Assembly: GCF_007004765.1 (NCBI RefSeq)
Contig: NZ_VIKR01000001.1
Coordinates: 1,302,001-1,366,000 of the forward strand
Direction of reading: 5' to 3'
Source of the DNA: Aliikangiella marina
GTDB lineage: Bacteria; Pseudomonadota; Gammaproteobacteria; Enterobacterales; Kangiellaceae
DNA length: 64,000 nucleotides
Shown: one piece after another, positions 1 to 64,000 of the stretch
How positions within the stretch are numbered: position 1 is the first letter of the stretch
Layout: each line of letters starts with the position of its first letter
Program-made: the position numbers and the translations under genes
The notes under the pieces: model-generated
Databases searched by the model: none
What the model was told of the DNA's origin: nothing
The model's input: the letters and a program-made list of their open reading frames with translations, nothing else

Positions 1-3000
1 TACCACTGACTGCTCATTACTTGCATTAATCTTTGAGCATAATTCTGCAATGGTAGGTGATTCAAATAATAACTTTATCTCCAGTTCGACTTGTAACTCT
101 TTTCTAATGTGACTAATAACCCGAGTTGCTATCAATGAATTCCCCCCAAGTTCAAAAAAGTTGTCGTTGATTCCAACTTGTTTTGCATTTAAGGCGCCTT
201 TCCAAATATCGCAAAGTAGCTCTTCTTGCTGATTTCGAGGCTTGACATATATGCTAGATTCATTATTGATCGGAAGATGTATCTCTAAATCATTACTATT
301 GATGCTACCGTCTTCATGATAATTAAAATGGTCAACCTTCATAATATGAGTTGGAATGGGAACCAGCTCTGATTGATTTTTAGCTACAGCATAAATACGA
401 TTATTTAAGTTTTTATTACCACTTTCTCGTTCATTTTGATTTAGTTTTAAGTAACAGGCGTAATGGATTCTATTTTGACTTTGAATCGCTTTAATGAAAA
501 CGTCATCCGTTAACTGACTTTGTTTGAGCAATTGTTCTAATTTGTCAAAAGAATAAACCCTAGCCTTCTCACTCGAACTAATTATCTCAATTAAGCGATT
601 GGGTAATACTCTAGCTAAAAAGCCACTGTTATATAATCTTTGACCAGACGACTGTGCAAACTGATTGGGGATAAAACACTCAGCGGTTAGACTAGCATTC
701 TTTGCGTAACCTAATGATATATCTGAAAACGAAATAAATAAGTTTCCTATACCACCTTCCGGTACAGCACTTAAGTCTGCATTTAAAATGTAACACGGTA
801 AATTAGTATGATTTTTGACGACCAATACATCTTTGTGTTGTTTGCCATCCAATAGAAATTGCTCAGCCTGTATATCTTTAATAACTGATAAATGACTCGC
901 AAAAAGACAACGGTTAATGAATGATTTAAATAAATCGCCACTATTGATACTGGTATTACCGATAGAGTTAACATTATTTACTACGGAGCTAGTAGACTCT
1001 GAAAAATCAATTACTTCATTGCGAGCTAGCATTACTAAATAATCAAATATTTGTACACTCGCTTGCGATTCTTTCGATAAGTCCTGAATACCTGGAAGCC
1101 TCTCATTAAATGACAATAGAGAATTCACGGATTCAATTAAAACGCTATGTGATATATCATAGTCATCACGACGACTACCAGACTCACTAGTTTGGTTGAT
1201 TATCAACGCTCTAGTACTTGGTTTGATGAAATCTTTATTCAAGTTTGCGGACGAATATTTAGATGATATCTCGAATTCTATAAAATTAAAATCTTGAGAG
1301 AAGTATCTCGCCAGTCGACTAGGCAGATCTCTATTTGATTCTTGTAAACCGAATAAAAGAGTTTTTACGTTATACTTTTCTATTAAGTGATAAATTTTTA
1401 ATCTAGGTAGTTCTTCTGGTAAATAAATAACACTTGCGCCAGTCTTTAATACTGCTAGAAGACTAATCAAAAACTCATTTGATGGTTTTATAAACAACGC
1501 AACAACTTGGCTTCCATCGACATTTTTCTCTTTTAATTTTCTTGCTAGCTGATTTGCCCGGCCGTTTAACGACTCTAAAGTCATACCGCCGTTGTTATCT
1601 TGTGCGACTAACTGTTCTGGATTGCTCTGTGCTTGTTTTTCGATGAGCTCCATTAAGTTGTTAGCCTTTGTACCAGGCGAATTATTACAATCAGATTTTA
1701 AGTATCGAATACCATTATGATCACTTAGATTTATTCGATTTACATAGGTTTCCGGTAAATGCAAATCACTAACTGGCTTATTGACATCTTCAATAGCACC
1801 CTTTAATAGCCCAACATATCTAAGTAGCATTTTTTCAATAGTTGACTCCTCATACAACGACTTATTGTAATTTATTGTACAAAGAGTACCTTTTAGATCC
1901 TCAGATATCACTAAGCCGATGTCAGTATTTGAGTAAACAATATTAGAGAGTAAACTATTGTAGTCATTGGACTGAGTTTTAAGCGTTTCAGCTTTTGCGT
2001 TACTTGTATTTCTGAGACGTACTTGAGTCTCAACCGCGAAAGAAACTTGATGCAACGGTGCATAACTTAATCCACAAATAGGGTTGATTAACTCAAGTAA
2101 CTTTGACAGTGGCAAATCTTGATGATTTTTGCTTGCCAATACAGATTGAGCGGTACTATTTAAAAACTGTTCAAATGTATCTTCTGAATCGACATTTACT
2201 AAAATCAATTGGTTATTAAAGTAATCACTCTCAGTGCCATTAGTCTGCTTGGTGTTATATGTTCCCAACAGTATTTTCTGAGAATTTGTATAACGACTCA
2301 ATAACAAAGAAAAACTCGCTAATAAAAGCACACTATAATCGACACCCTGACGCCTGCTGAGCGACTGTAACCTCACAGACAACTTTCGCCCGATTTGAAC
2401 TGAAAACTTGGCTTCTTGAAAGCACTGAATATCTTTACGTGCATAGTCAGTTGGCAATAATAAACTTGGAATACCACTGGTAAATTGTTCTTGCCAGTAC
2501 TTTTGAGACTGGAGATCTACCACACTATTCTTATGAGTTGTTAACTGGTTTTCTTCAAGTAAAGTCAAATAATTCTTGGTACCTGGAAAAGACTTGTTGA
2601 AAGTAGGTTTATCCAATATACCTTGTAACAAACAATCGGCAATGCTATTCAATAAATTTTGATAACTATTTGCAAAATTAAAGATTGACTCTTGTTCAAA
2701 TAGACTTGTATTGTAGCCCCAACTTACCGACAAACCATCTTGTTGTTCATGCACGTTGATTTCTAAATCAAACTTTATATTGGATACTTCCTTTATATTT
2801 CCAGCTTTATCAATATTTGATGCAAAATCGTTAGATTCTTGAAAATTCAAATAGCCTTTCTGAGTATTTTGCACTGCGAACAAAATTTGTACTAAAGGGT
2901 TAAAGCTTAAACTGCGCTTTGGTTGTAACTCGTCGACTAGCATTTCAAAAGGAATATACTGGTGTCCATATGCATCCAAAATAGTCTCTTTATTTTGTTT

Positions 3001-3970
3001 TAACAAATCGCAAATTGACGTATCTGATGATATTTTTGTTCTAATCACTAAAGTATTTATAAAAAAACCTATAAGGGATTCTAGGTCAGAATGATTCCTA
3101 CCAGCAATCGGCGTTCCAATAACGATATCAGACTGATTGCTAAAACGACTTACTAAAACTGCCAATGCGGTTTGTAACACCATAAATAAGGTTACTTCAT
3201 GCTTTTCGCAAACCCGTTGAATTTTTTGGCTGAGCGTTCTATTGATAAATTGACGATATATTCTACCTGAATAGGTTTGTTGGTTTGGTCTCCGATAATC
3301 AAGCGGTAATCCATGTGTAACGGGCAACAATTTTAATTGATTACGCCAATAGTTTAAGCCTTTTCGTAGCAATTCACCTTCAAGCCATTGCTTTTGCCAC
3401 ATTGCAAAATCAGCATACTGTATTTTTAATGGCTTTAATGGGTTCGGTTCGTCACTTGCAAACGCGGCGTACAATTGACTAATTTCATTACGAAAAACTC
3501 CTACTGACCAGCCATCTGATGCGATATGATGCATGGTATATAAAATTAGATGCGACTCGTCCGCAATCTTGACAACTTTCACCCTAATCATTATGTCTTT
3601 AGATAGATCGAAAGGCGTGTTAGTCTCTTCATCAATAATATCTGAAAGTTTTTGGCTTAATTGTTGACTGCTAGTTAATGATATATCGATAAAGCTAAAC
3701 GGTAGATCAAATTTATCTTGAATGACTTGCTTCGGTGTATGTTCATATTCGACAAAGCAAGTTCTTAATACCTGATGTCGTTCAAGGACACATTTAAAAG
3801 CTTTCTTTAATGCTTTTAAGTTAAACTCTCCTTTAACTAGATACCGCGCAGGCATATTGTATTGAACACTGTTTTGATTAAATTGATCTATCACCCAGAG
3901 CCTTTGTTGCGCATAGGACAAAGGTAATGGGTTACTCTTATCCACAACATCTATGTCGGGTAAAACAATC
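1..3970 (-). other. NRPS-F module 4: C-half C-A*(degenerate)-PCP
   Basis: The first C domain has HHIASDGWS and looks active. A second, C-terminal half C follows (about 2500-1810, starting QKYWQEQF). The A domain then keeps its beginning (LLAVLKTGASVIYLPEELP) and end (FIPNQFAQSSGQRLYNSG), but A3 has decayed to IINQTSESGSRR, no FDxx or YGPTE core is visible, TGD reads NSG and the A10 lysine is gone. The PCP is normal (FFELGGNSL). The window ends just after it. Confidence 0.82.
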
Positions 3971-6900
3971 TCTGTTGACTGAGCCTCAATTAGTTTAGAG
4001 AAATCTCCGATCGTTGGGGACTCAAAAAGTGCTCTTAAAGGTATTTCTGTTCTGAAAGCTTCCCTTACAAGACTAATCAAGCGAGTCGCTAGAAGTGAGT
4101 GGCCGCCTAATGCGAAGAAGTTATCCGTTATACCGACTTGCTTTAAGTCGAGCAACTCGGCCCATATCTTACAAAGCTTTTCTTGAATATTATTAGTTGG
4201 AGGCTGATAGACACTTTTTTCTCTATCACTATCTTCGGGTGTTGGTAGCGATTTTTTATCGATTTTACCGCTTACCGTTAAAGGCATCTCTTCGAGACAG
4301 ATAAACACAGACGGAACCATATACTCAGGTAGTTTTGAGTTAAGTGATTTGCGCACCTTCGTTGCTATTTCGGTAGCAATCGCTGGTAATTGAGGGCAAT
4401 TAACTAATGTAAGCTTGTTATAATCCGCGTGAGCCCTTAACTCGGGTAATTCTGACTGACTAAAAATAATATCGAGTTTATCCAAACTTTCTTGAGACCA
4501 TGTTATTTCGCAACGGTATCCTTGGTTTTCAGCGAAATTCAAGGCTTTCTCTAATTCTATGATCTGATTAACACTCTCCGAGCTTAATAGTCCTTTATTT
4601 TGTTGAGGGATAATGACTCTATCTTTACTCCACCCTTTAATTTGACTGGATAGCTCAACATCCTCTAAAACACGATAGTTAGGAACAGCAAAGACTCCAA
4701 AAGTATCATCTTTTGCTAGCTCTAACTCTCTTCTGAGCTCAGTAATACCATTGAATTCAATCCATTTAAATTCATCAACATTGTCGTGTTCCACTGGTCT
4801 ATTCGACCATTTTTCAGACTTAGTTATCACGACATCATAGCGATACCTCAACATTTCGTTATCGCCTACACCGCGCTTGACTAATATATCAACCTTATCG
4901 ATAGATTGAATAGACTCTTTAAGATTAGCGAAGTAGCTTGGGCTAATTAATAGTTCGGGTTCTTTTATTTTTCTTCGCTGTATTCTAGAAGAAAAAGTCC
5001 CTGCTGAAATGCTCTGATTAATTCGACTCCTTTCTATCGCACATAGATGTGATTCAAACAAATCGAGATTTCTGACATCACCAATAAATATTTTTCCTCC
5101 AGGCTCGACACAGTTGATAGCATTTAGAAGCACTTCATCTAAGTATTTTTGGTTCGGAAAATATTGCGAGACTGAGTTAATAACAATTGTATCTATTGCA
5201 GTATTATCTAGATGATCAAAATGAAGCGCGTCTCCTAGCTCAAGAGCCACATTATTCCAGTTTCTTTTTGTTAATTCGTTTTTAATTCCATCAAGCGCCA
5301 CTTTAGAAATGTCAGTAGCATAAACTTGGTTGCAAGACTCGGCATAACGGTACAAAAACAGCCCCTGCCCACAACCTATTTCAAATAGATTCTTAGGGGA
5401 TAGCTTTAAGATCCTAGAAAGTGTTTCTTCAACCCACTGCTCCATCTGTTGTTGTTGAATTGGTTGGCCGGTATAACTACTATTCCAGCCAAAGAAGTTA
5501 AGATTTACATCTTCGATATGATTTGTATCGTCTCCGTATTTATCATCATTAACAGAAGTCCATTGCTCAACATGCTGCTTGTTATACTCTAAAGCAGCAT
5601 CATCTAGATATCTTTGCGTCGGGACTAAATACGCAATAAGTGAGCTCTCTTCTTCACTAGCATTCGCTATGACTACCGAATCTCTAACAAGATCCATAGA
5701 TTCAATCACCGTTTGAATTTCGGTCAACTCAATTCTGTAGCCCCTGATTTTTATTTGATCATCAACTCTGCCAACAAACTCCAATCCATAGTTTTCAACC
5801 CAGCGAACAAGGTCTCCGGTTTTATATAATCTGATACTATCGCGGTGGTTAATTTTGTATTCGATAAATTTACTCTTGGTCAACTGAGGCTGATTTAAGT
5901 ACTCTCTAGCTAAGCCCTTACCACCTATATATAATTCACCGACAACTCCAAAAGGCGCCAAATTTTTATTCTTATCAAATACATAGAAGCTGACATTATC
6001 TAGCGGAAATCCGATTGGAATACTTTGACCACTAGAAAAGCTTTGTATATCATTTATTTCGAAAATGCAGCTACCTACGGTACCTTCGGTAGGACCATAT
6101 TCGTTGATAAACTTTGCATTCGGTAGTAACTCAAACCAAGGCAATAGATTATTCCTGGTTAAGGTTTCTCCAGCTACAACTATAACGTGTTTAGATAATG
6201 GGTTTCGAACAATGGATGCTTGATTGACTAACGCTTTTAAATGCGTTGGTGTTATTTTAAACAAATAAGCTTCTTCATCATCTACAAGATATTCAGCAAG
6301 ATTAGCAATTAATTGGTCATCATCAGGTAAGAGTTCTACCGACCTTCCATCGATTAAAGGTAAGTAAAGTGATTGAATAGTTGCATCAAACGTCAAGGAG
6401 GAGCTTACTATAGAGCCTACTACGTCATTAATGAGAAACTTATCTTTTACGCTTAATAAGAAATTGCTTAAACTTGCATGGTTTATCATTACACCTTTAG
6501 GTTGACCAGTTGTACCTGAAGTGTAGATCACATAAGCTAAACTATTTGATGTTATTTGCGTAGAATCACGAGAAGGGTTTTTATCATCAAACTCACTTTT
6601 TAACTCTTCAAGCAGCTTTTGCTCAAGAACTATTACACTTCTATCGCCATAAGCTTTTATATCAGAATACTGAGGCTCGGTGATAACCAATCTAGCACCA
6701 CTATCATTTAATATATACTTCATCCTATCAGTCGGCAAATTCGGCTCTAACGGAACATAACCAGCTCCAGCTTTTAAAACTCCCATTAGTGCTATCATTG
6801 ACTCAACGGAACGTTTAATATTGATAGCAACTATACTATCTCTACCTATTCCTCGAAATATTAAGTAACTCGCTAATCGGTTAGATAATTGGTTAAATTC

Positions 6901-9900
6901 TCTGTAAGACAAGGTACTATCTTCAAAAATGATCGCCTGATTGTTTGGCGTTCTCTCTACCTGCGCTTCAAACATTTCATGAAAACAAGTGTCTAAACAA
7001 TGATCTTTTTGTGTATCATTGATGCTATTTTCCAGTAAATCTAACTCTTCATTAGTCAGTAAATTAAGTTGGCAAATAGGCAACTTCTTCTCTTCACTAT
7101 CCATGAGCGAAGATATAATTGACTCTAGCAAAACACGAAAGCTATTAGCCATTCGCTTAATGCTAGATTCCTTGAATAAATAATTTCTATACGACCATCT
7201 AATACTCAAATCATCGCTGTTTTCTGTCACATGCAGAGCTAAGTCGAAACGAATACGCACATCGCGTTCATTAAACAAACTAGCTTTTTCGCTATCATTA
7301 ATATTAGCAAGGTCTTCTTGCTTTTCTGTTTCTGTATTTTGAACAACAAATAATATCTGAAACAACGAGTTATAACTGAGATCCCTTTCTGGTCTAATTT
7401 CTTCAACCAGCATTTCAAACGGTACATGCTGATGTTCAAAGGCGTCAAATATTGTCGTTTTATTTTTAGTAAGTAATTCAGCAAAATCTAGATCATCATT
7501 AACTTCGGTTCGAACAACGATAGAGTTTACGAAAAAACCGATAAGAGAATCTAAGTCAGAGTGAGTGCGCCCAGCAATCGGCGAACCGATGACTACATCC
7601 TTCTGATTACTGTATCGGCTAACTAACACGGCAAAGGCGGTTTCTAGTAGAATAAATAGCGAAACGCCATGCTGCTCACATAAGTTATAAATATTTTTAG
7701 TTAATTCTTTATTAATAATTTGCGTAAAAGCTCTACCCTCGTATTTTTGAGTTGACGGCCGAGGTTTATCAAGTGGCAAATCATGAACCGCAGGAATTCC
7801 CGCAAGCTGCTCCTTCCAATAATCAATTTGTTTTTTGAGTAATTCGCCAGATAGCCACTGGCGTTGCCAAACCGCATAATCAGCATACTGAACTCTTAGT
7901 GGAGCAAGTTGAGACTGCGCATCAAGCACGCCGCTTTCGTAAAGGCTATTGAGTTCATCTTTAAATATTTTAATCGACCAGCCATCACCTGCGATATGGT
8001 GAATAGTATAGTGTATCAAGTGTTTACTGTCTTCGAGTTTGATTACACACAACCTAACCATTAAATCGTTCTTGAGATCAAAAGGTTTTTCTGCCTCTTG
8101 TTTTAACCTTTCTGAAACAATAGAACGCTTGCTCTCGTTTCTCTCTCCACTAAGATCTATAAACTTAAGTGGCAATTCAAATTGTGTCGCTATGACTTGA
8201 TAAACATCATCTTTATCTTCAATGTATTGTGTTCTTAATATTTCGTGTCGCCAGATAAGTGTTTCTAACGCGGCGCTAAATGCCTGCCTGTTCAAATTAC
8301 CACTATACAAGTAATAACCGGGCATATTATATTCTGTACTGCCCTCACCGAGCTTGTCTATAAACCATAATCGTTGCTGCGCATAAGATAAGGGCAGTTT
8401 ATTGTCTCTATTCACCTTCTCGACTGGAGGAAGAACCTCTTTATTAGTGGTGCTTTTTACGATTTCGGATAGTTCTTTGACTGTAGGATACTCAAACAAT
8501 GTCCGTATCGGCATTTCAATATTAAACTCACGTCTAATTGCGCTCACAAGCCTTGTTGCTAAAAGCGAATGTCCTCCAAGCTTGAAGAAATTATCATTTG
8601 TGCCTACTTTATTCACTTTGAGCGTATTCTGCCATAAGTCACAAAGCTTGGATTCTATTTCACTATCGGGCGCTTGGTATGTAGAAGCATCACTTAAACT
8701 ATCAAGAGGACTTGGTAGCGATTTTTTATCTAATTTGCCATTTACAGTCAACGGTATACTTTCGATAGCGATTACAGCTGACGGCAACATGTACTTAGGC
8801 AAATAGGCTTGAGCAGTTTTTAATATGTGATCGGTCAGCTCTCTTGTAGAACTATTCTCCAATTGTTCTCGATATTTAGTTTTCAATACAACATATACAA
8901 TTATACGACGGTCGTTCTCACTACTTTCATGAACAATCGCTACTGAGGAACTAACTGCATTGTGATTACAAATAACCTTTTCTATTTCTCCCAGTTCTAT
9001 CCTAAAACCGCGAATCTTGATCTGATGATCCTTACGTCCTAAATATTGAACGTTACCATCTGATAGAAAACGCCCTAAGTCACCCGTTTTATATAATCTT
9101 TCCTTTTCTTTAAAAGGATTAGGGACGAAATGTGCTTTGTTTAACTGTTCACTATTAATATAGCCGCGGGCAACCCCTGAACCACCAACATATATTTCGC
9201 CTTGAAGCCCTTTTGGTAATAGATTCATTTGTTCGCTCAGAATATACAATTCTAAGTGAGGTAACTTTTTACCAATCGTGCTATAAGTCAAACCTGCGGC
9301 TTCTTCTTTCTTTATCGGGTGGAAGGTTACATGGACAGTTGTTTCAGTAATTCCATACATGTTAACTAACCTGGGAGAGTCTTCTGGATGCCGTTCAAAC
9401 CAACTTTTTAGTATCGAAAAGTCTAACGCTTCACCACCGAAGATTATATTTTTAAGTGATAGCGACTTTTGTAATTTATTATCGACACTAATGACCTCTT
9501 TAAACATGGAGGGTGTTTGATTTAAGATCGTAACTTTTTCTTGTAAAAGAAGCTCATAAAAATCCTCCGGAGATTGTGCTGTTTGTTGAGGAATAATTAT
9601 CAATTTTGCTGAATTAGTTAAACAACCCCAAAGCTCCCATACGGAAAAATCAAATGCAAACGAGTGAAATAAAGTCCAAATGTCAGATTGTTTTAAGTCA
9701 AAGACTCCCTGGCACGAGCTTAGTAAATTCGTAATATTCGCATGTTCTATTAGAACACCTTTTGGATTACCAGTGGAACCTGAAGTATATATGACGTATG
9801 CCAAGCTGCTTAATATATCCTTAGACTTCAACTTAACATTGTCTTGTGATTGGCCTTCAAACAATAAATCATTTCCTAATTTATCTTCCCCCCCTTCTAT

Positions 9901-12900
9901 GCAGAGATAATTTATATTGACATTGATAGTATCCAGATAATCATCAAGTTGTTTGAAAAACGACTTTTCAGTTAATATGTTATCAATACGAGAATCGTTA
10001 ACAATAAATTGAGTCCTATTTTTCGGAATTGCGGGATCGATAGGAACATAAGCAGCACCAGCCTTAACGATAGCGAGTATACCGATAACCATTTCTATCG
10101 AACGATTAACATATAATCCAACTTTATCATCTTGGCAAATACCTGATGCGACAAGGTAATGCGCTATTTTATTGGCGCGAACGTTGAGTTCACGGTAAGT
10201 AAGACATTGTGTGCCTAAAACGAGCGCAACGCTATCAGGGTTTTTAACTACGTTTTCCTCGAATTTTTGGTAGACCGTTTTCTGGACACTTTTTTCTGGG
10301 TCAGCTTTATTCCAATCTCTTAATTGCTGTTGCCTATCTTGCTCGTCTAGTAAATCCATAGACAAAATATTAATATGACTATTGGTCAAAACCTGTTTTA
10401 TCAGATTTTGGAAATGTCTAAAGGTCTGACTAACTGTTTCACTTTTATAAAAATCTTTATTGTATACAACTGAGATAGCGTAATTATCATTTTGTTTTTT
10501 TATTAGTACATTAAGGTCATATTTACCAAATCCAAGGTTAGTATCTATATGTTCGAAATTAGTTAACTCGTTTATCGACTCTACTTCACTGTCTACTTCA
10601 TATTGAAATAAAACGTCGAACAGCACAGTTCGACTCATATCTACTTCTAATTGCAACTTTTGCGTTAATAAATCGAACGGAATATCAGAATAACGGACAG
10701 ATTCATTGAAGGTTTGATGAACTTTTTTAACAATAGAGTGGAAATCATCGTCGTTATTGAATACATCCCGAATCGGAACATAGTTCTGAAACATTCCTAG
10801 CGCTGAACTATCGTTAATTCTTTGCCTTTTATCGATGACGGCTCCAACAACAACTTCATTATGTTGGGTATATTTGAACAATAAGGCTTTGAAGGCTGCG
10901 AGAAAGAATACTTCTTCAGTGATATTAAGTTCTTTGCTCAGGTGTTTGACGGCTTCGCAACAACTCGAATCAAATTCAGAGTGATACCTCCCCTCAATGT
11001 ATTCATGTACGTGTTTACGTGGATAGTCTTGAGGTAACTCTAGCGCTTTAACATTACTCCCTAATTTAGATCTCCAGTATGCTATGTGAGGTAAATATAC
11101 CTTTGGATCCTTAGACCAACTAGATTCTCGACAAGTTAAATTATCGATTAATCTGTTAGCTTTGAGCGCAGTTTTACTTTTTCCGTTTAGTTTGTCTATG
11201 TAGCATTCGCGGATTAACTTTGACAGTAGCTTTATACTAGGCCGATCTACTAGCATATGGTGTATAGTCATTAAAAATATATTTTTATCAGCTCCATATC
11301 GTATTAGTTGAAGACTAACCAACCGCGAGCTTGTAAAATCAAAGCATTGTTTAGATTTGTTAATCGCATACTCTATCGCTTGATATTTAGTCATATCTTG
11401 AGTAATAACGCTCTCATGATACAGCTTTAGACTGTCTTTTTCCGCATCACTAATAAATAATCCAGAATCCTTTTCACTGTATACTCTTTGAGTTAGAGCA
11501 AAACTATCTAATACTTCATTTACACTTCTTTCAAGGATATTAGCGTTGCAATCACCCTCAATATGCAGCAATAGCGGTATATTATGATAAGAAGGTCCCC
11601 CCTCATATACGACTCCCCGCTCAAAGCTTTCTATAAACCAAAGTCTTTGTTGATGGAAAGAAAGCCCAAGGTCTTCAGTAACATCTGCAGCAACACTTTC
11701 GGCGTTTAAAATCAATGCTTGGTCAGGTTTGTCAAAATTTAGATCAGACAATACTTTTAACGGATTAGACAAAACTTCATCTAGTATATTGACGAATTGA
11801 GTCGATAGTAGCTCGATCGTTTCTGGTTTAAAGATCACATCTGAATATTTGAATGTTAGATTTATACCTGAATTATTATAGTTAACATACAAATCTATAT
11901 CGGTTCTTAATACTGTATTGTCTAAATCATCGTTACTTATCAATATTCCCGGAGCGGGTTCATTTTCGCTAGACTTTGTATTCTGTCGCTTAGCGTGATC
12001 ATTAGGAAAGACCAGCATAAATTGATAAATAGGATTGTAGGCTAAATCTCTTTCTGGACATAACTCTTCGACTAACATTTCGAAAGGCACGTCCTGGTTT
12101 TCAAATGCTTCCAAAACAGTGCTTTTCGACTTTTTTAATAAATCCAAAAAACTGTCCGTTTGATTAACCTCTGTTTTTAGCACCAGAGAGTTAACAAACA
12201 TACCGATAAGCTCTTCTAAATCCTTATGCACACGCCCAGATATAGGCGTCCCCATTAAAATACTTTTATTTTGACTATAGTGGCCTAATACTAATGCATA
12301 TACAGCGTGTACTAGCATAAACAACGTAACGTCATGCTGTTGACAAAATTTGTAAACTAATTTATTTAAGTCCCCACTAATATTTTTAGTCAGTTTCCTA
12401 CCAGTAAAACTCTGTTTTTCTGGTCTTGGATAATCTAAAGGTATGGAGTGAGTTTTCGGTATCCTTTGTAAATTCCCCTTCCAATAATCCAATTGTGTCT
12501 TGATTTCATTGTCATTAAGTAAAGATTTTTGCCAAATAGCATAATCAGCATATTGTAGTTTTAGAGGCAACTTAGATATCGAGTCATTCTGTTTATAACA
12601 ATAATAAAACTCCATCAGTTCTTTTTCGAATATACTTCTTGACCAACCATCGCTTGCAATGTGATGCATGGTGTATGTAATCAAGCTTCGTTCATCTGGT
12701 AAGCTAATAACGGTGATCTTAATCATTAGATCGTTGCTAAGATCAAACTTTAACTTAGCTCTACTTTCAATGAACTGAAATAGCTCTAACTTTATTTGAC
12801 TTGGCGTTGATTGAGAAAAGTCTAGATAATCGATGACCGGGTCGGTAATTGTGTTGATAACCTGGCAAGCTCCACCATTATTATCGACAATAGTTGTCCT

Positions 12901-15900
12901 TAGAACTTCGTGCCTATCTAGCAACATTGAAAATGCTTTAGCTAGTGAACTCATACAAATACTTTCATTAGCGAGAATCTTGCCGGTAACGTTGTAATGT
13001 GAACTTCCTTCACCAAGCTGGTCAATAAACCAAAGTCTTTGTTGAGCATAGGATAGTGGGATATCTCCAGATTTGGTTCGCACTGGAATTGGCATTGCCG
13101 AAGTTTTACCATGAGTTTCAATGAATTGACATAATTCAACTAATTTACTGTTTTCGAATATCGCTCGTAACGGAATTTCGACACCTAAATCACTTCGAAT
13201 AAGATTTACCAGTTTCGTCGCTAATAAAGAATGACCGCCGACCATAAAGAAGTCGTCTTCAATTCCCACTTGTTGTAGTTCTAGAACAGTTTGCCAGGCT
13301 TCGCACATCTTTGACTCTAAGTCAGAACTCGGAGCTACATAATGGGTTTTTACAAGATCAGATTCGCTAGGTTCCGGCAGCCTTTTACGATCGAGCTTGC
13401 CAGTTTTTGTTAACGGCAACTCTTCGACAAATATAAATATTTGAGGAACCATATATTCGGGAATAGTGCCAGATAGTTGTTCCTTGATACTCTTTACTAG
13501 TGACTCTTTCTTTCTTATGAGTTCAGCCTCTTCTTCAGCGGCTAGCAAATTACTATCGGCTAAACACACGTATGCAACTAGCCTACTATCGTTAGATTCT
13601 GTTTTAAAAACAGATACGGCGGACTTACTTATCGCCTGTTGTGCATTTAAATAATTCTCAATATCGCCAAGCTCGATCCTTAGTCCTCTCAATTTAACTT
13701 GATCGTCAGTTCGTCCAAAATACTCGAGCACAGGCTTCTCATTGTTATTGAATTGCACCCACCTGACAAGATCGCCCGTTTTATATAAAATTCTCGAATT
13801 TGACTCTTTGATAGGGTTAGTTATAAATTTTGAACGAGTCAAAGCAGTATCATTCAAATAACCATCTGACAAATCATTACCGCCTATATATAGTTCTCCA
13901 ACTATACCAGGCGCGCAAAGTTGTAGCTGCTTATCGAGCACAAACGAAGGTTTGTTACTCATAGGTGTGCCTATTGGGCTATAAATGCTCGATATATTTT
14001 CTGATATCGCTAACTGATTCAGTGTTGCACCGACTACAGCTTCAGTTGGACCATAATGGTTAAATAAAGCGGCTTTTGGAAATAAACCGCGCAGCTTATT
14101 GACTAAAGAATTGGCAAGCGCCTCCCCTCCTATTACAAAGCTATGATTAGTAAGACTAATTTCGCTTTCTTGTTCTTCTTTATACTCATTAATCAATAAG
14201 CTCAAGTGACTAGGAGTAAGTCTTATTAACTGGGGTGCTTTTAATTCAGTTAACTTTCTCTTTAATTCGCCTATTTCATCCCCAACTGTCATCAATTGAA
14301 CTGTTCCACCTGTCATAAGCGGTAAAAACAACGACGGTAAAGTCAAGTCGAAATTATAAGCGGTTAATACTAAAGCCCCACCTATACCCGTACTATAATA
14401 TTGATTTAATGCTTCGACACAATACCCGAATAACGCCTTGTGTTTTACGACCACTCCTTTAGGTACTCCCGTTGACCCAGATGTGTATATTACATAGGCA
14501 ATATCTTGAGGACTTATTTGGACGTTAATATCAATATCAGAAAATGATTCTAAAATGCCCGCAACGTACTTGCTATCTACGGGTACTGCTTTCACTCTTT
14601 CAAAAGAGATCTCTTCCATCAATTCGTTTTGCGTTAAGACCAAGGGGCAATTACAGTCTTGGAGAATCGTGTTGATCCGCTGTTGCGGCATATGGGGATC
14701 GATTGGTACAAAAGCATGTCCGGCTTTTAATATTGCTAAGATAGCAGTCATCATTTCAGATGACCGCTCCATACATATGGCGATTTTACTATTAGATGCT
14801 AACTTTTGATTTTTAATAAGAACAGCTAGTCTATTTACAGCTTGGTTAAGTTTTTTATAGCTTTGCTGATCGGTTAGTGTAGATACTGCAACGTGTTCAG
14901 GAGCAACCTTAGCAAAATGCTCAAAGCATTTTATAACGTCGTCGCCCTTAAATTGAAATCTATTTTCTAACGGTATATCTCTAATAAATACATCGGCTTC
15001 ATTTTTAGAAATTAGGGCTAAATCGCTGATTCTCTTTGAACCATTTTCAAAAATATCTGAAAGAATATTATTTAAATATTGATTAAACCTCTCGACGGTA
15101 TTGTCATTAAATATATCCGTCGCATAACGCCAGGTTATACTGATGGTATCTTTTAATTCTTGTACGCTAATATAAAGGTCATGCTTAATATTATGCACGA
15201 TCTCTTTCTCGACACTATCTTGATTCTTGTAATATCGACTTTTTTGCCTTGCATCAACTGATTTGACGTTAGACAGTTTTAACGATGACTGCTGATTATT
15301 CTGAATATCCAATTTGATTTGATATAGTGGACTATAACTTGCGCTTCTTTGCGGGTTAAGCTTTTCCACCAATACTTCAAAAGGTATGTGCTGTTGACTA
15401 AAGGCATCTAAGATCGTTTTCTTGTTGTTTGTCAAAAACTCTTCAAATGTTAGTTCATTATTGACATTTGAACGAATAACTAAGTCATTAATGAAGAATC
15501 CCACTAGATTTTCTAAGCTCTTTTGATTACGACCACTACTTGCAGTACCGATTACGATATCATTTTCACCACTATAACGACTAAACAACACAACTAATGC
15601 TGATTGAATAAACATAAAAATGGTCGTTCCATGTCGATTATTAAAATCTCGTATTTTTCTAGTTACTTTGTCGTCAAAAATGTATCTTTTGGTTTTTCCC
15701 TTGTAAGTTGGTTTAGGCGGTCTGGGGTTATCCAAAGGAATACTATGTACATGAGGTAACCCTTGGAGATGATTTTGCCAGTACTCTATCCCTTGTTGGA
15801 TTACCTTTGCGCTCAGATAGTCACGTTGCCATTTTGAATAGTCAGCGTACTGAATCGTTAACTCAGGAAGTTTATAATCTCTATTGCTTATTATGGCATT

Positions 15901-16584
15901 ATAGAGCTCGCTGACTTCACGCTGAATGATTCCTCTTGACCAGCCATCACTAACGATATGGTGCATGACATAAAACACAATGTATTTCTCGTGTGCTATT
16001 TTTATGACCTTAAATTCGATTAACAAATCATTGGCCAGATCAAATCTTCTTTGTGCACATGTCTTAACAACATCTTCGATTTTAGACGAGCTATTAACAC
16101 CTTCATGTTTTGATAAGTCAATGAAGCTAAACGGAGTAGTAAATTTTTCGTTGATTATTTGACAAGGCTCGTTGTTTTTAACCTGAAAGTTGGTACGAAG
16201 AACTTCATGACGTGCAATAAGAGTATTTAACGATGACTCTAACGCAGACAGATCAAGTTCGCCATTAATTAAAAATTGTCCCGTTAGGTTATACTGGCTT
16301 TTATGATTTTCTAACTGGTCTATAAACCATAATCTTTGTTGAGAAAAAGACAAGGGAATAGGCAAACTTCGATCTATTGGTTTAATGTCGGATAGCACTT
16401 GCGATTGACCTTGTCTTTCCTCATTAACCAAGTAATCAATTATTTGATCTTTATGGTTTAAAATGCTTTGTTTGAGTGATTCTGACAACGCACCCATTTT
16501 CGCTTTGTATGCCAGTTTTCCATTCTTAAGGTAAAAGTACACACCTTGAGCCATTGCTGTTTTCAAAACGTCACGCACACTCAT
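1..16584 (-). CDS. NRPS-F, four visible modules with tandem C, N-methyltransferase and degenerate A; 3' end outside window
   Basis: One uninterrupted frame from the ATG at 16584 to the window edge, 5528 codons without a stop. Order: TubC-type docking domain (1-55), C1 (HHIVSDGWS), A1 (525-1070), PCP1 (about 1117), C2 (1175-1615, HHIASDGWS), C2' (1640-2080, HHMLVDRPS), A2 (2085-2625), PCP2 (about 2672), C3 (HHIAGDGWS), A3 (3180-4115) with an inserted SAM methyltransferase (motif FEIGCGQG near 3742), PCP3 (about 4160), C4 (4215-4660, HHIASDGWS), C-terminal half of another C domain (4690-4925), degenerate A4 (4930-5430), PCP4 (GGNS, Ser 5483). It is coupled to NRPS-E by an ATGA overlap, with AGAGG ten bases upstream of the start. 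A2 carries the canonical Thr code DFWNIGMVHK. The release domain must lie outside the window. Confidence 0.95.
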   Translation of the reverse strand, partial: MSVRDVLKTAMAQGVYFYLKNGKLAYKAKMGALSESLKQSILNHKDQIIDYLVNEERQGQSQVLSDIKPIDRSLPIPLSFSQQRLWFIDQLENHKSQYNLTGQFLINGELDLSALESSLNTLIARHEVLRTNFQVKNNEPCQIINEKFTTPFSFIDLSKHEGVNSSSKIEDVVKTCAQRRFDLANDLLIEFKVIKIAHEKYIVFYVMHHIVSDGWSRGIIQREVSELYNAIISNRDYKLPELTIQYADYSKWQRDYLSAKVIQQGIEYWQNHLQGLPHVHSIPLDNPRPPKPTYKGKTKRYIFDDKVTRKIRDFNNRHGTTIFMFIQSALVVLFSRYSGENDIVIGTASSGRNQKSLENLVGFFINDLVIRSNVNNELTFEEFLTNNKKTILDAFSQQHIPFEVLVEKLNPQRSASYSPLYQIKLDIQNNQQSSLKLSNVKSVDARQKSRYYKNQDSVEKEIVHNIKHDLYISVQELKDTISITWRYATDIFNDNTVERFNQYLNNILSDIFENGSKRISDLALISKNEADVFIRDIPLENRFQFKGDDVIKCFEHFAKVAPEHVAVSTLTDQQSYKKLNQAVNRLAVLIKNQKLASNSKIAICMERSSEMMTAILAILKAGHAFVPIDPHMPQQRINTILQDCNCPLVLTQNELMEEISFERVKAVPVDSKYVAGILESFSDIDINVQISPQDIAYVIYTSGSTGVPKGVVVKHKALFGYCVEALNQYYSTGIGGALVLTAYNFDLTLPSLFLPLMTGGTVQLMTVGDEIGELKRKLTELKAPQLIRLTPSHLSLLINEYKEEQESEISLTNHSFVIGGEALANSLVNKLRGLFPKAALFNHYGPTEAVVGATLNQLAISENISSIYSPIGTPMSNKPSFVLDKQLQLCAPGIVGELYIGGNDLSDGYLNDTALTRSKFITNPIKESNSRILYKTGDLVRWVQFNNNEKPVLEYFGRTDDQVKLRGLRIELGDIENYLNAQQAISKSAVSVFKTESNDSRLVAYVCLADSNLLAAEEEAELIRKKESLVKSIKEQLSGTIPEYMVPQIFIFVEELPLTKTGKLDRKRLPEPSESDLVKTHYVAPSSDLESKMCEAWQTVLELQQVGIEDDFFMVGGHSLLATKLVNLIRSDLGVEIPLRAIFENSKLVELCQFIETHGKTSAMPIPVRTKSGDIPLSYAQQRLWFIDQLGEGSSHYNVTGKILANESICMSSLAKAFSMLLDRHEVLRTTIVDNNGGACQVINTITDPVIDYLDFSQSTPSQIKLELFQFIESRAKLKFDLSNDLMIKITVISLPDERSLITYTMHHIASDGWSRSIFEKELMEFYYCYKQNDSISKLPLKLQYADYAIWQKSLLNDNEIKTQLDYWKGNLQRIPKTHSIPLDYPRPEKQSFTGRKLTKNISGDLNKLVYKFCQQHDVTLFMLVHAVYALVLGHYSQNKSILMGTPISGRVHKDLEELIGMFVNSLVLKTEVNQTDSFLDLLKKSKSTVLEAFENQDVPFEMLVEELCPERDLAYNPIYQFMLVFPNDHAKRQNTKSSENEPAPGILISNDDLDNTVLRTDIDLYVNYNNSGINLTFKYSDVIFKPETIELLSTQFVNILDEVLSNPLKVLSDLNFDKPDQALILNAESVAADVTEDLGLSFHQQRLWFIESFERGVVYEGGPSYHNIPLLLHIEGDCNANILERSVNEVLDSFALTQRVYSEKDSGLFISDAEKDSLKLYHESVITQDMTKYQAIEYAINKSKQCFDFTSSRLVSLQLIRYGADKNIFLMTIHHMLVDRPSIKLLSKLIRECYIDKLNGKSKTALKANRLIDNLTCRESSWSKDPKVYLPHIAYWRSKLGSNVKALELPQDYPRKHVHEYIEGRYHSEFDSSCCEAVKHLSKELNITEEVFFLAAFKALLFKYTQHNEVVVGAVIDKRQRINDSSALGMFQNYVPIRDVFNNDDDFHSIVKKVHQTFNESVRYSDIPFDLLTQKLQLEVDMSRTVLFDVLFQYEVDSEVESINELTNFEHIDTNLGFGKYDLNVLIKKQNDNYAISVVYNKDFYKSETVSQTFRHFQNLIKQVLTNSHINILSMDLLDEQDRQQQLRDWNKADPEKSVQKTVYQKFEENVVKNPDSVALVLGTQCLTYRELNVRANKIAHYLVASGICQDDKVGLYVNRSIEMVIGILAIVKAGAAYVPIDPAIPKNRTQFIVNDSRIDNILTEKSFFKQLDDYLDTINVNINYLCIEGGEDKLGNDLLFEGQSQDNVKLKSKDILSSLAYVIYTSGSTGNPKGVLIEHANITNLLSSCQGVFDLKQSDIWTLFHSFAFDFSVWELWGCLTNSAKLIIIPQQTAQSPEDFYELLLQEKVTILNQTPSMFKEVISVDNKLQKSLSLKNIIFGGEALDFSILKSWFERHPEDSPRLVNMYGITETTVHVTFHPIKKEEAAGLTYSTIGKKLPHLELYILSEQMNLLPKGLQGEIYVGGSGVARGYINSEQLNKAHFVPNPFKEKERLYKTGDLGRFLSDGNVQYLGRKDHQIKIRGFRIELGEIEKVICNHNAVSSSVAIVHESSENDRRIIVYVVLKTKYREQLENSSTRELTDHILKTAQAYLPKYMLPSAVIAIESIPLTVNGKLDKKSLPSPLDSLSDASTYQAPDSEIESKLCDLWQNTLKVNKVGTNDNFFKLGGHSLLATRLVSAIRREFNIEMPIRTLFEYPTVKELSEIVKSTTNKEVLPPVEKVNRDNKLPLSYAQQRLWFIDKLGEGSTEYNMPGYYLYSGNLNRQAFSAALETLIWRHEILRTQYIEDKDDVYQVIATQFELPLKFIDLSGERNESKRSIVSERLKQEAEKPFDLKNDLMVRLCVIKLEDSKHLIHYTIHHIAGDGWSIKIFKDELNSLYESGVLDAQSQLAPLRVQYADYAVWQRQWLSGELLKKQIDYWKEQLAGIPAVHDLPLDKPRPSTQKYEGRAFTQIINKELTKNIYNLCEQHGVSLFILLETAFAVLVSRYSNQKDVVIGSPIAGRTHSDLDSLIGFFVNSIVVRTEVNDDLDFAELLTKNKTTIFDAFEHQHVPFEMLVEEIRPERDLSYNSLFQILFVVQNTETEKQEDLANINDSEKASLFNERDVRIRFDLALHVTENSDDLSIRWSYRNYLFKESSIKRMANSFRVLLESIISSLMDSEEKKLPICQLNLLTNEELDLLENSINDTQKDHCLDTCFHEMFEAQVERTPNNQAIIFEDSTLSYREFNQLSNRLASYLIFRGIGRDSIVAINIKRSVESMIALMGVLKAGAGYVPLEPNLPTDRMKYILNDSGARLVITEPQYSDIKAYGDRSVIVLEQKLLEELKSEFDDKNPSRDSTQITSNSLAYVIYTSGTTGQPKGVMINHASLSNFLLSVKDKFLINDVVGSIVSSSLTFDATIQSLYLPLIDGRSVELLPDDDQLIANLAEYLVDDEEAYLFKITPTHLKALVNQASIVRNPLSKHVIVVAGETLTRNNLLPWFELLPNAKFINEYGPTEGTVGSCIFEINDIQSFSSGQSIPIGFPLDNVSFYVFDKNKNLAPFGVVGELYIGGKGLAREYLNQPQLTKSKFIEYKINHRDSIRLYKTGDLVRWVENYGLEFVGRVDDQIKIRGYRIELTEIQTVIESMDLVRDSVVIANASEEESSLIAYLVPTQRYLDDAALEYNKQHVEQWTSVNDDKYGDDTNHIEDVNLNFFGWNSSYTGQPIQQQQMEQWVEETLSRILKLSPKNLFEIGCGQGLFLYRYAESCNQVYATDISKVALDGIKNELTKRNWNNVALELGDALHFDHLDNTAIDTIVINSVSQYFPNQKYLDEVLLNAINCVEPGGKIFIGDVRNLDLFESHLCAIERSRINQSISAGTFSSRIQRRKIKEPELLISPSYFANLKESIQSIDKVDILVKRGVGDNEMLRYRYDVVITKSEKWSNRPVEHDNVDEFKWIEFNGITELRRELELAKDDTFGVFAVPNYRVLEDVELSSQIKGWSKDRVIIPQQNKGLLSSESVNQIIELEKALNFAENQGYRCEITWSQESLDKLDIIFSQSELPELRAHADYNKLTLVNCPQLPAIATEIATKVRKSLNSKLPEYMVPSVFICLEEMPLTVSGKIDKKSLPTPEDSDREKSVYQPPTNNIQEKLCKIWAELLDLKQVGITDNFFALGGHSLLATRLISLVREAFRTEIPLRALFESPTIGDFSKLIEAQSTEIVLPDIDVVDKSNPLPLSYAQQRLWVIDQFNQNSVQYNMPARYLVKGEFNLKALKKAFKCVLERHQVLRTCFVEYEHTPKQVIQDKFDLPFSFIDISLTSSQQLSQKLSDIIDEETNTPFDLSKDIMIRVKVVKIADESHLILYTMHHIASDGWSVGVFRNEISQLYAAFASDEPNPLKPLKIQYADFAMWQKQWLEGELLRKGLNYWRNQLKLLPVTHGLPLDYRRPNQQTYSGRIYRQFINRTLSQKIQRVCEKHEVTLFMVLQTALAVLVSRFSNQSDIVIGTPIAGRNHSDLESLIGFFINTLVIRTKISSDTSICDLLKQNKETILDAYGHQYIPFEMLVDELQPKRSLSFNPLVQILFAVQNTQKGYLNFQESNDFASNIDKAGNIKEVSNIKFDLEINVHEQQDGLSVSWGYNTSLFEQESIFNFANSYQNLLNSIADCLLQGILDKPTFNKSFPGTKNYLTLLEENQLTTHKNSVVDLQSQKYWQEQFTSGIPSLLLPTDYARKDIQCFQEAKFSVQIGRKLSVRLQSLSRRQGVDYSVLLLASFSLLLSRYTNSQKILLGTYNTKQTNGTESDYFNNQLILVNVDSEDTFEQFLNSTAQSVLASKNHQDLPLSKLLELINPICGLSYAPLHQVSFAVETQVRLRNTSNAKAETLKTQSNDYNSLLSNIVYSNTDIGLVISEDLKGTLCTINYNKSLYEESTIEKMLLRYVGLLKGAIEDVNKPVSDLHLPETYVNRINLSDHNGIRYLKSDCNNSPGTKANNLMELIEKQAQSNPEQLVAQDNNGGMTLESLNGRANQLARKLKEKNVDGSQVVALFIKPSNEFLISLLAVLKTGASVIYLPEELPRLKIYHLIEKYNVKTLLFGLQESNRDLPSRLARYFSQDFNFIEFEISSKYSSANLNKDFIKPSTRALIINQTSESGSRRDDYDISHSVLIESVNSLLSFNERLPGIQDLSKESQASVQIFDYLVMLARNEVIDFSESTSSVVNNVNSIGNTSINSGDLFKSFINRCLFASHLSVIKDIQAEQFLLDGKQHKDVLVVKNHTNLPCYILNADLSAVPEGGIGNLFISFSDISLGYAKNASLTAECFIPNQFAQSSGQRLYNSGFLARVLPNRLIEIISSSEKARVYSFDKLEQLLKQSQLTDDVFIKAIQSQNRIHYACYLKLNQNERESGNKNLNNRIYAVAKNQSELVPIPTHIMKVDHFNYHEDGSINSNDLEIHLPINNESSIYVKPRNQQEELLCDIWKGALNAKQVGINDNFFELGGNSLIATRVISHIRKELQVELEIKLLFESPTIAELCSKINASNEQSVV
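1810..2500 (-). other. C-terminal half of a condensation domain
   Basis: About 230 residues matching only the second half of a C domain: YWQEQF, LLLPTDYARK, LLLASFSLLLSRYT, HQDLPLSKLLELINP and the final YEESTIEKMLLRY. The N-terminal half with HHxxxDG is missing. It follows a complete C domain directly, so it is an extra fragment and not the catalytic domain. Confidence 0.75.
3971..8430 (-). other. NRPS-F module 3: C-A-(N-methyltransferase)-PCP
   Basis: The C domain has HHIAGDGWS. The A domain shows FDATIQSLY, LFKITPTHL, VVAGETL and NEYGPTEGTVGS: code DAQKVAEVGK, related to those of NRPS-E modules 1 and 4, substrate open. Between A8 (RGYRIELTEIQ) and A10 (VSGK) about 400 extra residues are inserted, the usual place of NRPS methyltransferases. 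The residue is predicted to be N-methylated. The PCP has FFALGGHSLL. Confidence 0.87.
4810..5620 (-). other. S-adenosylmethionine methyltransferase domain inside the A domain
   Basis: Starts near HVEQWTSVNDDKYG and contains the SAM-binding motif LFEIGCGQGLFLYRYA at 5385-5341, then YATDIS, INSVSQYFP and the conserved LFESHLCAIE stretch of the family. The position in the A domain and these motifs fit N-methylation of the tethered amino acid. No key residue seems lost. Confidence 0.87.
8431..13110 (-). other. NRPS-F module 2: C-C'-A(Thr)-PCP
   Basis: Two complete C-type domains stand in tandem with no A or PCP between them. The first has HHIASDGWS; the second (about 11710-10360) has HHMLVDRPS. 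The A domain reads FDFSVWELW, LNQTPSMF, IIFGGEAL, NMYGITETTVHV and VNGK, giving DFWNIGMVHK, the textbook threonine code. The PCP has FFKLGGHSLL. Thr is predicted; a Thr hydroxyl is a common site for lactone closure, though nothing here shows that. Confidence 0.88.
10360..11710 (-). other. Extra C-like domain (C') with altered active site
   Basis: About 440 residues, beginning LGLSFHQQRLWF like an LCL domain. The catalytic stretch reads HHMLVDRPS, where DG W is normal: both His and the Asp remain, but Gly is Arg and Trp is Pro. It is divergent from all other C domains here. It could be an inactive remnant, a structural or recruiting platform like X or interface domains, or a second catalyst. 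Confidence 0.8.
13111..16584 (-). other. NRPS-F module 1: docking-C-A-PCP, code DLPRVGHVGK
   Basis: The docking domain starts MSVRDVLKTAMAQG with hairpin VYFYLKNGKLAYKA. The A domain shows FDLTLPSLF, LIRLTPSHL, VIGGEAL, NHYGPTEAVVGA and KTGK. The code resembles Asp codes such as DLTKVGHIGK (His322, VGK end) but has Pro239 and Arg278. An acidic substrate is a tentative guess. The PCP has FFMVGGHSLL. Confidence 0.75.
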
Positions 16585-19500
16585 TCCAAAACTACCTCTT
16601 CTGCATCATCTGTACCAGATAAATCTTGTTTATTTTTTAGCATTGCTTGGTCAAGCAAGCAATCGTCAATACAAGTAGAAAAACTCTCTACGCTCGGGTT
16701 TTCGAATAACGCACGCAACGAAATTTCCACTTGAAACTCTTCTCTAACCAGACTAATCAATCTTGTTGCCAATAAGGAGTGTCCACCAAGATCAAAAAAG
16801 TTATCTAACACTCCTACTTGATTTAATCCTAAAAGTGACTGCCACATCTGACACATGCTAATTTCAGTTTTACTCGTCGGTTCCTTGAACTTCCGATGAT
16901 TGAGTGAATTTACATCAACATCAGGTAAGGCTGAGATATCTATTTTTCCATTGAGAGTTAAAGGCATCTCCTTGATGACCATATAACTACTTGGTACCAT
17001 ATACTCAGGTAGCTTATTCCTGAGTATATTTTTTAACCTCTCCGCTAATTCATTACCTCCGACTAAAGCGACGTCGTTGTTAAGAGTCGATGTGTTTTGA
17101 ACATCTTGGACTACTATGTAAGCAATTAAACTTACGCCAATATCCTTTCTTTGCCGAGCAACCACTACTGCATTTTTAATTAATGAAGTTTCTTCTAAAT
17201 GTTTCTGTATTTCGTCTAGCTCTATTCGATAGCCCCTAATTTTTACTTGATGATCGACTCTACCAACAAAGGTAATATTACCGGCGTAATTTTCTGTATC
17301 ACTTAAATATTTCACCAAATCTCCGGTACGGTATAATCGCTCACCCGGAACTAAGCTAAAAGGGTTAGGTAAAAACTTCTCCGCAGTCAAACTAGGCCTT
17401 CGTAGATATCCTCTAGCGATTCCTTCACCACCAATGTATAACTCACCAGTACCGCCTATAGGCATTATTTGTTGATGTTGATTTAACACGTAAAGATCGG
17501 TGCATCCCAAACTTTGACCAATTGGAATGGTATTTAAATGAGGGGTCTTATCGATATCTGATATATTGAAGGTTGTACTACCAACTGTAGTTTCAGTCGG
17601 CCCGTATTCGTTAATTAATAATGAATTTGGTAATAGATCTTTTATACCCTCAAATATAAGGTTACTAGCTAGTGCTTCCCCGGCAATGACTAGTACATGT
17701 TTTGAGGTTACATTCTTTTGAATAAAGCCCTTACTAATTACAGCCTCTATATGGGACGGGGTGATTTTAAATAAGTATGATGACTCATCGTCAGACAAAC
17801 AATCACTTAATTGCTCTATAGCAATGATACCATCATCTAAAATCTCAGCATATAAACCGAAGCACAATGGCACTAACAAAGAACCAACCGTAGCGTCAAA
17901 AACTAGTGTTGAGCTTACAATCGCACCTGAGATTTCAGTGTTAATGAAGTTATCTCCAGCAGCTGAGAGAAATTCCGAGAGATTTCTGTGAGTTGTAACG
18001 ACTCCTTTGGGAACTCCTGTTGAGCCGGAAGTATATATTACATAAGCAACATTGCTTTCATGTAGGTTGCTTTTTGATCGGTCGATGTTTTTTATATCAT
18101 AATTTGCTAGCGTTTTTATGAAAGCATCGTTATCGATACATAACTTGTTCTCAACTAAATTCAGTTGATTACCTGCTATCGACTCTTGTGTCAGAACAAG
18201 CTTACAATCGCTGTCTTGCAAGATAAAACTCAACCGCTCTTCCGGAGAATTTGGGTCCAATGGAACGTACCCAGCACCAGCCTTATTGATTGCAAGTAAC
18301 GCAATTAGCATATCGATCGATCGTTCTAGACAAATGCCTATTAGTTGATCTGTCTTTATTCCTCTTGAAAGTAACATGTTTGCTAATTGATTGGCTTTCT
18401 TATTCAGCTCATGATAGGTAACTTCATCACTGTCTTTAATGACAGCGATTGAGTCCGGGCTTTTAATCACATGAGCTTCAAACCATTCAAACCAAAGATG
18501 TCCTGGATATCGATATGCACTACTCTTATTCCATTTATCTAGTAAAGCTGACTTTTCGAATCGAGACAAGAATTCAATCTGTTGAATAGGTTGGTTCCTG
18601 GCTATACTTTGTTGTAGGATTACCTCTAATAACTCCGAGAAACTAGTTGTCATTCGTTCAATAGTAGCATCAATAAACAAAGACTCATCAAAAAACCACT
18701 CTAGGACTAGCGAATTTCCTACTTGAAACACATCCAACTTTAAATCAAATCTAATTGAAAGTTCTACATCAACAAACTCACCGAAAATTCGCTTTCGCAT
18801 GGTATCGACTTCTGTAACTCCACTTGTTAGCTCATTTTCATTATTTTGTACCCCGAACAAAATTTGAACGAGTGAGTTATGTCTTAAATTACGTTGAGGG
18901 CTGAGTTCTTCTACCAACCGATCAAATGGTAGATCTTGATTCGCGAACGCCTCAAGAATCATAGATTTATTTAAATCTATTAGCGATTCAAATGTTTCAT
19001 TCTTAGAAAGATCTGTTCGTAATACTAATATATTTAAAAACAATCCGATTACGTTTTCCAGCTCAGGTTGATTTCGACCTGCTACTGCTGTACCCATCAC
19101 AATATCTGAGCTATCGCTATAACGGCCAATTAATAAAGCAAATAGCGTTTGCATGAACATAAAAAGAGTAACTTCCTTTTGATCACAATACTGTGATATT
19201 TGTTCGTTGATTTCTTTACTCAAAATTTGACGAAACAATCGGCCTCGGTAGTTTTGTATTGGCGGCCGAGGACGATCAAGAGGCAAACCATGTACTACCG
19301 GGATTTCTTTCAGTTTTTCCTTCCAGTAACCTAGCTGGGCTTCATAAAACGAATCCGGTACTGAATTAATCTGCCAATTTGCATAGTCAGCATACTGAAC
19401 CTCTAAACTAGGAAGCTTGATCTCATTTTGACTTTGATGATTGCTATAAATTGATGTGAAGTCTTTTTGTAAAATATCGCTAGACCAGCCATCTGCTGCA

Positions 19501-19930
19501 ATATGATGTAGAACGTAAAAAACTAAATAGTCATTGACACTTGACTTAATCGCAATAAATCTAATCGGTAACTCATGGGTTAAATCGAATTTTTTGTTAA
19601 CCACCCCAGTTGAAATATCATTAATTCTGTTTTTTTGCTCTGTCGATGCCATTTCTGAAATATCATAGTAAAAGACCGGCAAGCTGTATGCTTCAAATAA
19701 CTCCTGATAGATTCCATCGCTATGTTGGATATACTTCGTTCTAAGTATTTCGTGACGTAACAAAAGTGTTTTTATCGTTTTTTCAAAATACTCTCTGTCA
19801 AATTCTGAATCTAATTTAAGCTTCCCTTTCATGTTGTATTGTGAACTACCGCCTCCTAACTGATCTACAAACCAAAGTCTCCGCTGAGAAAACGAAAGTG
19901 GTATTTTTTTATTTCTATCCACTTTCTCTA
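16581..19930 (-). other. NRPS-E module 4: C-A-PCP, code DAGKVAEVGK
   Basis: The C domain has HHIAADGWS. A motifs: YTSGSTGVPKG, FDATVGSLL, LFKITPSHI, VIAGEAL, NEYGPTETTVGS, YRTGDLVKY, LNGK. The code is the same as in module 1, and the pocket region is closely similar, suggesting module duplication and incorporation of the same residue. The PCP has FFDLGGHSLL. Confidence 0.76.
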
Positions 19931-22900
19931 TTTCAGGAAGTTTATAAACTTGAGAGTAATTTTCTAACAACAAAGCTAATTCAGCTATTGTAGGACTTTC
20001 AAAGATGGCTCTTAAAGGTAATTGACAATTAAATTCAGCTTTTATTTTGTTGAGAAGTCTCACGGCGATTAACGAATGACCTCCTAAAGCAAAAAAACTA
20101 TCATTTATGCCTACTTTTTCTTTTCTTAATAATTCCTGCCAAATCTCACATAACCGAGTCTCTGTCTCATTTGTAGGGTCAACAAAAGCAGATCTTATTA
20201 GATTTCCCTCATTAACATTTGGAAGACTTTCAAAATTAATCTTACCATTCACTGTCAAAGGTAAACTCTCTAAATATACATAATACTTAGGCGTCATATA
20301 TTGTGATAATTGAGTAGCGAGAAACGAATTTAGCACCCTTGAAAATTTAGCGTTGTCTTTAAGCACAATAGTCGAATAAATATTTTCTACTACTATATAA
20401 GCGACCAACTGGTTGTTAGCGGAACTTTGTTTGCTTTTAATGACAATACAATCTCGCACATACTCTGACTCACGAAGACTGTTTTCAATTTCGCTTAAGT
20501 CAACTCTAATACCATTTAGTTTGACTTGATTATCAACTCTTGAGAGGAACTCAAGATTGCCATCTTTACGCCAACGTACGAGATCACCTGTTTTGTACAT
20601 TTTATTAGGGCTGTTTTCTAAGAATGGATTATTTAAAAACCTTTGCTTGGTTTCCTGCGGATTATTGAAGTAGCCGCGAGACAGTCCTCTACCACCAACA
20701 TATAATTCCCCAGTGGTCCCTAATGGACACAGCTTGCGGCTAGTATTTAATACATAAAGATGTGCGTCTGCAATTGATTGACCAATTGGACAGTAAATAG
20801 AATCAATACTATCCAGGTTATTGTCAACTCGATATAGACTACATGCTACAGTTGTTTCTGCTGGTCCATATTGATTGAATATTTTTGCATTTGGAAAGGT
20901 TTTTTTGAGTTGACGAGCAGTATGTGTTGGGAATGCTTCTCCACCGATCACAAAACTATAGGCAGATTTAAATGTTTTGTTTTCCAGCAACGGAATGATA
21001 GCTGCAAGGTGGCTTGGGGTTAATCTGATTACCTGAGACTCATCTACCCGATTGCAGTTATTATTTAGAGTATTAGCTAGTTGCTCAATCTCCAAACCTT
21101 GGTCGAACAAACGTATAGTGCCTCCATATAGTAACGGAAGAAATATGCTTGGTATCGTTAAGTCAAATGCATAAGAAGTCGCTAAAAATGTTCCTTGCCG
21201 TGTTTTAGTATAGTAGTGCTGATGTATTGCGTTCAAGAAGGAACTCAACGCCTGATGTTCAACCATAACCCCTTTGGGTTCACCACTACTACCCGAAGTG
21301 TAAATTATGTAGGCTAAATCGTTAATGCTTGACTCAACATCGGTTAGATTATCACCGCTTTCTTGCTTAACGCTATATTCAACTTCAGCAGAATCAACAT
21401 TAATAATAGGTAGTTTTTCCCCATTAATAATGCGGCCTAGCCTGTTAAATTGTGCTGAATGTGTTAAAACACAATTAAATTTCTGACTTTCTAATAATTT
21501 TTTTGCTCGCTTATCTTGATAATCGGGATCAATTGGAAGATAACTTGCCCCTGATTTAAGAATTGCTAACATTGAAATAATCATTTCAATAGAGCGGTTA
21601 AAAAACAAAGGAATGATCGAATCCTTAGTCGCTCCTACTTTTACTAGATATCTTGCTAACTTATTTGACCTAATATTTAACTCATAAAAGCTCAAGTACC
21701 TTGACTGATGATGAAGCGCAATCTCGTCAGATCTATTTGTTACAGACTCCTCGAATATTCTGTGAATACACATTGGTTCGACATTAGTCAAATAGTTACT
21801 TTTCGATATTTCTAAAACCGACTTTTTCTGCTTTTCACCGAGCAGATTGATATCCCTTATCACTTGCTTTGGCTGTTTACAAGTTTCTAGGACTAAATTT
21901 TTAAACATATCCGAATAGTTATGGATCGTTTCAAAATCAAAGATTGCTGTATCATAACGCCACAAGATTTCTAAACCTTTATCGTTTTTTTGGACATCTA
22001 CATATATATCATGCTTAACAAAATGCTCTAGCTGCTCACTAATTTCATGAAACCCTTCTAAATCTTTGCTAAAACTGGAAGTCTCCTCTTCTTTCTCCTT
22101 GCTGCTTACATCGAGCTTAATTTGGAACAAAGGGTTATAATTGAGATTTCTATTCGGATTGACTTCCTCTACGAGCATATCAAAAGGTATATACTGAAAA
22201 GTAAATGCATCTAAAATCGTCCTTTTACAACGATTTAAATGCTCTAAGAAACTTTCTTTATTATTAATCGAATGTTTAATTACAATATCATTAATGAAGA
22301 AACCGACCACGTTATTTAGCGCTTTGACTTCTCTCCCAGAAATCGAACTACCTATTGCTACAGTCGAGCCTTCTGAACATTGCAAAATTAACTGTGACAA
22401 CACAGCATGTAAAAACATAAATAAGGTTACTTCCTGCTCTTGACAGAAGCTTTCTATGAGTGCAGCTTGCTCACTTTCTATAACGCTACGTACATAGCGA
22501 CCTTTATATTGACGATTTTTCGGTCGAATTCTATCTAAATTTAGATTATGGGTTTGCGGCAATTCATTTAACTGTGCTTTCCAGTAGGCTAAACCGTCTT
22601 TTATCTGATGAGAATTTAACCATTCACGCTGCCAGACGGCATAGTCACTATATTTTAGGTCTTTTTCTTCGCCGTAAGTATTACTAGTTAGCTCAGGTTT
22701 TTGATAACTTTCAATTATTGATTGCTTAATCAATTTTAAGGACCAAGCATCACATGCAATATGATGCAATGTATAAAGCAATAGATATCTATTCTCCGAT
22801 AGCTTTACTAAACTCGTTCTAAATTGTAAGTCAGTTTCAAGATTAAATGGCTTGTTCTTGTCTTTTATATAAAGCCTTTTAACTTCATTAACTTTCTGGA

Positions 22901-25900
22901 GCGTCTCTAATCCAGAATAATCATATTTTTTTATATTGAGATTAACTTTAGGTAGCAATAGTTGTATAGGGCTTCCGTCTCGATAGGAATAAACGGTTTT
23001 TAGAATATCATGATGTTCGACAACAGTATTCAAGGCTTTAGTTAACCGTTTTAAACAAATATTCTCTTCAAACAATATTCCTTCTGTAATGTTATACTGG
23101 ACACTGCCCAACTCTAGCTGGTCAATAAACCACAGTCTTTGTTGCGAGTAGGATAACGGCACACCTTTAAGCTTATCTTCTCTACTTATTCTTTTTATAT
23201 TTACAGATTTAGAGTTTAAGGTTTCACTTGATTTTATTATATCAGATAGTTCTGCTACAGTAGGACTTTCGAAAATTTGTCTTATCGTTACTGAAAGTTT
23301 AAATTTGTGGTTTATCTCGCCAACGAGTTTAGCGGCTAAGAGCGAATGTCCTCCTAACTTGAAAAAGTTATCCTCAATGCTTATTCTTTCTTGCTCTAGC
23401 AACTCTTGCCAAATACTACATAATTCTCTTTGATGTTCGTTTGTTGGCGCAATATAAATATTAGTTGTGGTTTCAAATTTCGGTAGCTTCTTCCGGTCAA
23501 GCTTACCATTAGTTGTCAGTTCAAAATTGTCTACGAATTGATAGTACTGAGGTATTAAATAATCTGGTAAGTAGTCTCGTAAATCGGTTTTAATTTTAGC
23601 TATAATTGATTGTTCACCATTTCTTTCTTTTTCTCTAGATGGATTATCTAGTTGAATATAAGCTACTAGCTGAGCGATATTATGTTCGTTTAGAAAAGTC
23701 GTGACTACACAGTTTTTTACAGCCTCTGAATTACTGACTGCTCGCTCAATTTCGTTAAGCTCGACTCGCGCTCCGTGTATTTTAACCTGCTCGTCTATAC
23801 GACCAATGTACTCTAAACTGATTGGTATTCCATTATCGTTTATAATATATCTAGCCAAATCACCACTACGATATAGCCTATCACCAATTTCGGAAAATAC
23901 ATTTGGAATAAATTTCTTCGCAGTTGCAGCTGGCTGTCCTAAATAACCTCGTGCTACACTGTTACCACTTATAACAACTTCCCCAGGAAACCCCAAAGGA
24001 ACAAGCTTTTGTTCTGGATCACATAGAAATAGTTCAACATTCTCAATACTACTTCCGATTGATACCGCGCTTCGACTTTCATTAGTTTGAGTATTCTTAG
24101 TAATTACATTGGTACTTACTCCTACGCAGGTCTCTGTGGGTCCATACTCATTAATAAATATGCTATTAGGCAGAACTTCTTGTTTCCACTTGGTTAATAG
24201 CCTGGTATTGAACTGTTCTCCACCTACTATAAAATAGTGTCTCTGTTTGCCAGCTTTAGGTTCTGCATTAATTCTAATAGTTTTCAAATGAGTTGGCGTA
24301 AGTTTAAACAATAGATTCTGTTGGTCATTAAAAATAGCAGCGGTTAACTCTTCGAGTTCGTTTTCTTCAGAAGTTAATTTCACAAACTTACCGCAGAACA
24401 GTGGTGCTAGGAGACTCGTGATAGTCGCGTCAAAACTGACCGAGCTAGCTACGCAAGAACCATCAATTGATTGATTAAAGTATTCGTCCTTACAATGTGA
24501 AATGTAGTTAAGCAAAGCTTTTCGTGTGACTTGGACCCCTTTTGCTTGACCAGACGATCCGGAAGTAAACATGACATAAGCTAAAAATTCGGGATGAATT
24601 TTATCTGACACTAGCTTGATTTTTTCTAGTTCTAGCGGTTTGTTTCTACGCTTTATCGAGTCCAGCGGTAATGTAGGTATTGGAAAATCAACGAGTTCTT
24701 TGGAGCTTATAGTCTGAGTGAAAACATATTGGCTATTTGAACACTGCAGGATTTCAGAAATTTTTGCTTTTGGTAGTTTAGGATCAATTGGTACATATGC
24801 AGCGCCTAATTTTAAAATCGCGAACACAGCCGCAATTAAATCGCTTCCTCTTTCAACACATACTGCAACCGGTTGCTCATAATTTATATTAAGCACAGCT
24901 AAATAGCTAGCGATTTCTAGTACTCTTTGATTTAATCCTCCATAGGTAATTTGGACACTATTCATTTCGATCGCTAGTTTATTTGGCGATTCGCTTGCAA
25001 CTTGGTCAAAATAACAGAAAAAATCATTCACTCTTTCATTTGTTTTATTTGGCAGACCAATTTTACTGTTTAAGGTCTTATATTCTTTGAAGAGTAAGCG
25101 TCTTTTTTGCTCCGACATTAAATCAAATTGATAAAGCTTTAGATGTGGATTTGCTATTACGCTATCAATCAACACTTCATAGCAGTGAGCTAAATTTGTA
25201 ATGGTAGCGTCAGAAAACAAGTTGCCGTCATAAACCCATGATAAAACAATACTGCTATTTACCTCTTTAACGTTCAAATAGAGTTCATCTTTAACATTGT
25301 TAAAGACTTGGGATTTACTCCCGATTGACAATATCTCTTCAAAACTCTTATTAGATTGATTCTTATCAAAAGATAAATGGTTAATTTTACTATTCTTGAC
25401 TTTACTTTCAAACGAAAACTGGACTTGAACAAGTGGATTATGAGTTAATGTTCTCTGAGGATTCAGCTCTTCAACTAGCATATCAAATGGAATATCTTGG
25501 TTATTAAACGCTTGAAGAACTATTTCTTTTGATTCGTTTAAACATTGAGTGAATGAGACATTTAAATCTAATTGGTTTCGCAAAACTAGGGTGTTGACAA
25601 AAAAGCCAATTAGATCCTCAAGTTTTGAATGATTTCTACCAGACACCGGTGTCCCAACAACTACATCACTTTCAAGGCTCACTCGAGATAATAATAAGCT
25701 GAAAACCGTATAGAAAAACATAAATTGAGTAACTTGATGTCGATTACAAAACTTATTTATACCGAGTGTATTTTTAGAATCAATCGCCTTATGAAATACC
25801 ATTCCTTTGGTAGGAGCATTAACTTTACGCTCACGATCTATAGGAAGACTGTGTAATTGTGGGATATTCTTTAGCGCGCATTTCCAATAATTAAGTTGAC

Positions 25901-28900
25901 GACTTAAACTCTTTGCCTCAAAACATCGATGCTGCCACATGCTGTAATCTGCATATTGAATTGGAAGGGGCATCAAGGGGCTCGCTAAACCAGCAATAAA
26001 TGCTGAATAAAGTTCATTAAATTCATTTTCTAAAATTTTAATTGACCATCCATCACAAGCGATATGATGAACGACATAAACAACTATATTTTCATTTTCG
26101 CTTAGTTTCACATTGCTTACTTTAATCAGCAGATCCGATTCTAATTGGAATTCTACAAGCGACATTTTTTGATAATAGGATTTAAAACTATGTAATTTTT
26201 CTTTATCTTTTAGCCCGCTAAAATCTTGGCATTCTATTGTTATATCTGGCTTTTTATTGATTTTTTGATATACATTTTTACCCGAACTGACGTAATTAGT
26301 CCTCAAGACTTCATGTCGTTGCACAATAGTATTCAAGACGTTTCGAAAAATAGCTTTGTTAAACTCATCGACGAGCGGGAAGTAGCCTGCTACGTTATAT
26401 TCGGTCTTAAAGCTATCTAATTGGTCAATAAACCAAAGTCGACGCTGCGCATAAGATAACTCAATTTTTTTGCTTCTATCCTGGGGTTCAATATCAGGGA
26501 GATTATTCAAGTCTCTTTTTTGCGTAAGCGAATTCGCAAAATCAGCTAAAACAGGATTTTCAAATACGTTTTTGAGAGGTACTTCTATTTGATGTTTGGT
26601 TCTTATCGCACTAACAAGTCGTGTTGCCAATAAAGAGTGTCCGCCTAGGTCGAAAAAATTATCGTTAATTCCGATTTGCTCTACGTCCAATAAATCTGAC
26701 CAAATTTGACTTAGGCTCGACTCGAAATTATTTCTAGGCTTAATGTAATAGTTTTTTGATATACCATATTCGCTGTGTAAAGGTAGGGCTTCAACATCGA
26801 GTTTTCCGTTTGTAGTTAATGGTAATTTATCCATTATAACAAAGCCAGCAGGAATCATATAACTCGGCAGTGATTGTTGGAGCTGTGTTTTATATTTATC
26901 AATTAATTCTTTCTCTGAATGCTCATCTGAAACTTTACTTACCACATAAGCGATAATTTGAGCTTTACTAGAATGAGGATTAAATATTTTTACGGCAGCA
27001 TCAACAACATTATGTAAATTTAAAAGACAACTCTCTATTTCGCTTAATTCAATTCTAAAACCTCGGATTTTTATTTGGTGATCGATACGACCATAAAACT
27101 CAAGCAAGCCTTGAGAATTAAACCTTACTAAATCACCCGTCTTGTATAACCGACTCCCCTTTTCTGAAGTAAATGGATTGGGTATAAAACGTTCGGCCGT
27201 TAAAACAGGCTTTTTGTAATACCCTGTTGCAACCCCTTTACCGGCAATATATAACTCTCCGATACAGCCTATACTTTGACGAACATATGATTGATTGAGT
27301 ACATATAGTTGCGTGTCCCCTAATTTTTCACCAATTGGAACTATGTTTGTTTTTATAGTACGGTATTTCGATTCGTCCAAAGGATAAATTGTCGCGCCAA
27401 CCGTGGTTTCAGTCGGTCCGTATTCATTGATAAATAGAGAACTTGGTAAGAATTCGGAATGCCAGAGCTGAATGGTTTCCTTTGATAACGCTTCTCCAGC
27501 TACTACAATAACGTGATGAGCATTTTCATTTTTTTTGATATACCCCTTAGACATCATCGCTTCAAGATGAGACGGTGTTAACTTAAATAAATAGTTATTT
27601 TCGTCATCGCATAAACAATCTGCCAAATGATCAAGAACCAAATCTTCTTCTGGAAGCAATTCAACAAACTTACCACAAATTAAGGGGACTAATAACGATC
27701 CTATCGTTGCATCAAAAACAAGTGGCGAACTAACGATAGCTCCATCTATGTGTGGCAACATAAATTCAGAAACTGCCGTTTTCAAAAATTCGACCAAACT
27801 TTGGTGATTGACGGCAACACCTTTTGGTTTACCAGTAGAACCAGACGTATAGATGATATAAGCAATTTGATGATGAGAGTAAAAAGAATACTCTTTGATC
27901 AGATTATTCTTTGATAATTCTAAAAATCGAGCAGTTAATTTCTTTTCATCAACACAAATGGTTGGTATTTGATTTTGGTCAAATTTTATTTTTTGCGACT
28001 TAGTGGTTAAAAGGAATTTGGCATTACTATCTTTTAGCATATACGCCAAACGTTCTCGAGGGTAAACTGGATCCAAAGGTAAATAGATTGCGCCGACCTT
28101 TAAAATCGCTAGTAAACTAATTAGCATTTCAGTAGAACGTTGAATATTTAAACCAACAACAACCCCTGGGTTAACTCCAACCTCTTCTAGGTAATGCGCT
28201 AACTGATTTGCTCTTTCATTGATAGTTTGGTAGGTAAATTCCTGATTATCATAGATTACAGCGATAGCATCAGGTTTGTCATTCACCTGTTCCTCGAATA
28301 ACTGATGAAAGCAATCTGTTAATTCGCATGATTCGGATGACCTATTCCAATCATTTAATAATGCTAACTCCTCATTACTAATTATATTTAGTTCACCGAC
28401 CTTTAACACTGAAACAGTTTCATTTTGATAACTTTCTGTGATGCTTTCTAATAGTACTTTGAACGTATTTGCAAAACGTCGAACGCTGTCTTCAGCAAAG
28501 AGAGCAATATTGAATAGCCAAGTAAAGGAAAATGCTTCCGAATTTTCATAAACATCTAGCTTGAGATCAAACCTAGTACTCATTTTTCCGCTGAGTCTAC
28601 TATCATCGGACTGAGAGGTATCTTGTTGTTGCATTGACTCTAATTGAGAGCCTTCATTATTCTGAACACCAAATAGTATTTGTACAATGGGATTGAAACT
28701 CAGGTCACGCTCTGGATTGAGTTCCTCCACAATCATATCAAATGGGACCATTTGGTTTTCGAAGGCGTTTAACACATTTACTTTATTGGTTTGCAATAAC
28801 TCTTGAAATGTTGGATTAGTGGTTAAATCGGTACGCATCACTAAAATATTGAGAAAAAGGCCAATCATTTCCTCTAAATTGCGGTGTTCTCGACCTGCTA

Positions 28901-29963
28901 CCGCGGCTCCAAAAACAATATCGGATTCATTACTAATTCTGCTCAATAAAACTGCGAAAGCGGTTTGTAAAAACATGAATAAAGTAACGTCCTGCTGTTT
29001 ACAAATTTGTCTAATGCGACTGATGAGATCCTTGGGTAGCTGCTGAGTAAAAAACTGACCGTCAAATGTCTTTCTGTTGGGTCTTATATAATCTAATGGC
29101 AAATTGTGTTTGATAGGTATATCTAACAAGTACGACTTCCAGAATTCCAAACTAGATTTTAGGTTATCACCTGCAAGCCAGTCTTTTTGCCACGCAGAAT
29201 AGTCTGCATATTGAAATTCAAGTGGCGCCAATGGCGATTCCAAACCTTTAGCAAAAGCGCGATAAAGGATATTAAACTCATTTTTAAAGATTGAGACTGA
29301 CCAGCCATCGCCCGCAATGTGGTGTAACGTGTAAAAAGCGACAAAATTTTTATTAGGAATCTTCACAAGATTCATTCGAATCATTAATTCTTTTTCTAAA
29401 TCGAATGGTATTTTTTCATCCGATTGCATAATGTTTTGCAATCTAGAATTAAGTTCATGTTGTTCTAAATTGGCTATGTCGTATTCTTTAATTACTGGTT
29501 CATATTGCTTAACAATATGCTGTCTAGGTTTACCCTCTTCTTCCTTAAAACAAGTTCGTAACACATGATGTCTCTCTAACATCGCATGATAAGCTTTAGC
29601 AAAAGCGGCCTTATCAAACGGAGCTTCAAAGAAAAGCACTCCCTGAGTATTATACTGTGTGTTTCCCTTTTGAAGTTTGTCTTCAAACCAAAGACGGTGT
29701 TGGGCGTAAGACAGTGGGATATCAGAATCATTGCTGTTAACTTTTACTAACTCGATAGGTTTCAACACCGGTTTTGAGTCACGATTATCAATATTTAATA
29801 GGTATGACTTTATGGCTTCCTTGTTTTTTTGAACGCGTTTTTTATCTAGGTCTGAGAAATTGCCTTTCTTCGATCGATATTTTAAATCGTCCCCTTCTAC
29901 ATATAAAAATATCCCATCTTTTATAAGTTTTCGAACGAGCGTAATAATTTCTCTGGTTTCCAT
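16581..29963 (-). CDS. NRPS-E, four complete modules (dock-C-A-PCP and three C-A-PCP)
   Basis: NRPS of 4460 residues. Order: TubC-type docking domain (1-57), C1 (80-520, HHIAGDGWS), A1 (530-1060), PCP1 (about 1109), C2 (1165-1620, HHIACDGWS), A2 (1625-2160), PCP2 (about 2207), C3 (2270-2700, HHIACDAWS), A3 (2715-3250), PCP3 (about 3298), C4 (3350-3795, HHIAADGWS), A4 (3805-4350), PCP4 (about 4393) and a tail ending in DDAEEVVLE. All PCPs have GGHSL; there are no E or methyltransferase domains. It starts with ATG after a long intergenic region and has only a weak AGG eight bases upstream. The TGA overlaps the NRPS-F start as ATGA. It is the only NRPS here in which every A domain looks complete. 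Modules 1 and 4 share one code. Confidence 0.97.
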   Translation of the reverse strand: METREIITLVRKLIKDGIFLYVEGDDLKYRSKKGNFSDLDKKRVQKNKEAIKSYLLNIDNRDSKPVLKPIELVKVNSNDSDIPLSYAQHRLWFEDKLQKGNTQYNTQGVLFFEAPFDKAAFAKAYHAMLERHHVLRTCFKEEEGKPRQHIVKQYEPVIKEYDIANLEQHELNSRLQNIMQSDEKIPFDLEKELMIRMNLVKIPNKNFVAFYTLHHIAGDGWSVSIFKNEFNILYRAFAKGLESPLAPLEFQYADYSAWQKDWLAGDNLKSSLEFWKSYLLDIPIKHNLPLDYIRPNRKTFDGQFFTQQLPKDLISRIRQICKQQDVTLFMFLQTAFAVLLSRISNESDIVFGAAVAGREHRNLEEMIGLFLNILVMRTDLTTNPTFQELLQTNKVNVLNAFENQMVPFDMIVEELNPERDLSFNPIVQILFGVQNNEGSQLESMQQQDTSQSDDSRLSGKMSTRFDLKLDVYENSEAFSFTWLFNIALFAEDSVRRFANTFKVLLESITESYQNETVSVLKVGELNIISNEELALLNDWNRSSESCELTDCFHQLFEEQVNDKPDAIAVIYDNQEFTYQTINERANQLAHYLEEVGVNPGVVVGLNIQRSTEMLISLLAILKVGAIYLPLDPVYPRERLAYMLKDSNAKFLLTTKSQKIKFDQNQIPTICVDEKKLTARFLELSKNNLIKEYSFYSHHQIAYIIYTSGSTGKPKGVAVNHQSLVEFLKTAVSEFMLPHIDGAIVSSPLVFDATIGSLLVPLICGKFVELLPEEDLVLDHLADCLCDDENNYLFKLTPSHLEAMMSKGYIKKNENAHHVIVVAGEALSKETIQLWHSEFLPSSLFINEYGPTETTVGATIYPLDESKYRTIKTNIVPIGEKLGDTQLYVLNQSYVRQSIGCIGELYIAGKGVATGYYKKPVLTAERFIPNPFTSEKGSRLYKTGDLVRFNSQGLLEFYGRIDHQIKIRGFRIELSEIESCLLNLHNVVDAAVKIFNPHSSKAQIIAYVVSKVSDEHSEKELIDKYKTQLQQSLPSYMIPAGFVIMDKLPLTTNGKLDVEALPLHSEYGISKNYYIKPRNNFESSLSQIWSDLLDVEQIGINDNFFDLGGHSLLATRLVSAIRTKHQIEVPLKNVFENPVLADFANSLTQKRDLNNLPDIEPQDRSKKIELSYAQRRLWFIDQLDSFKTEYNVAGYFPLVDEFNKAIFRNVLNTIVQRHEVLRTNYVSSGKNVYQKINKKPDITIECQDFSGLKDKEKLHSFKSYYQKMSLVEFQLESDLLIKVSNVKLSENENIVVYVVHHIACDGWSIKILENEFNELYSAFIAGLASPLMPLPIQYADYSMWQHRCFEAKSLSRQLNYWKCALKNIPQLHSLPIDRERKVNAPTKGMVFHKAIDSKNTLGINKFCNRHQVTQFMFFYTVFSLLLSRVSLESDVVVGTPVSGRNHSKLEDLIGFFVNTLVLRNQLDLNVSFTQCLNESKEIVLQAFNNQDIPFDMLVEELNPQRTLTHNPLVQVQFSFESKVKNSKINHLSFDKNQSNKSFEEILSIGSKSQVFNNVKDELYLNVKEVNSSIVLSWVYDGNLFSDATITNLAHCYEVLIDSVIANPHLKLYQFDLMSEQKRRLLFKEYKTLNSKIGLPNKTNERVNDFFCYFDQVASESPNKLAIEMNSVQITYGGLNQRVLEIASYLAVLNINYEQPVAVCVERGSDLIAAVFAILKLGAAYVPIDPKLPKAKISEILQCSNSQYVFTQTISSKELVDFPIPTLPLDSIKRRNKPLELEKIKLVSDKIHPEFLAYVMFTSGSSGQAKGVQVTRKALLNYISHCKDEYFNQSIDGSCVASSVSFDATITSLLAPLFCGKFVKLTSEENELEELTAAIFNDQQNLLFKLTPTHLKTIRINAEPKAGKQRHYFIVGGEQFNTRLLTKWKQEVLPNSIFINEYGPTETCVGVSTNVITKNTQTNESRSAVSIGSSIENVELFLCDPEQKLVPLGFPGEVVISGNSVARGYLGQPAATAKKFIPNVFSEIGDRLYRSGDLARYIINDNGIPISLEYIGRIDEQVKIHGARVELNEIERAVSNSEAVKNCVVTTFLNEHNIAQLVAYIQLDNPSREKERNGEQSIIAKIKTDLRDYLPDYLIPQYYQFVDNFELTTNGKLDRKKLPKFETTTNIYIAPTNEHQRELCSIWQELLEQERISIEDNFFKLGGHSLLAAKLVGEINHKFKLSVTIRQIFESPTVAELSDIIKSSETLNSKSVNIKRISREDKLKGVPLSYSQQRLWFIDQLELGSVQYNITEGILFEENICLKRLTKALNTVVEHHDILKTVYSYRDGSPIQLLLPKVNLNIKKYDYSGLETLQKVNEVKRLYIKDKNKPFNLETDLQFRTSLVKLSENRYLLLYTLHHIACDAWSLKLIKQSIIESYQKPELTSNTYGEEKDLKYSDYAVWQREWLNSHQIKDGLAYWKAQLNELPQTHNLNLDRIRPKNRQYKGRYVRSVIESEQAALIESFCQEQEVTLFMFLHAVLSQLILQCSEGSTVAIGSSISGREVKALNNVVGFFINDIVIKHSINNKESFLEHLNRCKRTILDAFTFQYIPFDMLVEEVNPNRNLNYNPLFQIKLDVSSKEKEEETSSFSKDLEGFHEISEQLEHFVKHDIYVDVQKNDKGLEILWRYDTAIFDFETIHNYSDMFKNLVLETCKQPKQVIRDINLLGEKQKKSVLEISKSNYLTNVEPMCIHRIFEESVTNRSDEIALHHQSRYLSFYELNIRSNKLARYLVKVGATKDSIIPLFFNRSIEMIISMLAILKSGASYLPIDPDYQDKRAKKLLESQKFNCVLTHSAQFNRLGRIINGEKLPIINVDSAEVEYSVKQESGDNLTDVESSINDLAYIIYTSGSSGEPKGVMVEHQALSSFLNAIHQHYYTKTRQGTFLATSYAFDLTIPSIFLPLLYGGTIRLFDQGLEIEQLANTLNNNCNRVDESQVIRLTPSHLAAIIPLLENKTFKSAYSFVIGGEAFPTHTARQLKKTFPNAKIFNQYGPAETTVACSLYRVDNNLDSIDSIYCPIGQSIADAHLYVLNTSRKLCPLGTTGELYVGGRGLSRGYFNNPQETKQRFLNNPFLENSPNKMYKTGDLVRWRKDGNLEFLSRVDNQVKLNGIRVDLSEIENSLRESEYVRDCIVIKSKQSSANNQLVAYIVVENIYSTIVLKDNAKFSRVLNSFLATQLSQYMTPKYYVYLESLPLTVNGKINFESLPNVNEGNLIRSAFVDPTNETETRLCEIWQELLRKEKVGINDSFFALGGHSLIAVRLLNKIKAEFNCQLPLRAIFESPTIAELALLLENYSQVYKLPEIEKVDRNKKIPLSFSQRRLWFVDQLGGGSSQYNMKGKLKLDSEFDREYFEKTIKTLLLRHEILRTKYIQHSDGIYQELFEAYSLPVFYYDISEMASTEQKNRINDISTGVVNKKFDLTHELPIRFIAIKSSVNDYLVFYVLHHIAADGWSSDILQKDFTSIYSNHQSQNEIKLPSLEVQYADYANWQINSVPDSFYEAQLGYWKEKLKEIPVVHGLPLDRPRPPIQNYRGRLFRQILSKEINEQISQYCDQKEVTLFMFMQTLFALLIGRYSDSSDIVMGTAVAGRNQPELENVIGLFLNILVLRTDLSKNETFESLIDLNKSMILEAFANQDLPFDRLVEELSPQRNLRHNSLVQILFGVQNNENELTSGVTEVDTMRKRIFGEFVDVELSIRFDLKLDVFQVGNSLVLEWFFDESLFIDATIERMTTSFSELLEVILQQSIARNQPIQQIEFLSRFEKSALLDKWNKSSAYRYPGHLWFEWFEAHVIKSPDSIAVIKDSDEVTYHELNKKANQLANMLLSRGIKTDQLIGICLERSIDMLIALLAINKAGAGYVPLDPNSPEERLSFILQDSDCKLVLTQESIAGNQLNLVENKLCIDNDAFIKTLANYDIKNIDRSKSNLHESNVAYVIYTSGSTGVPKGVVTTHRNLSEFLSAAGDNFINTEISGAIVSSTLVFDATVGSLLVPLCFGLYAEILDDGIIAIEQLSDCLSDDESSYLFKITPSHIEAVISKGFIQKNVTSKHVLVIAGEALASNLIFEGIKDLLPNSLLINEYGPTETTVGSTTFNISDIDKTPHLNTIPIGQSLGCTDLYVLNQHQQIMPIGGTGELYIGGEGIARGYLRRPSLTAEKFLPNPFSLVPGERLYRTGDLVKYLSDTENYAGNITFVGRVDHQVKIRGYRIELDEIQKHLEETSLIKNAVVVARQRKDIGVSLIAYIVVQDVQNTSTLNNDVALVGGNELAERLKNILRNKLPEYMVPSSYMVIKEMPLTLNGKIDISALPDVDVNSLNHRKFKEPTSKTEISMCQMWQSLLGLNQVGVLDNFFDLGGHSLLATRLISLVREEFQVEISLRALFENPSVESFSTCIDDCLLDQAMLKNKQDLSGTDDAEEVVLE
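19931..23200 (-). other. NRPS-E module 3: C-A-PCP, code DLPRVGQVAK
   Basis: The C domain has HHIACDAWS (Ala for Gly). A motifs: YTSGSSGEPKG, FDLTIPSIF, VIRLTPSHL, VIGGEAF, NQYGPAETTVAC (GPAE for GPTE), YKTGDLVRW, VNGK. Arg at 278 is unusual. The code resembles that of NRPS-F module 1 and may select a related residue; not assigned. A8 reads VKLNGIRVDL. The PCP has FFALGGHSL. Confidence 0.74.
23201..26490 (-). other. NRPS-E module 2: C-A(Asn-like)-PCP
   Basis: The C domain has HHIACDGWS. The A domain reads FTSGSSGQAKG, FDATITSLL, LFKLTPTHL, IVGGEQF, NEYGPTETCVGV, YRSGDLARY, TNGK. Code DATKIGEVGK is close to Asn-type codes and nearly identical to that of NRPS-C module 3. A8 has VKIHGARVEL (His for Arg). 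The PCP has FFKLGGHSLL. Confidence 0.76.
26491..29963 (-). other. NRPS-E module 1: docking-C-A-PCP, code DAGKVAEVGK
   Basis: The docking domain (METREIITLVRKLIKDG, hairpin IFLYVEGDDLKYR) is followed by an LCL-like C domain with HHIAGDGWS. A motifs: YTSGSTGKPKG, FDATIGSLL, LFKLTPSHL, VVAGEAL, NEYGPTETTVGA, TNGK. Lys278 and the EVGK end resemble Asn-type codes, but Gly at 239 and Ala at 301 differ. Substrate left open. Confidence 0.75.
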
Positions 29964-30171
29964 TAAAGATACCTATTAAACAATCGTTAAGAGATTGCGC
30001 TTTTATTTGTATTTTAGGCCCATACCGTCAAAAGTAACATAACCGGCTGTAGTTACAGACTTGTTTCAATTGAGTTTTTCTTTTGGTCAAAAATATACCG
30101 ATTTAATGAAGTAGGTATATATAAATAAACTAAACTTCTACTAATCGAGTTAACTAAATTACTGCTTTAAT

Positions 30172-30193
30172 TTGATCTCACATGTGAGATCAA
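30172..30193. promoter_or_regulatory. Perfect 22-bp palindrome, candidate operator upstream of NRPS-E
   Basis: Half-site TTGATCTCACA is followed at once by its exact reverse complement. It lies about 210 bp before the NRPS-E ATG and 273 bp after the end of the lipoprotein-like gene. A 10-bp direct repeat AACTTCTACT flanks it (30133-30142 and 30219-30228), and a smaller inverted repeat AGAAGT/ACTTCT (30210-30225) lies beside it. Perfect dyad symmetry without a loop suggests a dimeric regulator site rather than an RNA hairpin. The regulator is unknown. Confidence 0.55.
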
Positions 30194-30360
30194 TAGATTA
30201 ATCCTTACAAGAAGTGTTAACTTCTACTTTAAATTAAAACCTCAATTACGTTTTCAAGCCATTTGTCTGTGACTCGAGGAACATTTTCAGGGTTATAGGT
30301 TTAAAGATATTAAACCGCTACTATAACTTGTACTTTGTTCAATCATTACTGGACGATAGC

Positions 30361-30434
30361 CCAATAATACTCTATCTCTCTTAAATCCCCGATTGGACAG
30401 TTCGCCCAAGAAAGACTTGAGTATTATTAATTGG
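30361..30434. repeat. Inverted repeat downstream of the lipoprotein-like gene
   Basis: AATAATACTC (30363-30372) and GAGTATTATT (30419-30428) are perfect 10-bp inverted arms 46 bases apart. The outer flanks are also similar with a small indel (GCCCAAT against ATTGGCC). The transcript could form a long-loop stem. No T-run follows, so a standard intrinsic terminator is not supported. Confidence 0.45.
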
Positions 30435-30466
30435 CCTACACTTTATCTCATAAGGAGAACTTAAGA

Positions 30467-30769
30467 TTAACTTTCAGCCTTTTTCTTCATAAAGCGTCGA
30501 AAAATACCATCTGCACCTGTTTTTAAAGCAATAGAGACACCTATTCCTAGGATAAAACCAGTATCATACCAAGCGCCATTATTATACACGGCATATATAG
30601 CGGTATTCTCTGAGAATAAAGAAGTAATCCAAGCAACAGGAAGTATTATGCCGTGCCACAAACCGTACCAAAAACCAACTGGTTTAAATTCCGCGATATT
30701 AGCGAGTGAAACACTCTCTGCACATCCAGAAATAAATAATAAAATAGCTAAAAAAAACAATATTCTCAT
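30467..30769 (-). CDS. Small putative lipoprotein of unknown function
   Basis: 100 residues. The N-terminus MRILFFLAILLFISGC is a short signal peptide ending in a lipobox-like ISGC, which predicts cleavage before Cys16 and lipid anchoring at the envelope. A hydrophobic, aromatic middle part follows (WYGLWHGIILPVAWITSLF) with an INxxGxWYDxGF-like stretch (YNNGAWYDTGFILGIGVSI), suggesting one or two membrane-associated helices, and then a basic C-terminus (RRFMKKKAES). I recall short uncharacterised proteins with this WYGLWHG/GxWYDxGF pattern but no name or function. AAGGGG lies five bases before the ATG. It is the only non-NRPS gene in the window. It may be carried along in the operon, be an unrelated insertion, or serve the pathway (export, immunity); the sequence does not decide. 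Confidence 0.8.
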   Translation of the reverse strand: MRILFFLAILLFISGCAESVSLANIAEFKPVGFWYGLWHGIILPVAWITSLFSENTAIYAVYNNGAWYDTGFILGIGVSIALKTGADGIFRRFMKKKAES

Positions 30770-30884
30770 TTTTGCCCCTTAGTAGTATAAAAATCACCCA
30801 GAATTTCGTGCTGTTGAGAGATATTTTGAGAGTACCAGCTCTATAATACAGCAAAAAATCTCTTATACAATAACACCTTCGCAG
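30770..30884. other. Intergenic gap between NRPS-C and the lipoprotein-like gene
   Basis: 115 bp without a coding frame I can support. It holds the weak promoter candidate at 30843-30870 and an AAGGGG ribosome binding site (30780-30775), five bases before the ATG of the next gene. I see no clear intrinsic terminator after NRPS-C. Confidence 0.5.
30865..30870 (-). promoter_or_regulatory. Possible -35/-10 promoter for the lipoprotein-like gene
   Basis: On the minus strand TTGTAT (30870-30865) is separated by 16 bases from TATTAT (30848-30843), a loose sigma70-type pair lying about 74 bases before the ATG. The -35 half matches poorly. It could let the small gene be expressed independently of NRPS-C. 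Confidence 0.22.
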
Positions 30885-33800
30885 TTAAAATGTCCCTTCG
30901 TCGATTTCGTCTTCATTGCCTTCAAGGCTCGTTTTTGACTGTAATAATTTAATGCTATCAAGCTCAATCATTATATAGTCACTTAGCTCCCTGACTGTTT
31001 GATGTTCGAAAAATACTTTTAACGGTATATCAATCTGGTATTCCTGTCTTATCATGTTTGACAATCTTAAGGCTTGCAAAGAATGACCTCCGATATCCCA
31101 AAAATTATCCGCCACTCCTACTTCTTCTAGGTTGAGTAACTTCTGCCACAAACCACACAGAAATGCTTCTATTTCGTTTTCTGGAGCAACATAATTACTT
31201 TGCCTTTGTGAAAAATCAACACTCGGTAACGCCTCATATTTAACTTTCCCATTTACGCTCAATGGGATGTCGTTTATCACCAAAAACGCAGAAGGTACCA
31301 TATATATTGGTAACTCAGCCTGTACCAATTTTCTCAGTTGATTGTGAATTTTATGGCTATAATCTGTAGCGTCTTCGGTATTTAATGTCGATTCAACAAC
31401 ATATGCAATTAGTACCTGATCACCCGAAGGTTCTACTTGAGCAACAACTACCACATCTTTCACTAATTTATGAGATTTAATTACAGCTTCTATCTCTGAT
31501 AATTCTATTCGATAGCCTCTAACTTTAATCTGGCTATCAATACGGCCTAAAAATTCGATTTTATTTTTCTCAATGATACGAACCAAGTCTCCACTTTTGT
31601 ATAGTCTTTCTCCATTAACTGCTGAAAATCGATTGGGAATAAACTTTAATGCCGTAGTGGCCCCTTGCTTTAAATAACCTCTGGATAAGCCCATTCCTCC
31701 TATTAACAATTCTCCGGGGGTACCAGTTGGTTGAATTTCATATTGATTGTCAACGATATAAAATTCAGTATTTTGTATTGGATACCCAATAGGTAAAGTG
31801 CTGGCTTCTAGATTTACAACAGAATTTTTATCGATGTTAAATATTGAGCTTCCTACGACTGTCTCAGTTGGTCCATATTCATTAACAAATTTTGCATTCG
31901 GTAAAAATCTGCTGCGCCAAGAGTCAATTAACTCTGAAGTCAACGCCTCACCACCAATCACTAAACAGTGTTCTAATGTACATTTAATCTCACTGTTAAT
32001 TGTGTGCTTTAATGCCTCTAAGTGAGCAGGAGTCAATTTAAATACTAATGGCGATTGGCTATCAAACATTAAGCTTGCCAGTGACTTAAAGCGGTCTTCA
32101 TGGCTCGCAGTTAAAAATACTGTCTTTCCTAACGTTAGGGGAGTTATAAGACTTGTAACCGTTGCATCAAAATTAAAAGATGTGCTCACTACTCCTCCGT
32201 TACAATTATCAAAGTAATTTCGTCGAGCATGATGCAAATAATTATTAAGACCTTGATGTACAATTTGGACAGCTTTAGGTTTTCCACTAGTTCCTGAAGT
32301 ATAAATTTCGTAAGCTAATAATTTCCTTTTTATCTGCGAAGGGACTAAATTTAAATTTTCTTGTGAGAATTGAGAGAACAATTTATCTTGTATCGCTAAA
32401 TCTACAGGAACAGTTCTCAAGGTACTTAAAAGAGGAAGTTCTTCTAGAAGGTGTCTCTCACACAACACCATCTTGCACTCACTAGTTTCTATCATATATT
32501 GAAGCCGATCTTCAGGGTATTCAGGATCTAATGCGATATAACACCCACCCGCCTTGGCTATTGCGAGCAAAGAGACTACCATTTCAATTGATCTTTCGGT
32601 ACAGATCCCTACTTTATCCTCATAGCTCACTCCTTTACTAACTAAAAAGTTAGCCAGTTTATTTGTGCGACTATTTAACTCAGCATAAGTAATATTTATA
32701 CCATTGCAAGTTATCGCAATTTGATTTGCGTTTTTTTCGGCGTTTTGTTCAAACAACTCATAAAAACAATCTTGTATATTTTCTTGGCATTGGGTTGAGT
32801 TATTGACAACAAGCAGTTGATTTAGCTCCTCCTCCCCTAACAATCGCTCTTTACTAAAAACACAATCGGTATAACTAACAATTTGTTCAACTATATTGTT
32901 GATGTAGTTTTTAAAACGTTCTCTGGCTGCTTGATTAAATACCTTGGAGTCTGCATGGATTGAAAGACTAAATGTTTGCGTCTTTTCATTTTTGTTAACA
33001 TATACGTCCATTAAATAATTCGTCGACTGAAACGCCGAAACTTTCTCAGGTATAGGACTATTACCGGGCTTATTTCTACTAGTTGCTCCTTGATCTTTTT
33101 CATAATATACATGCCAATTGGTATAAGTGAATAAAGCTGCAGAAAAATCAAGACCTGTTGCTCGTTGAATCTCAGCAATCGGATAGTGCCGAAACTCATG
33201 CTGGCTCCTTAACTTTTTATCAACAATTTCTATTATTTCCTTCCAAGAACGGTTTTCGTAATTGATAGACAATGGTAATGCATTTAGGAACACCCCTATC
33301 ATTTTATCGCCACCTTTAATTTCGGGACGACCTTGAGAAATAATCGGCGCTGCAATTTCATCACTACCATTTAATAATCCTAAGAAAGTCAAATAAACAG
33401 TACTCCAAATACTTTTCTCCTGTACCCCTAAGCCCTTAGCTAAGCCACAAATTTTTTGACTTGTTTGGTCGCTAATATGGCACGCGATTCTTTCATTAGT
33501 TGCACGCTTCAACCCTGTCCACCAAGGTATCTCAGCTGTAGCCAAGTCCTTACACCAAAACTCTTTATGTGCTTCTGACTTAATTGCTTTTTGTTCTTTA
33601 GCAATAAATAAGTTATATGAAGGTAACTTCTCGTATTCTATAAACTTACCTTTTTGTAAAAGATAACGGTAAGTTTTTAGCACTTCATTAGTAAAGCTCT
33701 CTAGACTCCAACCATCCCATAAAGCATGGTGCACAAATAACCCAAACAAAAACTCACCATTAGGTAACAAAAAAACTGTTGCTCGCCAGAGCCCTTTGGT

Positions 33801-34215
33801 AACATCAATGCCTATTTCGCGCTGTTGAGCCATCCATTGCTCAATTGTCGGTGACAACTCCGAATCTTTCAAAGTACTTAAATCAACAACGTCAAGTTCA
33901 GGAGCTTTATCTTTTAATATTAACTGTATTGGTCTATCGAGACTTAAACAGTATACGCTTTTCATATTTGAGTATTTATTCGCTAAGAACTGCAATGTCT
34001 TTCTAAAAAGATTTATATTCCAACATTCTTTAAAGTGATAAAGTTGTATATTCTCATATAAATTTAGACCACGAGACCTTAACGAATGTAATACCATACC
34101 CTCCTGCATCATCGACAGCGGATACGCATCATCTATAGCATGAAAATCATAGGCTTCCTTAAGCTGATTTAATTCTTTTTGAGTTAACAGCTCATACTTT
34201 TCTACGGCTTTAAAA
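30885..34215 (-). other. NRPS-C module 3: divergent C-A(Asn-like)-PCP
   Basis: The C domain begins DAYPLSMMQEGMVLHSL and has VHHALWDGWS, unlike the LCL domains in this protein and closer to the DCL-like domains after epimerases. The A domain is complete (YTSGTSGKPKA, FDATVTSL, VFKLTPAHL, LVIGGEAL, NEYGPTETVVGS, VNGK). Code DATKVGEVGK resembles Asn-type codes such as DLTKLGEVGK, so Asn is the best guess. The PCP has FWDIGGHSL. Confidence 0.78.
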
Positions 34216-37200
34216 TAAACGGTTTCTTTTTCGAGACCACTTTCTATGAATTGAGCCAGCTCTCGAATAGTGGGGTATTTAAATAGATGTTTCGCCGCAA
34301 ACTTAACTCCACACTCTTCCGCTGCTGAAATTAATCCAATAGCACGAATTGAATCACCGCCCACAGAAAAATAGTTACAATCAATGCCTAACTCTTGCAA
34401 ATCAAGTTTGTCTTTCCAAAGCTCGATTAGTTTTGATTCTAATTCAGTACTAGGATTCACAAGCTTAGGGCCTACAACAGGCTTTGAAGCAAAAGTCCTC
34501 AATAATTCTATAGTGTTTAGCAACCCTGATCTTAAATATGGAAATTGCTTACTAATAAAGACTTTCTTGGGTAGTGGGGATATATTCTTTCCACACCTAA
34601 TCTTGTCTCGGAGTCTTTTAACTTTATTCTCATTCGATAGTACTTTATGTTTATCTTCTAAATAGAGTTCTAATCCATAACGGTCATTTAATGACTCAAC
34701 GACAAAACAATTATGAGTTATCTGAACATGATGCTGAACGACTTCTGTTAATCGCGTCGATCGCTCCCCGGAGAGCAACCGTGCTGTTCCCAAGTCATCT
34801 TTTACAGGCTCTAGTTCAGAAAATGTACCGATATCTTCTAAATAAATTTCTTTATTTCCTGCGAATCTTGTCGAGCGATTAAGCTTCTGGCCAAAGCTTA
34901 ACAATGGAATTGAGCCCAATTGAACGTCAGGCGTTTCTACTAACTGTTCTAATAAATACAAGTAACTATTGACTAATCCTTGAACTGTGTCTTTTTTAAA
35001 CAATCGCTTATCAAAATCCAACTTTCCTACAATATCATGCTCTCTTTCGAGTAACATAAGCGAGAGTTCGTGTCGAGCAACGACATTACTGTCCGTTGCT
35101 AAGAATGTTTGCTCAGAATTTTCAGGATAAGCAACTAGTTTAATATCAGATTCATTTTCATTGGCTGCAGGTATATTTTGCAATGCAAACATAACTTGAT
35201 AAATCGGTGAATATTCACTAGAACGCTCTCCCGCGACTTGATCAACTATTTTATCAAATGGTAGTTCCTGGTGAGCAAAGCACTCGAGTGTTGTGTTCCT
35301 AATTTGTTTAACAAATTTGGTGAAGCTGAGATTAGGATATAATTGTCCTCTAATAGGCAGGCTATTTACAAACAAGCCTATCAACGACTCTAATTCACTT
35401 CTAATTCTCCCCGCTAATGGCGTTCCAATCGCGAAATCATTGCAATTAGAAAATTTACTCAGCGTGACAAAATAAACTGATATCAGTAACATGAAGTTAG
35501 TTATATTATGCTCAGCTGTAAAGTCCTTAATTTTTTTAAGAAGCTTACCACCTATCGAAACTTTTACTGTTCCGCCTTGAAAGCTTTCGCCTAAAGCCCT
35601 GGACTCCTCTATAGGCAGCGTCAAGCAAGGTGGCATACCGTATAATTTTCGTGACCAATAAACAAGTAACTCCTGTAGCCAATCACCTTGCAGTCTAGCT
35701 TTTTGCCATACAGCATAATCAGTGTACTGTAGCTCAGTATATTCAATCGGTTCTTGAGTAGCACTTAGTATAGACTGATACCTTTTTAGAATATTATTAA
35801 TTAGTATTCCTATTGACCAGCCGTCTGAAATACTGTGATGCATAGTAATAAACAAATAGTATTCTTTATTTTTCGGCTCAACTTTTCGCACCAACTTGAC
35901 ACGACACAAAGGCTCCTTAAATAAGTCAAACCGATAGTTTTTTTCATGAAAATATAAGCGCTCAAGCTGTTCTGTTGAAGTTACATTCTCTATCGTTATA
36001 CCAGGAACTTCGTGCAGCAAGTGAATTAGTTCGCCGCCGACTTGTTGAAAACATGATCGTAAAATATGATGCTGATCAAATAATTCGCTCAAACTATTGA
36101 TTAAAGCTTTTTCTGAAACACTTCCTTCCACCTTTAATGCCACAGGTATATTATAGGCGTTTTTCATTCCCATATACTCAGTCAAAAAGAGCATTCGTTG
36201 TTGTGCAAATGAAAGAACCTTTGGCAGTTCACTACGAGCTGGAACAACCTTATCGGTTAAATATTTATCTTTATCACTTGACAGCAAACCTTCAATATAA
36301 GTCGCCTGCTCTACCAGTAGTTGCTTATCAAAGATTTCTGCAATAGAAATTTCCACATTAAATACATCTCTAATTCGAGAGATTAGTTGCGTAACTAATA
36401 AGGAATGACCACCTAAGTCAAAAAAGTTATCCAATTTCCCGAGTTCTTCAGAATTTAAAAGCTGGCGCCAAATGTTAGCGAGAATGTGTTCAACCTCTGA
36501 CTCCAGAGCCACTTTAACAACGTTTGACTGACTGGGAATATAGGATGGTAACTCTGACTTATTGAGTTTTCCATTTTTTGATACCGGTAGGTGGGTTATG
36601 CCGATAAATCCGCTTGGCATCATATAATCAGGCAAATTGGAACGAACCTGAAGAATCAATTCGTCCACCAAACTTTGTTCCAGTTGGATCTCTAAACCGG
36701 TTGAACCGACATTTTCTAACTGTTTAGCGGCAGGAACTACATAAGCTATTAAATATTTTTGCTCTGAAGAAAGTTCTAGCAAGTTAACAGTAGCAGTTTT
36801 CACTCGATTACTTTTAACTAGTACCCGAGTGATTTCTTCTAACTCGATTCTATATCCCCTGATTTTAACTTGGTGATCAATTCTGCCGAGATATTCAATA
36901 TTTCCATCCGCTAATAAGCGCACTAAGTCACCAGTTTTATATAGTCTTTGCTGGTTGTCATCTATATGATTAGGAATAAATTTTTCTGCTGTTAAGCCTG
37001 GTTGATTAACATAACCTTGAGCCAACCCGACACCGCCGATTAATAATTCACCACTACAACCGGATGGGATCAGTTGAAGGTTTTTATCGACGACATAGAG
37101 TTTTATATTATGGATTGGTTTACCAATCGGCACACAGGATAAATTGTTATCGAGGCTACAATGCCAAGCAGAGACATCAATTGCTGCTTCCGTAGGGCCG

Positions 37201-39716
37201 TATAGATTAGCGAGTTTAGCACTAGTGTTTAGACCAATGAATTTTTCAACCAAATTCTTACTTAAGGCCTCACCACTGCATATGACTTGCCTTAATGACC
37301 TAACGCTTTCATAGGTTGCTTGTTCTAAATAGACCTGTAGCATTGAGGGCACAAAATGTATTATTGAGATATGCTTCTCCGCTACAATTTTATTTAAGTA
37401 TGTTGGATCTTTATGCCCAGCAGGTTTGGCGATCACTAAACATCCACCGTAACTTAGAGTCCATAAAAACTCCCAAACTGAAACATCAAAACTAAAAGGC
37501 GTCTTCTGAAGCACTCTATCGCATGTCGTCATTTGATACTGAGTTTGCATCCAGCTCAACCTATTAATTAAAGCTTCACTAGTATTCATTACTCCTTTTG
37601 GCTTTCCAGTGCTGCCAGATGTGTAAATGACATAGTTACAAGTTAGCGGGCTTAACGCTAACACTGGGTCAATAGAATCGCTAGCGCTATATTGTTTAAA
37701 ATCAGCAAGGTTTATGACTTTCGGCTCTCTTTCGTCAATTTTTTTGAATTTTGAAATCGATTCTTGGTTGGATAAAACTACCTCCACGTTACTTTCAACA
37801 ATCATATGGCGTAATCGTTTGCTTGGTAGCTCGGGTTCTAATGGTACATAGCTCGCCCCTGCTTTTAGCGTTGCGAGTATCGCTAAAACCATTTCAATAC
37901 TTCTTTCGCAATAAATACCGACCCTTGAAGAACAGCTAATTTTTTGGTTAATTAGCTGATGAGCCAATAGGTTACTCATGTTATTTAAAGCCCTGTAACT
38001 AATCTGTTGCTCATCATAAGCAATGGCGATTGAGTCCGGGTGCAACTTTACCCTCTCTTGAAAAAGTTCATAAACGTGGGTAGTTTGCCCAAGAGGGTAT
38101 TCAGTATTATTCCACTCTTTCAGTTGCTGCTGCTTTTCGGCCTCTGACAAGAAATCTAAGTTCAAAACGGGTGTTTCTAAGTTACAAACAACTTGCTCAG
38201 CTAATTTATATAGATGAGTAACCATCCGCGATATGGTTGAAGGTTCAAAGAGGTCAGTGTTAAATTCAAAATCTCCACTAAAACCAGCGTCACTCTCTTG
38301 CAGTCTGAGAGTAAGGTCAAAACGGGACATTTGACTACTGCCGGCGTCGACTCTATCATCCTCACAAAAAACCGGTAACAGTTGAATATCAGTTGCTTCG
38401 GCAGCAGGCTTTGGGACGTTTTGAAGAGTAAAAGCGACCTGAAACAATGGAGAATGACTCAGACTGCGCTGAGGACTTAACTCTTCAACCAGTTTTTCGA
38501 AAGGTATATCTTGGTGCTCAAAACTTTCTAATACGACATTCCTAGTTTTTTCGATAAGCTCAGCAAAACCGTCACCATCTTCTATTCGAACCCTCATCAC
38601 TAACGTATTCACGAAAAAACCAATGAGATTTTCTACATCCTTATTCGCTCGATTGGTTACCGGAGAGCCGATAGCCAAGTCAGCTTGCCCGCTATAGCGA
38701 TAAAGTAATGTTGCAAATAAACTCAGCAAAGTAACGTAGGGGGTGGTATTGTATTCTAGACTTAAGCCAACCAACTTCTCACTTAGCGTCTTACCGAAAT
38801 TTACCTCACATATCGCTCCATTAAAAGTTTGCTTATTGGGCCTGGGTTTATCAAAAGGTAAACTCAACGAAGAAGGTAAGTCTTTCAGCTGATTTCGCCA
38901 AAATCTCAATTGCTTCGTTAAATAATCACCCGCAATATATTGATTTTGCCATTCTGCGTAATCTGAATATTGAATCTCTAGCGGTGGAAGTGCATGCTCC
39001 GGACCACTACTGAGTGATAGATAGTTATCCATTAACTCTTTAAAGAAAATTGACATTGACCAGGCGTCTGTAATGCTGTGGTGCATAGTCAGCATCACAA
39101 TAAAATCGTGACATGGAGGTCCTTTTTCTGCGTTATTTTGACGTAGCACTTTTACGCGTGCCAGCTCATCATGTTGCATGTCAAAAGGAAAGTTCTTCTC
39201 GGACAGCCATATTTCGCGTAACTCATTGACATCACTAACTTCTTTAACTTTTAAATCTTCGTTGACTTGGTTTACTACTTGGTACGCGACACCATCTTCT
39301 TCTATAAATTTGGTTCTTAGTGATTCTTGGCGTTTAAAAACCATAAGAATTGATCGAATTAGTAATTTTTCTTCAATTTCGCCTCTCAACCTTAGCGCTA
39401 TAGAAACATTGTAGACTGAATTTGCGCCCATAAGTCGACTCAGAAACCATAGCCGCTGCTGTGCGAAAGACAAGCTACTTTTAAATTTTTTATCTTTATG
39501 GTTTCGAGGCATAATCTTTGACTTAAAATATTCAGCCCTCTCTGATGCCTCAATTGAACTTAAAAACTCAACAAGATCAGTCTTATGCGCTCTTAGCTTC
39601 GCCTTAAAAGCGTCAGACATTTGACCTGTTTTCGCTGTAAACTTTAATTTATCATTTTCAACGTAAAGGTGAATCCCTTTATCTAGCGCCTCACTGAGTA
39701 TGTCTGAAATTTTCAT
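30885..39716 (-). CDS. NRPS-C, three modules (dock-C-A-PCP / C-A remnant-PCP / C-A-PCP)
   Basis: NRPS of 2943 residues. Order: TubC-type docking domain (1-55), C1 (about 80-515, HHSITDAWS), A1 (525-1060), PCP1 (GGHS, about 1104), C2 (1160-1600, HHSISDGWS), a residue of about 150 amino acids where A2 should be (1600-1750), PCP2 (GGDS, about 1789), a divergent C3 (1845-2300, VHHALWDGWS), A3 (2300-2830), PCP3 (GGHS, about 2879) and an acidic tail ending in DEIDEGTF. The ATG shares one base with the NRPS-B stop (TAATG) and has AAGGAG seven bases upstream, so the start is secure. It is followed by 115 nt before the lipoprotein-like gene. C1 has Ala for Gly in HHxxxDG, with both His and the Asp kept. 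The A2 deletion is the extreme case among the five A-dead modules. Confidence 0.97.
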   Translation of the reverse strand: MKISDILSEALDKGIHLYVENDKLKFTAKTGQMSDAFKAKLRAHKTDLVEFLSSIEASERAEYFKSKIMPRNHKDKKFKSSLSFAQQRLWFLSRLMGANSVYNVSIALRLRGEIEEKLLIRSILMVFKRQESLRTKFIEEDGVAYQVVNQVNEDLKVKEVSDVNELREIWLSEKNFPFDMQHDELARVKVLRQNNAEKGPPCHDFIVMLTMHHSITDAWSMSIFFKELMDNYLSLSSGPEHALPPLEIQYSDYAEWQNQYIAGDYLTKQLRFWRNQLKDLPSSLSLPFDKPRPNKQTFNGAICEVNFGKTLSEKLVGLSLEYNTTPYVTLLSLFATLLYRYSGQADLAIGSPVTNRANKDVENLIGFFVNTLVMRVRIEDGDGFAELIEKTRNVVLESFEHQDIPFEKLVEELSPQRSLSHSPLFQVAFTLQNVPKPAAEATDIQLLPVFCEDDRVDAGSSQMSRFDLTLRLQESDAGFSGDFEFNTDLFEPSTISRMVTHLYKLAEQVVCNLETPVLNLDFLSEAEKQQQLKEWNNTEYPLGQTTHVYELFQERVKLHPDSIAIAYDEQQISYRALNNMSNLLAHQLINQKISCSSRVGIYCERSIEMVLAILATLKAGASYVPLEPELPSKRLRHMIVESNVEVVLSNQESISKFKKIDEREPKVINLADFKQYSASDSIDPVLALSPLTCNYVIYTSGSTGKPKGVMNTSEALINRLSWMQTQYQMTTCDRVLQKTPFSFDVSVWEFLWTLSYGGCLVIAKPAGHKDPTYLNKIVAEKHISIIHFVPSMLQVYLEQATYESVRSLRQVICSGEALSKNLVEKFIGLNTSAKLANLYGPTEAAIDVSAWHCSLDNNLSCVPIGKPIHNIKLYVVDKNLQLIPSGCSGELLIGGVGLAQGYVNQPGLTAEKFIPNHIDDNQQRLYKTGDLVRLLADGNIEYLGRIDHQVKIRGYRIELEEITRVLVKSNRVKTATVNLLELSSEQKYLIAYVVPAAKQLENVGSTGLEIQLEQSLVDELILQVRSNLPDYMMPSGFIGITHLPVSKNGKLNKSELPSYIPSQSNVVKVALESEVEHILANIWRQLLNSEELGKLDNFFDLGGHSLLVTQLISRIRDVFNVEISIAEIFDKQLLVEQATYIEGLLSSDKDKYLTDKVVPARSELPKVLSFAQQRMLFLTEYMGMKNAYNIPVALKVEGSVSEKALINSLSELFDQHHILRSCFQQVGGELIHLLHEVPGITIENVTSTEQLERLYFHEKNYRFDLFKEPLCRVKLVRKVEPKNKEYYLFITMHHSISDGWSIGILINNILKRYQSILSATQEPIEYTELQYTDYAVWQKARLQGDWLQELLVYWSRKLYGMPPCLTLPIEESRALGESFQGGTVKVSIGGKLLKKIKDFTAEHNITNFMLLISVYFVTLSKFSNCNDFAIGTPLAGRIRSELESLIGLFVNSLPIRGQLYPNLSFTKFVKQIRNTTLECFAHQELPFDKIVDQVAGERSSEYSPIYQVMFALQNIPAANENESDIKLVAYPENSEQTFLATDSNVVARHELSLMLLEREHDIVGKLDFDKRLFKKDTVQGLVNSYLYLLEQLVETPDVQLGSIPLLSFGQKLNRSTRFAGNKEIYLEDIGTFSELEPVKDDLGTARLLSGERSTRLTEVVQHHVQITHNCFVVESLNDRYGLELYLEDKHKVLSNENKVKRLRDKIRCGKNISPLPKKVFISKQFPYLRSGLLNTIELLRTFASKPVVGPKLVNPSTELESKLIELWKDKLDLQELGIDCNYFSVGGDSIRAIGLISAAEECGVKFAAKHLFKYPTIRELAQFIESGLEKETVYFKAVEKYELLTQKELNQLKEAYDFHAIDDAYPLSMMQEGMVLHSLRSRGLNLYENIQLYHFKECWNINLFRKTLQFLANKYSNMKSVYCLSLDRPIQLILKDKAPELDVVDLSTLKDSELSPTIEQWMAQQREIGIDVTKGLWRATVFLLPNGEFLFGLFVHHALWDGWSLESFTNEVLKTYRYLLQKGKFIEYEKLPSYNLFIAKEQKAIKSEAHKEFWCKDLATAEIPWWTGLKRATNERIACHISDQTSQKICGLAKGLGVQEKSIWSTVYLTFLGLLNGSDEIAAPIISQGRPEIKGGDKMIGVFLNALPLSINYENRSWKEIIEIVDKKLRSQHEFRHYPIAEIQRATGLDFSAALFTYTNWHVYYEKDQGATSRNKPGNSPIPEKVSAFQSTNYLMDVYVNKNEKTQTFSLSIHADSKVFNQAARERFKNYINNIVEQIVSYTDCVFSKERLLGEEELNQLLVVNNSTQCQENIQDCFYELFEQNAEKNANQIAITCNGINITYAELNSRTNKLANFLVSKGVSYEDKVGICTERSIEMVVSLLAIAKAGGCYIALDPEYPEDRLQYMIETSECKMVLCERHLLEELPLLSTLRTVPVDLAIQDKLFSQFSQENLNLVPSQIKRKLLAYEIYTSGTSGKPKAVQIVHQGLNNYLHHARRNYFDNCNGGVVSTSFNFDATVTSLITPLTLGKTVFLTASHEDRFKSLASLMFDSQSPLVFKLTPAHLEALKHTINSEIKCTLEHCLVIGGEALTSELIDSWRSRFLPNAKFVNEYGPTETVVGSSIFNIDKNSVVNLEASTLPIGYPIQNTEFYIVDNQYEIQPTGTPGELLIGGMGLSRGYLKQGATTALKFIPNRFSAVNGERLYKSGDLVRIIEKNKIEFLGRIDSQIKVRGYRIELSEIEAVIKSHKLVKDVVVVAQVEPSGDQVLIAYVVESTLNTEDATDYSHKIHNQLRKLVQAELPIYMVPSAFLVINDIPLSVNGKVKYEALPSVDFSQRQSNYVAPENEIEAFLCGLWQKLLNLEEVGVADNFWDIGGHSLQALRLSNMIRQEYQIDIPLKVFFEHQTVRELSDYIMIELDSIKLLQSKTSLEGNEDEIDEGTF
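34216..36255 (-). other. NRPS-C module 2: C-(A remnant)-PCP
   Basis: The C domain has HHSISDGWS. Between it and the PCP are only about 150 residues. They look like the degenerate C-terminal subdomain of an A domain (VKRLRDKIRCGKNISPLP, then FPYLRSGLLN where LPLTxNGKLD would stand). The whole N-terminal subdomain with A1-A7 is absent. The PCP is FSVGGDSIRA, of the kind normally followed by an epimerase, yet no E domain follows. Confidence 0.82.
36256..39716 (-). other. NRPS-C module 1: docking-C-A(Ser)-PCP
   Basis: The N-terminal docking domain is MKISDILSEALDKG followed by the hairpin IHLYVENDKLKFT. The C domain is LCL-like with HHSITDAWS. The A domain is complete (YTSGSTGKPKG, FDVSVWEFL, IHFVPSML, VICSGEAL, NLYGPTEAAIDV, KNGK). 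Code DVWHISLIDK is a serine type. The PCP has FFDLGGHSLL. There is no E domain. Confidence 0.87.
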
Positions 39717-42700
39717 TATATTTCTCCTTCCTCAACATCATCGGCATATTCATTGATTTTACTTTTGTTTTGTTTAATTTGTGTCTTTATTGTATTTTTA
39801 ATCGTATTCCCGTTGATTTCAGCCTCTAAAATGCTAGCTTGCAATGCTAGTGTCTGATTCTCAAACATCTTTTGGAGCGAAATATCCAAATCGAACTCAT
39901 GACGAATTCGAACTCTTAACTGCGTCAGCAATAGTGAGTGCCCCCCTAACTTAAAAAAGTTATCTAAGCGAGTCACTTCACCTAGTTCTAAAACTTCACA
40001 CCACAGCGAAGCGAGACGTTTTTCCACTTCAGTTTTTAACTCAACCGCTGGCTTGCGAGCCAACAACGCAGTTAACTCTAGCAATTTTTTCTTATTAATT
40101 TTTCCATTTTGCAAAAGCGGAAATTGATTTACCTGATAAATTATTGAAGGCACTGTTGATTCAGGTAGGTATTTTCTTAATTCGCTTTGAATCGCCAATT
40201 CTAGAGACTCGTCTAAAAAACGAACGATCGTTTTTTCTTGCTCCACCGAAGCAGAATCGCCCTCGCTAATTACGTATGCACAAATTTCAACCCTTCGATT
40301 ATTTCTTTCATCAAGCAGAACTACTGCGTCTTTTATTGCTTCTTGCAAACATAATAAGGATGCAATTTCAGCGAGTTCAACTCTTGCTCCTAAAATTTTA
40401 ACTTGCTCATCCTTTCGACCGATGAATTCAATATCACCCTTGCAATTCAACCTAACCAAATCACCTGTTTTATAGAGGATGTCAGGCTCTGTCACATAAG
40501 GATTTTGAATAAAACTATTCCTCGTCAGCTCGGTTTTATTATAATATCCTAGAGTTACTCCTTCACCACCAATATAAAGCTCGCCTACCCCACCTTTAGG
40601 TAACAATTTTAAATAATCATCTAAAATATAAAAGCTCACATTCCTTATTGGTCGACCACAGGGAACAAGTAACCCCTCATCATCTATATTATCAACTTCA
40701 TAATAAGCAGAGGTCATTGTACATTCCGTTGGACCGAAATTATTTATTATTCGTACCCTATCGCCGAAACTATTTCGAGCCAGTCGGCAATCTGAGTAGC
40801 GTAATACCTCTCCAGTAGACATGATCAACTTAAGACTAAATGAAGTATATACCTCTGGTAGTTCAACCTGATTAACAACTCGTAAAAACGACGGTACAAT
40901 ACTTAGTAAGTGAGTAATTTTTTGTCTAGCAAGCGTTTGCTTGACATAAAAGGCATCTTTAGCGTCACTATCATCGAGCAGTACTAGTTTCCCACCATTC
41001 ACTAAGGTACCAAATATCTCCCGAAATGCGGCGTCAAACCCCTGTGCGGTTAGCTGCAAACATGATGAAGTTGTCGATATGTCACAAACTTCATTCATAT
41101 AACTTAAATAATTGAGTATATTTGAGTGAGAAGTCATCACACCTTTGGGATTACCCGTTGAGCCGGATGTGTAAGTTATATACGCTATTGAATTTTCATT
41201 AAACAAGCGAGGCTCATTACGCTCTTCTGTTTGTAAATTAGTACTTAATAATGAAGCTAGTTCCTTCTTGGTATTCTCATTGTCAATTTCAATATATGGT
41301 TTAGAGCAGTTTGCCCCAAACATGAAGCCTTGTTCTGTTACTAAAATATCCAGGTCATTAACGAGCATTTTGATTCTTTCTTTTGGGGTATCAATATTAA
41401 TCGACACACATGTTGCGCCACACTTAAGAATACCTAAAATGACAGCGAGCAAATCGATACTTCGTCTAACGCAAACGCCAACCAAACTACCCACCGAAAC
41501 TGCATTTGAAACCAGCATTCTAGCGACTTGGTTAGATGATTGATTTAACGAACAGTAAGAGACCGAAATACCATTGAAGTAAGCCGCAATTGCGTGAGGG
41601 TTAAGCTTTGCTTGCATTTCAAAAGGCTCATAAATGAAGCTGTTCTTATTTTTGTTTTCAGCATCTAATCTACTGCTCTCTAGAAGCTGATTAGTTTCTG
41701 CATTCGTTAATGCAGAAATCTGAGCTATTTCCCTATCCGGATTATCGAGAACGTTAACTATCAATTCGTTAAAATTTCTAGCAAGCCTTTCTATAGTTTC
41801 TGCTTTAAATAGATCAGTTTTAAATATCCAGTCATATACAACGCCATCCATGCTTTCTTTTACAGAGAGTTCCAGGTCAAATTTTGTTGTTTTAATTGAG
41901 TCTATCAACGAATCAATTTTAACTTGAGGCAAATCCAGTTGTGTCTCAGTTGCGTTTTGTAAAACAAGCATAATCTGAAACAACGGATTCTCGTTACCCT
42001 CTCTTTCAGGGTTGATGCGTTCAACTAACAAGTCAAAAGGCACCTGCTGATTGTCAAATGCTTCGATAATATTTTGCTTATTCTCTTGCAAAGCTGAAAT
42101 AAACGTTTGACTAGGGTCAATTTTCATTCGTAAAACCAGGTTATTTAAAAATAAACCTACGACATTTTCTAACTCAGTGTTTTCTCTATTGGCAATTGGC
42201 GTACCAATAACCACGTCGCTTTCCCCACTATATCTGCTAATCATGACACTTAAACAAGTGTGTAAAAACATAAATAATGTTATGCCTTGCTGAACACAAA
42301 ACGCTTGCAGTCGTGTCGAATTCGATTTGGACATAACATGTCTAAATACTTTGCCCGCGTAACTTTCTTTGCTTGGTCTTGGATTGTCAAATATGAGTCC
42401 GTGACGTTGAGGCAATCCTTCGAGTCTTTTATGCCAATATGATAACTGTGCTTTAAATTCTTCTGTATCAACAAGACCTCTCTGCCAGTGAGCATAATCA
42501 GCGTATTGCGCACTCAACATAGACAATGATGTGTAAAGCCCGCTTGCAAGTTCTCGATATAGAAGGTTAATTTCACGAAACAACACACCTAAAGACCAAC
42601 CATCGGCAACACTATGGTGCAATGTTAACAGTACCGCAACGTTCGAAGGTGTATCTCCCTGGTTGCTATTTATATCTTCCAACAAACGAATTCTGGCTAG

Positions 42701-43060
42701 CGGATCGCTCGACAAATCGAAACGATGTAGTTGCTCGCTTTTGCAGATCGATTTCAATGACTTCGAAAAATTTATCGTTTCTATCTTTAATGGGAAATAT
42801 TTATCAATTAATTGATAAGGCGTATCGTGGTCGCTGACAAATCGAGTTCTTAGTGATTCATGTCGATAAACAAGGTGATTTAAAACCCTTAATAATAAAT
42901 TTACATCGATATCACCGGTTAATTTTAGCGCTATTGGCATATTGTATATTGAGCTTGGCCCGGTCACTTCGTTAATAAACCATAATCTCTGTTGCGAAAA
43001 CGATAACTCCAGTCTACGTCCTCTACCAACAGGCACAACCTCAGTGTTAGAGCGACATTT
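39716..43060 (-). other. NRPS-B module 4: C-A-PCP, substrate unassigned
   Basis: The C domain has HHSVADGWS. The A domain is complete: YTSGSTGNPKG, FDAAFREIF, LLSIVPSFL, LIMSTGEVL, NNFGPTECTMTS, YKTGDLVRL and QNGK. The code read is DARSMTNMTK, which I cannot match to a known substrate. A8 reads VKILGARVEL, with Leu where Arg is usual. The PCP has FFKLGGHSLL. The C-terminal tail is Lys/Asn-rich and then acidic (DDVEEGEI). Confidence 0.8.
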
Positions 43061-46000
43061 TTCATCTTTTATGCTAGCTTCTACGAATTTCACTAATTCA
43101 TCAAAGCGAGAATTTTGAAATAGATCTTTTAACTTTACTGTTATTGAATATTTTTCGTTAAGCCTAGCAATAACTTTTGTGGCCAATAGTGAATTACCGC
43201 CTAGTCTAAAAAAACTTTCTTGAAAGTTAAAATTAGAGATACCTAAAACCTCTGACCATACCTTAAACAACGCGTTTTCAGTTATTGTACGCGGGACATC
43301 TGGCTTAACTTCATCACTCCTAACCTCTCTTTTTAATTTATCTAGATCGTATAAGCCATAACTATTTAATGGTAAATTGCCTAGCCGGAAACATGAATGA
43401 GGAAGTCTATTTAGTCGCTCAGCCTTCTTTACATGTTGACTTACTTTTTTAAACACATCCGAACTCACCATTTCCCGGCCAATACTTTTATCTGATGATT
43501 CTATAAAGCAGGTCAGCTTTTTACTCAATCGAGAATCATCTATTTCAGCCATCAAACTATCACAGACAAAGTCAAGACTATTTAAGCATTCTTCCTCATA
43601 AGCAAAGCAACCGGCTAGATTAGATATGTTTTCTTCTTCATCCAATATCACAATGCTTTTATCTGCATTAACTTTCGCTTTAATTTTTGTATTTATAATC
43701 CGTCGACCTTGTTGGCATGAAAATGGATTGGGAAGAAAGTAAGAGGCTTGCTCTACAGCACTGACACCGACTTGCTCACTCGATTCTTGCTCTGCTATAA
43801 AGATGTCGCCACATTGATCGACGTCTGTAGGTTCGAGTTGATCATCTAACACCAGCAGGTTTTCACTAAGATATAACCTGTTGGCTTCATCAGTATTTAT
43901 CATTTCATCAATATAAAGTGAAGTAGACTCACTATTAGATGAGCTAGACCCATTATCTGTCTCGGCTAATACATTCAGTAAATCTCTTATTAGCCTAAGA
44001 TCTTCGGAACTAATATTTTTTAATATTAAATAATCATCAATTGAGTCAATACTTTTCGCTAAGGTAGATAATTGTGCGTAATTCAAAGTGCAATACTTCA
44101 ACCTGGACTCGTTGTTATGCCAACTTAAACATAAAGCAGCGCTATTCTGTGCTGGATTATTGTGATCAAACTTAATTCGCGCCGAGCATTTCTTAAAATT
44201 TGGTAGTACCAATCTTTCTACTATTGATGATCGACTTTGTTGATCAGTAATTATTAGTTCAAGCTTTAACTCTTGAGCATTATTAGCAATATAAAGATCA
44301 GGTGCTTCAGAATCTAGTATCACACAACAACCACCTAATTTGAGAACTGCTATTGATGTTAAAATACGGTTAACCTGGCCACGGCAAAGAATTCCTATTT
44401 TAGGATTAGTAGATAACTCTCTAGAAAGCGCTTCACCTACTATTTGGTCAGACATCCAATCTATATCTTGGCTTGTCAGAGTTTTTTCTTCAATATTGTA
44501 TGTAACACTTGAACTATGGTTAGCAACTATATTTTTGAGTAATTTACTGGGTGAGCGCATATAGGCGCTAATGTCTTTCGACCGATATATTTCCGTTAAT
44601 TGCTCTCTCTGTTGACCTATCACTAGGTTACTAGCATATATATTCCCCTGCGGATCATTAACGAACGCTGTTATAAGTTGTGTGAAATTGCTTAATAGAC
44701 GCTTTATTGTGGTTTCTTTGAATAAATCGGTGGTAAACTCCATATCACCAACTATAAGACCATTACTCTCCCTCAGAGAGAATGACAGATCATACCTTGA
44801 TACTTGGTTGTACTCCTTAAAATCGAATAATCCGCTCTCAGTCAATGATAAAAGCTGCACACCACTGAGTCCATTGTTATCTATCGGTGAATTTTGAAAG
44901 GCAAACATCACTTGAAATAGTGGCGAAATATTCCCTTCCCTATCCGACAACAAACTATCAACCAGCACCTCAAAAGGCAGTTCTTGGTTAGCATACGCAT
45001 CGAGTGTTATTTCTCTTGCTGACTTAACGGTTTCCAGAAAGCTATGATTGTTTTCAAGTTTGAAACGCATGACCAGCATATTTACAAAAAATCCGATTAA
45101 TGCTTCCAGTTGACTATGGGTACGGTTAGCCACAGGGCTACCTATAACAATATCTTTTTTGTTCGTATATCGACTAAGCAAGATCGAGAATACTGTTATG
45201 AAAAACATATATAAAGTAACACCATGGCCATGGCAAAAACTTTTGACTTTAGAAGTAACACTTCGCCCCAAACTAAATTCCACACTACTTCCTTTGTAAC
45301 TGGGTTTACTAGGGCGCGAGAAGTCCGTTGGTAGATTTGAATTTAAAGGAAGATCGCTTAACTGACGTTTCCAGTAGCCAAGTTGGTTTTTCATACTTCC
45401 ATTCAATAGCATATCACGTTGCCATTCACTATAATCTACATATTGAATTGGCAGTGTCGGCGCTTTGTAAAGACTATCCTTAAGCTTCTCGCTATAATTT
45501 GATTTAAACTCTTCAATTAATACACCAATTGACCATCCGTCAGAAATAATGTGATGCATAGTAACCGAGATGATATAATTGGCTTTACCATCCTCTTTGC
45601 ATTTAACAATCTTCACTCGACACAAATCGTCTTCGTAGAGGTTAAATTTAAACTCTCTCTCTGCTTCAAATAAACTCTTGACTCTATTCAAATCACTTTC
45701 ATCTTCGATAATAAGATCAAAATTTGATTCGCTAATAAGCTGCACCAGCTCACCGTCTAGATTTTTAAATCGACTCCTTAAAACCTCATGACGTTCAATA
45801 ATATCTTGCAGACTGTCCAGCAAAACATTTTCATTGACCTTTCCAGTCATTACAAATGCAACAAATATATTATATATATTGTTCGCACCTATATATTCGT
45901 TAGCTAACCACATTCTTTGTTGTGCAAAGGAGGTAGTTAAAGCCTTATCTCGTTCGGCTTTTTCTATCGGATTGACTCGGTGAGAACAACTACCCTTTTT

Positions 46001-49000
46001 ATGATCGACGAACAATGCTAACTTTTTTAGTGTTTTTTGAACAAAAACCTCTTTTAATGTTAAATTTAATGAGAAAATATGATTAATTCTATTTAACAGT
46101 TGGGTTGCGGATATAGAATTCCCCCCAATTTGAAAAAAGTCATCTTGCGGCGATATATTTTTTATACCTAAGGTATCCGACCATACACCTGCAACAATTT
46201 CTTCCGTAGGCGACATTCTTTTAGCGCCCTTTCCCCTTTCTTTTTTATCCAGACCTATTAATTTAACAAAGTTGATTTCGCCATTATTCTTTGTTGGCAA
46301 AGTCTCACTAAAAAGGATTCTCGTTGGCAGCGGCGTCAACGACTGGCATCGCTTAAGTCGCTCACGAATATTTGACTGTAGCGAGTTACAAGAATCACTA
46401 GCAACTTTCGTTTCTACAAAACATTGTACAAAAGATATTGGAGAGTTACAGTCCCTTTGCAAATATATATGTTTTAAATTTACTGCCTGATCAACCTGTT
46501 CATTCAGCACATCACTTACCACTGGGGCGATGCAGCTAAAATCGGAATAAATCTTCTTTGTGTCGATTTTTTTTTGGGGATAGTTACTTTTATTTTTATT
46601 AAGAACCAAGACTTCTTGACCGTCTACACTCAAGGATATTAATCGACTATCAACAGCCTTATTGCCATCATTGTTTAAACGTAAAAAGAACCCCCTATTC
46701 AGTATCGCCGTGAAACCATGACACATATTGTCTACAATTTGCTTATCTTGGTTAATTACAACTTTTAAAGGAGACACCTTATGTTCCTTTAAGTTACTTG
46801 AAAGGCGGAGTTTTGTCGCGAGCCATTCTAGTTCTTTTGGATAATTAGACGCTAAAGATTCACCAATCTGGGTCGAAAAAGTATGTTTTAACATCCACTC
46901 TAGATACGCATGTGTTACGCCGACCATTTCAAACTGACCACTATCATTTGATAGTAACTCAACAACTGCACTATTCCTTACATCAAAATTGGACTCGTGT
47001 TTCTGATAGTGGTCTATAGTAAATAAACATAAAGCGCTACTGCTATCCACATTGTAAACTTTAAGTAAATCGCCATCATTTATGTAAACACTTTTCGCAA
47101 TATTCCGTTCGGTTATTATTATGTTAGCATTTGACAACTGTAACGCAGCTCTAATTTTCAAGGCCGGCCAAGCAGGATCAATCCTAAGAAAGCAAATCTG
47201 GCGCTCCATCAGCATCGAAGCAATTCGGCTTTGCTCGTTCTCATCTTTTACAATCAATGCAACCAATACAAAACTTTCGTTTAAAGCATCGGTGACACCG
47301 TTCCATTTTGGCTCAGATTTATCTGATAGAATTTTTTCTAACCAAGTTTCAAATATAGTTGTATCGGTTCCATATGCAATCCTTGTAGATATTTCTTTTG
47401 CGATTGTTTTAATAGACTTATTATCCAAATTCGAGTCACGCATATTATTTGTGGATTTGCCGTTAGCAAAACAATTCAAATCGCCAATACTCTGCTCATG
47501 ACTCTTGGACATTGAGACAACTATTTGTTTGAACACCTCTACTAATCGGCATATCATGCTATCGCTATAAATTGCGGACTTGAAATTAAACTTGAAATCT
47601 ATCGTTTTAGATACATATATAACTAATGTTAAAGGAAATTCTGTTCCTTCTTTACTATAACAATTGGTCACCCTTAATGAAGAACCATCTACTCCAAGAG
47701 CATCACCTAATGAAGAATTAATAGGATAATTCTCAAATACTAGTAAACTATTGAACAATGATTGGTTCTCTCTCAAACCAAGCGCTTTGCTTATTTCTAC
47801 TAAAGATAAAAAGCTAAACTCTAAACTTTCTTGTTGTCGAGCACTTATCTCTTTTAGCCACTCCGATATTTTTTGGCTTTTGTCGATTTTTACTCTAACA
47901 GGAATGGTATTAATGAACAGACCAATCATGTTTTCTATACCATCAACAGGTACATTACGGCCAGATACAGTCTGACCAAATACAACATCATTTTCGTTAG
48001 AAAACAAGTAGTTTACGTAAGACCAGGCAGCTTGAAAATATGTATTTATAGTTACATTTAAATCCTTAACAACACGTTTAACCGCAGCTGACTGATGTGA
48101 ATTCAAATTCAAGACAACTTCTTTTGAAGATACGGAACTCGACTCCATCTCCAAAAGGCTATTTTGGCATTCTTCATGTATCTTTACCCCATCTAACTCT
48201 CGACACCAAAAATCTCTCGCCGATTTGTAATCTTGATCAGTTAGCCATTTAATAAAAGCTTTATAAGGCACTCGCTCTGTGAGCTCAAACTCTCGATGCT
48301 TTTCTAAAGAAAAATATATTCTAAACAAATCACCTAATACACTTGAAATACTCCAACCATCGAGCAAGCAGTGATGATGAGACCAAATCAAGCATGTCTC
48401 ATCTTGTGACATTTTGATTAAATACAAACGCATCAAAGAGCCAGCGTTTAAGTCATACGGCTTTGTCTTATCTGTTTGTAATAGCGACTCCTTCTTTTCG
48501 CGTTGTTCTTCGCTTGAAAACCTTTGCCAATCAAGCTCGTACCACTTTAAATCACAACGGCTTAATACAATCTGAACCCAATCTTCGGATTGATAATTAG
48601 CAAAAGCCGTCCTAAATATTTCGTTACTTTGTACTAGTTTACTCCAAGCATTTTTAAGATGTTTCGTATGTAAAGTACCTTTAAGTTCAAACACTAGCTG
48701 AGTCGTATAGGAATGTTTTTTATTATCTAACAAACTAAGATAAATCAATCCTTTTTGCATGTCTGTTGTAGGGTAAACGTCTTGAAATTCAGGGTATGCA
48801 TTAATCCAAGAATCCAATTTTAGGTATTCTGGCTTTACTAACTCAAAATCGCTTGGTGTAACACTACTATTAGTTTTGCAATGAGAAATTATAAATCTTA
48901 TATTTTCTCTAAAGTCGTTAATAAACTCGTTTATATCTTTAGTTGAGAACTTATTAGTACTAATATCGATATTACAAGTGAGTAGTTCATCTTTTATCCA

Positions 49001-52000
49001 AGCATTGAGCCCTATCGGATATTTTCGCCGAATACTACCTCCAACATCAGAACCTGTATCATATGGTAAGGACTCAAATAGACCTTGATTATTTTTTTGT
49101 TGGTTAAACTGACCGAAATAGTTAAAGAGTAATAGCGCTGGATTATTATTGTCTAATTCTGTGACCATCGGGTCATTTAATAAATAGCGAAGAACACCAA
49201 AACCTAATCCTTGATTGGGTGTATGCTGGCGAGCTTCTTTTGCACAGATAATAGCTTTTGCAATCTGCCTAGACTTATAATCATTATTCAAACTAAGCGT
49301 TACGCTCTCTGCGTCCAATTTCAGTGGATATACTGAAGTGAACCAACCTACAGTCTCACTTAGATCGCATCCTCTAAACAAATCGTCTTCTCTTCCATGT
49401 CCCTCTACATCAACTCTAAAACTTGGGCACCCTATTAGCTTAACTACAGAGGCATAAACACTCGCTAAAATGAGGTCTTGAATTTTAGTATTGTAGGCGT
49501 AATTTGAGTCACCGAGTAACGCCTTAGTTTCTTCACTATTGAATTGGAGAGACATGTGAGATGAATCTGAGTATTTATCAAATTCTTTTAAATTTAAGCG
49601 AGGCAAAGCTAAGTTTTTTAACACCCCATACCAGAACCGCTTTTCTCTCAGCACCGACTGCACGAACTTTTCCGTCGTTAGCATCTTTGACCAGAGTAAG
49701 TAACTCGAAGTCTTTTCTGGTAGTACAATATCGCTTCCAGCTGAAAACTGACTAAATGCCAAGAGTAAATCTTCGTAAAGCACCCTCCAACTTACACCGT
49801 CAACAATTAAATGATGGAAGATTAATAAAAGTGCACTATTCTCGTTGCTGTTCGATTTAAAAAAGACTAATTTGAAAGGTGAATCCCCAATTAACTTAAA
49901 GTTAGTTTTAAAATAGCTTCCATAGGACTTGATCTGATTTTTTAGTTCGATATCACTAAAATCATCTATTTTTATTTCTTCAACACAGCTACCCACTGCA
50001 ATCTGGCTTGCATCTATAAATTCGGCTCGATACTCATTGTTAAAATCGAATTTTAAGCGTAATACATCATGCCGTTTTATAAGTTGACTCAAGAATTCCA
50101 CAAGAAACTTACGGTTTAGGCCATTCGGGACGCTTAACAGTTGACTTTGAAAAAAATGAGAAGGTTCCGTTAATTGCGCTTTAAAAAACCATTTCTGAAC
50201 AGGTAGCAAGGGAAGTGAACCGATAGCAGAATCTCTTGTTACTTCTTGATTATCTAGACCGACTATTTCGGAAAGTGATTTTATCGTGGGTCTTTTAAAT
50301 ATATCTTTAACAGAAATGGTAATCCCGGCGGACTTTGCCTTGGAAACAACTTGTATAGAACTAATTGAATCACCACCGATTGCAAAAAAGTTGTCTTTTA
50401 TACCAATTTTTTCCTTAGCTAATACATTTTTCCAAATATCGCATAATTTTATTTCAACCTCATTTGAAGGCGCAAGATATTTCGCTGTCTCGGCAGCTTC
50501 ATCGGGCTTAGGTAGTAATCTTTTAGCGACTTTTCCATTGGCCGATAAGGGAATACTATCTATGATAGTAAAATATGATGGAATCATATAAGAAGGCAGT
50601 TTTTCACTTAGATATGATTTTAAATCACTAATTATTTCCGGGTAGTTTGATTCTGCTTCGCTCTTTTGGTTCTGTAGCTTAAAGCCATTAGATAGCTCCA
50701 GATAAGCAGCCAAATATTTTCTGTCAGGGATATCCTCCCTGGCTAAAACCACTACTCCGGTAACCTCTTTTCGCTCCATTAGAAGCTGCTCGATTTCACC
50801 AAGTTCAATTCTAAACCCTCTAATCTTGATCTGGTCATCTAACCGGCCCAAATACTCTATCCGTCCATCGCAAAGATAACGTACTAGATCGCCCGTTTTA
50901 TATAACCGAGCACCTTCGACTTTGGAATAAGGGTTAGGGATAAATTTGTCAGCTGTTAAGGCAGCTTTTCCATAATATCCGCGTGACAGTCCTTCTCCAG
51001 CGATAACCAGCTCACCACAAGCCCCCCTTGGTAATAGTTGATTGTGCTTATCTACTATGTAAAGCTGCGTATTTTGAATGGGTCTACCTATGGGGTTGGT
51101 GGTTGACTCCTTATCAATTTTACAACGCCAAAAGCTAACATCGATCGCAGCCTCAGTCGGCCCATATAAATTATCGAGGTTAATAAAACTTTGTGAGTTT
51201 AAAAAATTGTCACTAACCTCTTTTGGCAGTGCTTCGCCACTACACACGACTTGCCTTAAACTTAAACACTTGGTCCAATTATGGTCTGACAAAAACGCTT
51301 TCAGCATAGATGGTACAAAGTGGAGCATGCTAATATATTGCTTTCTGATTTCCTCAATCAAATATGCTGGATCTTTATGCCCTCCAGGCTGCGCGATTAC
51401 CAAGCTCGCTCCAGTTACAAGTGGCCAAAAAAATTCCCAAACCGATACATCAAAACTGTAAGGCGTCTTTTGAAGGATCTTATCGCCGCTAACTAGTTGA
51501 TATTGTTTTTGCATCCAATCTATTCTATTTACCAGCGCAGAATTGATATTACCAACCCCTTTAGGTCGCCCTGTACTACCTGAGGTGTAAATCATATACA
51601 CTAAATTTTCTGGATGTGTTGGTTTTAGCGTTTTTAGATAGTGCGAATGGGTAGACAACATTCCTTCTTCTTCACTATATAACTTTAACTTACTTATTTC
51701 TTCCCAAAGAAGAATTTGTAATTTGCTTTCGCCGATTTTACTTTTGAATGTATTATTAGTAATAACGAGCTCTATTGCCGAGTCATTCACTATGTAGTTG
51801 ATTCGTGATTGAGGGTATTCAGGGTCAACGGGGACATAACATGCTCCCGCTTTAGTAATGGCCAAGATGCTAATAACCATATCAAGAGAACGTTCAAGAC
51901 AAATGCCTACCCTATCTTCAACCCCAACGCCTTGTTCAACTAAAATACAGGCTAGATTTCGAGCAGCGTTATTAAGTTCTTTGTATGAAAGCATTTCATT

Positions 52001-53665
52001 TTTATTAATCAAGGCAATCGAGTCTGGCGTTTTAAGCACTTGCTCATTAAAAAGGTCGACAATCGACTCGCCTTTAGGGAATTTATGTGTGGTATCATTC
52101 CAGTCGATTAATTGCTGTTCAGTTTCTAATGGCGTTAAAAAATTGTATTCAGATATCTTTAAATGAGGAGATCTGACGACAATATCGAGCAAATTCTGGT
52201 AATGCGTTAACATTAAATTAATTGACTTAGCAGTAAATAAGTCTGTGCTATATTCAATACCACCAACCATGCCATCTTCGGTTTCTTGAATACTGAGAGT
52301 AAGATCAAAACGGGAAACACCATCTTGATTTCCCGTTTCAAATTCAAAAGGCTCTAGTTCTAAAGGCGCTCTACCTGTCGTCGACGAAGCGTTCGCTTGT
52401 AATACAAACATGACCTGAAAAAGCGGTGAATAACTTGTGCTTCTCTCGGGCTGTATTTCTTCAACAATTCGCTCAAATGGAAAATCCTGAAAATTGTATG
52501 CATTTAAGGTAGTGTCTTTTACTTGTTGTAAAAACTCATGAAAACTTAAATTTTGATTTAAATTCCCACGAACCACTAGTGTATTAGCAAAAAAACCAAT
52601 TAAATTTTCGACCTCGGGTAATGTCCTATTTGCGACCGGAGTTCCGACCGCAATATCTTCTTGTCCTGAATAACGAGACAGCAAAATAAAAAAAGTCGAT
52701 AGCAGTGTCATGTAAAGCGTGACACCTTGTGTTTTACAAAATGCCTCAAGTTCATTTTTTATTTTTTTTGAAAACTTTATCGACTGAGTACTACCTTTAA
52801 AGCTTTGTTCTTCCGGTCGAGGAAAGTCAGTAGGCAGAGTTAATAATGACGGCAGGTCCGCTAATTGTTTTTTCCAATAATTTAGGTATTTTTCTAAAGT
52901 TTCGCCTTTTAGATGTTTTCTTTGCCAATAAGCATAGTCCGAAAATTGGTATTCGGGCAGTTTTAGTTTATCTACACCCCCCTTCGTAGCAGCAGAATAA
53001 AGCTGATTTAATTCTTTAATCAATACATCTGATGACCAACCATCAAAGATGGCATGATGACAGTTTAAGATTAATATTAGACTCGAAGATTCAGGTTCAT
53101 CGTCATTTTCTATAAGCCTTAGGAGTTTTATCCTACAAAGATCATCGTGCTCTAAATCAAATAGATAATTGCGTTCAACTCGAATTACATCAAGCAACTG
53201 TCCTGTATCGCACTCTTCAACCCTTATTGTTGGCAGCTTGCTTTGTATACTTTGGTACGCAGTATTGTCTTTCACTACAATTCGCGTTCTTAATATTTCA
53301 TGACGTTCAACAAGCTTTTGTAACGTCATTACCAATACATTTGAATCAACCGTTTTACTGAGCCGATAGATAAGCGGTATGTTATACACGGAGTTCGGGC
53401 CAGCAAATTGACTATGAAACCATAAGCGCTGCTGAGTAAATGACAAAGGAATGCTAAGTTTTTCTGTTTCATTTAAACGGCGTATAGTGAGTGTTTTCTT
53501 CTTAGAAGTTAAGAACTCGATCAATTCTTTTTTATTACTACGTAACGCTGCCTCTAACTCTGAGGAGAGAGAACTGCTATTACTTTTGACTCGTAATTTT
53601 TCACCATGAACAGTTATCTTAACACCCTGTTCCTTGCACATTGTCAATATGTCTGAAATTGTCAA
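39716..53665 (-). CDS. NRPS-B, four modules (dock-C-A-PCP-E / C-A*-PCP / C-A*-PCP / C-A-PCP)
   Basis: NRPS of 4649 residues. Order: N-terminal TubC-type docking domain (1-55), C1 (68-500, HHAIFDGWS), A1 (515-1050), PCP1 (GGDS, about 1100), E1 (1150-1615, HHLIVDGVSW), C2 (HHHCLLDGWS, about 1763), degenerate A2 (about 2075-2475), PCP2 (GGNS, Ser 2517), C3 (HHIISDGWS, about 2705), degenerate A3 (about 3010-3445), PCP3 (GGNS, Ser 3492), C4 (HHSVADGWS), A4 (4000-4525), PCP4 (GGHS) and an acidic tail ending in EEGEI. I chose the TTG at 53665. It overlaps the NRPS-A stop as TTGA, has GGAG ten bases upstream, and gives MTISDIL, parallel to MKISDIL in NRPS-C. The first in-frame ATG (codon 9) would cut the docking helix. 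Two consecutive modules lack a usable A domain. Confidence 0.97.
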   Translation of the reverse strand: MTISDILTMCKEQGVKITVHGEKLRVKSNSSSLSSELEAALRSNKKELIEFLTSKKKTLTIRRLNETEKLSIPLSFTQQRLWFHSQFAGPNSVYNIPLIYRLSKTVDSNVLVMTLQKLVERHEILRTRIVVKDNTAYQSIQSKLPTIRVEECDTGQLLDVIRVERNYLFDLEHDDLCRIKLLRLIENDDEPESSSLILILNCHHAIFDGWSSDVLIKELNQLYSAATKGGVDKLKLPEYQFSDYAYWQRKHLKGETLEKYLNYWKKQLADLPSLLTLPTDFPRPEEQSFKGSTQSIKFSKKIKNELEAFCKTQGVTLYMTLLSTFFILLSRYSGQEDIAVGTPVANRTLPEVENLIGFFANTLVVRGNLNQNLSFHEFLQQVKDTTLNAYNFQDFPFERIVEEIQPERSTSYSPLFQVMFVLQANASSTTGRAPLELEPFEFETGNQDGVSRFDLTLSIQETEDGMVGGIEYSTDLFTAKSINLMLTHYQNLLDIVVRSPHLKISEYNFLTPLETEQQLIDWNDTTHKFPKGESIVDLFNEQVLKTPDSIALINKNEMLSYKELNNAARNLACILVEQGVGVEDRVGICLERSLDMVISILAITKAGACYVPVDPEYPQSRINYIVNDSAIELVITNNTFKSKIGESKLQILLWEEISKLKLYSEEEGMLSTHSHYLKTLKPTHPENLVYMIYTSGSTGRPKGVGNINSALVNRIDWMQKQYQLVSGDKILQKTPYSFDVSVWEFFWPLVTGASLVIAQPGGHKDPAYLIEEIRKQYISMLHFVPSMLKAFLSDHNWTKCLSLRQVVCSGEALPKEVSDNFLNSQSFINLDNLYGPTEAAIDVSFWRCKIDKESTTNPIGRPIQNTQLYIVDKHNQLLPRGACGELVIAGEGLSRGYYGKAALTADKFIPNPYSKVEGARLYKTGDLVRYLCDGRIEYLGRLDDQIKIRGFRIELGEIEQLLMERKEVTGVVVLAREDIPDRKYLAAYLELSNGFKLQNQKSEAESNYPEIISDLKSYLSEKLPSYMIPSYFTIIDSIPLSANGKVAKRLLPKPDEAAETAKYLAPSNEVEIKLCDIWKNVLAKEKIGIKDNFFAIGGDSISSIQVVSKAKSAGITISVKDIFKRPTIKSLSEIVGLDNQEVTRDSAIGSLPLLPVQKWFFKAQLTEPSHFFQSQLLSVPNGLNRKFLVEFLSQLIKRHDVLRLKFDFNNEYRAEFIDASQIAVGSCVEEIKIDDFSDIELKNQIKSYGSYFKTNFKLIGDSPFKLVFFKSNSNENSALLLIFHHLIVDGVSWRVLYEDLLLAFSQFSAGSDIVLPEKTSSYLLWSKMLTTEKFVQSVLREKRFWYGVLKNLALPRLNLKEFDKYSDSSHMSLQFNSEETKALLGDSNYAYNTKIQDLILASVYASVVKLIGCPSFRVDVEGHGREDDLFRGCDLSETVGWFTSVYPLKLDAESVTLSLNNDYKSRQIAKAIICAKEARQHTPNQGLGFGVLRYLLNDPMVTELDNNNPALLLFNYFGQFNQQKNNQGLFESLPYDTGSDVGGSIRRKYPIGLNAWIKDELLTCNIDISTNKFSTKDINEFINDFRENIRFIISHCKTNSSVTPSDFELVKPEYLKLDSWINAYPEFQDVYPTTDMQKGLIYLSLLDNKKHSYTTQLVFELKGTLHTKHLKNAWSKLVQSNEIFRTAFANYQSEDWVQIVLSRCDLKWYELDWQRFSSEEQREKKESLLQTDKTKPYDLNAGSLMRLYLIKMSQDETCLIWSHHHCLLDGWSISSVLGDLFRIYFSLEKHREFELTERVPYKAFIKWLTDQDYKSARDFWCRELDGVKIHEECQNSLLEMESSSVSSKEVVLNLNSHQSAAVKRVVKDLNVTINTYFQAAWSYVNYLFSNENDVVFGQTVSGRNVPVDGIENMIGLFINTIPVRVKIDKSQKISEWLKEISARQQESLEFSFLSLVEISKALGLRENQSLFNSLLVFENYPINSSLGDALGVDGSSLRVTNCYSKEGTEFPLTLVIYVSKTIDFKFNFKSAIYSDSMICRLVEVFKQIVVSMSKSHEQSIGDLNCFANGKSTNNMRDSNLDNKSIKTIAKEISTRIAYGTDTTIFETWLEKILSDKSEPKWNGVTDALNESFVLVALIVKDENEQSRIASMLMERQICFLRIDPAWPALKIRAALQLSNANIIITERNIAKSVYINDGDLLKVYNVDSSSALCLFTIDHYQKHESNFDVRNSAVVELLSNDSGQFEMVGVTHAYLEWMLKHTFSTQIGESLASNYPKELEWLATKLRLSSNLKEHKVSPLKVVINQDKQIVDNMCHGFTAILNRGFFLRLNNDGNKAVDSRLISLSVDGQEVLVLNKNKSNYPQKKIDTKKIYSDFSCIAPVVSDVLNEQVDQAVNLKHIYLQRDCNSPISFVQCFVETKVASDSCNSLQSNIRERLKRCQSLTPLPTRILFSETLPTKNNGEINFVKLIGLDKKERGKGAKRMSPTEEIVAGVWSDTLGIKNISPQDDFFQIGGNSISATQLLNRINHIFSLNLTLKEVFVQKTLKKLALFVDHKKGSCSHRVNPIEKAERDKALTTSFAQQRMWLANEYIGANNIYNIFVAFVMTGKVNENVLLDSLQDIIERHEVLRSRFKNLDGELVQLISESNFDLIIEDESDLNRVKSLFEAEREFKFNLYEDDLCRVKIVKCKEDGKANYIISVTMHHIISDGWSIGVLIEEFKSNYSEKLKDSLYKAPTLPIQYVDYSEWQRDMLLNGSMKNQLGYWKRQLSDLPLNSNLPTDFSRPSKPSYKGSSVEFSLGRSVTSKVKSFCHGHGVTLYMFFITVFSILLSRYTNKKDIVIGSPVANRTHSQLEALIGFFVNMLVMRFKLENNHSFLETVKSAREITLDAYANQELPFEVLVDSLLSDREGNISPLFQVMFAFQNSPIDNNGLSGVQLLSLTESGLFDFKEYNQVSRYDLSFSLRESNGLIVGDMEFTTDLFKETTIKRLLSNFTQLITAFVNDPQGNIYASNLVIGQQREQLTEIYRSKDISAYMRSPSKLLKNIVANHSSSVTYNIEEKTLTSQDIDWMSDQIVGEALSRELSTNPKIGILCRGQVNRILTSIAVLKLGGCCVILDSEAPDLYIANNAQELKLELIITDQQSRSSIVERLVLPNFKKCSARIKFDHNNPAQNSAALCLSWHNNESRLKYCTLNYAQLSTLAKSIDSIDDYLILKNISSEDLRLIRDLLNVLAETDNGSSSSNSESTSLYIDEMINTDEANRLYLSENLLVLDDQLEPTDVDQCGDIFIAEQESSEQVGVSAVEQASYFLPNPFSCQQGRRIINTKIKAKVNADKSIVILDEEENISNLAGCFAYEEECLNSLDFVCDSLMAEIDDSRLSKKLTCFIESSDKSIGREMVSSDVFKKVSQHVKKAERLNRLPHSCFRLGNLPLNSYGLYDLDKLKREVRSDEVKPDVPRTITENALFKVWSEVLGISNFNFQESFFRLGGNSLLATKVIARLNEKYSITVKLKDLFQNSRFDELVKFVEASIKDEKCRSNTEVVPVGRGRRLELSFSQQRLWFINEVTGPSSIYNMPIALKLTGDIDVNLLLRVLNHLVYRHESLRTRFVSDHDTPYQLIDKYFPLKIETINFSKSLKSICKSEQLHRFDLSSDPLARIRLLEDINSNQGDTPSNVAVLLTLHHSVADGWSLGVLFREINLLYRELASGLYTSLSMLSAQYADYAHWQRGLVDTEEFKAQLSYWHKRLEGLPQRHGLIFDNPRPSKESYAGKVFRHVMSKSNSTRLQAFCVQQGITLFMFLHTCLSVMISRYSGESDVVIGTPIANRENTELENVVGLFLNNLVLRMKIDPSQTFISALQENKQNIIEAFDNQQVPFDLLVERINPEREGNENPLFQIMLVLQNATETQLDLPQVKIDSLIDSIKTTKFDLELSVKESMDGVVYDWIFKTDLFKAETIERLARNFNELIVNVLDNPDREIAQISALTNAETNQLLESSRLDAENKNKNSFIYEPFEMQAKLNPHAIAAYFNGISVSYCSLNQSSNQVARMLVSNAVSVGSLVGVCVRRSIDLLAVILGILKCGATCVSINIDTPKERIKMLVNDLDILVTEQGFMFGANCSKPYIEIDNENTKKELASLLSTNLQTEERNEPRLFNENSIAYITYTSGSTGNPKGVMTSHSNILNYLSYMNEVCDISTTSSCLQLTAQGFDAAFREIFGTLVNGGKLVLLDDSDAKDAFYVKQTLARQKITHLLSIVPSFLRVVNQVELPEVYTSFSLKLIMSTGEVLRYSDCRLARNSFGDRVRIINNFGPTECTMTSAYYEVDNIDDEGLLVPCGRPIRNVSFYILDDYLKLLPKGGVGELYIGGEGVTLGYYNKTELTRNSFIQNPYVTEPDILYKTGDLVRLNCKGDIEFIGRKDEQVKILGARVELAEIASLLCLQEAIKDAVVLLDERNNRRVEICAYVISEGDSASVEQEKTIVRFLDESLELAIQSELRKYLPESTVPSIIYQVNQFPLLQNGKINKKKLLELTALLARKPAVELKTEVEKRLASLWCEVLELGEVTRLDNFFKLGGHSLLLTQLRVRIRHEFDLDISLQKMFENQTLALQASILEAEINGNTIKNTIKTQIKQNKSKINEYADDVEEGEI
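39724..39729 (-). promoter_or_regulatory. Strong ribosome binding site of NRPS-C
   Basis: AAGGAG, seven bases before the ATG, within the 3' end of NRPS-B. Translation is coupled through TAATG. Confidence 0.7.
43061..45990 (-). other. NRPS-B module 3: C-A*(degenerate)-PCP
   Basis: The C domain is LCL-like with HHIISDGWS. The A-domain position holds about 430 residues with recognisable A2-like sequence (SIAVLKLGGCCVILDSEAPD) and a late FLPNPFSCQQGRRI segment. The A3 loop has decayed to ALCLSWHNNES, most of the central substrate pocket is deleted, and A10 reads NSYGLYDL. The PCP has FFRLGGNSL. This is the second A-dead module in a row. Confidence 0.83.
45991..48835 (-). other. NRPS-B module 2: C-A*(degenerate)-PCP
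   Basis: The C domain has HHHCLLDGWS, the post-epimerase type. The roughly 400-residue segment that should be an A domain has no YTSGSTG, FDxS, YGPTE, TGD or RGxRIE motif. Only faint matches remain, such as ICFLRIDPAWPALKIR for the A2 region and a final LPTKNNGEINF near the A10 position (NGE for NGK). The PCP retains FFQIGGNSI. The module should be able to condense but not to activate its own amino acid. Confidence 0.83.
48836..53665 (-). other. NRPS-B module 1: docking-C-A(Ser)-PCP-E
   Basis: The N-terminal 55 residues match the TubC_N/beta-hairpin docking fold in pattern (helix, VKITVHGEKLRVK hairpin, helix). The C domain is LCL-like (PLSFTQQRLWF, HHAIFDGWS). The A domain is complete with code DVWHVSLIDK, a serine type. 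The PCP has FFAIGGDSI, and the E domain has HHLIVDGVSW and DLSETVGWF. Predicted to add D-Ser. Confidence 0.88.
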
Positions 53666-56600
53666 AATTCTAGCACTCCAGTCTCATCACTTTCATTATT
53701 GTAACTATCATCAGATTCATCCAGCTCTTGTTGATAGTCAATAATGATAGAAATTTGCTTTACTGACGGATTGTCAAACAGCATTTTTATAGGTATATCA
53801 ATATAATAATCAGTTTTTATACGCGCTATAAACTGCATCGCTTTCAATGAATTACCTCCTAACTCAAAGAAATTCTCGTCTCGGCCTATATCTTTTACTT
53901 TTAAAATTTCTGTCCACAAGCCTGCAATGGCTACCTCTGTTTCAGTCTGCGGCGCTTCACTTTTCGGCCTGGTATTGAGTTCAAGTTTAGGTAGCGCCTT
54001 TCTATCGAGCTTTCCATTTGAGGTAGTTGGAATACAATCTATAAACATCATAAGCTTAACGACCATATATTCTGGTAGTTCACGATTCATTAATTCCGTC
54101 AATTCTTCTTTGAGAGTTTCGCTCGATACTGTTTGTGATTGGGACTTATTTAGACTGGTAACTAAATAAGCGACAAGCTGAGTGCTATTCGTGTTTTGTT
54201 TTTCAGCAATTACGACAGCCTGCGAAACTTGATCATGCTGTAAAATGACGTTTTCAATTTCACCTAGTTCAATTCTGAAGCCTCTAATTTTGACTTGGTG
54301 GTCAATACGGCCCAAGAATTCAATATTCCCATCAGATAGATGACGGGCTAAGTCCCCTGTACGATACAGACGACTGCCGGGTCGACGAGAAAAAGGGTTT
54401 GCAGTAAATGATTCCGCGGAAAGTAGTGGTTGATTGATATAACCTCTCGCTAATCCATCACCAGCGATCACTAATTCACCAACACTTCCAATTGGCATCA
54501 GATCTAAATCAGGATTTACGATAAACAATTGGGTATTTTGAATTGGCTTACCAATTGGAACTAAGTTATTTTCGGTGTCTTTTTGACAATGCCAATAGGA
54601 AACATCAATCGAAGCTTCAGTAGGACCATATAAATTATGTAGTTGAGTATTTGATGAATAATTAAAGAATCTATTTTGCAGCTCAATACTAAGAGCCTCA
54701 CCACTACAGAACACTTGCTTTACCTTTTCACATCCGACCCAACTAGTTGTTTGAATAAATGTATCAAGCATTGAGGGTACAAAATGTAAAATACTAATAC
54801 TATATTTATCGATGATGTCTGCCAAATACATTGGCTCTCTATGTCCGCCGGGCTTTGCTATCACTAAACAAGCTCCATTAACAAGCGGCCAAAAGAACTC
54901 CCAGACTGATACATCGAAACTAAATGGTGTTTTTTGTAACACTCTATCATTAACATCGAGTTGATATTGGTTCTGCATCCAATCGATACGATTGACTAAG
55001 GATTGATTCTCAATTGCGACTCCTTTTGGCTTTCCAGTGCTCCCCGATGTGTAAATAGCATAAACTAAGTTATTAGTTTTACTTTGGCTATTTTCAGATT
55101 TAACAAAACTAAAATCGCAGTGAATTAAGTCATCTATAGCAAGCGCATCTTCCCAGGAAATTGTGTTTTCAGCTATGGAACCTTCTTCCATATTTTGTGA
55201 GACAGTTAAAATCAAATTTATATTACTATCTTGGATGATGTAATTAAGTCGTGTTTCTGGAAGCTCTGGATCAAGAGGAACATAGAACGCGCCGGCTCTA
55301 ATTATTGCCAGTATACCAACAACCATCTCAATCGATCTTTCTAGATACAAACCAACAGCAGACTCATTGGAGACTCCTAGTTCAGATAATCTTAATGCAA
55401 GTTTTTCGACTTTGACTAGTAACTCACCGTAGCTGATATATTCGTTGTCAAATGCCAGAGCGATTGAGTGTTTGTGACTTCTTGCTCGTCTATGAAACTG
55501 TTGATAAATAGTCTGCTCTATTGGATAAGCATAATCAGTTGAATTCCAATCAGTCAGCAATGTTCTTTTTTCTTCTTGGCGAAGATAAGGTAACTCATAA
55601 ATATAATTAAGGCTTGCATCCGCAAATCCAGTTAGAATTACTTCGAAGGTCTTTGCTAGTCTGTCTATATCATTGGAATCATAATTCGATGATGAATAAC
55701 CAAATTTTAACTCTAAGCGGCTTCCAGCCTGAACAATAAGTGTGAGGTCATATTCATATATCTCATCACTACCTGAACCTTTTACTGAAAACCCCAAGTT
55801 TTGCTTTTGATTTGATAAATTCGAACTAGCTAATTCTTTTTCTATGGGATAGTTTTCAAAAACAATTAGGGTGTCAAACAAGCTACCTACGGTTTTTGAC
55901 CCAGATTGTTCTTGAATCTCACTGAGCGAAAGAAAACTATATGTCTCTCTTTGAATCTGCGCATTATGCAAAAATGTCAACCAATTTGCTATCAAGTCGC
56001 TTTGATTGATTTTTATTCTTATCGGTAAAGTATTGATGAATAGCCCTACGATCTTATCAACACCCTCTATATCAACATTTCTACCAGAAACTGTTTGACC
56101 GAACACCAAGTCGCTTTTATTACTATAACGGTACAGCAAGTAAGACCAAGCCGCTTGGATTAGCGTATTTAAGGTCACACCATAGTTTTTAGCTACATTT
56201 GTTAGATCTAAAGTTAGAGCTTCTGTTACCTTTACTGTTTTATCGCGGTATGTTGTTACTTTATTGAGATTTTTACTTTTATTAAGCGCCAAAAAGCTTG
56301 AAGATGTTATACCAGCTAATTGTTCATGCCAAAACTCCGTAGCTACTCTCTTTGGCTTGTTTTCTATCCACTCAACATACCTTTTAAAACTTACTCTCTG
56401 TTTAGGCTCAACATTTTCACCACGCCTTATCGCGATGTAGTTATTAAAAATGTCTTTTAGTACAATTGGAAAGCTCCAACCATCGAGTAGACTATGGTGG
56501 TGTGTCCAAAGCCAGCGATACTTATCGTCACTCAACTTAATTAAACTCATACGCATTAGAGGTGCACTATCAAATTTAAACCCCTTTGATTTATCACTTA

Positions 56601-56945
56601 TACGTAGCTCTTCAAACAGCGCCACTTGCTCAGGTTTTGGCTTATCCCGCCAATCAAGACGTTCCCAAGCAAGCTCTACATCACTCAAAACCATTTGCAA
56701 TGGCTGCTCTTGGTCCAAGGCAATAAAAGCGGTCCGAAAGATATCGTATTTTGACAGGATAATTCGCCATGCTTTCTCGAAAGACTTAGCGCAGAAATCA
56801 CCATCAAAATCTAAACATACTTGAGTCGAATAGGCTCTATTATCATTTTCCAAAAGACTTTGCAGAACCATACCCAATTGCATTCCTGTGGCTGGATAAA
56901 GATCTTCAAGGTGCGGATACTGTTTTTGACACTGATCTAACGATA
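53662..56945 (-). other. NRPS-A module 3: C-A(Ser)-PCP
   Basis: The C domain carries HHHSLLDGWS and follows an E domain. The A domain is complete (YTSGSTGKPKG, FDVSVWEFF, LHFVPSML, VFCSGEAL, NLYGPTEASIDV, YRTGDLARH, SNGK). The code DVWHFSLIDK corresponds to serine. The PCP has FFELGGNSL. There is no E domain, so L-Ser is predicted before hand-over to NRPS-B. The last 30 or so residues are acidic and resemble a C-terminal docking peptide. Confidence 0.88.
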
Positions 56946-59900
56946 TTTGATCAATTTTTGCTAGTGGAAAATCACTTGGCGTCAAGGTGTTTGCTACTGG
57001 AGCCAGGCAATGATTGATTATCTCACTCAATGTTTCACTAAAACGACTCGTTATCCTATCTATTTGGCTCTGACTAAAGTTGTTTGAGCTGTAATTAAAC
57101 GTAAATCGTAATTGTCCCTCACTAACTAATCCATGAATATTAAGCAAATAACCGAATGGGAAGTTAATATCTACATCAGCGCCAGAACTTTCACCGGTTG
57201 GCTTAAAAAAGTTATCATCTTTTAACTGTTGATCAAACTGACCTAAATAGTTAAATACGATTGGAGAGCGATTAATACTCGATAACTTATCAATAACTTT
57301 GTCTTTAGACAAATAACGCAGCACACCAAAACTCAGTCCCTTATCTGGAACCGCTCTCAACTGTTCTTTAATCGACTTAATTACTTCCCCGACATGCTGG
57401 CAATTTACGTTTTTTAGGTTTAAGTTCACTGTATACAAACTGGTAAACCAACCAACTGTTTCGCTTAAATCAACCCCCTCAAATAATGCCTCCTCTCGAC
57501 CATGCCCCTCTAAGTCTATTTGCACATTGTTTTCACCACTAAACTCTCTATACGCTAAAAACAATGCACATAGTAAGAGCTCTTGTACGTGTGTTCGATA
57601 AGCGCGAGAACTAAGACTTAGTAAATTTTCAGTCTCTCTCTCTGACAAACTTATAACGACTTGATTAGTTTGAGGGAGGTTATAATTATAATTTTCTTGG
57701 TCATTATTTTCAGGGTCAATTGAGCCTGCGACTAACTGTTGACGCCAATATCCAATGTGGTCTTTTATATCAGTAGCATTAGCATACTCGTGAATTTTAT
57801 TCGACCAGTCCTGATAACTGGTAGTTTTTTCGCCAAGTTCAATCGTTTTAGATTCAAGCCATTGTCGATAGGCCATCTCTAAATCACTTAATATAATTCT
57901 CCAACTCACTCCATCTACAACTAAATGATGAATAACGATTAATAGTCGACTCTTCTCTGGGCGTTTAGCTTCCAAATAAACGATACGAATTAAAGCCCCC
58001 TGTTGAAGATTGAAACTAGATTTCACATTAAAACCGATTCTTTCGAGTTCTCTAGTTTCATCACTTTCTTGGTACTCGATTACTGAAATAGTATTTCTAA
58101 CAAGATCCTCAATATCTTCTTCATATCTACCTATCCAACCAGTCTCCAGTTTCTCATAGCTAAGCCTTAAGGCGTCATGCCTAGAAAATAATGCTTTAAC
58201 AAAACTTGGTAAAAAATCGCTAGAAAACTGGTTAGGTACAGACAAGACTTGCGACTGATGAAAATGGGAGGCTTTTTTGGCTTCTTTTCTAAAAAACCAC
58301 TCTTGTATCGGAATTAAATTGGCCCTACCTACTGATGGTACTTGTTCAATGTAATGATCGTCGGAATGCGCAATGTTAGCTAGCCCAGAAATAGTAGGAA
58401 ACTTAAATAAATCCCCCATACTAAACCTTAGCCCGGCGGCCTTCGCTCTAGCGACTAACTGAATCGATAATATAGAATCTCCACCTATCATAAAGAAGTT
58501 ATCATCAACACTTATACTATCTATTCCTAAAATATCACGCCAAATATCGTAAATTAGACTTTCTTTATTTGTCGATGGTAAAAGGACATTATCCGAATGT
58601 CGTTTTTGTCGCAAGTTAAGTACTGACTTTACATCTAATTGATTCTTACTCGTCAGAGGGATTGAATCTAATGAAAATGACTCGCTAGGCAAGGATAATA
58701 ATTCAGATTTTCGTCGTAGTTTGGCATTAAGGTACTTTAATATTTCAATATCACCGGAACCTTGAGCGCTTTTTTTAGGTTTCTCAAAAAATAGACAAGA
58801 TGTTTTAACTGATTTTGATACCGCTACCGGTACCAGGTACGCCTTAGATATGGCAATATCTTTTAAATCTAATAGATGGACACCAGAATCGACAGAATAA
58901 GGTCTTTTATAAAGACTTAAATTTTTATCTTCTAAAAGCTGGAGTCTACTATCTGATAAGTATCGCGCTTTGTAATGTGTTGGATAAAAATTGAATGCGC
59001 AATCGCGATTATTTGCTGCGGATAAGCTTATGGCCACTTGTTCGTCGAATAGCGGCTTTTCTCCCCTAACATCTAGGCTACTTGATAAATATAGATCGCC
59101 AGTAATTCCAATCGGTACAATTTGATTATACTGATCAAGCACTACCAAATCTCTACTCATTTCCTGAACATCGGTCGCTAAATTCATTTTTGAGCAAGCC
59201 GCTTTAACATCAGACAGCACCTTACTAACCTGAATATTTTCTTTACCATTTAACAAAGCATTCAGTACGCCTAATAGTGCAAGAGTTGTATCTCCAGGGT
59301 AAGCATTAACTACCTCAACTAAAAACTCGAATCCTTTGAAATTTAACTGTAATAGGTTCAACAGTTTATTTTGCGCGACTAAACAAGAAGATAGTTTCCC
59401 ATTATTTTCCGTTGTACATAGAGCTATAGCAAAGTCGCTTGGCTTAACTTCCACTTGAGGAATATCACAAGATATAATTTCTTGATTATCTGGGTATCTA
59501 GAGCCGGAACCTTCTTCCGAGGCATGATATAACCTTGATATTGACGTGTGCCTTAATAGCTTGTCGGCATATGATTGAGACTCACTACTAGACGGAACTA
59601 ATAAAGATGTCACATTATGAAGTTCGACAAGGTGAGCAGCCCTAAGTATTGGCTGGCTTAAATCAATGCTTACCAAGGTCGCACCCGCTTTAAATACTGC
59701 AAGCATTGCAACTACTGACTCTATTGACGGTTGGGTAACGACTCCCAATCGAGAATTACCGGATATGCCCTGTGCAATCAAATAATTTGCTAAAAGATTT
59801 GACTGCTTTTCAAGTTCAATGTAACTAACTTTATTATTAAGTTCACTTGTCAAACAAGACTTGTCTGCTTTTTTAGCAACGACATTTCTAAACGCTTCTG

Positions 59901-62900
59901 CAACCGAATTGAAATTAAGTTTCGATACTTTTGATTTGTTATTGGCATTCCATGGTAGCGAATTATCAGTAACATTATAGTAAGGTATCTCCAACACGCT
60001 TTTAACTTCATTCTTTAGAAATGAATCTAATATAGTATCGAAGTGAGATAATACCTGTACTGCAGCATCAGGGTGCACTTTAGATTTATCAAAACTTAAT
60101 GCTACCTTAATCTGTTCGCCGGGAATAACGACTAATGTAAGCGCATAATCGGTCCCTTCTTCGCTATGAATGTTCGTCAAATCAAAACCTAACTCCTCGT
60201 TGATAGGCGAATCATTTGTGTTTAACTCATCACCTAGTGGATAGTTTTCAAATACAATTAAGCTTTGGAAAAGTGGTGTTTTACTTGAGATTCGACTTAA
60301 TTTTTGGATTTCGCTTAGCGGAAGATAACTATATGTTTCACGGCTAGTTTGACTTTGATTTAGGTTTCTTAACCAATCGCTGATTGTAGGACTCTCTGAA
60401 AAATCAACTACTACAGGCAATGTATTGATAAACAACCCAATGATACTTTCTACGTTGTCTAAATCGATAGAACGACCAGAAACTATTTGCCCAAATACTA
60501 CGTTTTCGTCACCGCTGTATCTGTGTAATAAATAAGCCCAAGATGCTTGAAACAATGTGTTTAACGTAATCTCGTGCTGCTTTGCTAACTCCTTCAAGTT
60601 AGCTGTGCGTTGCTTGTCAAATATTATTCGTTCTTTGTGTAATCCTTTGGTACCTGGTTCAACTTCAAGCTGATTAACTTGCAAGTTGGTCGGCTTGGTG
60701 ATTTTTCTTAACTCATTGCGCCAGAAATCTTTCGCGATATCACTATCTTGATCGATTAACCATTTAATATAATTACGATACTTAGTAACTGGAGGAAGTG
60801 AAACAGCGGTATTAGATCTTAGTTTCCGATAGACTTCGAAAAGCTCTTTTAATACTAAAGCTACACTCCATCCATCTAATAGACTGTGATGATGGGTCCA
60901 TAACCAACGATAGTGACTATTTGATAACTTAAATAGGCTCATTTTCATAAGTGGAGCGCTGTTATATTCAAAACCGTTAGCTTTTTCCTTTTCTGATAAA
61001 TCCCTTACAAACTGTGTTTGTTTAGATGCATCTAAAGCACTAATATCATTGATGTTCCAGTCTAATTTTACTGCGCTTAAAACTACTTGTAGCGCTTGTC
61101 TGTTTTCACCATTGAGTAGCGCGGTCCTAAAAATAGCATGGCGATCAACTAATTTTTCCCATGATGTTTTAAACACATCGGGTTGAAAACCACCCTTAAA
61201 ATCTATTGATATTTGAGAAACATAAGCTTTATTTTCTTCATCCATTAGACTATGAAACATTAGCCCCATTTGCATACCCGTCGCTGGATATAGATCTTCC
61301 ATGTTTGGATAGTCTAACTGCAATCGCTCAAGTCTTTTTGAACTGATTTTAGCTAGACTAAAGTCACTAGGCGTGAAACATTGGTTATCGATGGTTAAAC
61401 AATGATTAATAATTTCTTCTAGTGAATTGTTATAAAGCTTAATTAGCTGCTGAATACTCGTCTCTTGAAATTGCTGCAAATAGTAATCTATTGCAAAGTA
61501 CAATTGTTCATCACGAACCGAGCAGGTGAACGTCAACATATGATCTTGGCAACGCGAGCGACTGACATCCGGGCCATGTTCCTCGTCAGATAAAGAAAAC
61601 TCGCTTTCTTTATCATCAAATTTTTTAAACTTTCCAAGATAGTTGAAAACTAAGTCAGCATCTAAAGCTGATAACTTTTCGTGATATTTTCCATTTGACA
61701 GGTAACGAAGTAAGCCATAATCAAATCCTTTGTTAGGAACATTACGGAGCTTTTCTTTTACAGTTTTAATAATATGCGAGATTTTCCTGTCGCTATCGTT
61801 TACACTTGATTTGAATGATACAGGATACATAGAAGTAAACCAGCCAACAGTTTCACTTAAATCGACGCCTTCAACCACTTCTTCTTCGCGGCCATGGGAT
61901 TCTAGGTTGATGCGCAACGAATCCTTACCACTCCACAATTGATATGCCATAAACAAAGCGGCTAATAATAATTCTTGAGGCTGGGTATTATAGGCTTTAC
62001 TGCAAACGGTCAATAAGTTATTTGTTTGCTTTGCATTTAACCTTCCTAACTTTCGCTTTACTGTCCCAAAACTTGGTAAATTGTCAGGTTGATTATCCGC
62101 TTGTATTAAATCAATTTTAAGCGCCGCTTCTTTTAGCCAATATTCCCTGCTAATAATAGGCTTACTGTCATTCGCGTATAAATTCACCAATTTAATCCAT
62201 TCTTGATAGCTGGTGGTTTTTTCACCAAGCTTCACTCTTCGAGTTTGCTTCCAAGATCTATAGCTTTGTAAAAAATCCTCCATTAAAATACGCCAACTTA
62301 CACCATCGCCAATAAGATGATGCATGATAATTAATACCCTATCTTTGACAGGCGAATTCATTTTAAAGTGAACGACTTTAAAGAGTGGCCCATCCATGAG
62401 ATCAATATTTTCCTTAATCTGATTACACTTAGTAACAAACTCCTTTTCTAGGTCTGATGAACCGATATCAGTTAGGTCTACTTTAATTAAACTTTGAGCG
62501 ATCAAGTCGTCAGTTAGGATCTTAAACTCTCCATGCCAGCCTGTTTTTTTCTTCTTATAAACAAGCCTTAAAGCATCATGACGTTCATAAACCGCTTTTA
62601 GAAATTTTTGTAAAAATTCAGAATTAAAATCATGAGGTACTTTTAATAATCGAGATAGTAAAAAATAATTAGATTCTTGACTTTTATTTTCAAAGAACCA
62701 ATGATGCATCGGCAGTAAATCAACTTTACCTTTTGAAGATCTACTAGGATTTCTATTTTGTTCAAGCACCTGGCAATGCTTAGCTAAAAGCTTTATCGTA
62801 GGAAATTCAAAAACCTGACGGACATTGATTAATAGTCCTTCCAGCTTGGCTTTAGACACAATTTGTATAGAAATTATTGAGTCTCCACCTATTGCAAAAA

Positions 62901-64000
62901 AGTTTTCATTAACTCCTACTTGATCAACACCTAAAACTGACTGCCAAACTCGACATAGCTTATGCTCAACTTCAGTACACGGTGCTTCAAAATCGCTTAA
63001 CTTTTCCCTTATATTAGGAATTGGTAAACGTTCTCTTGCCACCTTGCCGTTAATACTGAGTGGAAGTTTATCTAATACAACAATTTCGCTTGGAATCATA
63101 TAGGTAGGTAAACAGCGTTTAGCGGCGTTTTCGAGTTCATCCTTGATCTCTTCCTGTCTTGACAGTTTATTTTGTTGCAGCACTACATAGGCTATTAAAC
63201 GCTTGCCGACTCTGTTGTCTTCATGAACAATTACTACAGCACTTGTTACATCCGCTTGCTTTAACAACAAGCTCTCAATCTCCCCTAATTCGACTCGAAA
63301 ACCTCTCAACTTAACTTGGAAATCCTTTCGCCCAATATATTCGATATTGCCATCATGATGAAATCTAGCTAAATCCCCGGTCTTATAGATGCGCTCACCT
63401 GCAACCTTACTAAATGGATTAGGTATAAACTTCTCAGCGGTTAAAGCAAATTTATTCAGGTAACCCCTAGAAAGACCAACACCACCAATAACCAGCTCAC
63501 CGATACAGCCGATTGGTAACGGGCGAACTGATTCATCAACTATATAAAGGCTAATATTGTTTATCGCTTTCCCTATCGGTGTTGAAGAAAGCTTTGATTT
63601 TGCTTGGCAACGCCAATGGCTGACATCAATGGCGGCCTCTGTTGGGCCGTAAAGATTATCAAGGTAGCTATTTTCGCTTATCTCGAGAAATCGATTCTGC
63701 AATTCTGTTCCTAGCGCTTCACCACTACAAATCACTTGGCGTACACTTTGACAACCTTGCCAATTTGTAGCAAGAAGAAATGCATTTAACATCGGCGGAA
63801 CAAAGTGTAATACACTAATTTTTTCGTGATTAATCAGTTTTGATAGATAATGTGGGTCTTTATGCCCATCAGGCTTGGCTAACACTAATGTGGAGCCACT
63901 GATTAACGGCCAGAAAAACTCCCATACTGAAACATCAAAACTATATGGTGTTTTCTGTAAAACTCTATCTTTCCCAGTTAAGCGATACTTTTCCTGCATC
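53662..64000 (-). CDS. NRPS-A, three modules, 5' end outside window (A-PCP-E / C-A*-PCP-E / C-A-PCP)
   Basis: Multimodular nonribosomal peptide synthetase, a cytoplasmic assembly-line enzyme. About 3445 residues are visible. The Met codon at 63999 is internal to an A domain, so the true start is upstream. Order, numbered from that Met: C-terminal part of A1 (1-325), PCP1 with GGDS (Ser 374), E1 (about 408-885, HHLIGDGVSW, DLSETVGWF), C2 (about 890-1335, HHHSLLDGWS), degenerate A2 (about 1345-1800), PCP2 (GGDS, about 1841), E2 (about 1885-2355, HHLVVDGVSW), C3 (HHHSLLDGWS), A3 (about 2810-3330), PCP3 (GGNS, Ser 3384) and an acidic tail ending in DETGVLEF. Both complete or partial A domains give a serine code. 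C domains after E domains look like the DCL type, accepting a D-configured upstream residue. The TGA stop overlaps the TTG start of NRPS-B. A2 has lost its nucleotide-binding motif although the frame is open. Confidence 0.97.
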   Translation of the reverse strand, partial: MQEKYRLTGKDRVLQKTPYSFDVSVWEFFWPLISGSTLVLAKPDGHKDPHYLSKLINHEKISVLHFVPPMLNAFLLATNWQGCQSVRQVICSGEALGTELQNRFLEISENSYLDNLYGPTEAAIDVSHWRCQAKSKLSSTPIGKAINNISLYIVDESVRPLPIGCIGELVIGGVGLSRGYLNKFALTAEKFIPNPFSKVAGERIYKTGDLARFHHDGNIEYIGRKDFQVKLRGFRVELGEIESLLLKQADVTSAVVIVHEDNRVGKRLIAYVVLQQNKLSRQEEIKDELENAAKRCLPTYMIPSEIVVLDKLPLSINGKVARERLPIPNIREKLSDFEAPCTEVEHKLCRVWQSVLGVDQVGVNENFFAIGGDSIISIQIVSKAKLEGLLINVRQVFEFPTIKLLAKHCQVLEQNRNPSRSSKGKVDLLPMHHWFFENKSQESNYFLLSRLLKVPHDFNSEFLQKFLKAVYERHDALRLVYKKKKTGWHGEFKILTDDLIAQSLIKVDLTDIGSSDLEKEFVTKCNQIKENIDLMDGPLFKVVHFKMNSPVKDRVLIIMHHLIGDGVSWRILMEDFLQSYRSWKQTRRVKLGEKTTSYQEWIKLVNLYANDSKPIISREYWLKEAALKIDLIQADNQPDNLPSFGTVKRKLGRLNAKQTNNLLTVCSKAYNTQPQELLLAALFMAYQLWSGKDSLRINLESHGREEEVVEGVDLSETVGWFTSMYPVSFKSSVNDSDRKISHIIKTVKEKLRNVPNKGFDYGLLRYLSNGKYHEKLSALDADLVFNYLGKFKKFDDKESEFSLSDEEHGPDVSRSRCQDHMLTFTCSVRDEQLYFAIDYYLQQFQETSIQQLIKLYNNSLEEIINHCLTIDNQCFTPSDFSLAKISSKRLERLQLDYPNMEDLYPATGMQMGLMFHSLMDEENKAYVSQISIDFKGGFQPDVFKTSWEKLVDRHAIFRTALLNGENRQALQVVLSAVKLDWNINDISALDASKQTQFVRDLSEKEKANGFEYNSAPLMKMSLFKLSNSHYRWLWTHHHSLLDGWSVALVLKELFEVYRKLRSNTAVSLPPVTKYRNYIKWLIDQDSDIAKDFWRNELRKITKPTNLQVNQLEVEPGTKGLHKERIIFDKQRTANLKELAKQHEITLNTLFQASWAYLLHRYSGDENVVFGQIVSGRSIDLDNVESIIGLFINTLPVVVDFSESPTISDWLRNLNQSQTSRETYSYLPLSEIQKLSRISSKTPLFQSLIVFENYPLGDELNTNDSPINEELGFDLTNIHSEEGTDYALTLVVIPGEQIKVALSFDKSKVHPDAAVQVLSHFDTILDSFLKNEVKSVLEIPYYNVTDNSLPWNANNKSKVSKLNFNSVAEAFRNVVAKKADKSCLTSELNNKVSYIELEKQSNLLANYLIAQGISGNSRLGVVTQPSIESVVAMLAVFKAGATLVSIDLSQPILRAAHLVELHNVTSLLVPSSSESQSYADKLLRHTSISRLYHASEEGSGSRYPDNQEIISCDIPQVEVKPSDFAIALCTTENNGKLSSCLVAQNKLLNLLQLNFKGFEFLVEVVNAYPGDTTLALLGVLNALLNGKENIQVSKVLSDVKAACSKMNLATDVQEMSRDLVVLDQYNQIVPIGITGDLYLSSSLDVRGEKPLFDEQVAISLSAANNRDCAFNFYPTHYKARYLSDSRLQLLEDKNLSLYKRPYSVDSGVHLLDLKDIAISKAYLVPVAVSKSVKTSCLFFEKPKKSAQGSGDIEILKYLNAKLRRKSELLSLPSESFSLDSIPLTSKNQLDVKSVLNLRQKRHSDNVLLPSTNKESLIYDIWRDILGIDSISVDDNFFMIGGDSILSIQLVARAKAAGLRFSMGDLFKFPTISGLANIAHSDDHYIEQVPSVGRANLIPIQEWFFRKEAKKASHFHQSQVLSVPNQFSSDFLPSFVKALFSRHDALRLSYEKLETGWIGRYEEDIEDLVRNTISVIEYQESDETRELERIGFNVKSSFNLQQGALIRIVYLEAKRPEKSRLLIVIHHLVVDGVSWRIILSDLEMAYRQWLESKTIELGEKTTSYQDWSNKIHEYANATDIKDHIGYWRQQLVAGSIDPENNDQENYNYNLPQTNQVVISLSERETENLLSLSSRAYRTHVQELLLCALFLAYREFSGENNVQIDLEGHGREEALFEGVDLSETVGWFTSLYTVNLNLKNVNCQHVGEVIKSIKEQLRAVPDKGLSFGVLRYLSKDKVIDKLSSINRSPIVFNYLGQFDQQLKDDNFFKPTGESSGADVDINFPFGYLLNIHGLVSEGQLRFTFNYSSNNFSQSQIDRITSRFSETLSEIINHCLAPVANTLTPSDFPLAKIDQISLDQCQKQYPHLEDLYPATGMQLGMVLQSLLENDNRAYSTQVCLDFDGDFCAKSFEKAWRIILSKYDIFRTAFIALDQEQPLQMVLSDVELAWERLDWRDKPKPEQVALFEELRISDKSKGFKFDSAPLMRMSLIKLSDDKYRWLWTHHHSLLDGWSFPIVLKDIFNNYIAIRRGENVEPKQRVSFKRYVEWIENKPKRVATEFWHEQLAGITSSSFLALNKSKNLNKVTTYRDKTVKVTEALTLDLTNVAKNYGVTLNTLIQAAWSYLLYRYSNKSDLVFGQTVSGRNVDIEGVDKIVGLFINTLPIRIKINQSDLIANWLTFLHNAQIQRETYSFLSLSEIQEQSGSKTVGSLFDTLIVFENYPIEKELASSNLSNQKQNLGFSVKGSGSDEIYEYDLTLIVQAGSRLELKFGYSSSNYDSNDIDRLAKTFEVILTGFADASLNYIYELPYLRQEEKRTLLTDWNSTDYAYPIEQTIYQQFHRRARSHKHSIALAFDNEYISYGELLVKVEKLALRLSELGVSNESAVGLYLERSIEMVVGILAIIRAGAFYVPLDPELPETRLNYIIQDSNINLILTVSQNMEEGSIAENTISWEDALAIDDLIHCDFSFVKSENSQSKTNNLVYAIYTSGSTGKPKGVAIENQSLVNRIDWMQNQYQLDVNDRVLQKTPFSFDVSVWEFFWPLVNGACLVIAKPGGHREPMYLADIIDKYSISILHFVPSMLDTFIQTTSWVGCEKVKQVFCSGEALSIELQNRFFNYSSNTQLHNLYGPTEASIDVSYWHCQKDTENNLVPIGKPIQNTQLFIVNPDLDLMPIGSVGELVIAGDGLARGYINQPLLSAESFTANPFSRRPGSRLYRTGDLARHLSDGNIEFLGRIDHQVKIRGFRIELGEIENVILQHDQVSQAVVIAEKQNTNSTQLVAYLVTSLNKSQSQTVSSETLKEELTELMNRELPEYMVVKLMMFIDCIPTTSNGKLDRKALPKLELNTRPKSEAPQTETEVAIAGLWTEILKVKDIGRDENFFELGGNSLKAMQFIARIKTDYYIDIPIKMLFDNPSVKQISIIIDYQQELDESDDSYNNESDETGVLEF
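53676..53680 (-). promoter_or_regulatory. Ribosome binding site deciding the TTG start of NRPS-B
   Basis: TGGAG on the minus strand, ten bases before the TTG at 53665, inside the last codons of NRPS-A. With the TTGA stop/start overlap it supports TTG over the downstream ATG. Confidence 0.6.
56946..61335 (-). other. NRPS-A module 2: C-A*(degenerate)-PCP-E
   Basis: The C domain (HHHSLLDGWS), PCP (FFMIGGDSI) and E domain (HHLVVDGVSW, DLSETVGWF) all look active. The A domain, about 59970-58590, does not. Its A3 P-loop region reads ALCTTENNG in place of YTSGSTG, no FDxxx or YGPTE core can be found, TGD is lost, and the A10 NGK reads KNQ. Weak homology survives in the first half (AVFKAGATLVSIDL) and in VPIGITGDLYL. 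It cannot be expected to adenylate an amino acid, so the PCP must be loaded in trans or the module acts as a pass-through. Confidence 0.85.
61336..64000 (-). other. NRPS-A module 1: A(Ser, partial)-PCP-E
   Basis: The A domain shows FDVSVWEFF, LHFVPPML, VICSGEAL and NLYGPTEAAIDV, giving code DVWHISLIDK, which matches known serine-activating domains. The A10 lysine (INGK) is present. The carrier has FFAIGGDSI, the PCP form usual before an epimerase, and the E domain has both signature motifs. Predicted to add D-Ser. The upstream C domain, if any, is outside the window. Confidence 0.88.

Follow-up and report, generated by a model that had tools for sequence, protein, structure and literature searches.

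Nonribosomal peptide synthetase modules without adenylation domains in an Aliikangiella-like gammaproteobacterium, and a SyrC-halogenase cassette that may load them

What becomes of a nonribosomal peptide synthetase (NRPS) module that keeps its condensation (C) and carrier (PCP) domains while its adenylation (A) domain is lost; is it skipped, or is its amino acid brought from elsewhere? The question is raised by a 64,000-nucleotide stretch of DNA (the window; C1 positions 1302001-1366000 of a 5.34 Mb genome) from an Aliikangiella-like gammaproteobacterium, in which all five large minus-strand frames are NRPS genes. An earlier note on this DNA had counted five A-less modules among 18, the other 13 having intact A domains, and had argued against skipping and in favour of loading in trans, by a neighbouring A domain or by a stand-alone A enzyme, or of a non-canonical role. 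Our own HMMs and motif scans give the same counts, one of the 18 modules being clipped by the window's right edge. More NRPS genes lie on both sides of the window, and with profiles made from the region's own domains we find 47 C-containing modules over ~183 kb (about 1199 to 1383 kb), of which 35 have an intact A domain and 12 lack one. An Rfam search of the window returned no match, and the open-licence literature yielded nothing on Aliikangiella together with a nonribosomal peptide. The reading that we favour, while leaving considerable room for others, is that the A-less modules work and that loading from a shared cassette has replaced their dead A domains.

All five A-less modules of the window are encoded on the minus strand, each with a C domain, what is left of an A domain and a PCP. 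M5 of P0005 (58369-61299) has its degenerate A at 58564-60000 and is followed on its 3' side by an epimerization (E) domain with HHLVVDG (57001-58305; a TIGR01720 stretch, P0005 residues 2203-2356). M8 (46007-48784, degenerate A at 46205-47491) and M9 (43082-45949, degenerate A at 43280-44644) both belong to P0004, M12 of P0003 (34245-36230) retains only a 161-aa remnant at 34440-34922, and M21 of P0001 (28-3936) has a degenerate A at 226-1776 and a second C domain (1777-2559) of which half is gone. In our motif scan, A3, A5, A7 and the A10 lysine are absent from all five, and HHxxxDG and GG[DN]S are present in all five, just as the earlier note had read them. Over the whole region, A3 and A5 occur in 35/35 intact C-containing modules and in 0/12 A-less modules, and each of the 12 has a C domain with an HHxxxD motif (HHIICDA in II-M4) and a carrier serine; M3 still keeps YKTGD, and M24 an NGKV. 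The A loss that the note read in each of the five modules is confirmed, but its extent differs, with 161 to 517 aa remaining between C and PCP. For all 12 modules the range is 161 to 526 aa (three remnants have 232-242 aa), except in M3 and II-M4, both beyond the window, where a methyltransferase domain lies within segments of 749 and 753 aa. Intact A cores in these segments would have refuted the note's claim; neither the motif scan nor Pfam revealed any. Pfam AMP-binding matches two of the five window linkers, in the N-terminal part only (61 and 45 bits versus 279 for an intact neighbour), and AMP-binding_C matches none of the five. The note had also stressed that every frame is open; the long open frames are there, but they are weak evidence for module use, because a stop codon would cost the chain every module further along it as well.

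Of the 12 A-less modules, seven are found beyond the window, with M3, M24 and M25 encoded by the NRPS genes that adjoin it on the right and left and another four by a second NRPS block at 1199-1247 kb. The region has several other features. At its N-terminus (G000:C1:1378278-1382637), the first NRPS protein (8991 aa) carries stretches resembling methyltransferases and, in tandem, four carrier-like repeats (DSMELLE/DSMELVE), and no ketosynthase was seen there when looked for by eye. M19 (window 8458-13071) and II-M5 (G000:C1:1232434) each show a C domain, a second C domain with HHMLxDR and then a Thr-coded A domain, an arrangement that we take to be that of dehydroamino-acid modules. One gene (G000:C1:1276536-1280753) holds two A domains with equal Pfam scores and equal codes, which suggests a recent module duplication. 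A carbamoyltransferase gene stands between NRPS genes and adjoins the window on the left (G000:C1:1299579-1301594), which would allow for a carbamoylated product. In the DNA that separates the two NRPS blocks (G000:C1:1247705-1258586) we recognized by eye TauD-like hydroxylases, a cysteine-synthase-like enzyme, an Asp/Glu racemase-like protein, methyltransferase-like proteins and a peptidase-type ABC exporter with an HlyD-like partner.

The stand-alone A enzyme that the earlier note had envisaged does have a candidate in the flanking DNA. A cassette on the NRPS strand lies 20-25 kb past the window's right edge, upstream of the first NRPS gene; it encodes an MbtH-like protein (G000:C1:1390658-1390936; PF03621, 67 bits), a type II thioesterase (G000:C1:1389833-1390630), a SyrC-like alpha/beta hydrolase with GYCSGA (G000:C1:1388901-1389743), a stand-alone A protein (G000:C1:1387415-1388926), a stand-alone PCP with GVSSL (within G000:C1:1387138-1387410; PF00550, 40 bits) and a PhyH-family chlorinating enzyme (G000:C1:1386165-1387085; TIGR01762, 438 bits against a cutoff of 226). 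A CmlA-type diiron hydroxylase, a trypsin-like protein and one further frame separate the cassette from the first NRPS gene. The code of the stand-alone A, DAFWLGGTFK, is Val-like by the specificity tables. The chlorinating enzyme is of the SyrB2/CytC3 type (E 1.5e-120 to 2fct and 1.7e-111 to 3gja) and has HxA where the facial triad has HxD, its WHQAD aligning with the WHQAD of SyrB2. In a P. syringae-group locus (L073), the ORF that follows SyrB2 encodes a homologue of the hydrolase (E 3.4e-17), and GxCxG is common to both; we take this L073 protein to be SyrC and the Cys of GxCxG to be its nucleophile. Judged by sequence, the cassette protein is SyrC-like and has the Cys motif, and a transferase activity is inferred. 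A shuttle role for SyrC has been described (PMC8949500, PMC8748450). The A protein and the PCP meet the description of a dedicated A-T pair made as two separate proteins, for which the loading activity is likewise an inference.

How might such a cassette serve modules on other proteins? The stand-alone A, with MbtH, would load its amino acid onto the stand-alone PCP, where the SyrB2-like enzyme could chlorinate it; the residue carried there is thus probably Val-type and chlorinated, although its identity is inferred. The SyrC-like Cys hydrolase would then pass the aminoacyl group on to the PCPs of the A-less modules, whose C domains would use it like any other residue. M5 is followed by its E domain, and two A-less modules beyond the window keep methyltransferase domains. 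The dead A domains would remain as a scaffold in the C-A-PCP chain, a role that is again inferred. The scheme has precedents. Syringomycin biosynthesis (SyrB1/SyrB2/SyrC/SyrE) likewise combines a SyrB2-homologous halogenase, a SyrC-homologous GxCxG protein and an A-less acceptor module (PMC8949500); it differs in having a Thr-coded A-T didomain in place of a Val-coded A and a PCP as separate proteins, and in having one acceptor, whereas here there are up to 12 candidate acceptors with A remnants. The cassette also contains the same elements as the cytotrienin set, a stand-alone A (3vnq match), a stand-alone PCP and a chlorinating enzyme (3gja match). Presumably these roles belong to CytC1, CytC2 and CytC3, respectively. 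The cassette differs from the CytC set by an additional SyrC-like protein and by its place next to very large NRPSs with A-less modules.

If the cassette loads A-less modules, the two should occur together, and for the most part they do. We compared 13 genomes with C-modules around the cassette (the window genome included), 11 of which have three or more such modules, with 15 NRPS-rich control genomes of the same order, whose NRPS regions were covered in part; 14 of the 15 controls have no halogenase match at E 1e-5, and G202 has a 56% SyrB1-type one. A module was counted as A-less when it lacked both A3 and A5 and had a linker of >100 aa. Remnant-bearing A-less modules make up 26 of 124 C-modules in cassette genomes and 1 of 132 in controls, or 25 of 124 without G403_106773, which by sequence, judged by eye, is an FkbH-like loading module. 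Counted by genome, A-less modules with remnants are present in 8/11 cassette genomes versus 1/15 controls (Fisher p = 0.0008), and leaving out the window genome gives 7/10 versus 1/15 (p = 0.0017). Three cassette genomes with three or more C-modules show no A-less module (G399 0/5, G400 0/3, G405 0/4), though only part of each cluster was read, and the single C-module of G407, like that of G410, is intact. The comparison has caveats: the controls represent a single order and were chosen for NRPS content, the cassette genomes are spread over several groups, and modules within one genome are not independent. The count also leaves out the second contig region, C8, of G003, which shares the genus of the window genome and whose halogenase locus matches that of G398, Aliikangiella coralliicola M105 (13 C-modules in C8, one of them A-less with a 56-aa linker), and the surroundings of cassette loci L031, L038, L044 and G006; G058_215383, scored A-less by the HMM although its motifs are present, was not counted. 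G402_88784 was excluded from the 26 since A3 is present. At that position (C9 ~88784 of Massilia sp. CFBP 13721) the A domain ends after A3 and is 96% identical to the neighbour's A, perhaps through a recent deletion or an assembly collapse.

The cassette itself recurs in other genomes. A scan of named genomes gave 233 relatives of the halogenase, of which the best 80 were taken as loci, and 18 of these 80 (L027-L044, with beta- and gammaproteobacterial titles) are at least 65% identical. Among the 18, a stand-alone A adjoins the halogenase in 17 and the hydrolase is found in 15, with GYCSGA, GVCSGA or GFCSGA; the A code could be read in 17 and is DAFWLGGTFK in 13, with near variants in four. 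The remaining 62 of the best 80 present another picture, with DFW[NS][VI]GMVHK, which we take to be a Thr-type code, in 43 of the 48 whose code was read. Four Burkholderia loci (G406, G408, G409, G411) have the cassette and no NRPS modules nearby.

The nearest rival to cassette loading is that intact A domains of neighbouring modules or subunits load the A-less modules, and that the cassette feeds only one residue elsewhere. That an inactive or truncated A domain can be complemented from elsewhere is already established in print. In fungal SidD/Nps6 and SidC, a module with a truncated, inactive A ('dA') is loaded by another module's A (PMC10192304), and three remnants of the window genome, those of 232-242 aa, resemble a fungal dA without ~290 N-terminal residues; there the loader is an in-line A, and neither a stand-alone PCP nor a halogenase or shuttle is mentioned. 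Complementation of an A domain that is inactive, truncated or missing also occurs, or is proposed, in albicidin/cystobactamid, ramoplanin/enduracidin, WS9326A, capreomycin (with CmnI) and thalassospiramide (a proposal) (PMC7539972 among the sources); in the sources consulted, each has one or two such modules or trans A domains, and a shared pseudo-A lineage is not described. Additionally, A-less modules can exist without the cassette: G058 has two, one of them with a remnant, and no such halogenase, and G083, where the cassette is absent, has one without a remnant. What speaks against neighbour loading is that A-less modules are associated with one cassette across genera, and that the cassette's Val-type code is unlike most neighbouring codes in the window genome. 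We therefore regard neighbour loading as a serious but distinctly less probable account than loading by the cassette.

NRPS modules can also be skipped, and the A-less modules might be bypassed, or the chain passed on without a residue, their C and PCP domains being kept by chance or by architecture. Skipping should relax the constraint on the C domain, and a collinear match with Rheinheimera sp. SA_1 (G404) bears on this expectation. Five consecutive modules of that genome (28038 to 44319) have as their best C matches M20 to M24, in order, and A-less modules pair twice, G404_32478 with M21 (the second C is decayed in both) and 44319 with M24. The lead of the best C over the next best is small (2-6 points, and 1 point for 44319), so it is the module order that carries the match; the collinearity does not continue past these five modules. 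C domains of the two A-less pairs are 51 and 49% identical, close to the 52-54% of the three intact pairs, while the remnants are only 23 and 25% identical versus 45-48% for the A linkers of the intact pairs. In other words, the C domains have kept pace with their neighbours while the A domains decayed, which loading from elsewhere, unlike skipping, would predict. Relatives with inactive C and PCP domains would have told against the earlier note; in Rheinheimera, the A-less modules have C domains with HHxxxDG and both PCPs have their serine (as GCHSL in 44319). The PCPs are less uniform, at 56 and 42% identity in the A-less pairs versus 56%, 71% and 56% in the intact pairs, and the 42% of the M24 pair is a point that skipping can claim and one that weighs against cassette loading. 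The retention of E and methyltransferase domains is hard to square with skipping, as is a clean copy of a pseudo-A into another module of A. coralliicola. There, two A-less modules have degenerate A regions that are 91% identical, amid C domains with 40% and PCPs with only 46% identity, and the copied segment starts at the NDTEANYP stretch after C and stops at ALP after A10; the dead A has thus been copied between modules as a working A would be. The modules look used, as the earlier note had held, and on the collinear match we reject skipping as the main explanation, considering it unlikely.

Could the degenerate A regions instead have acquired a catalytic role of their own? The degenerate A domains are, on codon statistics, under purifying selection in the related MAG G397 and more weakly in G003. 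Three pseudo-A segments of G397 lack the A5 region at the same place and have dN/dS of 0.17-0.20 (0.17-0.22 for its intact A domains), with every quarter below 0.3; the estimate is rough, with dS of 1.3-1.4 in two of three pairs. Should the common deletion be ancestral, the domain was already inactive when these changes arose. The pseudo-A pair of A. coralliicola has dN/dS of 0.44 (fewer nonsynonymous than synonymous changes per site; Fisher p 1.1e-4). Many remnants also have a signature in common. The aromatic residue and proline that are usual at A9 occur in 73 of 77 intact A domains (of 87, the 77 whose linkers are of ordinary length), and LxxLP is found in only one of the 77; it is found in 16 of 17 remnants of three genomes (11/12 in the window genome, 3/3 in G397, where the aromatic residue is also kept, and 2/2 in G404), the two methyltransferase-bearing remnants having been covered by a separate regex scan of the part before the methyltransferase. 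None of eight aligned remnants of G003, G401, G402, G403 and G324 has LxxLP, so a single origin for all remnants is unsupported; we read the motif as the probable mark of one pseudo-A lineage in three genera, with separate losses elsewhere, though convergence is not excluded.

Against a catalytic role stand the absence of A3 and A5 from all 12 A-less modules, the wide spread of remnant lengths within one genome and the low identity of remnants between matching modules. For the M21 remnant, no match among 60 relatives was better than E 1.2e-12. The remnants of the window genome, too divergent for dN/dS, may be under little constraint and, given that divergence, may have only a slight role of their own. 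The fold predicted for one remnant is A-like with low confidence in the middle part (mean pLDDT 59.8), which is weak evidence because the prediction's alignment leaned on intact A domains. We consider a new catalytic role very unlikely. The A-less modules, moreover, do not share a type of C domain, a possibility that we tried and rejected: on a tree of 108 C domains (25 from A-less modules) the state changes 19 times versus a shuffle mean of 22.7, with values as low or lower in 15 of 1000 shuffles and in 5 of 1000 within genomes. Clustering this modest means that A-less modules come from many backgrounds. Their PCPs cluster beyond 1000 of 1000 within-genome shuffles, which favours loading by the cassette. 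Finally, repetitive NRPS genes can misassemble, and G402_88784 is a possible case, but an assembly or annotation artefact can be dismissed here: the 12 remnants diverge from one another within long open frames, and another genus has matching modules.

Loading by the shared cassette, of all or some of the A-less modules, thus remains the most likely reading; it is unproven, inferred from gene content and conservation, and supported by no biochemistry or known product. Several observations sit uneasily with it. The four A-less modules of the second block are 140-190 kb from the cassette, the cassette can occur with no A-less module and A-less modules without the cassette, and SyrC serves one acceptor module (PMC8949500), versus up to 12 here. 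More tentatively still, and at less than even confidence, we suggest that these modules belong to a 'trans-A' NRPS lineage, in which a conserved inactive pseudo-A travels in one piece by recombination from module to module, and any module that receives it is thereby switched to the residue from the shared SyrC-A-PCP-halogenase cassette. The lineage would be the peptide counterpart of the trans-AT polyketide synthases, in which many modules lack a loading domain, remnants are kept and a shared trans enzyme serves them; here the assembly lines are NRPSs and the missing domains A, there PKSs and AT. What would be new is the scale, the shared cassette and the mobile conserved pseudo-A: our searches of the open-licence literature brought up neither a single cassette of this kind that serves many A-less modules nor a mobile conserved pseudo-A.

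An NRPS family of this kind would have practical consequences. If the cassette serves many modules, the rule of one A domain per residue, on which product prediction rests, would break down systematically here, and one enzyme would allow a guess at the residue of the A-less modules. Additionally, an NRPS could shift to shared loading module by module, and the swap of an inactive domain could change the residue that a module incorporates, which could be a handle for placing a halogenated residue at chosen positions.
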